Part shown: positions 1 to 36,991 of the stretch, in pieces
Position numbering within the stretch: position 1 is the first letter of the stretch
Layout of the letters: the number at the start of each line of letters is the position of its first letter
Source of the DNA: an uncultured Bacteroidota bacterium
GTDB taxonomy: Bacteria; Bacteroidota; Bacteroidia; Bacteroidales; P3
Assembly: GCA_902778925.1 (NCBI GenBank)
Contig: CACYZN010000016.1
Span: forward strand, 1-36,991
Direction: 5' to 3'
Length of the DNA: 36,991 nt
The notes under the pieces: generated by a model
Database searches by the model: none
What the model saw: the letters and a program-made list of their open reading frames with translations, nothing else
Told to the model about the DNA's origin: nothing
Translations under genes and position numbers: made by a program

Positions 1-141
1 GATGGTCTCATCATAGACAAACGTATCCACAGGCTCAGGCTCCTTCCCTTCAAACCATCCAAAATGACGGCTTGCTCCCCATAGGGCTGCAATCAGCACT
101 AAACCTCCGATTACAATAATGATAATGGTTTTCTTTTTCAT
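1..141 (-). CDS. Small membrane-anchored protein, C-terminus outside window
   Basis: The reading frame starts at the ATG complementary to 139-141 and stays open for 47 codons to the window edge, so the C-terminus is missing. The visible protein begins MKKK and continues with a hydrophobic stretch (about residues 5-22, rich in Ile, Val, Leu and Ala). It then becomes polar and acidic (EGKEPEPVDTF). This is the layout of an uncleaved signal anchor or a signal peptide with an extracytoplasmic tail. It ends an AT-rich run of minus-strand small genes, only 8 bp from the gene upstream, so co-transcription is likely. No family is recognised. The start is convincing because of the lysine-rich N-terminus and hydrophobic core. 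Confidence 0.6.
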   Translation of the reverse strand, partial: MKKKTIIIIVIGGLVLIAALWGASRHFGWFEGKEPEPVDTFVYDETI

Positions 142-149
142 AATCTGTA

Positions 150-332
150 TTATTTCGTGGGCCCGGTTTTTGCTTCAGATAAACATATAATAACTATCAC
201 AAAGGCAACAATGATAAAGACTAAGACCCATTTGATATTTTTCTTTGATGGGGCATCACCATCAAACATTGTATGATAGAGTGAATAAATCAACACTGCT
301 GCTATTGCCAAGCAAAATAGTACCCAAATCAT
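150..332 (-). CDS. Small two-helix membrane protein
   Basis: This is a 60-residue protein with two hydrophobic segments (about residues 2-21 and 35-52) separated by a short polar loop containing DGDAPSKKN. That predicts a hairpin membrane protein. It lies between two similarly small minus-strand genes with gaps of 8 and 12 bp, suggesting one transcript. No family or catalytic motif is recognised. The base composition is AT-rich, like the rest of 1-2000. Its size means a chance frame cannot be fully excluded, but the spacing and hydrophobic pattern favour a real gene. Confidence 0.55.
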   Translation of the reverse strand: MIWVLFCLAIAAVLIYSLYHTMFDGDAPSKKNIKWVLVFIIVAFVIVIICLSEAKTGPTK

Positions 333-344
333 ATTTGTCTTATT

Positions 345-740
345 TTATTGTTCCCAGTACGAATTATCATAAAAACCTTTGAAGCTCCCATTTGAAAAAT
401 AAGCATCCTTTAGAATAAAACCAAGATACCAATCATATGGGAGACGACAAGTTGATTTCAGAACCACCTCTCTACTTGAATATGGAGGAATATCTACCTG
501 AACTTTAATTGTAGAAGAAGTTTCCGCATATCGGTTCATGGGGTCTTGCCCTGGCATTTTGAACCCGACTTCAAAAGTCAGTTGTTTTATAGTATATGAC
601 GTATCATTTCTAACTATCATAGTAGTAGTAGGATTTCTATCCTTGTCGTAAGTTGTTCTGATTGACTTCTTGCTGATTTTCTGAGCGTAAGATGTCGCGA
701 CGATTGCAACAAATAGTGATAATATTATTACCTTTTTCAT
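345..740 (-). CDS. Secreted hypothetical protein with signal peptide
   Basis: The 131-residue product begins with a clear Sec signal peptide (MKKVIILSLFVAIVATSYAQ, probable cleavage after SYA). The mature part is about 110 residues and rich in Thr, Ser and Tyr. It contains alternating hydrophobic residues that suggest beta strands, for example around VEVGF-like and IPPYSSREVVLKS stretches, which resembles small beta-sandwich envelope proteins. No conserved family is recognised. It is the third of a run of minus-strand genes and lies 59 bp after the next upstream gene. Function unknown; export to the periplasm or surface is the only supported statement. Confidence 0.65.
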   Translation of the reverse strand: MKKVIILSLFVAIVATSYAQKISKKSIRTTYDKDRNPTTTMIVRNDTSYTIKQLTFEVGFKMPGQDPMNRYAETSSTIKVQVDIPPYSSREVVLKSTCRLPYDWYLGFILKDAYFSNGSFKGFYDNSYWEQ

Positions 741-799
741 TTTTTGACCCTAATACGTGTCGGACACAACCTTTAAAACATATTTATAAAATTCGTGTA

Positions 800-1324
800 T
801 TACTCAAAAACGGGATTATCTGCATATGAAATGTATTCACCAAAAAAATCATGCAATACCTTAGTGGGGAAAGTATTCATCACATTATAGACAGCATTTT
901 TATAGAAGGAATGATATGCATCTGTGGGGGCATCATATATCGCCATGCTAACATAGGTGGCTAAATCGGCATATGATAATAGGTCATGATAAAAGAGACG
1001 ACCGAATCTGTTAATATGGTCATCGCAAATATGAAGAAAAGCATCTTGCAGACACTCATAGGTAACTTCCATGTTCATCGCAACAATTTTGTTCACAATA
1101 GATTGTAAGTCATTTGCAAATGTTTTATATTCTTGCCAGCACTCTTCTCCCACAATTGCATCTGAAACCGTTAGTCCTATACGTGCAGCATTTGTTTTCG
1201 TTAAAAAATCCGGATGTCTTAATCCAGCAGTATTGACAAATTCTGCTCCATTCATTGTCTTTGATGGGAGAACAAATGAATAAGTGAAATTCTCTGCTGG
1301 TATGAAAAAACTAAATGCCTTCAT
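800..1324 (-). CDS. Hypothetical protein, 174 residues
   Basis: The frame encodes 174 residues with no signal peptide and no membrane segment, so a soluble cytoplasmic protein is likely. It is rich in aromatic residues (Phe, Tyr) and Asp, and the second half looks mostly helical (DLQSIVNKIVAMNMEVTYE onward). No known motif is seen. It sits 44 bp downstream of the 206-residue coiled-coil protein gene and is probably co-transcribed with it. The AT-rich composition matches neighbouring hypothetical genes and differs strongly from the GC-rich genes to the right. Confidence 0.6.
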   Translation of the reverse strand: MKAFSFFIPAENFTYSFVLPSKTMNGAEFVNTAGLRHPDFLTKTNAARIGLTVSDAIVGEECWQEYKTFANDLQSIVNKIVAMNMEVTYECLQDAFLHICDDHINRFGRLFYHDLLSYADLATYVSMAIYDAPTDAYHSFYKNAVYNVMNTFPTKVLHDFFGEYISYADNPVFE

Positions 1325-1368
1325 TGTTGTACTATTATTATGTCTGTCTATTCTATTTGATGTTTTTT

Positions 1369-1989
1369 TTATTTCTCATTAAGTAGTAGTTTTTTGATGT
1401 CGTCAAGCAACCCCTTGTACATATCCCGCTCCTTTTCCAATAGGGCATTGGCGAATTTGAAACCCTCAATCTCTTTTTCTTGTTGCAGTATCTTTTCGTC
1501 TTGTTGATACATTTTGGCTAACAGCATTCGTTCCTCCATTGTCTTTACTTCTTTCAATCTGGTATAGAGATGCCATATCTTTTTTATGCCTGTAACCACA
1601 GGCATTGATTTCAATGGAAACTCGCAATATACCTGATAGGCGTTAGAAGAGAGTCGAAGGTTAAGATTAAACCAGTTGTTTATCCAGACAACATTCAACA
1701 AAAAATCATCATCTATGCGGTTATTACGAACCTCCCCATCTCTACTGATAAACTCAATATCAAACCTATCATACTCATTCCTTATTTTCTCAACCCAGTG
1801 ATGTATAATTATACATTGGGCAGCACTATTCAAGATGCTGGATTTTGCAGAATCGAGTATCTGGTTATCCTCAAGGATGGCAATATAGGTTGTACCCCTG
1901 TAATACTTAGCAGGCCCTTGTGGTTGCGGACCGCAGTATTTGTGCTTCATGTCGGAAATACATTCGTTTGCTATTTCTATTATATTCAT
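1369..1989 (-). CDS. Hypothetical protein with C-terminal coiled coil
   Basis: A 206-residue protein starting at the ATG complementary to 1987-1989 (MNIIEIANE). An upstream extension to 2016 would require a TTG start and is less likely. Residues 1-145 form a globular part with several aromatic residues and a WINNWFNLNLRLSSN stretch. Residues about 150-206 are highly charged and heptad-like (EERMLLAKMYQQDEKILQQ and beyond), predicting a coiled coil that may mediate self-association. No family is recognised. It is first in the minus-strand run that continues to position 1 and is probably served by the promoter at 2280-2310, with a long leader of about 280 nt. Confidence 0.6.
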   Translation of the reverse strand: MNIIEIANECISDMKHKYCGPQPQGPAKYYRGTTYIAILEDNQILDSAKSSILNSAAQCIIIHHWVEKIRNEYDRFDIEFISRDGEVRNNRIDDDFLLNVVWINNWFNLNLRLSSNAYQVYCEFPLKSMPVVTGIKKIWHLYTRLKEVKTMEERMLLAKMYQQDEKILQQEKEIEGFKFANALLEKERDMYKGLLDDIKKLLLNEK

Positions 1990-2279
1990 TGTGCTTTTCT
2001 TATTCCGACCCTCCAACGGAACGTTAACTTATAACAATAAGAAAAGGCATGAGGTTATGTACTCATGTCCGTTTGCATTTAGGTATCGCCAAACACCTTT
2101 GAAGGAACGGGATTATGGGAACAATTCTCACGCCTGACGTTATGCTACAGAAAAATAGCATACACAACCAAGCGAAAGCATAGATGCTCCGTCCTCCTTC
2201 TTAAATTTGGCGAATTCAAATGCAAGGACAATATAGCAATGCTTTTCTTGCTTACAGCTTTCGCTCTCGAAAGCAAGTG

Positions 2280-2310
2280 CAAAGATACGAAGAATTATCG
2301 AACTGACAAA
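2280..2310 (-). promoter_or_regulatory. Bacteroidetes-type promoter, leftward
   Basis: On the minus strand, TTTG (2310-2307) is followed after 19 bp by TATCTTTG (2287-2280), an exact match to the Bacteroidetes sigma-ABfr consensus TTTG-N19-TAnnTTTG. Transcription would start near 2273 and run left toward the hypothetical gene starting at 1989. That leaves a leader of about 280 nt that begins with a GCTTTCG/CGAAAGC hairpin (2257-2274). Confidence 0.7.
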
Positions 2311-2318
2311 AATTATTT

Positions 2319-2349
2319 TTTGCCATGTCTGGGAATTGGTGTATTTTTG
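2319..2349 (+). promoter_or_regulatory. Bacteroidetes-type promoter, rightward
   Basis: TTTG at 2319-2322 is followed after 19 bp by TATTTTTG at 2342-2349, matching TTTG-N19-TAnnTTTG. The acetyltransferase ATG lies at 2371, giving a leader of only about 15 nt. The -33 elements of this promoter and its leftward partner are 8 bp apart, so the two polymerases would compete for the same DNA face. Confidence 0.7.
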
Positions 2350-2370
2350 CAGTCGGAAAATGTGATTATT

Positions 2371-2925
2371 ATGACAGATTTGGAAAAGGGAGGGGTGGAG
2401 TACTGTTTTGCGGATCCGGAGAAGATTGCCCTCAAGACTGAGGCCATCAGGCAATGTGAGGCGTTCAACGCCATCGACGGACGCGACTACGAGGCGCAGT
2501 ACCGCCATCTGCAGCAGATGCTCGGCGGCGTGGGGCAACGGGTATGGATTGCCAAAACCTTCAACTGCGACCGTGGAAAAAACATATTTATCGGCGACGA
2601 CTTCACGGGCAACCATAACCTCACCATCCTCGACATCGGTGAGGTGCACATAGGCAACCACGTGATGATTGGTCCCCACACGTTAATCACCACCGTCGGT
2701 CACCCGCTCGAATGGCAGCGGCGCCGCGAGAGTGTGGGCACGGTGAGCCCCGTGGTCATCGAGGACGATGTGTGGATTGGCGGCAATGTCACCGTTCTGC
2801 CCGGTGTCACCATCGGCCGCGGCGCCGTGGTCGCCGCCGGTGCTGTCGTCGCCGAGGACGTGCCTCCTTGCACGGTGGTGGGTGGCGTGCCGGCAAAAGT
2901 AATCAAGAAAATCCCTTCGGAATGA
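2371..2925 (+). CDS. Maltose/galactoside-type hexapeptide O-acetyltransferase
   Basis: A 184-residue enzyme of the LacA/Maa/NodL family, which moves acetyl groups from acetyl-CoA to a sugar hydroxyl. Residues about 55-180 carry the left-handed beta-helix hexapeptide repeats. Family signatures are visible: GDDFTGNHNLTILDIGEVHIG, the catalytic His region TTVGHP, the GTVSPVVIEDDVWIGGNVTV stretch and the terminal VVGGVPAKVIKKI. The start at 2371 is chosen because a promoter ends at 2349 and family members begin at this point. An in-frame extension back to 2239 would run through the promoter. The exact sugar acceptor cannot be told. The stop overlaps the next gene by 4 bp (ATGA), so the two are translationally coupled. 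Confidence 0.85.
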   Translation: MTDLEKGGVEYCFADPEKIALKTEAIRQCEAFNAIDGRDYEAQYRHLQQMLGGVGQRVWIAKTFNCDRGKNIFIGDDFTGNHNLTILDIGEVHIGNHVMIGPHTLITTVGHPLEWQRRRESVGTVSPVVIEDDVWIGGNVTVLPGVTIGRGAVVAAGAVVAEDVPPCTVVGGVPAKVIKKIPSE

Positions 2926-3299
2926 AGAAATACATTTACATTGCGCTGGGGCTTCTAGCTGTGGGATTGGGGGCGCTGGGTGTGGTGGTGCCGGGATTGC
3001 CGACGACGCCTTTCATCTTGCTGGCATCATGGTTGTTTGTTCGCTCGTCGCCACGGCTGCAGCAGTGGCTGCTGGCCTCGTGGCTGGGGAAATATATCCG
3101 GGGCTATCAGCGACGCGGAGGCATGACGGCCACGCAGAAGGCCGGCGCCGTGGGCGTGATGACGGTCATGGTGCTGCTCTCCACCTTCGTGTTCATCCCT
3201 GCGGGTTCGGTGGCCCGCATCATAGTGCCTGTGGCCGGCGCCGTGGGCGCGCTTACAGTCGTCTTCCTTGTCCCCAACGCCAAGAACGACGAACCTTAA
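2922..3299 (+). CDS. YbaN family (DUF454) inner-membrane protein
   Basis: A 125-residue polytopic protein beginning MKKYIYIALGLLAVGLGALG. The DUF454 signature GLPTTPFILLASWLFVRSSPRL follows the first helix. Two more hydrophobic segments are seen at about residues 72-92 (TVMVLLSTFVFIPAG) and 95-117. E. coli YbaN has the same layout and no established biochemical role. The ATG overlaps the stop of the acetyltransferase by 4 bp, so both are probably one operon. Length agrees with the family. Confidence 0.8.
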   Translation: MKKYIYIALGLLAVGLGALGVVVPGLPTTPFILLASWLFVRSSPRLQQWLLASWLGKYIRGYQRRGGMTATQKAGAVGVMTVMVLLSTFVFIPAGSVARIIVPVAGAVGALTVVFLVPNAKNDEP

Positions 3300-3319
3300 T
3301 CTCGCCAGAGGTTGCGGTG

Positions 3320-3464
3320 GGGTTCCCCTCCCCTTCCGGTCCGGTCGTTCTTATGTATTTCTTATGTATTTCTTATGTTGTATTTATGTTTAAAACATAA
3401 GAAATACATAAGAAATACATAAGAAGTACATAAGAAATACCGGAGGGGAACAGGAGGGGAAGGC
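3320..3464. repeat. Palindromic interspersed element, copy A
   Basis: An intergenic element of about 145 bp. Its core is an 11-bp tandem motif (TTCTTATGTAT) repeated about three times, a centre containing TTATGTTTAAAACATAAG, then the same motif inverted (ATACATAAGAA) about four times. GC-rich outer arms flank it (TTCCCCTCCCC... on the left, ...GGAGGGGAA on the right), also inverted to each other. A near-identical copy in the opposite orientation lies at about 34210-34345. The element could fold into one long cruciform or hairpin. No open reading frame in it is credible. Confidence 0.85.
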
Positions 3465-3555
3465 TTGGGGAACTGATTTTCAGGGGTAAAGAGAGAGAGT
3501 GGATTTGAGGGGAGGAGGTGAAATGGTGAGGGGGCGGTGGTTTGGGGTACTTTTT

Positions 3556-3587
3556 TTTCGGCGGTTGGATAAAAAAGCGTATCTTTG
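3556..3587 (+). promoter_or_regulatory. Promoter of the MscS channel gene
   Basis: TATCTTTG at 3580-3587 matches the Bacteroidetes -7 element. A T-rich stretch ending TTTC at 3556-3559 stands 20 bp upstream as a weak -33 element. The channel ATG is at 3625, leaving a leader of about 30 nt. Confidence 0.55.
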
Positions 3588-3624
3588 CACGCTCGATTTG
3601 AGGACATAAAAAACTTGTAATGCA

Positions 3625-4710
3625 ATGATTTTGATAGACGACAACACTCCTGCCTTGATTGCGGCAGCGGCAGCGCAGACGCCCGACACCATGGCGGCGA
3701 AGGACGAATTCGGCCAGATGGTGCATGCTAGCGACAGCATCTCATCGGCCCTGAAGGACAGCCTGAAGAACATGGACCTTACGGACCTGAAGGCTGTGGT
3801 TACAGGCGAGAACACGTTTGTGAAGGACAGCCTGCACCAGCTCACGGAGCTCACAGTGGCATTCCTGCCCAAGCTGATTGTGGCCATACTGATACTGTGG
3901 CTTGGCATAAAGCTGGCCAAGATGCTGAAGAAACTGATAGTGAAGGCCCTGGACAAGCGCGGTGCCGAGCCGTCGCTCAAGAGCTTCCTCGGTTCGCTGG
4001 TCGACGTGCTGCTCAAGGCGATGATCATCATCATGGCTATGGACGTCATCGGCATCAAAGCCACGTCGTTCATAGCGCTGCTGGGTGCCATGGGTCTGGC
4101 CATCGGCATGGCCTTGCAGGGCACGCTGCAGAACTTTGCCGGGGGCGTCATCATACTGCTCATGAAGCCCTTCAAGGTGGACGACTACATAGAGTGCGGC
4201 CAGTATAAAGGCTACATCAAGGAGATACGCATCTTCCACACCATCATGCGCCCCTTCAACGGCCGCACGATCATCATACCCAACAGCGAGCTGGCGACGA
4301 AGAGCCTCATCAACCACACCAAAGAGCCGCAGATAAGGCTCGACGTGGTGGCCTCGGTGGCTTACGGCACCGACCTGCACAAGGCCAAGGAGGTGCTGTG
4401 GGAAGTGGTGAAGGCCGAGCCGATGGTGAAGTGGGACTTCAAGGAGCCGGTCATAGCCGTCAGCGAACTGGGCAGCAGCTCGGTCGACATATCGGTCTGG
4501 GTGTGGGTCACGGTGGAGGACTACTGGGAGGTGTGGAAGCACATCCGCGAGGACATATACATCGCCTTCAACAATGCCGGCGTCGAGATACCGTTCCCGC
4601 AGGTCACCGTGCATCAGGGCAAGGCTGGCGAGCCGTTCCACATGGAGCCCCGCGAGGCTGCCGTGCGCCCCGCCGAGGTGGCCGACGAACATATCGGCAC
4701 CGGAGCCTGA
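3625..4710 (+). CDS. MscS-family small-conductance mechanosensitive channel
   Basis: A 361-residue channel that opens under membrane tension to release solutes during osmotic downshock. TM1 is at about residues 78-98, TM2 120-142 and the pore helix TM3 147-182. TM3 shows the Gly/Ala-packed pattern GLAIGMALQGTLQNFAGG followed by the MKPFKVDDYIE junction typical of the family. The beta domain follows (FNGRTIIIPNSEL at about 215-228) and the alpha/beta vestibule runs to the C-terminus. The N-terminal 75 residues are an extra polar, Ala/Asp-rich section without clear family counterpart. Length is slightly above E. coli MscS (286). A monocistronic promoter precedes it. Four 7-bp repeats begin just after the stop codon. 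Confidence 0.88.
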   Translation: MILIDDNTPALIAAAAAQTPDTMAAKDEFGQMVHASDSISSALKDSLKNMDLTDLKAVVTGENTFVKDSLHQLTELTVAFLPKLIVAILILWLGIKLAKMLKKLIVKALDKRGAEPSLKSFLGSLVDVLLKAMIIIMAMDVIGIKATSFIALLGAMGLAIGMALQGTLQNFAGGVIILLMKPFKVDDYIECGQYKGYIKEIRIFHTIMRPFNGRTIIIPNSELATKSLINHTKEPQIRLDVVASVAYGTDLHKAKEVLWEVVKAEPMVKWDFKEPVIAVSELGSSSVDISVWVWVTVEDYWEVWKHIREDIYIAFNNAGVEIPFPQVTVHQGKAGEPFHMEPREAAVRPAEVADEHIGTGA

Positions 4711-4714
4711 TGGG

Positions 4715-4742
4715 AGGTGAAAGGTGAAAGGTGAGAGGTGAT
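4715..4742 (+). repeat. Heptamer array AGGTGAA x4, intergenic
   Basis: Four phase-perfect 7-bp units (AGGTGAA, AGGTGAA, AGGTGAG, AGGTGAT) fill the space between the mscS stop and the DUF4105 start. In this orientation the repeat contains TGA, so it could not be read through. The units resemble Shine-Dalgarno sequence (AGGTGA) and may incidentally bind ribosomes. Confidence 0.8.
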
Positions 4743-4763
4743 ATAATACAAATAATGCTTAAA

Positions 4764-5915
4764 ATGAGGACAACGAAGTACATACTGGTGGCGGTGATGG
4801 TTTTCGCCTTCCACCTATCCCCCTTCACCACAAAAGCGCAAGCCCTGCCGCTGAGCGCCACGGCCACGGCCAGCGTGCTCACCTGCGGTCCCGGCAACGA
4901 CTTCTACACCACCTTCGGCCACTCGGCCATACGCATCACCGATACCGCCATGGGGCTCGACATGGTCTACAACTACGGCACCTTCAACTTCGGCACGCCG
5001 CACTTCTACTGGAAGTTCATGCGCGGGCAGCTCGACTACATGCTCGGGCGCACCACGTTCGACCGCTTCATGGCCGAGTACGCCTACGAGCAACGCGCCG
5101 TGTGGGAGCAGCCGCTCAACTTCACGTCCCAGGAGGTCAACAACCTCTATGTGGCCCTTGAGTGGAACTACCAGCCCGAGAACCGCTACTACCGCTACGA
5201 CTTCTTCCGCGACAACTGCGCCACCCGCGTGCGCGACATGGTGGAGTCCGCCAACGGCAAGCGGGAGATAGAATACGGCGACTGGGAAGACCACAGCTAC
5301 CGCCACTGGCTGCACCAGGCCACCGGTGGGGGCTGCCTCGAATGGTGGACCCTCGGCGTCGACCTGCTGCTGGGCCTGTCGGCCGACCACGTCTGCGACA
5401 AGTCGGAGTCGATGTTCTACCCCATGGCCATGGAGGGGCTATTTGACAATGCCACACGCGGCGGCGACCCGCTCGTCTCGCCCACCCGCGAGCTGCTGCA
5501 GGACACCCGCACGCCGTTGCGACGCAGCTTCCCGCCGATGGTAGTCTTCGCGCTGTTCTTCATGGCAGTGGCGCTGCTCACGTGGCGACGCCTGTGGCCG
5601 CGGTGGGCCGATCGCGTGCTGTTCGTCCTGGCCGGAGTGGTGGGTCTGTTCCTGCTGTTCATGTGGTTTGGCACCGACCACTACTGCACCGCCTGGAACC
5701 TAAACATACTGTGGGCCTCGCCCCTGCTGATACTTATAGCCATCCGCCTCGAGCGCAGTCCGCGCTGGGCCCTGTGGCTGCAGACAGCCTGCTTCCTGGT
5801 GGCTGCCGTATGGGTAGTATGGTGTGGGCTGAGCCTCGCCCTGCTTCCTTTAATTCTTACACTAGCCCTCCGGATCTACCTCACCTTGCGACAGGCGTCG
5901 CGGGGGAGCAGGTAG
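4764..5915 (+). CDS. DUF4105 (Lnb_N-type) envelope protein with C-terminal membrane helices
   Basis: A 383-residue protein from the ATG at 4764; in-frame ATGs at 4755 and 4731 are alternatives. Residues 1-27 form a signal peptide ending TTKAQA. The DUF4105 domain follows (about 30-180). It shows TTFGHSAIRI with a conserved His and FRDNCATRVRD with a conserved Cys, the pair that makes this family a predicted papain-like/NlpC-P60-like thiol enzyme. Residues about 255-375 hold four to five hydrophobic helices. The signal peptide contains FHLSPFT, encoded by three degenerate 7-bp repeats at 4809-4829. The last 40 bp overlap the end of the convergent glycosyltransferase gene. Family members are common next to envelope genes in Bacteroidetes; the substrate is unknown. 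Confidence 0.8.
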   Translation: MRTTKYILVAVMVFAFHLSPFTTKAQALPLSATATASVLTCGPGNDFYTTFGHSAIRITDTAMGLDMVYNYGTFNFGTPHFYWKFMRGQLDYMLGRTTFDRFMAEYAYEQRAVWEQPLNFTSQEVNNLYVALEWNYQPENRYYRYDFFRDNCATRVRDMVESANGKREIEYGDWEDHSYRHWLHQATGGGCLEWWTLGVDLLLGLSADHVCDKSESMFYPMAMEGLFDNATRGGDPLVSPTRELLQDTRTPLRRSFPPMVVFALFFMAVALLTWRRLWPRWADRVLFVLAGVVGLFLLFMWFGTDHYCTAWNLNILWASPLLILIAIRLERSPRWALWLQTACFLVAAVWVVWCGLSLALLPLILTLALRIYLTLRQASRGSR

Positions 5916-6592
5916 TCGCGCCAGCCCGAGCCGGTCTCGTGGCTGAACGAGCCGCAGCCGTCGGCCTTGGCCTGCTGACGGTTGGCATAGCGGCGTTGCA
6001 TCTGGGCCACGCTGCGATACTGGTAGTGGTCGACGGGTATCTGTTCCCTGGCCACCGAGCCCCAGGGATGGGGGTAGCGCCAACGGTCGAGCCACACCAG
6101 CAGCGGCGAGTGGCGCATGAAGCGGCGCTCGGCGCGCATGTGGGGCAAGGCATAGTGCAACCGTTCGCGGTCAGTGGCAAAGTCGCCGCTGAGGAGGCCT
6201 TCGTCGAGGTCCTCGTGGGTTACTACATAGTCGGTGCTCTGCTTCTTGACAGTGCTGCGGTACCAAGGCACGCGGGCCAGGAAGGCGCGCACGTCGCCGG
6301 GGAAGAACTCGTCGGCATCGAGGCGCACGCACCACCAGTCGCCGCAACGCATCTCGTGGCGGAAGGCGCGGAAAGCGCGTGCACGGAGGCCTATGTGGAA
6401 GGGGCCCTCGTAGCGCAGGAAGGGTACGACACGGGGGTCGTTGGCGGCCAGGCGCTGCACGAGCTCCCAGGTGCCGTCGGTGCTGCCGTTGTCGATCACG
6501 ATCACCTTGTCGCTCCAGCGCAGCGCGTCGGGGAGCGAGAGGGCCAGCACATCGGCCTCGTCCTTGACCACCAGCAGACTGTAGACCTTCAT
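5876..6592 (-). CDS. Family 2 glycosyltransferase
   Basis: A 238-residue soluble GT-A enzyme. Motifs in order: N-terminal nucleotide-binding strand MKVYSLLVVKDEADVLAL, the IDNGSTDGT loop (about residues 34-42) and the metal-binding CVRLDADEF (about 86-94). The C-terminal part has Arg/His/Trp-rich sequence such as RYPHPWGS, as in small lipopolysaccharide-modifying transferases. The start at 6592 is chosen because it overlaps the preceding gene's stop by 4 bp (ATGA) and MKVYSLLVV is a typical beginning; the longer open frame upstream is the antisense of the neighbour. It probably adds a sugar to a surface glycan; donor and acceptor are unknown. Its 3-prime end overlaps the convergent DUF4105 gene. 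Confidence 0.8.
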   Translation of the reverse strand: MKVYSLLVVKDEADVLALSLPDALRWSDKVIVIDNGSTDGTWELVQRLAANDPRVVPFLRYEGPFHIGLRARAFRAFRHEMRCGDWWCVRLDADEFFPGDVRAFLARVPWYRSTVKKQSTDYVVTHEDLDEGLLSGDFATDRERLHYALPHMRAERRFMRHSPLLVWLDRWRYPHPWGSVAREQIPVDHYQYRSVAQMQRRYANRQQAKADGCGSFSHETGSGWRDYLLPRDACRKVR

Positions 6593-7284
6593 ATCCTGTC
6601 TCGTTTTTGGGTCAGCTTCTGCCAGTAGTAGCGCAGTGGGTTGGTGTACTTGAGCTGCTTCCAGGGGCGCGACGAGTGGGGCTGGTGCAGCACCTGGGTG
6701 TCGAGCAGCAGGCGGTTGCGGAAGCCGAGGGTGATGGAGCGGTGCGAGATGGCCACGTCGTACCACTGCTTGGTGGGGTCGAGCTGGTCGAAGCTGTAGG
6801 CCCGCAGCAGGGCGTTGGTGAGGAGCGTGCAGCAGAAGCTGAGGCGCTTGGTGGTGTCGACTGCTGTGCCACGGAGGCGGCGGGCGTAGAGGTAGGGAAA
6901 GTTGACGTTGCCGTCGGTATCGACGGTGACAGCGGCCACCATGCCCACGCCGTCCGCTGCGGCTGCCTGCAGGCGGGCCAGGGTGTCGGGGCGCACGGTC
7001 ACGTCGCTCTCGACGATGACCAGATGGGCTCCGGCCTCGAGGGCGCGGCGTTGTGCATCCTGCAGGGTGAGGCGGTAGTTGGGCGAGGGGTGGTCGGTGC
7101 GGTCGGCCCAGTTGACGAGGCGGAAGCCCAAGCGCCGGGCCATCTCGGTCAGCTCGGCGGTGGTCTCGGCGGTGCTGAAGTCGTTGTACACCGTCAGGTC
7201 CACCCCGCCGGCCTGCATCAGGGCGGCTATGGCCTGGCGTGCGGTGTGCATCGAGTCCTTCACTGGCATTATGACGTGGAGCAT
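6589..7284 (-). CDS. Family 2 glycosyltransferase (second of pair)
   Basis: A 231-residue GT-A fold protein beginning MLHVIMPVKDSMHTARQAI. A VYNDFSTAETT loop (about residues 32-42) stands where family members have the DDGS motif, and VIVESDVTVRPDTL (about 88-101) where the DxD motif is expected. The C-terminal part contains KQWYDVAISHRS and a basic tail. It is coupled to the downstream glycosyltransferase by a 4-bp overlap, so the two likely act in one glycan pathway. The upstream gap to the SPOUT methyltransferase is 103 bp and is filled by a 9-bp tandem array, so all three genes may share one transcript. Confidence 0.72.
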   Translation of the reverse strand: MLHVIMPVKDSMHTARQAIAALMQAGGVDLTVYNDFSTAETTAELTEMARRLGFRLVNWADRTDHPSPNYRLTLQDAQRRALEAGAHLVIVESDVTVRPDTLARLQAAAADGVGMVAAVTVDTDGNVNFPYLYARRLRGTAVDTTKRLSFCCTLLTNALLRAYSFDQLDPTKQWYDVAISHRSITLGFRNRLLLDTQVLHQPHSSRPWKQLKYTNPLRYYWQKLTQKRDRI

Positions 7285-7304
7285 CTTTCTTGTTGCTTTA
7301 TATA

Positions 7305-7385
7305 ATAGTTACTATAGATATTATAGTGACTATAGTTCCTATATGTACTATGGTTCCTATATTTGCAATAACTGCGATAGTCCCT
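7305..7385 (-). repeat. 9-bp tandem array, nine units
   Basis: Nine consecutive 9-bp units, each starting ATA or ATG, fill the intergenic space: ATAGTTACT, ATAGATATT, ATAGTGACT, ATAGTTCCT, ATATGTACT, ATGGTTCCT, ATATTTGCA, ATAACTGCG, ATAGTCCCT. The phase is kept although the units vary. It ends 2 bp before the stop codon of the methyltransferase. The AT-rich units stand out in a GC-rich region. Confidence 0.8.
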
Positions 7386-7387
7386 TT

Positions 7388-8209
7388 TTATTGTGCGTGG
7401 ACGAGCTGGAAGAAGGCCACGGCGGCGGCAGCAGCCACGTTGAGCGAGTCGACGCCGCGCTGCATGGGTATGCGTGCCACGTAGTCGGCGCGGCGCAACA
7501 CGGTGTCGCTCAAGCCGTCGCCCTCGGTGCCGAGTACTATGGCCAGGCGTTGCGGCTGGCGCAGGGCGGGGTCGTCGATGGGCAGCGAGCGGTCGGTGAG
7601 TGCCAATGCCACTGTGCTGAAGCCGGCGTCGGCCAGCTGACCGTAGCTGTCGAGGTAGGTCCACGGCAGCTGGAAGACGGTGCCCATGCTGACGCGGCAG
7701 GCGCGGCGGTTCAGGGGGTCGCAGCAGGTGCGGGTGAGGAGCACCGCGTCGATGCCCAAGGCAGCGGCAGCGCGGAAGATGGCGCCCGTGTTCTCGGAGT
7801 TGACCACCCCGTCGAGCACGGCCACCCTGCTGGGTGAAGAGTGAGAGGTGAAAAGCGAGAGCAAATCCTGGACCGACGGTAGCTGCGGGCGCTGCATGGC
7901 ACAGAGGACGCCGCGCGAGAGGGCGTAGCCGGTAAGTTGCTCGAGCACAGGGCGCTCGGCCGTATACACAGGCACTTCGAGCCCGAACTCGTCGCACAGC
8001 TGCTGCACCTGCGAGTGCAAGAACTTGGTCTCGCAAAGCAGCGACACCGGCCTGACGCCGGCGGCCAGGGCGATGCGTATCACCTTCAGGCTCTCGCAGA
8101 TGAAGAGTCCGCGGTCGGCATGCAGGCGGTTGCGCAGCTGTGCCTCGGTGAGGCGTGCATAGGGCTCGAGGGCCTCGCACTGCAGCGTATCAATATAGAC
8201 GACATTCAT
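7388..8209 (-). CDS. SPOUT (TrmH/RlmB-like) RNA 2'-O-ribose methyltransferase
   Basis: A 273-residue SpoU-family enzyme that uses S-adenosylmethionine to methylate ribose in rRNA or tRNA. The N-terminal substrate-binding domain covers residues 1-110 (LFICESLKVIRIAL is typical). The SPOUT domain follows, with motif 1 NSENTGAIFRAA, motif 2 IVLGTEGDGLS and motif 3 IPMQRGVDSLNVAAAAAV, which forms the trefoil knot. The start at 8209 is favoured over the longer frame because a promoter lies at 8215-8244. Between the two domains a linker (LFTSHSSPS) is encoded by four 7-bp repeats at 7833-7860. The exact target nucleotide is unknown. Confidence 0.85.
   Translation of the reverse strand: MNVVYIDTLQCEALEPYARLTEAQLRNRLHADRGLFICESLKVIRIALAAGVRPVSLLCETKFLHSQVQQLCDEFGLEVPVYTAERPVLEQLTGYALSRGVLCAMQRPQLPSVQDLLSLFTSHSSPSRVAVLDGVVNSENTGAIFRAAAALGIDAVLLTRTCCDPLNRRACRVSMGTVFQLPWTYLDSYGQLADAGFSTVALALTDRSLPIDDPALRQPQRLAIVLGTEGDGLSDTVLRRADYVARIPMQRGVDSLNVAAAAAVAFFQLVHAQ
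7833..7860 (-). repeat. Heptamer array x4 inside methyltransferase gene
   Basis: Plus-strand units GGTGAAG, AGTGAGA, GGTGAAA, AGCGAGA form four phase-perfect heptamers. On the coding strand they read as CACC-type repeats, giving the linker LFTSHSSPS between the substrate-binding and SPOUT domains. Same family as the arrays at 4715-4742 and 22798-22825. Confidence 0.75.
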
Positions 8210-8214
8210 GGCTG

Positions 8215-8244
8215 CAAAGATACAAACAAAGCGTCGATACCAAA
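8215..8244 (-). promoter_or_regulatory. Promoter of the SPOUT methyltransferase operon
   Basis: On the minus strand TTTG (8244-8241) is followed after 18 bp by TATCTTTG (8222-8215). The predicted ATG is at 8209, only 5 bp beyond the -7 element, so the mRNA should be leaderless or nearly so. Confidence 0.65.
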
Positions 8245-8276
8245 ATTGCATCGTGCACGACCCTTCGCCGATACCC

Positions 8277-8344
8277 CACCGTACCATGTCCGACCGTGGT
8301 CGGTGTTGGTACGGTGTTGGTGCGGACTTGGTTCGGACTTGGTA
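8277..8344. repeat. Nested hairpin joined to an 11-bp tandem array
   Basis: A perfect 10-bp stem (CACCGTACCA at 8277-8286 with TGGTACGGTG at 8307-8316) encloses a symmetric TGT/TGT internal loop and a 6-bp inner stem (CCGACC/GGTCGG). From 8301 four 11-bp units follow: CGGTGTTGGTA, CGGTGTTGGTG, CGGACTTGGTT, CGGACTTGGTA. The right arm of the hairpin is part of the first two units. The remaining sequence to 8484 shows no gene. Confidence 0.8.
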
Positions 8345-8484
8345 AGGTCTAGATGCTGACCTACAGGCAGTTAGATCACTTCAGAGTACCTAAAGCACAT
8401 TGACACAGAGCGTTATATGTCTTTTATGGATGTTTGGGGCTACAATAGGCCGGGCGAAAAAAATTGAAAAAAGGTGCGAAAAAA

Positions 8485-8515
8485 TTTGCCAGAATGAAAA
8501 AAGGTTGTATATTTG
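8485..8515 (+). promoter_or_regulatory. Promoter of the bacterioferritin-like gene
   Basis: TTTG at 8485-8488, then 19 bp, then TATATTTG at 8508-8515: an excellent Bacteroidetes consensus match. The ATG lies at 8560, giving an AT-rich leader of about 40 nt. Confidence 0.75.
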
Positions 8516-8559
8516 CATCGTGAACGACATAAATAATTAACCAATAAAAAACAGACCTT

Positions 8560-9015
8560 ATGGACTTTACAACGACATTGCAAGTATCGCAGGCCATCGT
8601 AAGCGAGCTTTCGGGCAGCTCTTACGTGCACAAAATGCAGGGTCTGCTGTTCAAATCGCAAGGCTTCGAGAAGCTTGGCCTGAAGTATCTCGACCACTAC
8701 GACGAGGAGATGGGATGGGTGGAGAAGTACGCCAACCGCATGATGGACCTGGGCTGCGTGCCGCAAATCAACCTGCACCAGGACGGCAAGCTGATCGAGG
8801 ACCCCAAGGCCTACATCGAGGCCGACCTCAAGCTGCAGCGCGAGGGTGTCGAGAAGCTCTACCAGATGCTGCCTGCCCTGGCCGCCGACCCCACCACCTA
8901 CGACATCACCAAGGCCTATCTGGCCGACGAGGAGGAGGACCAGTACTGGAGCGAGGAGCAGCTCGACCTAATCGAGAAAATCGGCATGCAGAACTGGCTT
9001 GTGAAACAGATGTAA
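8560..9015 (+). CDS. Bacterioferritin-like protein with altered diiron ligands
   Basis: A 151-residue four-helix-bundle protein aligning by eye over its full length with bacterioferritin (158 residues). Shared features include SELSGSS near the first ligand, the EEM motif (E50, M51; the Met is the heme ligand in Bfr) and the C-terminal EEQLDLIEKIGMQNWL. Of the six E. coli ferroxidase ligands, E18, E51 and E127 are kept (here E16, E50, E124). H54 aligns with W53, E94 with Q93 and H130 with D127. It may therefore store or bind iron or heme without normal ferroxidase turnover, or use a different metal site. It has its own strong promoter and is followed by a complex hairpin before the peroxidase gene. 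Confidence 0.8.
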   Translation: MDFTTTLQVSQAIVSELSGSSYVHKMQGLLFKSQGFEKLGLKYLDHYDEEMGWVEKYANRMMDLGCVPQINLHQDGKLIEDPKAYIEADLKLQREGVEKLYQMLPALAADPTTYDITKAYLADEEEDQYWSEEQLDLIEKIGMQNWLVKQM

Positions 9016-9034
9016 CAATCAATCATTTAAAAGG

Positions 9035-9130
9035 AAAAGGGGTTATGGGGAATGTGCTCGCTCGTCGTTAAAGACAAATGCTTATCAAACAGGCACCGAT
9101 GTCTTTAACAAAACTCCCCTAATCCCTTTG
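9035..9130 (+). terminator. Two-tier hairpin between bacterioferritin-like gene and gpx
   Basis: An outer imperfect stem (purine-rich AAAAGGGGTTATGGGG at 9035-9050 with the pyrimidine-rich arm at 9113-9130) encloses a perfect 10-bp inner stem, GTTAAAGACA (9067-9076) with TGTCTTTAAC (9100-9109). There is no clear U-tract, so it may stabilise the upstream mRNA or act as an attenuator rather than as a simple terminator. The peroxidase ATG is 26 bp further on. Confidence 0.5.
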
Positions 9131-9155
9131 TTTATAATCCAAAAAACCAAACACT

Positions 9156-9698
9156 ATGGCAACAATCTATGATTACAAGGCCGTTGCAAGCAATGGCAAA
9201 GAGGTAGACTTCAAACAGTTCGAGGGCAAAGTGATGCTCATCATCAACACCGCCAGCAAGTGCGGCTTCACCCCGCAGTTCGACGGGCTGGAGAAGCTGA
9301 ACGAGAAATACCGCGACCGCGGCCTGGTCTGCATCGGCTTCCCCTGCAACCAGTTTGCCGAGCAAGACCCCGGCGCCGACAGCGAGATCGAGGGCTTCTG
9401 CCGCATGAACTACGGCGTGACGTTCCAGATAATGAAGAAGTGCGACGTAAACGGTCCCGACGAGCACCCGGTGTTCACCTTCCTCAAGGCGCAGGCCCCC
9501 ACCGAGGAGTACAAAGGCCTGAAGGCCAAAGCCACCCACGCCATGCTGAAGACGCTGAGCAAGTCGGCCAAGAAAGACAGCGACGTGCTGTGGAACTTCA
9601 CCAAGTTCCTCGTGGCCAAGGACGGCACCACGGTGAAGCGCTTCGCCCCCACCACCGAGCCGACCGACATCGAGAAGTGTATCGAGGAGATGCTCTAA
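9156..9698 (+). CDS. Glutathione peroxidase family, thioredoxin-type
   Basis: A 180-residue peroxidase reducing hydrogen or organic peroxides. The catalytic tetrad is visible: peroxidatic Cys36 in NTASKCGFTPQ, Gln66 in FPCNQFAEQ, and Trp145/Asn146 in VLWNFTKFLV. Cys82 (EGFCRMNYG) aligns with the resolving cysteine of the non-selenium Gpx class, so thioredoxin rather than glutathione is the likely reductant, in keeping with Bacteroidetes generally lacking glutathione. Length and motifs are typical. The next gene, an OhrR-like regulator, starts 9 bp after the stop, implying that the sensor and the enzyme are co-expressed. Confidence 0.92.
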   Translation: MATIYDYKAVASNGKEVDFKQFEGKVMLIINTASKCGFTPQFDGLEKLNEKYRDRGLVCIGFPCNQFAEQDPGADSEIEGFCRMNYGVTFQIMKKCDVNGPDEHPVFTFLKAQAPTEEYKGLKAKATHAMLKTLSKSAKKDSDVLWNFTKFLVAKDGTTVKRFAPTTEPTDIEKCIEEML

Positions 9699-9707
9699 CG
9701 CCACACC

Positions 9708-10145
9708 ATGTACGACCAACTGAAGCTTGACAACCAGCTTTGCTTCCGGCTCTACACAGCCTCGCGGCTTGTGACGCAGGCCTACCGCCCGCTGCTCGAG
9801 CCGCTTGGCTTGACCTATCCGCAGTATCTGGTGCTGATGGTCTTGTGGGAGCAGGACAACCGGTTGGTGGGCGACCTCTGCCGCCGCCTGATGCTCGACA
9901 CCAACACCCTCACACCCCTGCTGCAACGCATGGAGAAGGAGGGCCTGGTGGTGCGCACACGCGGCATCGCCGACGGACGCCAGACGCTGGTATCGCTCAC
10001 CAAGAAAGGCATACACCTTGAAGAACAGGCCAAGGAGATACCGACCTGCATGGTACAATGCTGGAAAGGCGAACCCATCGGGGCCGAAGAGTTAGTCTCG
10101 CTGGTGGGCACGCTCGACCGTATGATAGACAGTTTGAAGAAATGA
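9708..10145 (+). CDS. OhrR-like MarR-family peroxide-sensing repressor
   Basis: A 145-residue winged-helix regulator. The N-terminus KLDNQLCFRLYTASR matches the OhrR signature that carries the reactive, peroxide-oxidised cysteine (here C12). The winged helix spans about residues 35-100, with LTYPQYLVLMVLW, the recognition region DTNTLTPLLQRMEKEG and the wing RTRGIADGRQTLVSLT. C114 and C118 near the C-terminus could act as resolving cysteines. It lies 9 bp after a thiol peroxidase gene, so it most likely senses organic peroxide and controls this operon. No inverted-repeat operator was identified. The stop overlaps the next start by 4 bp. Confidence 0.88.
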   Translation: MYDQLKLDNQLCFRLYTASRLVTQAYRPLLEPLGLTYPQYLVLMVLWEQDNRLVGDLCRRLMLDTNTLTPLLQRMEKEGLVVRTRGIADGRQTLVSLTKKGIHLEEQAKEIPTCMVQCWKGEPIGAEELVSLVGTLDRMIDSLKK

Positions 10146-11236
10146 ACGACTTAGCGAAGTATATGAGCGACAACCTGCGGTCGCTCCTGGCCACTGCCTA
10201 CCGCAGTGTGCTCTCGAACCCTCGCGAGGCACGTTTCGCCCTGCAGATGCAGCTGGCCCTGGCGCGTGGCGAGAAGCGGCGCAAGGCCATCAAGGCCAAA
10301 GAAGGCCTCGACGTGCCGCCCTTCCTCATCTGCAGCATCGCCACTACCTGCAACCTGCAGTGCAAAGGCTGCTACGCCCGCAACAACGGCATAGCCGCCG
10401 ACACGCCGACCAAGGACACCCTCGGTCCCGACCAGTGGCACGCCATCTTCACCGAGGCTGCGCAGATGGGTTTCAACGTGGCGCTGCTCGCCGGCGGCGA
10501 GCCCCTCACACGGCGCGACCTGCTGGAAGGCATAGCCAAGGTCAAGGACATGCTCTTCCCGGTGTTCACCAACGGCACCTTGATAGGGCCGCAGTATATC
10601 GAATTCTTCAAGCACCACCTCAACGTGGTGCCGGTGATAAGCATAGAAGGCGACGCCATGGCCACCAACGCCCGTCGCGGCAAGGGGGTGCACGAGCGCG
10701 CCCTGCTCTCGATACAGATGCTCAGGCAGGCCGGACTTTTCTTCGGCGTGAGCATCACCGTGACGACCGAGAACAAGCAGACTGTGACCTCGGCCGAGTA
10801 TCTGGACCAGCTGCACGACCTGGGCTGCAAGATAGTGTTCTATGTCGAGTATGTGCCAGTGGAGGCAGGCACCGAGCACCTGGCCTTCGGCGACGCCGAC
10901 GTGCAGTGGATGGAGGCCACCGTCGAGGAACGCCGCCATCAGTACCGCGACATGATATTTGTCTCCTTCCCCGGCGACGAGAAGCTGCTCGACGGCTGCA
11001 TGGCTGCAGGTCGCGGCTTCTTCCACATCGGTCCCGACGGAGCTGCCGAGCCCTGCCCCTTCTCGCCCCACAGCGACACCAACGCCGCTCGCGATGGCCT
11101 GCGGGCCGCCCTGAGGTCGCCGCTCTTCAGCCGGCTGCGCGACGCCAGCGCCCTCAGCTGGGAGCACACAGGCGGCTGCACCCTATACGAACACCGCGAC
11201 GAGGTGGAGGGGATTGTTAGTGGGAGTAAAAAGTAG
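10142..11236 (+). CDS. Radical SAM protein, MoaA/SPASM-like
   Basis: A 364-residue radical S-adenosylmethionine enzyme. The cluster motif CxxxCxxC is C70-C74-C77 in TTCNLQCKGCYARN. AGGEPLTRRDLL (SAM-binding GGEP) and later barrel strands such as VVPVISIEGD follow. The C-terminal part has CPFSPHSDTN and TGGCTLYEH cysteines, a partial SPASM-like arrangement for an auxiliary cluster. The start at 10142 overlaps the OhrR-like stop (ATGA), so it is coupled to the peroxide-response genes. The substrate is unknown; a peptide or cofactor modification is the usual role of relatives. Its last codons run into a 10-bp tandem array, so the tail GSKK is repeat-encoded. Confidence 0.85.
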   Translation: MNDLAKYMSDNLRSLLATAYRSVLSNPREARFALQMQLALARGEKRRKAIKAKEGLDVPPFLICSIATTCNLQCKGCYARNNGIAADTPTKDTLGPDQWHAIFTEAAQMGFNVALLAGGEPLTRRDLLEGIAKVKDMLFPVFTNGTLIGPQYIEFFKHHLNVVPVISIEGDAMATNARRGKGVHERALLSIQMLRQAGLFFGVSITVTTENKQTVTSAEYLDQLHDLGCKIVFYVEYVPVEAGTEHLAFGDADVQWMEATVEERRHQYRDMIFVSFPGDEKLLDGCMAAGRGFFHIGPDGAAEPCPFSPHSDTNAARDGLRAALRSPLFSRLRDASALSWEHTGGCTLYEHRDEVEGIVSGSKK

Positions 11237-11261
11237 TGAAAGGGAGTGAAAAGTAGAGAAA
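11222..11261 (+). repeat. 10-bp tandem array x4
   Basis: GGGAGTAAAA, AGTAGTGAAA, GGGAGTGAAA and AGTAGAGAAA form four units in perfect phase. They cover the last codons and stop of the radical SAM gene and run to 4 bp before the transporter start codon at 11266. Confidence 0.7.
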
Positions 11262-11265
11262 GAAC

Positions 11266-12231
11266 ATGATAGGTGAATTCATAGCGCTCGGAGTGGCAGT
11301 GTCGTGGACGGCCACGGCACTGTTTGCCGAGGTGGCATCGAAACGCATGGGGTCGTTGCCACTCAACACCATACGCATGACCATGTCGCTGGCGCTGCTC
11401 GTGCTCACACTGTGGCTCACCATGGGGCGCCCCTACCCTCTCTATGCCGACGGCCAGACATGGCTGTGGCTGCTGCTGAGCGGCGTAGTGGGCTACGTGA
11501 TAGGCGACTACTGCCTCATGCAGGGCTACATATACATAGGCTCGCGCTTCGGACAGCTGTTCATGACCCTGTCGGCGCCGACGGCGGCGGTGGTGGGACG
11601 CCTGATGCTGGGCGAAAGCATGCGGCCGCTGGCCATCGTAGGCATGGTGGTCACACTGGGCGGCATAGCCATGTCGATACTGTCGAAGAAAGACGACCAG
11701 GTGGGCTTCAGCCTGCCGCGCAAAGGCATCTTCTTTGCTGCCATGGCCGGCATCTGCCAGGGCATGGGACTGGTGCTCAGCAAGGTGGGTTTGCAGCACT
11801 ACGACGCGGCCATCGCCGCGGCAGGCGCCGACACAGCCATGGCCGTCGATGGAGCGCCGGTGGGGCTGCCACTGTACCTGAGCGTGCCGTTTGCCGCCAC
11901 CATGATCAGGGCCACCATCGGACTGTGCGGCTTCTTCCTGCTGCTTAGGGTATTCGACCGCGACTGGAAGGGCAAGCTGTCGCACGCCGTGCACGACCGC
12001 AAAGCCATGTGGTGCCTGGTAGGCGCCACGGTGTTCGGTCCCTTTGTGGGAGTGAGCGCATCGCTGCTGGCCACCCAATACACGTCGACAGGCATAGCAC
12101 AGACACTGTTCGCGCTGACGCCGGTACTGATTATCGCTCCCGCGGCATGGCTCTTCAAGCAAAAGGTCACCGCGAGAGAGGTAATCGGCGCAGTGGTGAG
12201 CGTGATAGGCGCCGCACTATTCTTTATCTAG
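11266..12231 (+). CDS. EamA/DMT-superfamily transporter
   Basis: A 321-residue polytopic protein with about ten hydrophobic helices in two EamA halves, roughly residues 1-140 and 170-321. It starts MIGEFIALGVAVSWTATALF. Features include the GYVIGDYCLMQGYIYIGSRFGQL stretch before helix 4, the LGESMRPLAIVGM ending of the first half and the equivalent KQKVTAREVIGAVVSVIGAALFF ending of the second. Family members export amino acids, nucleotides or other metabolites; the substrate is not predictable. It begins 29 bp after the radical SAM gene and probably belongs to the same transcript. A long hairpin follows its stop. Confidence 0.87.
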   Translation: MIGEFIALGVAVSWTATALFAEVASKRMGSLPLNTIRMTMSLALLVLTLWLTMGRPYPLYADGQTWLWLLLSGVVGYVIGDYCLMQGYIYIGSRFGQLFMTLSAPTAAVVGRLMLGESMRPLAIVGMVVTLGGIAMSILSKKDDQVGFSLPRKGIFFAAMAGICQGMGLVLSKVGLQHYDAAIAAAGADTAMAVDGAPVGLPLYLSVPFAATMIRATIGLCGFFLLLRVFDRDWKGKLSHAVHDRKAMWCLVGATVFGPFVGVSASLLATQYTSTGIAQTLFALTPVLIIAPAAWLFKQKVTAREVIGAVVSVIGAALFFI

Positions 12232-12247
12232 TTTCTCGTCAAGGCTT

Positions 12248-12300
12248 TGGATAGTGGATTTTGAGGCATTTGAAACAAATGTCACAAAATCCACAATCCA
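12248..12300 (+). terminator. Nested hairpin after the EamA gene
   Basis: A 16-bp outer stem (TGGATAGTGGATTTTG at 12248-12263 with CAAAATCCACAATCCA at 12285-12300, one mismatch) encloses a 3-nt/3-nt internal loop, then a 6-bp inner stem CATTTG/CAAATG with loop AAA. It starts 16 bp past the EamA stop and ends where the next promoter begins, so it may separate two transcription units. It resembles the 8277-8316 hairpin in architecture. Confidence 0.6.
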
Positions 12301-12332
12301 TTGTTGTATATTCAAAAAAAAGCGTATCTTTG
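12301..12332 (+). promoter_or_regulatory. Promoter of the glucan synthase gene
   Basis: TATCTTTG at 12325-12332 is preceded by TTG at 12304-12306 (18-bp gap) or 12301-12303 (21-bp gap). The predicted ATG at 12360 gives a leader of about 20 nt. This supports starting the protein at 12360, not at the upstream in-frame codons. Confidence 0.65.
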
Positions 12333-12359
12333 CATTTTAATTTCGGATATTATAATAAT

Positions 12360-15300
12360 ATGGGAAAGATATACAATTTGTTCAAAGAGAGCCTGGTGGC
12401 TGTTACCGACTACTATATGCTGCTGGTGGAGGAGACAAAGAGCGAGCGATTGGTGGGCAGCACCAACGAGTGGGTGCTCGACAACTACTACATGATCAGC
12501 GAGCAGGAAAAGGTGATGAAGGTGGAGCTTAAGAGTGTGGAAAAAGGCGAATGGAGAGTTGAGAAGAGCCGCATACAAGTGCTGTGGAACCTGCTGGAAA
12601 GCTACCTGCGCCGCTGCCACTTCCAGGTTGACAAGGCACTGCTGTTTCGCTACCTGACCCAGGTGCAGCAACGACAGAAAGACTACCTTTCCTACCCCGA
12701 AGTCACAGCCCTGCTACCATTGGCCAAAGCCGTGCTTATAAGCGAGCTGGCTGCGCTATGCCGTCGGCTCGACGAACAGAAAGCCTACCTGTTCCAGCCA
12801 ACAGACAAGAGCCAGGCCGACATGGAGTACCTGAACAAGGCCGCCATGGACAACCTGTTGATGATGAACATCTTCAATTCGCTCAAGAAGCTCACCAAAC
12901 TTCCCATGGCCGAACTGCTCGACGCCGTAAGCTTCTCGGAACGCATGCTTAAAGGCGAGAAAGCCGACATGTACGACCAAATGCAGGACAAGACGAAAGA
13001 GGACTACCGTGGCAAGGTGGTGCGCCTCTGCCGTAAGCAGAAAGCAAAGGAGTACGACTTTGTGAAGAAGTTGGTAGCCACTGCCGACGAACGCGGAGAG
13101 CATGTGGGTTGGCAGCTCTTCCCTCCCAAGCGCTGGAATGCACGCGCCCACTTGTATATCACCATAGTGGTACTGGCATCACTGACGCTGGCCTTCGGCT
13201 TCGCAGCATGTGGCACTTGGAACACGGGGCTCTCGTGGATTACCGCCGTTCTCACCGTCATTATGTGCGTTCCAATGAGCCAGGTGGTCATCGACCTCTT
13301 CAACTGGCTGCTGGGCAAACTGCATCATCCCACGGGCACCTTCAAACTGAAGTTCAAAGACGGCCTTATTCCCGACGAATACACTACCATGGTGATTATG
13401 CCCACCATACTGAAAAACAAAGCCAAAGTCGAGGAATTGCTGGGTGTGCTGGAAGTCTACTACTTGAGCAACCTAAACCGCGGAAGCGGCCACAACTTCA
13501 GCGCGGCACATGGCCAGAACCTCTACTACACGCTGGTGGGCGACGCCGCTGCCTACAAAGAAGAGGATGCCCCATGGGACGACGAGGTGGTCGAGGCAGG
13601 CCTTGCCAAGGTGAAAGAACTCAACGAGAAGTACGGTGCACCGATATTCAACTTTGTATACCGCCGCCGCGCCTGGAGCGACGGCGAGCGCACTTGGCTC
13701 GGCCACGAGCGCAAACGTGGTGCCATACTCCACTTCAACGACCTCATTCTCGGACAAACCAGCGAGGCTGACAAGCAGAAGCGCTTCCGCTGCGAGACAA
13801 TTAGTCAGCACGACTACTCCATCAAGTTCATCATCACCCTCGACACCGATACCGAGTTGGTACTCTACTCGGCCCAGAAACTAATAGGCGCCATGGCGCA
13901 CCCACTGAACCAAGCTGTGCTGTCGCCCGACGGCCGTCGGGTAGACCGTGGCTATGGCATCATGCAGCCCCGCGTAAACGTCGACGTCGAAGTGACCAAC
14001 AAGAGCCGCTATGCCCAGCTTATGGCTGGCCTAGGCGGCTTGGATGTCTACACCACCGCAAGCTTCGAACTATACCAAGACATCTTCAACGAAGGTTCCT
14101 TCTGCGGCAAAGGCATCTACGACCTTCGTGTGTTCCAGCAGGTGCTCAAAGGTACATTCCCCGAGAACCTCATCCTCAGCCACGACCTGCTTGAAGGCTG
14201 TCACATACGCTGCGGCCTCATCAACGATGTGGAGGTGTTCGACGACAACCCCAGCAACTACATCGACGACGCCAAGCGCCACCACCGCTGGACACGCGGC
14301 GACTGGCAGATTATTTCCTGGCTTGGCCGTCGAGTGCGCAACGAACGCGGCGAGCGCGTCAAGAACCAGGTGAACACTATAGGGCGCTGGAAGATATTCG
14401 ACAATCTGCGCCGCTCGATGCTGAGTCTGGCACTGATGGTGGTTCTGATGATAGGATTTAGCGGTCTTGTCAACATACACCCGGTCTGGTTCCTGGTAGC
14501 GGCATTAGTGGCGGTGGCCTCACCCATAGTGTTCTTCATCATAGGACAAATCACCACCCTGCCACGTATCGGCAAGCGCTACAAATACTACATGACCCTT
14601 ATGCGCGGTTTCCGCGTCATCTTCTACCGCTCGCTGGTGCAGTTCGCCCTGCTTCCCAAAGAGGCTTGGATGTACACCGACGCAGCTATACGAGCCTGCT
14701 ACCGCATGTGGTTCTCTCACCGCGACCTGCTGGCATGGATTACCAGCGACGAGGCCGCCAAGAGCACCAAAGGCACCCTCGGCGACTACCTGGGCAAGTT
14801 CTGGTTCAACTACGTGGCATCGGCAGTGCTTGTCGCGCTGTTCGCCATCGGCTTTGGCAACTGGGTCGACCTGGCCGCATTGCTCTTCTGCGTAGTGGTG
14901 TGGTGTGCCGCACCATTCATAATGTATCGGCTCGGCAAAAAATTCCCACAGGACAAGAAAAGCCTCAACGAGAAAGAGACCGAGGAAGTGCGCCAGCTGG
15001 CCAAGGATACATGGCATTTCTTCGACAGCCTCATCACCGAGGAAAACAACTGGCTCGTCCCCGACAACTATCAAGTGGGACGCGAACCGCTGACCGACTA
15101 CAAGACCTCGCCTACCAATATCGGATACTCGCTGACTGCCGTCATAAGCGCCGCCGAGTTGGGCTTTATTACCCACAAAGAAGCCATCCAACGGCTTGAG
15201 CATATCATCGACACCGTCATGCAGCTCGAGAAATGGAACGGACATCTCTTCAACTGGTACTCTGTAAGCACCCTCAAGGCTCTGCCCAACTTCTTTATCT

Positions 15301-18300
15301 CCACCTGCGACTCGGGCAACTTCGTAGCTTGTCTCTATGCCGTCAAAGGTTTCTTATGCGCCGACGAAGACGACGCCTTGCTGGCCAAAGTGAGCCACCT
15401 CATAGACCAGACCGACTTCACCAAGCTTTACAACCCCGAACTAGATGTATTCAGTATCGGATATGACTCGGGCAACTACACCCTCCTACCCTACCACTAC
15501 AACAACTTCGCCTCCGAAGCTCGTCTCACATCATTCCTCACCATTGCCCAGGGTGACGCCCCCTACAAGCACTGGTTCTGTCTGGATAAGACTCTGGTGC
15601 AATACAAGGGCTACAAAGGTGTGGCCTCATGGTATGGTACATTGTTCGAATACTTCATGCCACTCATCTTCCTGCCCACATACAAGCATACGCTGATGGA
15701 CGAGACCTACAGTTTTGCCATCCGTGCGCAAAAGGCATTCATAAAAGAGAAGAGCTTGCCTTGGGGTATCTCGGAGACTGCATACAACGAGCTCGACGAT
15801 GCGCAAAACTACAAATACCACGCATTCGGAGTGCCGTACCTGAAGTTCCAGAACACAACACCAGACCGCATTGTCATATCACCCTATAGTTCATTGATGA
15901 CCATTGGCATTGATGACCGAGCCGTATACGAAAACATGCAACGGTTTAAAGCCATAGGCATGTACGACGAGTACGGTTTCTTTGAGAGTTATGATGAAGA
16001 AGACCATGTGCCAGTTCGCGCACACTATGCCCACCACCAGGGAATGATATTGGCCTCACTAACCAACTATCTGGCTGGTCACTGTCTGCAACACTATTTC
16101 ATGCAAGACCCTGCAATGCGCAGCATGGAGACCCTGCTTAAAGAGAAGGCCCAGGTGAAACCATATATCGACCTGAAGGTTACGCAATACAAACGTTATC
16201 AATACAGCAAGGTGCAGACGGAGAGCGACGCACGCGACTTTGACACCATTGCCAATGTGCCTGAGATTGGCGTGGTGAGCAACGGACAATACACCGTACT
16301 GATGAACGACCGCGGCAGTGGCTTCTCGCGCTACAAAAACATCATGCTGAACCGATACCGCAAGATCTCGTCCGACCACTACGGAACATTTCTCTACATT
16401 CGCAACATTAAGCGCGACTGCATTTGGTCGAACACCTATGCACCACTCGACACAATGCCCGAGAGCTACCATGTGAGTTTTGCCAGTGACAAACTGAGTT
16501 ACCTGCGTGTAGACAATGGTATTGAAACCAAGACCGAGATTACGGTGCTGAAAGACCGTAGCGCCGAACTACGCCGTATCACCTTTACCAACAACAGCAA
16601 CGAAGACATAGACCTTGAGATTACAACCTATGGCGAGGTGTTGCTTACAACAGCTGCCGAGGACGAGAACCACAGAGTCTTCGCAGGCATGAAAGTCGAT
16701 TCAGAATACGACAGCAAACACGAAGCCTTGCTCTTCACACGTCCGGGCAGCAATGGAGACCGCTACTATCTGCTACACAAACTATGGGTAGAGAATACCG
16801 ACGAAACTGAACAGGATAACAACGAACTTGTCGAGTACGAGACATCGCGACTGAAGTTCCTGGGACGCGGCAACAGTTTGCGCCACGCCGACATCATAGA
16901 AAGTCGCCGCACTCTCACCGGTACCGTGGGCACCACTCTCGACCCCATCATGAGCATGCGTAGACGCCTGCACATATCACGGGGCAAGAAACTCGAGGCC
17001 TACATATTGGTAGGATATGCAAAAGCTCGCGAACAACTACTGCAACTTACCGAGCAGTACCAGAACCCTGTCGACGTAGAGCATGCCTTCAAGACCGCCT
17101 CGGTATTCAACAACATGCGCACCAGTCTATCGCTGCTCAAAGGTAGCCAGATGCGCCTATACAGCAACATATCCAAGTACATAGCACAGACTGCCACCAT
17201 CGACAATGGCAGAAACGAGATATTGGCCCGCAACACCCTTTCCCAGAGTGGGCTCTGGCGTTTTGGCATAAGTGGCGACTTGGCCATACTGCTGATGGAA
17301 ATCAACAGCATGGATCGTTCTGGAAATGCCAAAGAAATGCTGCGTGCCTTTGAGTACTACAAGGTACATGGCCTGCAACTTGACCTTGTCTTTATCAACG
17401 ACGCCCCTGCCAACGAACGCGAAGGGTTAACCCACTTCATCAAAGGGATGGCCAACACAGAACACCTCTGGGCAGAGCATAGTCCCAACGGCAAGGTGTA
17501 CGTGATAGACGGTGGCGACCTGAGCGAAGCCGAGCGCACACTGCTACACACGGTGGCCCGACTCACCTTCAACAGCGATAGCCGTATTGAAAGCCAACTG
17601 GCACAATGGGAAGCCGCCAACCAGCACTACCAAGACAAGATAGAGTACCCCGTCTTGAAGCCCAAACGCGACTTCCGCGTATGGAGCAATCTTGAGTTCT
17701 ACAACCAGTATGGCGGCTTCGACCACGACGGACGCGATTACGTGGTCACCAACACCAACACCCCCATGCCGTGGATCAATGTGATTGCCAACGAGCAGCA
17801 CTTCGGCTTCATTGTGAGTTCGACAATGGCAGGATTCACATTCGCCCACAATGCGCAACAATTCAAGCTCACTGGCTGGAGCAACGATATTGTGCGCGAC
17901 AACGCCAGCGAGATGCTACTCATCAACAAGCACCAATTCATGCCAGCCACAGCACGCCACAGCCAAGGTTGGTCTGCTTTCGACGCCGAATACGACGACC
18001 TTGAAGTGAAAGTACGTGTATTCGTAGCCATGGACAAACCAGAGAAGTACTACCAGATAAAAATAGCCAATAAGCTTGCTGCACCACAGGACGTCCAGCT
18101 CGACATGGTCTACAAACTCGTCCTCGGCATGTGCGAAGAAACCTCAGCACGCTATCTGTACTCGGAGTGGGACGAGGCCTCCAACAGTTTGTTGGTGAGG
18201 AATGTCTATCACCCCATCTACCACGACCAGACCCTATGCCTTACCGCCACCATACCGCTCACAGATGTATCCATCGTCTACCCCAACCGCAAACGTCTCG

Positions 18301-19934
18301 GACTCACGCTGAACATCCCGGCCAACAGCGAGAAAGAACTGGCCTATGTGATTAAAGTGTGCAACCAGTCCGACATGCCTGGCAAGACCGAGAGCCTTAC
18401 AATCCCTGCCATCAACGCCGAGTTCGACAAGGTGGTGGCCTACTGGGACGACAAGCTATCGCACATACAGGTAGATACTCCCGACCGCTCGCTGAACCAC
18501 ATGCTGAACCGCTGGTATCTATACCAAGTGTATGCCTCACGACTCTTTGCCCGCGCCGGTTTCTATCAGGTGGGCGGCGCCACAGGCTTCCGCGACCAAC
18601 TGCAGGATGTGATGAGCTTGCTCTACAGCAACCCCGAATACACCCGCCGACAGATATTGGACCACGCTGCGCACCAGTTTGCCGAAGGCGATGTGCTGCA
18701 CTGGTGGCACGAGAGCATGCACCTCGGTGCCCGCACCACGTTCAGCGACGACTACCTATGGCTCGTCTTCGTTACCTATCAGTATGTCAACGTGACCGGC
18801 GACACCACCATCCTCACCGAACAGGTGCCTTTCTGCAACGCCGACCAGCTTGCCTCCGGCGAGGCTGAACGCGGCGTAACCTACAATACCAACACCTCGA
18901 ACACCGCCCCCCTCTACGAACACCTCAAGCGGTCTGTCAACCGCTCTATGTCGCGCATAGGCACCCACGGCCTGCCTCTTATGGGCTGCGGCGACTGGAA
19001 CGATGGCATGTCGACCGTGGGCGTCGGCGGCAAAGGCGAGAGCGTATGGGTGGCATTCTTCCTCGCCGACCTGCTGCCCAAGATGGAAACCCTGACTCAG
19101 ATGACGCCCAACGCAGACCTCTCCTATTGCGAAGAGCTATCATCGTTCCGCACCCGACTGGTCGACGCCATACAACGGTCGGCCTGGGACGGCGCCTGGT
19201 TCCTGCGTGCCTATTTCGACAACGGCACCGCCATGGGCAGCCGCAACAACATAGAATGTCAGATAGACCTCATCTCGCAGGCCTGGAGTATATTGACCGA
19301 TGTAGCCACCCCGGAACAGAAGCTGTCGGTGATGCGGGAGACCGACAACCGTCTGGTCAACCGCGAGCACGAAATCATACAACTGCTCACCCCTGCCTTC
19401 CACAACTCCAGCCCCTCGCCGGGCTACATCATGAACTACCCGATAGGGGTGCGCGAAAACGGTGGCCAGTACACCCACGGCGCCATGTGGTACATCATGG
19501 CCAAACTGAAAGAGAGTACGGTCGACACAAAACTCGCCGACGAAGCCTATTACCTCTACTCCATCATCAACCCCATACACCGAACCCACTCGCTGGCCGA
19601 TGTGTTGAAGTACAAGGTGGAGCCCTACTGCATGGCTGCCGACATCTACAGCAATCCGCAGCACCCCGGGCGCGGCGGATGGACCTGGTACACCGGCTCG
19701 GCCTCCTGGGCCTACAAGACCGGCATAGAGAACATACTCGGCCTGCAGAAGCATGGCGACACCCTTGTGGTCGACCCGCGCGTGCCTACCGACTGGTCCG
19801 AGTTCACCATCCGCTACCGCTACGGCAGCACCATGTACATCATACACTGCGAGCGCAAACCCAGCAGTGCCACCATCAACCAGCTGCAACTGGTCGACGA
19901 CGGCCACGAGCACCAGATAACCGTTACGATATAA
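12360..19934 (+). CDS. Cyclic beta-1,2-glucan synthase-like protein (NdvB type, GT84 + GH94)
   Basis: A 2524-residue membrane protein laid out like Brucella/Agrobacterium cyclic glucan synthase. Order: N-terminal helical region (1-255); two membrane helices (about 260-318); GT84 domain with [14 protein letters not shown] (about 490-503) and [12 protein letters not shown]; two further helix clusters (about 684-730 and 815-860); a glycoamylase-like helical domain (from about 920); beta-sandwich domains; and a C-terminal GH94 phosphorylase-like (alpha/alpha)6 barrel with the acid motif CGDWNDGMS (about 2209-2217) and [15 protein letters not shown]. Family enzymes polymerise UDP-glucose and trim chain length before cyclisation. 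GEWRVEKS near residue 65 is encoded by degenerate 7-bp repeats (12534-12568). It has its own promoter; the next frame starts 2 bp after the stop. Confidence 0.9.
12534..12568 (+). repeat. Degenerate heptamer array inside glucan synthase gene
   Basis: Five 7-bp units (AGTGTGG, AAAAAGG, CGAATGG, AGAGTTG, AGAAGAG) related to AGAGTGG. They encode the hydrophilic stretch [10 protein letters not shown], which shares GEWRVE with the insert in IspG. The units are more decayed than elsewhere, suggesting an older insertion. Confidence 0.5.
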
Positions 19935-19936
19935 GA

Positions 19937-20242
19937 ATGGCCTACAAACTGTCCACCGAGGAGATGCACCGGCTCTCGGTCGCCGAATTCAGGGCAAGCA
20001 ACAAGCTACCCCTCACCGTTGTGCTCGACAATGTGCGGTCGCAAAACAACATCGGTTCGGTATTCCGCACCGCCGACGCCTTCCGCGTGGAGCACATAGC
20101 CTTGTGCGGCATCAGCCCTGAGAGTGCCGTGGGCCTAATCGTCAACGGCTACGCGAAGGACGTGTTGAAGAAGTTGCCGATGGAGTTTGCCGTGGAGGCG
20201 CAGAAGCTGCTGTCGATCAGTCTGGAGGGTAGTGTAGGATGA
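19937..20242 (+). pseudogene. Chimeric remnant: trmH 5' end joined to sufB 3' end
   Basis: A 101-codon frame in two parts. Residues 1-59 match the N-terminus of the trmH-type protein encoded at 21096: both have [28 protein letters not shown] and [13 protein letters not shown]. Residues about 60-101 leave that family and match the C-terminus of SufB, the iron-sulfur scaffold: [19 protein letters not shown] and [17 protein letters not shown], compared with E. coli SufB ending in VEAQKLLAISLEHSVG. The junction lies at GCGGCATCA, a sequence compatible with both parents. The frame stays open, but neither half contains an active site. It starts 2 bp after the glucan synthase stop. Interpreted as a deletion scar. 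Confidence 0.85.
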
Positions 20243-20271
20243 GATGTTACACATATGATAGGTGAAATAAC

Positions 20272-21099
20272 ATGATGAATTCTAAATGGACAATGTTGTT
20301 CTCTGCGGTGTTGTTGCTGGCTGCGTGTCGAAGCAATGATGGTGATTGTCAGTATCAGAACTACCGTTTCAAAGACAGCACGTTGGAAAAGCAGGTGGCC
20401 GAGGTCGTCGAAGCAATGGATGTGCCAGACAGTGTGCTGTTGGCAATAGAGGATCATTTTGTGGACGGATGGGATACTTTTTATTCTCTGCCTGTTATTG
20501 GTACCTATCATCCGGAATACCACTATGAGGTTGACAACCGCACCTATGCGGAAAGAACGGTTGGGGTGGTGGAGATTGCGGGCCACAGGTGCATGATAAT
20601 CGACTCGGGATTCATAGATTCCGATTATTTAGAAAAAACAGCGGGCAGAACAGCTATTGAGATAAGAGCCAGCCTCCCTGACAACGACGAGAGCATCCAT
20701 GAAGAGGAAGTGCACTATCTCTTTTTGGATTCGCTGGGGCATGTGGCGAAGGACAGCGCGGCAATCAATAGCAATTCGGCAATGTTTTTTGATGTCTGCT
20801 ATAGAGTTGTCGAGAACGATCCGGAGTTTCCCGGTGGGCAGGACTCGCTACGGGCTTTTATGGAACGCAACCTGCGCAATCCACGACAGGTGGAGGGGAA
20901 GGTGTATGTGCGGTTTATTGTGGAGCGTAACGGGCGGATGAAGAACCTCGAAGTGATTCATGGCATAGACGAAGAGACCGACGAGGAGGTATTGAGAGTG
21001 ATGCGATTGATGCCACGCTGGATACCTGGACGCCAGCGCGACAAACTTGCCCGTGTGTGGGTATATTATCCAGTCAAGATCAGCCCTACAGAACAATGA
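20272..21099 (+). CDS. Lipoprotein with TonB C-terminal domain
   Basis: A 275-residue predicted lipoprotein; two adjacent ATGs make 20272 or 20275 possible starts. The signal peptide ends in the lipobox LLLAAC, with Cys at about residue 19. The middle (20-180) is acidic and unrecognised. Residues about 185-272 form a TonB C-terminal (TonB_C) domain: ENDPEFPGGQDSLRAFMERN, VRFIVERNGRMKNLEVIHG, VLRVMRLMPRWIPGRQRDK, VWVYYPVKI. It lacks the N-terminal anchor and Pro-rich spacer of energising TonB proteins, so it is probably a cell-envelope protein that borrows the fold. A second protein of the same type lies at 35825-36583. The stop overlaps the next start (ATGA). Confidence 0.82.
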   Translation: MMNSKWTMLFSAVLLLAACRSNDGDCQYQNYRFKDSTLEKQVAEVVEAMDVPDSVLLAIEDHFVDGWDTFYSLPVIGTYHPEYHYEVDNRTYAERTVGVVEIAGHRCMIIDSGFIDSDYLEKTAGRTAIEIRASLPDNDESIHEEEVHYLFLDSLGHVAKDSAAINSNSAMFFDVCYRVVENDPEFPGGQDSLRAFMERNLRNPRQVEGKVYVRFIVERNGRMKNLEVIHGIDEETDEEVLRVMRLMPRWIPGRQRDKLARVWVYYPVKISPTEQ

Positions 21100-21644
21100 C
21101 ACACAAGCTGACAACCGAGGAGATGCACCGCCTGACGGTGGAGGAGTTCCGCGAGAGCGAGAAACTGCCGCTGACGGTGGTGCTCGACAATGTGCGGTCG
21201 CTGAATAATATCGGGTCGGTGTTCCGCACGAGCGACGCTTTCCGTGTGGAGCACATAGCCCTGTGCGGCATCACGGCTACGCCGCCGCACCGCGAGATAC
21301 ACAAGACGGCCCTCGGCGCCGAGGAGAGCGTGGCGTGGAGCTACCACGAGGACACCGCCGAGTGCGTGCGTGCTCTCAAGGAGCAGGGCTACAAGGTGTA
21401 TGCCGTGGAGATAGCGCACGACAGTGTTAAATTAGGAATGAGTAATGAGGAATTAGGAATTGAGGGACAACCTGTCGCTATTGTATTTGGTAATGAGTTG
21501 GAAGGTGTGCGAGAGGATGTGATGGAGCTCTGCGACGGCTTTCTCGAGATACCACAGACGGGCACTAAGCACTCGCTCAACGTCAGCTGCGCTGCCGCCA
21601 TCGTCATCTGGGAGATGTTTAAGCAGCTAAGAGTTAATAGTTAA
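21096..21644 (+). CDS. TrmH-family RNA 2'-O-methyltransferase
   Basis: A 182-residue SpoU-type enzyme, catalytic domain only. Motif 1 is [13 protein letters not shown], motif 2 IVFGNELEGV and motif 3 IPQTGTKHSLNVSCAAAIVIWE. The start at 21096 overlaps the stop of the TonB-domain lipoprotein by 4 bp. Between motifs 1 and 2 the stretch KLGMSNEELGIEG is encoded by five AT-rich 7-bp units (21429-21464) with a base composition unlike the rest of the gene. The last codons (LRVNS, then stop) are also repeat-encoded by a second array. The tRNA or rRNA target is not known. The first 59 codons have a diverged copy in the chimera at 19937. Confidence 0.88.
   Translation: MTHKLTTEEMHRLTVEEFRESEKLPLTVVLDNVRSLNNIGSVFRTSDAFRVEHIALCGITATPPHREIHKTALGAEESVAWSYHEDTAECVRALKEQGYKVYAVEIAHDSVKLGMSNEELGIEGQPVAIVFGNELEGVREDVMELCDGFLEIPQTGTKHSLNVSCAAAIVIWEMFKQLRVNS
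21429..21464 (+). repeat. AT-rich heptamer array inside trmH-type gene
   Basis: Units AAATTAG, GAATGAG, TAATGAG, GAATTAG and GAATTGAG (the last with one extra base). It is a compositional island in a GC-rich gene. It is translated as KLGMSNEELGIEG, in a position where a surface loop is expected. Confidence 0.7.
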
Positions 21645-21655
21645 GAATTAAGAGT
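21628..21655 (+). repeat. Heptamer array TAAGAGT x4 at trmH 3' end
   Basis: TAAGAGT, TAATAGT, TAAGAAT and TAAGAGT in perfect phase. The third unit supplies the stop codon of the trmH-type gene. The next gene starts 2 bp after the array, at 21657-21659. Confidence 0.75.
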
Positions 21656-21656
21656 T

Positions 21657-22013
21657 ATGACCAAAGAAGAACGTATGGAGAAAGCCCGCGCACTCCACAA
21701 GCAGGGCTGCAACTGCTGCCAGTCGGTGGTGATGGCCTATGCCGACCGGTTGCCTATCGAAGCCAAAGACGCCATGAATGTGGCCGCTCCCTTCGGTCGC
21801 GGCCTCGCCGGCACCCGCGAGGTGTGCGGCTGCGTCAGCGGCATGGCTATGGTCTGTGGCCTCACCGGCCACAACACCGACGTGCGCCCGCTGATAGAGA
21901 AGTTCCGCGCCGAAGAGGGCGACATAGTCTGCGGACGCCTGCTGGCACAGGGCAAGAAGCCCTGCGGCGAGATGGTGGCCGACGCCGCCGGCCTGCTGGC
22001 CGAAATTGTATGA
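21657..22013 (+). CDS. C_GCAxxG_C_C family protein
   Basis: A 118-residue cysteine-rich protein of the family named for its cysteine pattern, found mostly in anaerobes and thought to be a redox or metal-binding protein. Visible cysteines: C18, C20 and C21 in KQGCNCCQSVV, C57/C59 in REVCGCVSG, C67 in MVCGLTG, and two more in the C-terminal half (DIVCGR, KPCGEM). The Gly-rich centre FGRGLAGTREVCGC is typical. It begins 12 bp after the trmH-type gene and probably shares its transcript. Its biochemical role is unproven in the family. Confidence 0.85.
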   Translation: MTKEERMEKARALHKQGCNCCQSVVMAYADRLPIEAKDAMNVAAPFGRGLAGTREVCGCVSGMAMVCGLTGHNTDVRPLIEKFRAEEGDIVCGRLLAQGKKPCGEMVADAAGLLAEIV

Positions 22014-22025
22014 AGAACCATTGCC

Positions 22026-22056
22026 TTAACTACCTAACTACTGTCTACTTAACTAC
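22026..22056 (+). repeat. 7-8 bp tandem array upstream of HD gene
   Basis: TTAACTAC, CTAACTAC, TGTCTAC and TTAACTAC, alternating 7 and 8 bp, fill most of the short space between the C_GCAxxG_C_C gene and the HD gene start at 22065. Confidence 0.55.
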
Positions 22057-22064
22057 CGATTAGT

Positions 22065-23177
22065 ATGCCCAAACGCAAGATAATCAACGACCCAGTATAT
22101 GACGGGTTCTTGAGTGTCGACGACCCTGTGATACTGCAGGTCATCGAGCACCCCTACTTCCAGCGCCAGCGCCGCATCAAGCAGCTGGGCTTGACCTACC
22201 TGGTGTACCCCGGCGCCATGCACACTCGCTTCAGCCACATGCTCGGCGCACTGAATCTGATGAAAAGGGCGCTCGATGTACTGAAGCTGAAGGGTGTGGA
22301 GATAACCGACGACGAGTGTCGTGGGGCCAAGCTGGCTATCCTGCTGCACGACATCGGCCACGGCCCCTTCTCGCACACATCCGAGCGGGTGCTGGTCGAC
22401 GTGCCGCACGAGGAGATTACGCTACTGATGATGAAGCGTATCAATGAAGAAATGAATGGTGCGCTTGACACAGCCATTGCCATCTTCTCCAACACCTACC
22501 ACAAGCATTTCCTCCACCAGCTGGTCTCCAGCCAGCTCGACATGGACCGCCTCGACTACCTGGGGCGCGACTCGTTCTTCACTGGCGTCAGCGAGGGTAT
22601 CGTGGGCACCGACCGCATCATCAGCATGCTTAATGTGCACGACGACGAGCTGGTGGTTGACGAGAAGGGCATCTATAGCGTGGAGAAGTTCATCATCAGC
22701 CGCCGCCTGATGTACTGGCAGGTGTATATGCACAAGACCGTCATCGCCGCCGACCAGTTGTTGCTCGGCATCCTGCGGCGGGCCCGCGACCTTGATGTTT
22801 CACCTTTCACCTTTCACCTCTCACCTTTTGACCTCGACCGCTTTGCCGAGGTGGACGACGACGACGTGATGGTGGCCGTGAAGCACTGGCAGCACTCGGA
22901 CGACGAGATTCTGAGCACCCTCTGTCGCAATCTGGTCAACCGTCGTCTGCCGGCCATCCGGTTCAGCAACGAGCCATTCGAAGGTGTCGAATGCGACTAC
23001 TTCCACGGTACCGGCGAACTGCACAACCGCTCCTACGACTTCAACGACCAAGAGATTAAGGTCCTCTATAAAGACGGCCGCTGCCTGCCTATCAGCGAGG
23101 CCAGCGACCAGCTCGACCGCCATTTCCTGGAGAAGCAAGTAACCAAATATTATCATTATTTTCCGAAAGAACAATGA
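22065..23177 (+). CDS. HD-domain phosphohydrolase (SAMHD1/dGTPase-like)
   Basis: A 370-residue metal-dependent hydrolase. The H...HD...D ligands are visible: H53/H58 in AMHTRFSHMLGAL, H95-D96 in LLHDIGHGPFSH and the Asp in LDMDRLDYLGRD. This layout is that of the YdhJ/SAMHD1-like group, whose members act on deoxynucleotide triphosphates or other phosphoesters; the substrate here is not assigned. Near residues 246-254 SPFTFHLSPF interrupts the sequence. It is encoded by four TTTCACC-type 7-bp units (22798-22825) at a poorly conserved region between helices. The gene is followed 38 bp later by mpl. Confidence 0.87.
   Translation: MPKRKIINDPVYDGFLSVDDPVILQVIEHPYFQRQRRIKQLGLTYLVYPGAMHTRFSHMLGALNLMKRALDVLKLKGVEITDDECRGAKLAILLHDIGHGPFSHTSERVLVDVPHEEITLLMMKRINEEMNGALDTAIAIFSNTYHKHFLHQLVSSQLDMDRLDYLGRDSFFTGVSEGIVGTDRIISMLNVHDDELVVDEKGIYSVEKFIISRRLMYWQVYMHKTVIAADQLLLGILRRARDLDVSPFTFHLSPFDLDRFAEVDDDDVMVAVKHWQHSDDEILSTLCRNLVNRRLPAIRFSNEPFEGVECDYFHGTGELHNRSYDFNDQEIKVLYKDGRCLPISEASDQLDRHFLEKQVTKYYHYFPKEQ
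22798..22825 (+). repeat. Heptamer array TTTCACC x4 inside HD gene
   Basis: TTTCACC, TTTCACC, TTTCACC and TCTCACC, followed by a degenerate TTTTGACC. The array reads in frame as FTFHLSPF. The reverse complement (GGTGAAA) would contain TGA, so only this orientation can be tolerated in a gene. Confidence 0.85.
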
Positions 23178-23215
23178 CCCCCGTAAGGGGTGGCGAACAC
23201 CTTAAAATAAAAAAT

Positions 23216-24598
23216 ATGAAAGTGAGCAAAGTACACTTTATAGCTATAGGCGGCAGCGCCATGCATAATCTGGCCATCGCGCTGTGCCAGAAAGGGATTA
23301 CCGTCACGGGAAGTGACGACGAGATATTCGACCCGGCGAAGAGTCGGCTGGAGAAGTACGGCCTGCTGCCGGAGTCGTTCGGCTGGCATCCGGAGAGGAT
23401 TACCAAAGATCTGGACGCTGTGGTGCTGGGTATGCATGCTAGGATAGACAATCCAGAGCTATTAAGGGCGCAGGAGTTGGGGCTGAAGATATATAGCTAT
23501 CCAGAATATCTCTACGAGCAGAGCAAGGACAAGCTGCGCATCGTGGTGGGCGGTTCGCATGGCAAGACGACGACGACGGCGATGATACTGCACGTGCTGG
23601 CGCATTGCGGCATCGAGGCCGACTATATGGTGGGCGCGCAGCTCAAGGGCTTCGAGGTGATGGTGCGCTTGAGTCACACCGCCAAGGTGATGGTCATCGA
23701 AGGCGACGAATACCTGACCTCGCCCATCGACCGCCGCCCCAAGTTCCACCTCTACAAGCCCAACGTGGCCATCATCACCGGCATCGAGTGGGACCACATC
23801 AATGTCTTCCCGACGTTCGACATCTACCGCGAGCAGTTCAGCAAGTTCATAGACCTCATCGAGCCTTTTCCGCACGGGGCCGGTCTGTCGGACTCCACAG
23901 GAGTCCTCATATATTGCGACGAGGACAAGGAGGTGCACCGCGTGGCGGTGGAGAACCAGCGCACAGATATACAGAAGCTGCCGTATGTCTGCCCCGAGCA
24001 TAGGGTGGTGGGCGGTGTGACCGAGCTCGGTCACACCAAGCTGCGCATCTTCGGTCACCACAACCTGCTCAACCTCACCGCTGCACGGCTGGCTTGCCGC
24101 CAGGTGGGTGTGACGGACGAGCAGTTCGACGAGGCCATCAGCACCTTCGAGGGGGCCTCGAAGCGCCTGGAGCTGGTTAAGAAGAACGACAGCTGCGCGG
24201 TGTATAAGGACTTCGCCCATGCGCCGTCGAAGTTGCGCGCCACCATCCACGCCATGCGTGAGCAGTACCCCGACCGCCGGCTGGTGGCCTGCATGGAGCT
24301 GCACACCTTCAGCTCGCTGACGCAGGAGTTCCTGCAGCAGTACGCCCACTCGATGGACGAGGCCGACGTGCGCTATGTCTATTTCAGCCAGCACGCCCTG
24401 CAGCTCAAGAAGCTGCCGCCCCTCAACCCCGAGGAGGTAAAGAAAGCATTTGGAGGCAATGTGGAGGTCTTCACCGACAGCACCGCGATGGTGACCAAGG
24501 TGAAGGCGATGGAATGGAAGAACGCCAACCTGCTGATGATGAGTAGCGGCAACTTCGACGGCATCGACTTCGCACAGCTGGCCGACGAGATAATATAA
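23216..24598 (+). CDS. mpl: UDP-MurNAc:L-Ala-gamma-D-Glu-meso-DAP ligase
   Basis: A 460-residue Mur-ligase-family enzyme that attaches recycled murein tripeptide to UDP-MurNAc in the cytoplasm. The N-terminus HFIAIGGSAMHNLAIALCQKG is characteristic of Mpl. The ATP-binding loop VVGGSHGKTTTTAMI is at about residues 110-124, IEGDEYLTSPIDRRPKF follows, and the C-terminal ligase domain contains DFAHAPSKLRATIHAM. The start at 23216 is preferred because it matches known Mpl proteins; an in-frame ATG at 23174 would overlap the HD gene stop. Length fits the family (about 450-460). meso-DAP peptidoglycan is consistent with Bacteroidales. Confidence 0.93.
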   Translation: MKVSKVHFIAIGGSAMHNLAIALCQKGITVTGSDDEIFDPAKSRLEKYGLLPESFGWHPERITKDLDAVVLGMHARIDNPELLRAQELGLKIYSYPEYLYEQSKDKLRIVVGGSHGKTTTTAMILHVLAHCGIEADYMVGAQLKGFEVMVRLSHTAKVMVIEGDEYLTSPIDRRPKFHLYKPNVAIITGIEWDHINVFPTFDIYREQFSKFIDLIEPFPHGAGLSDSTGVLIYCDEDKEVHRVAVENQRTDIQKLPYVCPEHRVVGGVTELGHTKLRIFGHHNLLNLTAARLACRQVGVTDEQFDEAISTFEGASKRLELVKKNDSCAVYKDFAHAPSKLRATIHAMREQYPDRRLVACMELHTFSSLTQEFLQQYAHSMDEADVRYVYFSQHALQLKKLPPLNPEEVKKAFGGNVEVFTDSTAMVTKVKAMEWKNANLLMMSSGNFDGIDFAQLADEII

Positions 24599-24610
24599 AA
24601 CATGAATCCC

Positions 24611-24658
24611 CACGAATTATTCATAAATTAATTAATGGTTAATTGATGGTAATTCGTG
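24611..24658 (+). terminator. Inverted repeat downstream of mpl
   Basis: CACGAATTA (24611-24619) pairs perfectly with TAATTCGTG (24650-24658) around an AT-rich 30-nt loop that itself contains TTAATTAA. It begins 13 bp past the mpl stop. There is no strong U-run after the stem, so the terminator assignment is tentative. Confidence 0.4.
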
Positions 24659-24674
24659 TAAAAACACAAATGAC

Positions 24675-25037
24675 ATGGCACAATTTGAAATAGGCGACAA
24701 AGTGAAGTTCCTCAACTCCGTGGGAGGGGGAATCGTAAAGAAGATACAGGGCGGACAGGTGTTTGTCGAGGACGAGAGCGGCTTCGACATGCCGTTTGCG
24801 CCCAATGAGCTGATACGTATGGCCGACCAAGGCAAGGTGGGGCAGGTGTTCAATGATGAGACCATCGGCCAGAGCGCCGAGCAGAAGGCCAAGCAGGAGC
24901 ACCGCGAGCCCACGCAGCTAGAGCTGATAGAGGAGAACCGCCGTCTCCGCAGCCAGAACGCCAACCTGCAGGACCAGATAAAGCAGCTCAAGAGTCAGAT
25001 ATTGAGTCTGCAGAGGACCATTGCCCGCATATCGTAG
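24675..25037 (+). CDS. DUF2027-like N-terminal domain with coiled coil
   Basis: A 120-residue protein. Residues 1-52 (FEIGDKVKFLNSVGGGIVKK, then FVEDESGFDMPFAPNELI) resemble the N-terminal SH3-like part of Bacteroidetes DUF2027/Smr proteins, which normally continue with a Smr domain. Here the Smr domain is absent, and residues about 75-118 form a Gln/Leu-rich coiled coil (LIEENRRLRSQNANLQDQI). It may be a stand-alone binding module that dimerises. No signal peptide is present. The following 300 bp contain no gene, only the 41-bp repeats. Confidence 0.7.
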   Translation: MAQFEIGDKVKFLNSVGGGIVKKIQGGQVFVEDESGFDMPFAPNELIRMADQGKVGQVFNDETIGQSAEQKAKQEHREPTQLELIEENRRLRSQNANLQDQIKQLKSQILSLQRTIARIS

Positions 25038-25096
25038 CAAGGATGACACGGACGGGAGACATAGCCATGCAGGGATGCGGGAGGGGCATCGGGGCC

Positions 25097-25300
25097 GGTA
25101 AATGTGCCGCGCATATATGCGGGGTCATGAAACGGCCCGGTAAATGCGCCCCGCATCTATGCGAGGTCGATTTTCAGTCGAGCAATGCTCTCCGCATCTA
25201 TGCGGGGTCGATTTTCAGCCGTGTAATGCTCACCGCATATATGCGCGGTCGATTTTCAGCCCGGAAGTGCGCCCCGCATCGATGCGCGGTGAAATTGCAT
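25097..25300 (+). repeat. Five 41-bp repeats with GCAT(N)2ATGC palindromes
   Basis: Five copies of a unit of about 41 bp. Each contains a 10-bp palindrome, GCATATATGC or GCATCTATGC/GCATCGATGC, starting at 25111, 25153, 25194, 25235 and 25276 (steps of 42, 41, 41 and 41). Three copies share the spacer GGTCGATTTTCAG, and most begin near AATG(C/T). The first and last copies are more divergent. Because 41 is not a multiple of 3, the open frame running through them shifts meaning at each unit and is not credible as a gene. No other gene is seen between 25038 and 25345. Confidence 0.85.
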
Positions 25301-25345
25301 GAATGAAACATTGAATTGTACAACGACAACAAACAGATACAGACT

Positions 25346-25798
25346 ATGAAGAAGACATTTAAAACAATTATGGCACTGATTATGGCTGCAGTGCTGGCAA
25401 TGGCTTTCCAATGCGGGAAGGATGAAGACCTCAACTTCAACTACAATGCCCGACATTCCGAGTGCTTACAGCACACCGACAACGGCACCAAAGGCTTCTA
25501 TAACCCCGACTCGGCGAGTGTGGTCTACGATGCAACCAACCAGCGGCTGCATGTTACACACCACAACTTGATGGTCAACTGCGGCACCGCCGGGATGGAC
25601 GGCGGCATCACCGTCAGTGCCCTCCGCAACGGGCAGACCATCGAAATCTATGAATACGAGAATGAGGGAAATCCACAAGCCGACTGCATGTGCGACGTGG
25701 ACAACGAGTTTGACCTCTACAGCATCGAGCATGGAACCTACACGCTCGTCTTCCACGGTTGCTACCCCAATCCGCAGTCATTCACATTCACGTTCTGA
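25346..25798 (+). CDS. Small secreted protein or lipoprotein
   Basis: A 150-residue exported protein. The N-terminus MKKTFKTIMALIMAAVLAMA is a signal peptide, followed by FQC, so Cys23 could be lipidated, although the lipobox is imperfect. The mature part has several cysteines (SECLQH, VNCGTAG, ADCMCDVD, FHGCYPN) that could form disulfides, and beta-rich sequence (TIEIYEYENEG, TYTLVFHG). No family is recognised. An upstream in-frame ATG at 25316 would place polar residues before the signal and is rejected. It lies 45 bp downstream of the 41-bp palindromic repeat cluster and 12 bp before ispG. Confidence 0.7.
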   Translation: MKKTFKTIMALIMAAVLAMAFQCGKDEDLNFNYNARHSECLQHTDNGTKGFYNPDSASVVYDATNQRLHVTHHNLMVNCGTAGMDGGITVSALRNGQTIEIYEYENEGNPQADCMCDVDNEFDLYSIEHGTYTLVFHGCYPNPQSFTFTF

Positions 25799-25810
25799 AG
25801 CTGTAAGTCT

Positions 25811-26968
25811 ATGAGCAGACAGATACATATAGGAAGCCTGACGTTGGGCGGGGGAGCGCCCGTCCGCGTGCAGAGCATGACGAATACCGACACGATGGAC
25901 ACCAAGGCCACCGTGGAGCAGGCGCTGAGGATGGTGGAGGCCGGTTGCGAACTGGTGCGCATCACGGCGCCCGACGTGAAGGCCGCCGAGAACCTCGGCC
26001 GCATCAAGGAGGAGCTGCTGCGCCGCGGCTGCGAGGTGCCGCTGGTGGCCGACATACACTTCAACCCCAAGGCCGCCGAGGTGGCCGCCACGCTGGTGGA
26101 GAAGGTGCGAGTCAACCCCGGCAACTACACCGACCGCAATACAGGAAAGTGGAGAGTGGAGAGTGGAGAGTGGAGAGCGGAAGACGAGAAAGCATATCAG
26201 GAGGAAATAGAACGGATAGGGGAACGGATGTCCTCGCTCATCGACATCTGCAAGCGGCACCACACCGCCATGCGCATCGGCACCAACCACGGCTCGCTGT
26301 CGGAGCGCATCATGAGTCGCTACGGCAACACGCCCGAGGGCATGGCGCAGAGCGCGCTGGAGTTCGCGCAGGTGTGCGAGGCGCAGGACTACCACGACCT
26401 CGTCTTCTCCATGAAAGCCAGCAACGTCAAGGTCATGGTGGACAGCACACGCCTCTTCGTGCAGAAGATGCACGCCCTCGGCATGGACTACCCCATCCAC
26501 CTCGGCGTCACCGAGGCGGGCGACGGCATGCAGGGCCGCCTCAAGAGTGCTGCCGGCATCGGCGCACTGCTGCTCGACGGCATCGGCGACACGGTGCGCG
26601 TCAGCCTCACCGAAGACCCCGAGGCCGAGATGCCAATCGCCTACGACATCCTGCAGGCCGTCGGCGCCCGCATCACACAGCCCGAATACATCGCCTGCCC
26701 CTCCTGCGGTCGCACGCAGTACGACATACAGCGCGCCCTGAAGGAGATAAAGGAGAAGACCCGCCATCTGGTGGGCGTGAAGATAGGCGTGATGGGCTGC
26801 ATCGTCAACGGCCCCGGCGAGATGGCCGACGCCGACTACGGCTACGTGGGCTCCGGCCACGGAAAGATCACCCTCTACAAAGGCAAAGAAATCGTCAAGC
26901 GCGACATCGACCAGAGAGATGCCGTCGACGAATTAGTCAAATTCATAGAAAACGACCGTAAACAATGA
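25811..26968 (+). CDS. ispG: 4-hydroxy-3-methylbut-2-enyl diphosphate synthase, short form
   Basis: A 385-residue [4Fe-4S] enzyme of the MEP isoprenoid pathway. The N-terminal TIM-barrel half shows VQSMTNTDTMDTKATV, RITAPDVKAAEN, ADIHFNPKAA, RIGTNHGSLS and LGVTEAGDG. The C-terminal cluster domain shows CPSCGRTQYD and GCIVNGPGEMADAD with the three cluster cysteines. The barrel sequence is of the kind found in Bacteroidetes IspG, but those proteins usually carry an extra central domain (about 600+ residues in total). Here ILQAVGARITQPEYIACPSC runs directly into the cluster domain. Five 7-bp repeats at 26144-26178 encode the loop GKWRVESGEWRAED. The stop overlaps the next start (ATGA). Confidence 0.93.
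   Translation: MSRQIHIGSLTLGGGAPVRVQSMTNTDTMDTKATVEQALRMVEAGCELVRITAPDVKAAENLGRIKEELLRRGCEVPLVADIHFNPKAAEVAATLVEKVRVNPGNYTDRNTGKWRVESGEWRAEDEKAYQEEIERIGERMSSLIDICKRHHTAMRIGTNHGSLSERIMSRYGNTPEGMAQSALEFAQVCEAQDYHDLVFSMKASNVKVMVDSTRLFVQKMHALGMDYPIHLGVTEAGDGMQGRLKSAAGIGALLLDGIGDTVRVSLTEDPEAEMPIAYDILQAVGARITQPEYIACPSCGRTQYDIQRALKEIKEKTRHLVGVKIGVMGCIVNGPGEMADADYGYVGSGHGKITLYKGKEIVKRDIDQRDAVDELVKFIENDRKQ
26144..26178 (+). repeat. Heptamer array GGAGAGT x5 inside ispG
   Basis: GGAAAGT, GGAGAGT, GGAGAGT, GGAGAGT and GGAGAGC, phase-perfect. Read in frame as GKWRVESGEWRA, between the barrel strand VRVNPGNYTD and the helix KAYQEEIERIGERM. Same unit (opposite strand) as the 29-copy array at 34014-34216. 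Confidence 0.88.
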
Positions 26969-27706
26969 AGTGGAGTTTCATATTGTTCCTGCCGGCGCTG
27001 GTGTCCGTGTGTTGGGCCGTTGCCACGATGGCCTTCAAGCGGCATCACCATGCTTATCGTCCTGTTCCGTGGCCGCGCCGGCTCGCTGTTCATCTACGAC
27101 TTCGTCTTCGAGGTCTTGGCGGTATACTGTATGCCAATGTACTATCTGGGCATCTGCTCCCTTACCGAAGCCCGCGGCGCCACGCTGAGGCAACGGCAGG
27201 TCTTTTGGCCGCCGTTCATATTCGTCATCGGACTCACCATCGGCGCCTACTGGCTCGGTCCACGCCGCTACGAAGAGATGTGCCACGCAATAGTAAACAA
27301 CACAGATGGCTGGATTGCAGGCGATGCCGCTTGGAACTTCCTCTACTTCTGGGACCACATACTCTTCCCCATATATACCCTGCTGCTGATTGCAGTATTG
27401 GCAGTACGCAGTCACCGCAAGGTAATCCTATACCAGCGCCGTTTCAACAGCTATTATGCTGAAGACATGAACGTGCCCTTCATCAACAGTCGCACCCTGA
27501 CGGTCTTCACATGGCTCTTCATCCCGCTGGGAATAATCATTGTCTGCCTGATAGACTTCCGCCCCCATATGGTCAAATACTGGCTAATCTTTTGTGCGGT
27601 ACTGCTAAGCGTACTGCAGTTCCTTATGGGTCGCTTCGTCTATCGCCTCGACTACGACGCCCGCTATCTGGCAGAACATATACGTACCAAAAACCAAGAC
27701 AAATGA
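26965..27706 (+). pseudogene. Broken membrane paralogue of the next gene
   Basis: The frame from ATG 26965 (MKWSFILFLPALVSVCWAV, ATMAFKRHH) parallels the start of the next gene (ATM/TTM, FKR). The homologous sequence then continues in the +1 frame from about 27050 (MLIVLFRGRAGSLFIYDFVF) to the stop at 27706. Compared with the intact neighbour about 20 residues are missing at the shift, so an out-of-frame deletion of about 60 bp is the simplest reading. The remaining membrane helices, to VLQFLMGRFVYRLDY, align with the neighbour's sensor part, but no AraC helix-turn-helix follows. ATGA overlaps at both ends show the operon frame. A sequencing error is possible, but the missing segment argues for real decay. 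Confidence 0.65.
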
Positions 27707-28869
27707 CACCAATAGCATTAATATACCTCCTCCTTGGCCTTGTAACCCTTTTCTGGCCCGTCACCACGATGCTCTTCAAGCGCCGTGTGCTCGACGCCCA
27801 GTGGCTAATCATGGCAGCCCTGATTTCCATGTCGCTGTCCCTCATCGTCTACAGCACTTTCTTCAACAGCTTCCTTAAAGGCGAGTACCTGCTCGTCATA
27901 ATCTTCATGCTGCTATCCATGCACACCCCACCGCTCATACAGGCCGCTGTTACCAGCATGACCGACACCGGCGAGAATCGATCTCCGCTGACCAGACTCC
28001 ATGTGCTGGTTATACCTGTGGTAGTGGTGGTATTCATGATGGCCGCGTCGGTCATTATCGGCGGTGCCGACATGTATCGTCTATGGATTGCACGCGGCAG
28101 CGAAGGTATCGCCCATCTCTTCTACGAAGGCAGCTGGCGTTACAATCTCATAGTGGCAGTGCACTACTACTTATACTGGTTTCTAATCGTCGCCGAGACC
28201 ACCTTCGTCGGCATCTACAGCATCATCCGTATCAACCGCTTCAGCCGTCTGTTCGACGAATACTATACTGTCAACCGCTTAAACCGGGCCGACTTGATGA
28301 ACACCTACCTCTTTGTGGCACTCAACTGCTTCTTTGTCGTATTTAGCTTTGTGATGTATCCTTTCAACACACCACGACCGGTAGTCGGTGTTGCCATCGC
28401 CGCCATACTACAGGCCGCAGTCATGTTCTTCATCGGCTTTTATGCCTTCCGCACACCTGTCGGTGTCGAGAACATAAACAAGACTCTGCGCCGCCGTCCC
28501 ACCCTAGGCCGTAACGACGCCACGGCCGTAGCCAAAAGCGTATCCAACTACGTAGAAACCCAGCGCCACTTCCGCAACCCGGACCTCTCGGTATTCATCC
28601 TCGCCGAGAAGCTACATGTGTCGGAAGACGAAGTCGTCGATGCCGTCCACCAGCTTCATGGCGGCTCTTTCAGCGACTATATCGACACTGTCCGCATCGA
28701 ATTCGCCACCAACGAGATGCTCGCCGCCACCGACTTCAACCCCGACGACCCAGAACATGTCGCCCGCATGGCTCACCACTGCGGATTCCTCACTGCCGAT
28801 GCCTTCACTCGCACTTTCCACCGTGTGACGCAAACCAGCCTCGAGTACTGGTACGAAAGTCGTAACTAA
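27703..28869 (+). CDS. Membrane-anchored AraC-family regulator
   Basis: A 388-residue protein. Residues 1-245 hold about seven hydrophobic helices (IALIYLLLGLVTLFWPV onward), a probable membrane sensor. Residues about 285-388 form an AraC-type double helix-turn-helix: FILAEKLHVSEDEVVDAVHQ for the first, and HVARMAHHCGFLTADAFTRT with FHRVTQTSLEYWYES for the second, close to the family consensus. The signal sensed and the target genes are unknown. The ATG overlaps the stop of the broken paralogue. The end overlaps the convergent glycosylation gene by 4 bp with no terminator between them. Confidence 0.83.
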   Translation: MTPIALIYLLLGLVTLFWPVTTMLFKRRVLDAQWLIMAALISMSLSLIVYSTFFNSFLKGEYLLVIIFMLLSMHTPPLIQAAVTSMTDTGENRSPLTRLHVLVIPVVVVVFMMAASVIIGGADMYRLWIARGSEGIAHLFYEGSWRYNLIVAVHYYLYWFLIVAETTFVGIYSIIRINRFSRLFDEYYTVNRLNRADLMNTYLFVALNCFFVVFSFVMYPFNTPRPVVGVAIAAILQAAVMFFIGFYAFRTPVGVENINKTLRRRPTLGRNDATAVAKSVSNYVETQRHFRNPDLSVFILAEKLHVSEDEVVDAVHQLHGGSFSDYIDTVRIEFATNEMLAATDFNPDDPEHVARMAHHCGFLTADAFTRTFHRVTQTSLEYWYESRN

Positions 28870-30668
28870 TCTATAGGCATATTGCTCGCCACAATACTGC
28901 GCGGGTCGATACCGTCGACCTCGATGTGGCATTGCGCCAGCCGCTGACGCCGGCCGACCCTGACAGGCTGCCTGTGCCATTGGCCATCGGCGCAGTAGTA
29001 GACATCGAAGCTCTTGGCCGGCGACAGATAGAAGACATCTGCCTCGGTAGCGGTGGTCAGCGTGCTGTCCAGACGGGCCATTGCAACCAGTATGTCGGCC
29101 CCTTTGGGACTGCACTGGGCATGCAGGTAGTACACCGGTGCATCGGGAGCCAACTGGCTGCGCTCTACAAGCGTGTTGGTGTCGTCGGTGGTGCTAACCA
29201 CACGTCCCGCACGCAGATTGATGTAATGCTCTATGTCGTGGGTCTGATAGCTGCAGAGGAATGCCATGCCCGGTGTGTTGTGCAGCTCGCCGGTGTATAC
29301 TATTGCGTTGTGGGGCAGACGGTCGAAACAGCCCTCCTGCGCCATGCGGTCTATAATCTCCATACGCTGGCCGCTCTTGTGCCATTCGCGAGCTATGTGC
29401 TCGTTGGCATAGCCAGTGATGACGGCCGCCATCAGGAACAGTATAGCCCACACCCCCCGGACGACGATACCATTGCCGAACACCTTGAACGATGCCACTA
29501 TGACCAACGCGATAGCCAGCATGACGAAAAGGTAGGAGTAGAAGGTAGTTACATATCCCGGGAGACATGAGCTCAGCTCGCCGTTGTATTTGGTCGCGAC
29601 AGCCACCAGCAGATGGGCCGCAAAGGCTCCCACCACCGATACCACCAAGCCCACGGTGACCTGCCACCACGACAACTTGGCAAACCACCGGCGGCCTGTT
29701 ATCCACCAAAGCAGTGCTGTCTGCAGCAGGGCGGTAATCCACACAAGCGCCGACGCATGGGTGAACACCCGCATCAGTCCGTTGCTGTGGCCGCCCTCGA
29801 GCAGGGAATTGGCAGCTATAAGCTCCTTGTTGCCGAAGTAGTTCTGCGTAGGCAAGGCTCCACGGGTGCACCTGAGCACGATATTGACAAAGCCCTTGAA
29901 GCTGAACTTCTGCGGGTCGAACGAACTGCCGTCGTAGAACACCAGGTCGGGCGTCGACGCCAGCAGGTACTGCCTGTAGCCGAAATAGCATCCCACATAA
30001 AGCACCGCCATGCCGGCCAACGGCAACACATCGCGCCACAGGGTCTTGTCGCCCAAGCGGAAGCGGTGATGCGCCATGATGGCAATGGCGAACATGAAAG
30101 CGTATATGAGGTAGGTCTCGTAGAACAGGAAGCACACCAGCATGACGATAGCCGACAGCCACACACGCCAGTAGCCGCCGCGCTCGGTATAGCGCAGGTA
30201 CAGCAACAGACCGGCCATGAAGAGTATGGTGCTGAAGGCAAAGTAGAAGGGATAGGCGATGGTGGGCATGTGCATGTTGGGAGTGACCGAGAGACCCCAC
30301 ACCAGCAGCAACAGAACCAAAGCCCCCAGGCCGCGCGAGCGCAGCATGCGCGCCACCGTGTAGGCAAACATGCCATAGCAGGCCATCAGCGTGATATACT
30401 GCACCGCCTTTGTCCACACAAAGCTGTCGAACAGGTAGGGCACATAGTAGAACACCTTGGTGACGAGAAAGTAGAAGCGGCCGGCACCATGGGCGTATAT
30501 CTGCGCGTCGGTCATCCAGTTGCTGAACGGCGTCCTCGCGGTGAGGAAGTACTGGAAGTCGTCGTCGGTGGTGACGCCTATGCCAAAGAACATGCGCAGG
30601 CTGAGCAGCACGGTGGCCACATAGGCCGCCACTACCACCAGGTTCTCTTTCTGTCGGGCGTTCAGCAT
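28866..30668 (-). CDS. Polytopic GtrII-like glycosylation protein
   Basis: A 600-residue membrane protein with about ten to twelve hydrophobic helices in residues 10-430 and a soluble C-terminal part. Early features resemble GT-C/GtrII-type glucosyltransferases: a TDDDFQYFLTARTPF acidic motif after the first helix and a FYETYLIYAFMFAIA helix. These enzymes move a sugar from a bactoprenol carrier to a surface glycan outside the membrane. The gene directly upstream encodes a GtrB-like bactoprenol glycosyltransferase (7-bp overlap), which supports a two-component glycan-modifying system. The acceptor glycan is unknown. Confidence 0.7.
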   Translation of the reverse strand: MLNARQKENLVVVAAYVATVLLSLRMFFGIGVTTDDDFQYFLTARTPFSNWMTDAQIYAHGAGRFYFLVTKVFYYVPYLFDSFVWTKAVQYITLMACYGMFAYTVARMLRSRGLGALVLLLLVWGLSVTPNMHMPTIAYPFYFAFSTILFMAGLLLYLRYTERGGYWRVWLSAIVMLVCFLFYETYLIYAFMFAIAIMAHHRFRLGDKTLWRDVLPLAGMAVLYVGCYFGYRQYLLASTPDLVFYDGSSFDPQKFSFKGFVNIVLRCTRGALPTQNYFGNKELIAANSLLEGGHSNGLMRVFTHASALVWITALLQTALLWWITGRRWFAKLSWWQVTVGLVVSVVGAFAAHLLVAVATKYNGELSSCLPGYVTTFYSYLFVMLAIALVIVASFKVFGNGIVVRGVWAILFLMAAVITGYANEHIAREWHKSGQRMEIIDRMAQEGCFDRLPHNAIVYTGELHNTPGMAFLCSYQTHDIEHYINLRAGRVVSTTDDTNTLVERSQLAPDAPVYYLHAQCSPKGADILVAMARLDSTLTTATEADVFYLSPAKSFDVYYCADGQWHRQPVRVGRRQRLAQCHIEVDGIDPRSIVASNMPID

Positions 30669-31588
30669 CGGTCGTTATCGTCTTTGAGTATGTAGATGGG
30701 GCGACCCTTCACCTCGTCGAATATAAGGCCTATATAGTAGCCAATCAGCCCCATCACCAGCAGCAATATGCAGGCGAAGGCGCTCAGGAAGATAATGAGG
30801 GTGGTGTAGCCGCCGACAGGCCGCTGCACTATCCACATCACAATCGAGTACACTATCAGCGCCACGCTGAGCAGACCGAAAGCCAGCCCCCCGTACAGTC
30901 CCATCCGCAGCGGTGCCTTCGAGAACGAGGCTATGGCACCCAGCGAAAGCCGCACGAGCCGGTGCAACGAGTACTTGCTCTGTCCGGCAGCCCGCTCGGG
31001 GGCGTCGAAGGCGAGACTGCGGCGCTCGAAGCCCACCGTCTGTATGAATCCCCGCAGGAAGCGCGTCCGCTCGCGGTATTGGGTGCGCAATACCTGCGCC
31101 ACCCGGACCGACACAAGGAAGAAGTCGCTGGCGTTGGGCTCGAGCGAACAATCGGCCATACGGTTTATAATACGGTAGAAAGCCTTCGAGGTGAGGCGGC
31201 GCAGCCAGCCCCCGTCGGCACGCTCGCGGCGCACCATGGTAACCACGTCGGCCCCTTCGCCATAGGCGCGCAGCATGTCGGGCAAGAGCGCCGGCGGATG
31301 CTGCAGGTCGGCGTCCATGCACACCACCGCGTCGCCTGTGGCGTGGTCTATGCCGGCCAGCATGGCTGCCTCGTGGCCGAAGTTGCGCGAAAAATGGAGC
31401 GTCCGCACCCTGCTGTCGGCGGCGGCCAGCCGTTCCATGATGGCGGCACTGCCGTCGCTGCTGCCGTCGTCGACCATGAGCAGCTCCACATCGCAGTCCA
31501 AGCCGGCTGCCACACGGGTCACCTCGCCATAGAACTGCTCCAGGACCTGCTCCTCGTTGTAGACCGAAACCACCAATGTGCACTTCAT
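30662..31588 (-). CDS. GtrB/DPM1-like bactoprenol glycosyltransferase
   Basis: A 308-residue family 2 glycosyltransferase. Motifs: LVVSVYNEEQVLEQF, MVDDGSSDGSAAIM (about residues 38-51), FSRNFGHEAAMLAGIDHA, the metal-binding VVCMDADLQHPP (about 88-99) and the family QSKYSLHRLVRLSLGAI stretch before two C-terminal membrane helices (about 225-290). Relatives transfer glucose or GlcNAc from a nucleotide sugar to undecaprenyl phosphate at the inner membrane. The start at 31588 is preferred; an in-frame ATG at 31626 would add [13 protein letters not shown]. The gene overlaps the GtrII-like gene by 7 bp and follows rarA by 28 bp. Confidence 0.88.
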   Translation of the reverse strand: MKCTLVVSVYNEEQVLEQFYGEVTRVAAGLDCDVELLMVDDGSSDGSAAIMERLAAADSRVRTLHFSRNFGHEAAMLAGIDHATGDAVVCMDADLQHPPALLPDMLRAYGEGADVVTMVRRERADGGWLRRLTSKAFYRIINRMADCSLEPNASDFFLVSVRVAQVLRTQYRERTRFLRGFIQTVGFERRSLAFDAPERAAGQSKYSLHRLVRLSLGAIASFSKAPLRMGLYGGLAFGLLSVALIVYSIVMWIVQRPVGGYTTLIIFLSAFACILLLVMGLIGYYIGLIFDEVKGRPIYILKDDNDRC

Positions 31589-31616
31589 ACCTCTATAGCC
31601 TTTATTTGTCAAATCT

Positions 31617-32879
31617 CTAATAGCCATACTTAGCACCCCACCGCTGACGCAGCAGGTTGCGTGTGTCGTTCTCGCGGGGCGTGTTGCCGGGCTCGTAGAA
31701 GCGGGTTCCCTCCAGCCCCTGCGGCAGGTACTCCTGCTCGGCAAAGTTGCCCTCGAAGTCGTGGGCATACTTGTAGCCGTCGTGGTAGCCAAGCTCCTTC
31801 ATCAGCTTGGTGGGGGCGTTGCGGATGTGCAGCGGCACCGGCAGGTCGCCCGTGCGGCGTATCATGCTTGTGGCGTTCTCCAGCGCCATATACGTGGCAT
31901 TGCTCTTCACCGAGCAGGCCAGGTAGCAGGCACACTGCGACAGGTTGATGCGGCACTCGGGGTAGCCTATCTTGCTCACCGCGTCGAAGGTGGCGTTGGC
32001 CAGCAGCAGCGCGTTGGGGTTGGCGTTGCCTATGTCCTCGCTGGCGAAGATAAGCATGCGACGGGCTATGAAGAGGGGGTCTTCCCCACCCTCTATCATG
32101 CGCGCCAGCCAGTACACAGCCCCGTTGGGGTCGCTGCCCCGCATGCTCTTGATGAAGGCCGAGATGACGTCGTAGTGCATCTCGCCACCCTTGTCGTAGT
32201 AGGCCAGGTTCTGCTGCACCACCGAGGTGGCAGTCTTGTTGTCGATGACTATCGGGGTGTTGTCATTCCGGTTGCTCCTATTCACCACCAGTTCTATGGC
32301 ATTGAGCAGCTTGCGGGCATCGCCGCCGCTTATGCGCATCAGGGCCTCGTCCTCTTTCACCTCGACGGCAACGCCCTGCGAAGCGTAGTGCTTCACGGCC
32401 GACGCTATCAGCTGCCGCATGTCGCCCTCGCCAAACTCCTTGAGCACAAAGACCTGACACCGGCTCAGCAGTGCCGAGATAACCTCGAACGAGGGGTTCT
32501 CGGTAGTGGCGCCTATCAGGGTGATGGTGCCACGCTCGACCGCACCCAGCAGCGAGTCCTGCTGCGCCTTGTTGAAACGGTGTATCTCGTCTATGAACAG
32601 TATCGCACCGTCCTCCTCCTGCGCCTTGTTTATCACCTCGCGCACCTCCTTCACACCGCTGCTTATGGCGCTCAGCGTGTGGAAGGGGCGGTGCAGCGTG
32701 TTGCTGATAATCATAGCCAGCGTCGTCTTGCCTATACCCGGCGGGCCCCAGAATATCATGCTCGGTATCTGTCCGCCCTCTATCAATGTGCGAAGAACAG
32801 CACCCTGCCCAACAAGGTGCTGTTGTCCGATATACTCGTCCAAGCTCTGCGGCCTCAGTATCTCCGCCAACGGGGTCAT
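31617..32879 (-). CDS. rarA: Replication-associated recombination protein A (AAA+ ATPase)
   Basis: A 420-residue MgsA/RarA/WRNIP1-family protein that acts at stalled replication forks. Order: [19 protein letters not shown], Walker [13 protein letters not shown] (about 44-55), Walker [17 protein letters not shown], sensor 1 [10 protein letters not shown], sensor 2 [14 protein letters not shown], then the tetramerisation domain with [18 protein letters not shown]-like sequence (here [21 protein letters not shown]). Length and motifs are typical. Its start overlaps the queA stop by 4 bp. Confidence 0.94.
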
Positions 32880-33931
32880 ACAATCAGCATCGCGTCGCCA
32901 TAGGTCGAAAAGCGGTATTTCTCCTTGATGGCGGTCTGGTAAGCCTTCATCATCAGCTCGGGACCCGCAAAGGCGCTCGCCATTATGAACTGCGTGCTCA
33001 TCGAGTGGTGCAGGTTGGTAACCATCATGTCGGCAATGGTGAAATCATACGGCGGGAAGATGAACTTGTTGGTCCACCCGTCGTAGGGGAATATCTTGCC
33101 CGGTATGGTCACTGCGCTCTCCAGCGCCCGCATCGTCGTAGTACCCACGGCACACACATGGTGGCCAGCCGCCTTGGTGGCCTCGATTGTACGGCACACC
33201 TCCTCGCTCAGGTGCATCTCCTCGGCATCGGCGCGGTGCTTCGACAGGTCCTCGACCTCGATCGACTTGAACTCGCCCATGCCGCAGTGCACTGTCACCT
33301 CGTTCCACTTCACGCCCTTGATCTCGAGGCGCTTCAGCAGCTCGCGGCTGAAATGCAGACCTGCCGTCGGCGCTGCCACCGAGCCCTCTACCTTGGCGTA
33401 GATGGTCTGGTAGTCCTCGGCGTCCTTCTTCTCTATGTCGCGCAGGCGGCGCAGCTCGTCGGGCAGCGGCGTGCGGCCCATACCCTTCACTATCTTGATG
33501 AACTCCTCGTGCGTACCGTCGAACAAAAACCTAATCGTGCGTCCGCGGCTCGTCGTGTTGTCCACCACCTCGGCCACCAGCGCATCGTTGGTGCCGAAAT
33601 ACAGTTTGTTGCCAATCCTTATCTTGCGTGCAGGATCCACTATCACATCCCACAGCCGCATCTCTTCGTTCAACTCGCGCAGCAGCAGCACCTCGATCCT
33701 CGCACCAGTCTTCTCCTTCTCGCCCTCCAGCAGCGCCGGAAACACTCGCGTATTGTTAGCCACCACCACATCGCCCTCGTCCACATACTCTATGAAATCC
33801 TTGAACACACGATGTTCCAGCTCACCGCTGTCGCGGTGCACCACCATCATGCGCGCATCGTCGCGGTTTCGCGTCGGCTTCTCCGCTATCAACTCCTTGG
33901 GCAGATTAAATCTGAACTGTGATAATTTCAT
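32876..33931 (-). CDS. queA: S-adenosylmethionine:tRNA ribosyltransferase-isomerase
   Basis: A 351-residue enzyme of queuosine synthesis. It moves the ribosyl part of SAM to 7-aminomethyl-7-deazaguanine in the wobble position of tRNAs. Signatures: [32 protein letters not shown], the central [18 protein letters not shown], the [13 protein letters not shown] stretch and the C-terminal [19 protein letters not shown]. Length matches the family. It is the first gene of the minus-strand run queA-rarA-gtrB-like-gtrII-like. About 80 bp upstream begins the 29-unit heptamer array; no convincing promoter was found between them. Confidence 0.95.
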
Positions 33932-34013
33932 CTCTCTCTGGCTTTTTTAAAACAATGTTATAACGTAAATAATCTCAATTATTGTACACCCAACCAAAAA
34001 TAAATAAAAAAAA

Positions 34014-34216
34014 CTCCCCGCTCTCCACTCTCCACTCCCCACTCTCCACTCTCCACTCTCCGCTCTCCGCTCTCCACTCCCCGCTCCCCACTCCCCACTC
34101 TCCACTCCCCACTCTCCACTCTCCACTCCCCACTCTCCGCTCTCCACTCCCCACTCTCCGCTCTCCACTCTCCGCTCTCCACTCCCAACTCTCCACTCCC
34201 CACTCTCCTCTCCCCT
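34014..34216. repeat. 29-unit heptamer array CTCTCCA
   Basis: Twenty-nine consecutive 7-bp units with no indel. Almost all are one of four variants, CTCTCCA, CTCCCCA, CTCTCCG and CTCCCCG, differing only by transitions at positions 4 and 7 (exceptions CTCCCAA at 34182, and CTCTCCT and CTCCCCT at the right end). The array is open in all six frames, but only because the unit lacks stop codons, so no protein is called. It separates queA from the RsmI-family gene and abuts palindromic element B. Confidence 0.95.
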
Positions 34217-34345
34217 TCCCCTCCGGTAGTTCTTATGTATTTCTTATGTACTTCTTATGTATTTCTTATGTTTTAAACATAAATACAACATAAGAAATAC
34301 ATAAGAACGATATAAGAACGACCGGACCGGAACACTACCGGAGCA
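34210..34345. repeat. Palindromic interspersed element, copy B
   Basis: Reverse-complement copy of the element at 3320-3464. CTCCGGTAGTTCTTATG opens the element. Then come TTCTTATGTAT-type 11-bp units, the centre TTATGTTTTAAACATAA, inverted units (ATACATAAGAA) and the distal arm GACCGGACCGGAA. Over about 95 bp of core the two copies differ at only a few positions. It lies between the heptamer array and the RsmI-family gene start at 34399. Confidence 0.85.
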
Positions 34346-34398
34346 CCATTGGAACCACTCGGACAATAAACCGATGCCTGTGGCGTTATTGACATATC

Positions 34399-35109
34399 AT
34401 GAACGGAAAACTGATACTCTTCCCAGTGCCTATCGGGGCCGACGACATGGCGGTATCGCTGCCGCAGCACAACCTCGCGCTGCTGGCCTCGTGCCGCACC
34501 TTCATCGTCGAGGAACTGCGCTCGGCGCGCCGCTTCCTCAAGAAGGCAGGCTACCCCTACCCTATCGACGACACACAGTTTTTTGAACTCAACGAACACA
34601 CCTCGCCCGAGGAGATAGGTCACTACCTCGACGCCATCGGGCAGGGCGGGAACATCGGCCTGCTCTCCGAGGCCGGACTGCCCTGTGTGGCCGACCCGGG
34701 GGCTATGATAACCCGCGTGGCGCAGCGACGCGGCATCGAGGTGGTGCCGCTCGTGGGGCCTTCGTCGCTCATGCTGGCGCTGATGGCCTCGGGCTTCAAC
34801 GGCCAGTCGTTCGCCTTCAACGGCTATCTGCCTGTAGACAAGTCGAAGCGCGCCGCCGCCATCCGTCACCTCGAAGAGCGGCTCCACCGCGAGCACCAGA
34901 CGCAGATTTTCATCGAGGCCCCCTACCGCAACAACCAGATGCTCGAAGCCTTGAGCACTGTCCTACAGCCGCAGACCATGATCTGTGTAGCCTGCGACCT
35001 CACCATGCCGACGCAGCAGATACGCTCCCTCTTCGCCGCCAAATGGCAGAAAGAGCGCGAGAAATGGAACCTCCACAAGCGCAACACCGTGTTCCTGATA
35101 GGGGAATGA
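34399..35109 (+). CDS. RsmI-family (tetrapyrrole-methylase fold) methyltransferase
   Basis: A 236-residue SAM-dependent methyltransferase. The N-terminus MNGKLILFPVPIG and the core LLSEAGLPCVADPGAMI and VVPLVGPSSLMLALMASG match the RsmI/YraL group of the tetrapyrrole methylase fold, where RsmI 2'-O-methylates C1402 of 16S rRNA. It is shorter than E. coli RsmI (286), with a Bacteroidetes-type C-terminus (IFIEAPYRNNQMLEAL). A second, longer RsmI paralogue is usual in these genomes, so the target here is uncertain. It stands alone on the plus strand. The 107 bp after its stop show no gene. Confidence 0.85.
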   Translation: MNGKLILFPVPIGADDMAVSLPQHNLALLASCRTFIVEELRSARRFLKKAGYPYPIDDTQFFELNEHTSPEEIGHYLDAIGQGGNIGLLSEAGLPCVADPGAMITRVAQRRGIEVVPLVGPSSLMLALMASGFNGQSFAFNGYLPVDKSKRAAAIRHLEERLHREHQTQIFIEAPYRNNQMLEALSTVLQPQTMICVACDLTMPTQQIRSLFAAKWQKEREKWNLHKRNTVFLIGE

Positions 35110-35216
35110 GCATCAGGCTGGCGGCACCCTAAGCCGGGCCGCTCGGCCATTCTCGCCCTGAGCCCGCACCCGACCATGGTGGCGCAGCGGAGATATCTGG
35201 AAATCAATAGCCTTTG

Positions 35217-35648
35217 TTATTCACCCTTGGCTGCCGGCAAGCGGAGCAGCTCGACCGCGTCGACACGGCAGTCGGTGTCGCGGTAACGGTCGGGCTGGAT
35301 GAAGTGGCCGGTATGGAAGTGGCTGTAGACGTTGTCGCCAATGACGCTGCGAGGGTCTACCGTGAGGGTGTAGTCGTAGGTGAAGCGCTTGCCGTAGCGC
35401 GTGAGGGTGGCCTGGACGCGGTAGGTGACCGTCAGCGTGTCGGCCGTCTTGTTTGTGAAGGAAAGCCACTCCTGCTGATAGCGGGGAGCATCCTCTACGG
35501 GGTTGACTACGGCAAGACGCTCGACGCTGAGGGTGTCGTTGTCGACGCAGGAGACCCGACGCACGACGTCGCCGCCCCACGAGACACCCTGCCCCCTGAC
35601 CGCAGCGAAAGCGACCACAAAGGCCATGATGGCAAACAGTTTTTTCAT
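35217..35648 (-). CDS. Small secreted hypothetical protein
   Basis: A 143-residue protein with a Sec signal peptide (MKKLFAIMAFVVAFAAVRG). The mature region is beta-rich and contains DNDTLSVERLAVVNPVED, TADTLTVTYRVQATLTRYG and a DTDCRVDAVELLRL ending. Repeated mention of Thr-Leu-Thr-Val strands suggests an immunoglobulin-like or beta-sandwich fold. No family is recognised. The start at 35648 is chosen at the signal peptide; the upstream in-frame region overlaps pseudouridine synthase remnants. Confidence 0.68.
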   Translation of the reverse strand: MKKLFAIMAFVVAFAAVRGQGVSWGGDVVRRVSCVDNDTLSVERLAVVNPVEDAPRYQQEWLSFTNKTADTLTVTYRVQATLTRYGKRFTYDYTLTVDPRSVIGDNVYSHFHTGHFIQPDRYRDTDCRVDAVELLRLPAAKGE

Positions 35649-35665
35649 AATTATTTGGTGGTAGG

Positions 35666-35800
35666 TTATATCATCTTCAGGAAGCCCACCAGGCAAGCAG
35701 CTGGCTTTCTCAGATCATCTTGAGAAAGCCGACTTCCTTCTCAGTCAGTTCGCGCCAGCGGCCGCAGGGGAGTCTTTCTTGGTGAGGCCGGCGAAGGCAA
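35666..35800 (-). pseudogene. Duplicated 3' remnants of a pseudouridine synthase-like gene
   Basis: On the minus strand, 35772-35710 reads as LPCGRWRELTEKEVGFLKMI then stop, resembling the C-terminus of RsuA/RluF-type pseudouridine synthases (GxWRxLTxxE). Upstream, FAGLTKKD continues in another frame, so a frameshift separates the parts. The last residues VGFLKMI and a stop occur again 44 bp downstream (35689-35666). Only the 3-prime end is present, and nothing upstream of about 35800 matches the rest of such an enzyme. The identification rests on one short motif and is tentative. Confidence 0.45.
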
Positions 35801-35824
35801 GTACACAAAAATCAATGGGACGAC

Positions 35825-36583
35825 TCACCGTAATGAGAAATTTACAGGTAAATTGTACTGCACGTTAACGGCTTTTCCTCTGCTTTTTCCTGGGATCCAC
35901 CTGGGCATGGACTTCACTACACGCACAGCTTCTTCATCGCAACCTCCACCAATGCCGCGAATCACCCTCACATTGGCAAGCGAGCCGTCAGCCATGACAA
36001 CAAACGTCAAAAACACCCTTCCTGATATCTTGTTTTCGCGTGCTGACTGCGGATATCTAATATTTTGGGCCAAAAACTCATACATAGCCTCTATTCCCCC
36101 CGGAAACATCGGGTCTATCTCCACCACCTGATATACTTCTTCTATTTCTACCGATGGCGACTTCTTCATTTCTGCGCTGCTGCCATACACATCGAACACA
36201 TAGTCGCCGATGGTGTACTTACGGCTACAGTCATACTTGCCATCCTCGGATTTTACAACACTCACATTATGCATGGTACCATTGCACCGGGCCCGATAGT
36301 CATACCTGACAAGATGCGGAGTGTGCCCATTGCAATCACCATAGCCATCGAATGCAGAATAAACCATGCGCCCTTTCTCGTATGTAAACTGTGCAACATA
36401 GATATTAACGGCATCTTCCACAATGAACGGCGAGGGCCAGTCCGCCACGTTGAGTTCCGTGCCGTTATACAAAACCCGCTGGATGAAGAATGTGTCCTTT
36501 TGTGAGTTGACCGGGATGCCCAATTGGGCGTTCGCATTCACGGCACAAACGACCATGGCGATGAATAACTTTGTCCTGTTCAT
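35825..36583 (-). CDS. Secreted protein with TonB C-terminal domain
   Basis: A 252-residue exported protein. The signal peptide is MNRTKLFIAMVVCAVNANAQ. Residues about 165-250 form a TonB_C domain (EIDPMFPGGIEAMYEFLAQN, then GRVFLTFVVMADGSLANVRV, VVKSMPRWIPGKSRGKAV). The middle region has YTIGDYVFDVYGS and other beta-type sequence. It lacks an N-terminal cytoplasmic segment and Pro-rich spacer, so it is not a classical TonB. A longer in-frame start at 36670 overlaps the sanA-like stop (ATGA) but would put 29 polar residues before the signal peptide. It resembles the lipoprotein at 20272 in its C-terminal half; base composition is less GC-rich than neighbours. Confidence 0.8.
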   Translation of the reverse strand: MNRTKLFIAMVVCAVNANAQLGIPVNSQKDTFFIQRVLYNGTELNVADWPSPFIVEDAVNIYVAQFTYEKGRMVYSAFDGYGDCNGHTPHLVRYDYRARCNGTMHNVSVVKSEDGKYDCSRKYTIGDYVFDVYGSSAEMKKSPSVEIEEVYQVVEIDPMFPGGIEAMYEFLAQNIRYPQSARENKISGRVFLTFVVMADGSLANVRVIRGIGGGCDEEAVRVVKSMPRWIPGKSRGKAVNVQYNLPVNFSLR

Positions 36584-36666
36584 ATTTATGGTGTTGCTTC
36601 GTATTGTCATTTTCATTGCGCTTGTGAGCAAAGTAGGCTTTTTGTACGATAATCGTTCGCGTGTAG

Positions 36667-36991
36667 TCATATCGTTATCTGTTCTCCGAGGAAATGTGGG
36701 TCATGCATAAAGAGCAAGTCGAAGACCATCTTGGTGCGTGCCAGCCATTCGCGTACTGCCAGCCTCAGTTTGGTGACACGGATGTCGATGTCGTCGGCAT
36801 TGTAGGCCACAGCGTCGACACCAATACGGTTGGCGATGTAGAGTGCACGTTTGTTGTGCCACTGCTGCGATATGACGGTGAGGCTGTCCTGTCCGAAGAC
36901 CCGCTTGGCGCGCACCATGGAGTCATACGTGCGGAAGCCTGCGAAGTCAAGCACAATGCAGCTGTCGGGGATGCCAGCCTCAACCAGCGCC
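36667..36991 (-). CDS. SanA/DUF218-like protein, N-terminus outside window
   Basis: The frame is open from the window edge to the stop at 36667, about 108 residues of the C-terminal part. The sequence ALVEAGIPDSCIVLDFAGFR, TYDSMVRAKRVFGQ, SLTVISQQWHNKRALYIANR and GVDAVAYNADD matches the SanA (DUF218/YdcF-type) group, where DYAGFRTLDS, F/HNxRA and AYNA are conserved. E. coli SanA affects outer-membrane barrier function and vancomycin sensitivity at high temperature; its activity is not established. The missing N-terminus should carry a membrane anchor. The stop overlaps a possible upstream start of the TonB-domain gene. Confidence 0.8.
   Translation of the reverse strand, partial: ALVEAGIPDSCIVLDFAGFRTYDSMVRAKRVFGQDSLTVISQQWHNKRALYIANRIGVDAVAYNADDIDIRVTKLRLAVREWLARTKMVFDLLFMHDPHFLGEQITI

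Follow-up and report, generated by a model that had tools for sequence, protein, structure and literature searches.

Heptanucleotide tandem repeats of cyanobacteria are known as STRR sequences; the arrays described here are heptamer tandem arrays as well, but they belong to another phylum and consist of other words. The closest known kind is that of the dispersed bacterial heptamer repeats of Xanthomonas, Nostoc and the Beggiatoaceae. In the portions of their paper used here, which also mention heptanucleotides of Calothrix, Rehm et al. (2015; PMC4692102) describe the G-rich heptamers GGGAATC in Xanthomonas and GGGGA(C/T)T in Nostoc, interpreted as G-quadruplexes, with 7-11% of the xanthomonad repeats and 32% of those of Nostoc located in genes. 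The TAACTGA direct repeats (MacGregor, 2015; PMC4679880) occur in Bacteroidetes and cyanobacteria, and in Beggiatoaceae many of them lie just upstream of starts. Fusion in frame into unrelated genes is reported for the Rickettsia palindromic elements (RPEs), which measure about 150 bp and carry a conserved peptide (passages of PMC10969869), and DRT10 synthesises tandem-repeat DNA using a short RNA template (passages of PMC12632851).

Our arrays resemble those of Rehm et al. in their 7-bp unit, their presence on both strands genome-wide and their clear four-unit preference, and those of Xanthomonas also in their frequent inverted pairs. They depart from the same portions of PMC4692102 in that hardly any could form a G-quadruplex, several families of words occur side by side, sister species use different words and roughly half of the arrays of at least 24 bp lie within called genes. 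TAACTGA repeats are likewise heptamer arrays with a few copies in ORFs, but they correspond to one word and are mostly intergenic, and neither replacement nor repeated acquisition at one codon is among their features described in the passages of PMC4679880 used here; the TAACTGA unit was absent among the 11 distinct units of our first sample from the genome under study. As with RPEs (PMC10969869), short elements sit in frame in unrelated genes, here including housekeeping genes, and some of them have inverted arms; unlike the RPEs of those passages, they are heptamer arrays of about 30 bp read in several frames. The open-access listings consulted showed no paper on the replacement of gene parts by heptamer arrays in Bacteroidales, which does not prove that none exists.

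Period-7 arrays in the window

The window, i.e., the whole stretch of 36,991 nucleotides that was analysed, comes from an uncultured, gut-type Bacteroidota bacterium, and the initial annotation had listed nine heptamer arrays in it. Six of them have a clear period of 7. On the + strand, four AGGTGAA units (4715-4742; TRF score 47, 19/21 lag-7 matches) lie between genes just upstream of a DUF4105 gene (Pfam Lnb_N, PF13387), an AATTAGG/AATGAGG array (21429-21464) lies in a TrmH-type (SpoU) methyltransferase gene, and a GTTAAGA-type array (21628-21657, clear over 21628-21655), which had been placed between genes, overlaps the stop codon of this TrmH-type gene and abuts the next ATG. Five GGAGAGT units (26144-26181, + strand, clear over 26144-26178) occupy codons about 112-123 of ispG (25811-26968, + strand; TIGR00612), in a loop preceding helix 123-150; this gene served as an insertion trap across relatives. 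On the - strand, four TTTCACC units (22798-22826, clear over 22798-22825) are present in an HD-domain hydrolase gene (PF19276), and a long intergenic GTGGAGA/GTGGGGA array of 29 units (34014-34216; TRF score 267) adjoins an 11-bp palindromic element.

Two further arrays are imperfect and are backed by relatives (see below). The SpoU/SPOUT methyltransferase gene (- strand; PF00588) contains the four imperfect units GGTGAAG AGTGAGA GGTGAAA AGCGAGA (7833-7860, + strand), with 13/21 lag-7 matches and a TRF period of 14. A short or decayed TTTCACC-type array (4809-4829, - strand) lies in the N-terminus of the DUF4105 protein, a segment resembling a signal peptide; its 8/14 lag-7 matches are weak alone, an equal score being reached in 854 of 36,970 window stretches of the same length, including stretches within other arrays. 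The ninth, a candidate decayed array within the very large ORF annotated earlier as a glucan synthase (12534-12568, + strand), is proposed only: its score (15/28 lag-7 matches) is equalled in 425 of 36,956 stretches, again counting those within other arrays, and it is missing from the TRF rows of the window. The initial observation is thus partly confirmed, and the phenomenon is larger than first reported.

Dispersal and size of the arrays

Scanning 437 kb of the same genome for near-perfect arrays (lag score of at least 14) revealed 20 arrays of period 7, 63 of period 11, 12 of period 14, 38 of period 22 and 10 of period 24, with 0-2 arrays for each remaining period from 2 to 30; two Markov shuffles of the 437 kb yielded none. 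The proposed excess of period 7 is therefore borne out (20 arrays versus 0 in shuffles), and a similar excess is present in 38 cyanobacterial loci. Period 11, which had been missed, is more abundant in this genome than period 7 (63 versus 20).

The 7-bp tandem unit is dispersed genome-wide. Over the 2.23 Mb of the genome, the pattern (RTKRRRR)x3 is matched 306 times with overlaps counted, to be read against 243 for the reversed pattern, which is nearly the same motif and hence no clean null. The motif RTKRRRR fits 55% of the 11 distinct units of this genome (27% after letter shuffling), 32% of 34 units in the genus (13%) and 24% of 25 units in cyanobacteria (11%); in other Bacteroidales (27% of 15 versus 14%) the enrichment is not clear, as 37 of 300 shuffles reach that value. 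We give this motif little weight as a conserved one because it was chosen on the genome under study. The arrays had been viewed as different sequences rather than one mobile sequence, a description that is not supported: in this genome, a small number of related families (GTGAAAG, GTGGAGA, AATTAGG, GTTAAGA, GGAGAAC and ATTCRAA) account for most units and recur at many dispersed places. In the GGTGAAA family, A6G represents 8 of 15 substitutions and is shared by 6 of 8 arrays; the frequent variant of the GTGGAGA family, A5G (10 cases), is restricted to one array. Neighbours of the same unit at most 40 bp apart are inverted in 17 cases and direct in 6, and 17 more neighbours are of an unrelated unit.

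Among arrays in or between called genes, 54/65 are 24-42 bp long. Based on rough gene calls and a sample partly chosen at known arrays, 32/69 arrays are intergenic, compared to 21% of non-coding sequence, and 33/69 lie within called genes; presence in several genes was already noted in the initial annotation. The genes for Mfd, PriA, RecG, CoaBC and a CCA-adding enzyme are additional hosts. Units are read in different frames. Some arrays adjoin start codons.

The preferred size is about four units, also as first noticed: 23 of 32 period-7 arrays in our first sample of this genome have 4.0-4.99 copies and two have 3.0-3.99. In the IspG neighbourhood of relatives, where arrays share homologous sites, the corresponding numbers are 36 and 14 of 63; when later samples, selected in part at known arrays, are added, 4.0-4.99 copies are found in 39/77 (own genome) and 106/212 arrays. 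Three-unit arrays were detected at rates of 87, 76 and 55% at 3, 6 and 10% divergence. Frame arithmetic (one to four units adds 21 bp) is insufficient alone as a cause of the peak, because 23/32 intergenic arrays are also 25-42 bp long.

Selection for a function requiring about four units (G-quadruplex formation, protein or RNA binding, or control of translation near starts), which has been proposed for Xanthomonas/Nostoc and the Beggiatoaceae, would account for this preference, for the share of intergenic arrays and for those adjoining start codons. We nevertheless regard it as improbable, since so many arrays lie inside called genes, housekeeping enzymes included, and since the peak is kept among arrays that contain no more than one GG tract (7/9 in the first own sample, 16/34 in the IspG neighbourhood), with four GGG tracts in only 1/77 own arrays. 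The persistence of the peak where G-quadruplexes are impossible rejects them as its cause in this lineage, where it also contradicts the published account of why four units are preferred.

Array sites in IspG and other genes of relatives

All comparisons were made between species, with one genome per species and mostly draft assemblies. In an ispG tree of 38 sequences built without the loop, the five heptamer alleles of the loop need five changes, confirming that different words occupy one site in different species. The site measures 14 bp in the commonest comparators and 38 bp with the array. The dominant heptamer word also changes from species to species: GGAGAGT triples occur at 67 positions in G000 and at none in G001, GGTCAGT triples at 23 positions in G001, at none in G000 and at no more than three in every other genome. 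The IspG words of these two genomes, GGAGAGT in G000 and GGTCAGT in G001, are in each case the word of the genome's own pool. G007 has 43 GGAGAGT positions and a GC-rich palindrome in IspG, and G002 has 14 such positions and an empty IspG site. The array segment coincides with the lowest-confidence block of the AlphaFold2 model of IspG (residues 111-120, pLDDT 55), in agreement with the idea that arrays fall in linkers or surface loops; this idea does not extend to DUF4105/Lnb_N, with its array in a signal-peptide-like N-terminus.

At the site in the HD gene, L142 has TTTCACC like the window and L054, L132 and L140 have TTTCAAC; L136 and L138 contain degraded array-like sequence that, by eye, largely retains the peptide pattern, and seven other relatives have an unrelated 32-bp stretch. 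Arrays shared or degraded across several species would be expected if the array peptides were old conserved segments of the proteins rather than insertions. We find this explanation scarcely credible, given the orthologues that have no array, or other words, at these codons and the five changes in IspG; it is already contradicted for IspG, the CCA-adding enzyme and Mpl. Exact TTTCAAC triples occupy only 3 positions in G025 and 2 in G007, both of which have this word in the HD gene; the genome with most TTTCACC positions, G036 (66), lacks an array at this site.

Within 20-kb stretches from relatives, neither DUF4105 nor the large ORF had a match and SPOUT matched one other locus only, so that orthologues of SPOUT and DUF4105 were searched separately. 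The SPOUT array adds 18 bp relative to 25/29 orthologues. At the same codons of DUF4105, two relatives (L226, L227) have TTTCACC arrays and three (L228, L229, L232) have arrays of other words.

What had been described as insertion into genes is often the in-frame replacement of a short stretch. Relative to the commonest comparators, 32 bp became 29 in the HD gene, 23 bp (four relatives without the array) became 32 in the TrmH-type gene and 18 bp became 36 at L147 7409; in Mpl of G001, 31 bp became 37 between flanks about 90% identical up to the border. These length changes, like that of IspG, are all multiples of 3. The TrmH-type array is common to the window and L054, and for one comparator (L139, 22 bp) the difference measured between the nucleotide flanks is 10 bp. 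Two intergenic comparisons with the window (L138 19495 and L144 19516) look more like plain insertion, with little lost.

Array length also varies in place: at site 2 of the CCA-adding enzyme, G004 has two CACTGAA-type units and G001 five at the identical place (+21 bp), and the GTTAAGA-type repeats at the end of the TrmH-type gene, also present in L132, L137, L138 and L140, differ by about one unit between species. Such variation is what local replication slippage would produce if each array had grown in place, microsatellite-like, from a chance seed of one or two units. As a general explanation, slippage seems to us rather unlikely, considering the deficit of arrays of 3.0-3.99 copies (2 versus 23), though three-unit arrays are mostly detectable, the few related words per genome, the fact that IspG and pool share their word in both genomes counted and the clean replacement in Mpl.

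Copying from a genomic pool as a possible origin

We cautiously favour the reading that the arrays are dispersed, self-propagating heptamer repeat elements spread by templated short-patch copying from the pool of each genome, followed by selection for frame; what we infer from the comparisons above is that copying is the source, that its route is of a repair type and that selection acts. Every genome would keep a pool of a few dominant, related words, from which pieces of typically 28-35 bp, either singly or as two inverted copies around a short loop, would be copied to new places, most likely by template switching or by templated short-patch repair. A patch arriving in a gene would often displace 14-32 bp of target and may start at a short match to the unit, as seen by eye at two sites. 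Whole heptamers would later be gained or lost and arrays would decay by substitution, the survivors in genes being copies that are in frame, stop-free and in tolerant segments.

Several observations go against copying: the scarcity of TTTCAAC in G025 and G007 and the lack of an HD-site array in G036, the GGAGAGT-rich genomes G007 and G002 without a GGAGAGT array in IspG, the confinement of A5G to one array, the 10-bp difference of L139 in the TrmH-type gene and the two intergenic comparisons that resemble insertion. The two- and five-unit alleles of the CCA-adding enzyme speak against copying alone, as they indicate local expansion too.

Capture into the chromosome of heptamer cDNA made by a telomerase-like defence reverse transcriptase of the DRT10 type, whose short RNA template (PMC12632851) would yield a species-specific word, is very improbable. 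The genome under study (93% complete) has no RVT_1 match, whereas 3 of 14 control genomes do, and several word families per genome would require several templates. REP elements moved by a RAYT were rejected as well, as no match to the Y1 transposase (PF01797) was found in this genome.

The size preference in this lineage is present even where arrays have no G-quadruplex potential. Where sister species have different words at one codon, they provide a natural assay of array birth, and IspG, the CCA-adding enzyme and DUF4105 act as insertion traps that could be surveyed in thousands of genomes. If copying is the source, repeat DNA would in this way be turned time and again into protein sequence of essential enzymes. 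More speculatively, a DNA-synthesis or repair activity that has escaped recognition might be common to Bacteroidales and many cyanobacteria, writing patches of about 31 bp in 7-bp steps from the genome's dominant word, indifferent to G-quadruplex ability. Such an activity, should it exist, would be the common cause of the prokaryotic heptamer excess and would bring a steady supply of new peptide loops and signal peptides to essential genes.

Abundance and location of heptamer arrays

The window is the entire contig C16 of a genome of 2.23 Mb in 54 contigs (93% complete). Heptamer arrays are an already known class, and in the open-access literature searched we found no description of a species-specific word (7-bp unit) at fixed codons, of in-gene replacement by such arrays or of a four-unit peak without G-quadruplex potential. 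Among the nine arrays of the initial annotation, six are clear and two are backed by relatives: the SPOUT array is imperfect, yet adds 18 bp relative to 25 of 29 orthologues, and the DUF4105 array is decayed in the window, with arrays at the same place in five relatives. The array of the large ORF is unproven.

The period-7 excess suspected there is real. Lag-score arrays (threshold ≥14) in 21 stretches (437 kb) of the window's genome number 20 at period 7, against 0–2 at every period from 2 to 30 other than those named next and none in two Markov shuffles. Period 7 is nevertheless outnumbered by period 11 (63 arrays), and periods 14 (12 arrays), 22 (38) and 24 (10) are also raised. Counting periods 5–15 in the same way, we found 49 period-7 arrays in 20 stretches of relatives. 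The 17 loci sampled from other Bacteroidales have 11 such arrays, against 6 at the multiple 14 and no more than 4 at any remaining period; in the 38 cyanobacterial loci the corresponding numbers are 29, 24 and at most 9. Period-7 arrays were absent from the 7 Prochlorococcus loci and from another 10 loci, drawn from Fimbriimonadales, Armatimonadota and others.

One dispersed element is a palindrome centred on TTTAAA, with arms built from about four repeats of 11 bp (GTAGTTCTTAT... and the inverse); it lies at 3348–3440 and 34226–34322 of the window and in the fetched stretches L002, L010, L014, L152 and others. A second period-11 family reads TCGTTGTACTA. The 11-bp elements occur as near-identical copies at many sites, with 151 period-11 arrays in 837 kb.

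According to rough, script-made gene calls (79% of the sequence called coding; at least one call, L165 7970, looks doubtful), 33 of the 69 arrays of at least 24 bp in the window's genome lie in genes, 32 between genes and 4 across a gene end.

Replacement at fixed sites in genes

Most array-free IspG orthologues of the genus read like GGCAAGCTGGAGTTCACC. At this loop the window's genome (G000) carries GGAGAGT, and its relatives G025, G001 and G035 carry GGAAAGT, GGTCAGT and GGAGAAC, respectively; L055 has a mixed GGAAAGT-like array, and other heptamers occupy the loop in two distant Bacteroidales (L060 and L075). The loop of G007 (L140) and of L074 contains GC-rich palindromes. The relatives retrieved with IspG (L052–L059, 77–92% identity) are uncultured Bacteroidetes/Bacteroidales MAGs, some with record titles naming rumen, reticulum or horse faeces. 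An ispG tree of 38 sequences built without the loop (FastTree, midpoint-rooted, single gene, one genome present twice as L029/L053) requires five changes to account for its five heptamer alleles, a pattern to which recombination may have contributed. In an AlphaFold2 model of the window's IspG (21 sequences, mean pLDDT 89.7), the array loop, residues 111–120, is the ten-residue block with the lowest pLDDT (55). In-frame GC-rich palindromic repeats (L140, L074 and L204, the SPOUT site of G009) sit at loops that hold heptamers in other species. Upstream of ispG (window 25143–25290), a 41-bp unit is repeated in tandem 3.6 times.

The arrays had been described as insertions, which fits the intergenic ones at L138 19495 and L144 19516, where little is lost relative to the window; in genes, arrays often take the place of other sequence. 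With borders set by the nucleotide flanks and the most frequent comparators taken as reference, 14 bp are replaced by a 38-bp array in IspG, 32 by 29 bp in the HD gene, 23 by 32 bp in the TrmH gene, 31 by 37 bp in a G001 gene that we take from its sequence to be Mpl, and 18 by 36 bp at L147 7409–7444; all five differences are divisible by three. At the TrmH site, comparator L139 (22 bp) is an exception, differing by 10 bp, and the sequence of L134 and L146 there is unrelated and 32 bp long. The match to the TrmH-type gene in L137 and L144 is split by about 660–790 bp near the codons of the window's array.

For SPOUT and CCA, comparison was at codon level, which makes the differences in frame by design. 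In G000, the CCA-adding enzyme contains two inverted array pairs. Site 2 spans 108 bp in G000 and 57 bp or less in 14 of 20 aligned relatives; G004 has two CACTGAA-type units there and G001 five (+21 bp). At site 1, four relatives (G001, G036, G056 and G025) carry additional residues that differ in sequence; in G001, judging by the peptide and the match to GGTCAGT, these read as a pair of its own word. In DUF4105 (Pfam Lnb_N) the array lies within a signal-peptide-like N-terminus, and two of the five relatives with arrays there share its word, the other three having different ones. Among the other array-bearing proteins, NCBIfam cut-offs are exceeded by MtaB, Mfd, an ABC ATPase, PriA and CoaBC; the CCA-adding enzyme and RecG, the latter cut by the stretch end, stay below theirs.

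Array size

The first sample of the window's genome, taken from the window and from contig starts, has 32 arrays, 23 of them with 4.0–4.99 copies and 2 with 3.0–3.99; the IspG neighbourhood of relatives, where homologous sites recur and arrays are not independent, gave 36 and 14 of 63. When stretches selected in part for known arrays are included, the 4.0–4.99 class holds 39/77 and 106/212, and one shuffle per array set (77, 212) yielded a single array. Six or more units occur in 12 of 45 arrays of the second own sample, which includes stretches chosen partly at known arrays, versus 1 of 32 in the first. Simulated three-unit arrays were detected at rates of 87%, 76% and 55% at 3%, 6% and 10% divergence, so at low divergence their scarcity is no detection artefact.

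A quadruplex link has been proposed for Xanthomonas and Nostoc heptamers (PMC4692102). Here, the four-unit peak is still present among arrays that have no more than one GG tract (7/9 in the first own sample, 16/34 in the IspG neighbourhood), so that such a link fails to explain it in this lineage. Period 8 is rarer than 7, and 27 of its 34 arrays in relatives measure 28–40 bp, which hints that total length, not unit count, is held constant. Octamer arrays of some relatives (L180, L188–L191, L151 and L176; TCAAGCAA, CACTCAGT, AGGGTTAA) are mostly about 30–40 bp, a preferred total length nearly equal to that of heptamers.

Genome pools and the origin of arrays

The majority of units in the window's genome belong to a few related families, and a purine-motif triple has 306 overlapping matches there. 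Exact triples, searched over 59 genomes and given as positions that overlap and so differ from array counts, form uneven pools of dispersed copies: GGAGAGT in 8 genomes (G000 67, G007 43, G019 19, G002 14, G012 8), GGTCAGT in 6 (G001 23, others up to 3), TTTCACC in 14 (G036 66, G002 17, G000 13) and TTTCAAC in 27 (G037 52). The IspG word is the genome's own pool word in G000 and G001, the two genomes counted, and the single stretches fetched from G025 and G035 each contain a second array of their IspG word. Against copying from the pool count the large GGAGAGT pools of G007 and G002, which lack a heptamer array in IspG, the array-free HD site of G036 despite the largest TTTCACC pool, and the HD arrays of G025 and G007, whose word TTTCAAC has only 3 and 2 exact-triple positions in those genomes.

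Neighbouring arrays of the same unit within 40 bp are inverted in 17 cases and direct in 6, and paired repeats are likewise described for Xanthomonas. Spacers of inverted arrays share a GGTGCGG motif in three different genomes (L179 8971–8987 and 19182–19200, L165 8064–8082, L190 9089–9106). The window's genome, 93% complete, gave no match to a reverse transcriptase or a Y1 transposase. By eye, arrays of several species in IspG and CCA site 2 begin where the empty site already has AAG-TGG or GTGG, as template switching at microhomology would produce.

Growth from local seeds is the alternative, and local whole-unit changes do occur. The A6G variant, however, is found in 6 of 8 GGTGAAA arrays and accounts for 8 of their 15 substitutions. 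Together with words common across each genome, the recurrence of the pool word in a tolerant loop and the clean Mpl replacement, this shared variant leads us to favour, from sequence comparison, copying from the pool as the probable source of the arrays.
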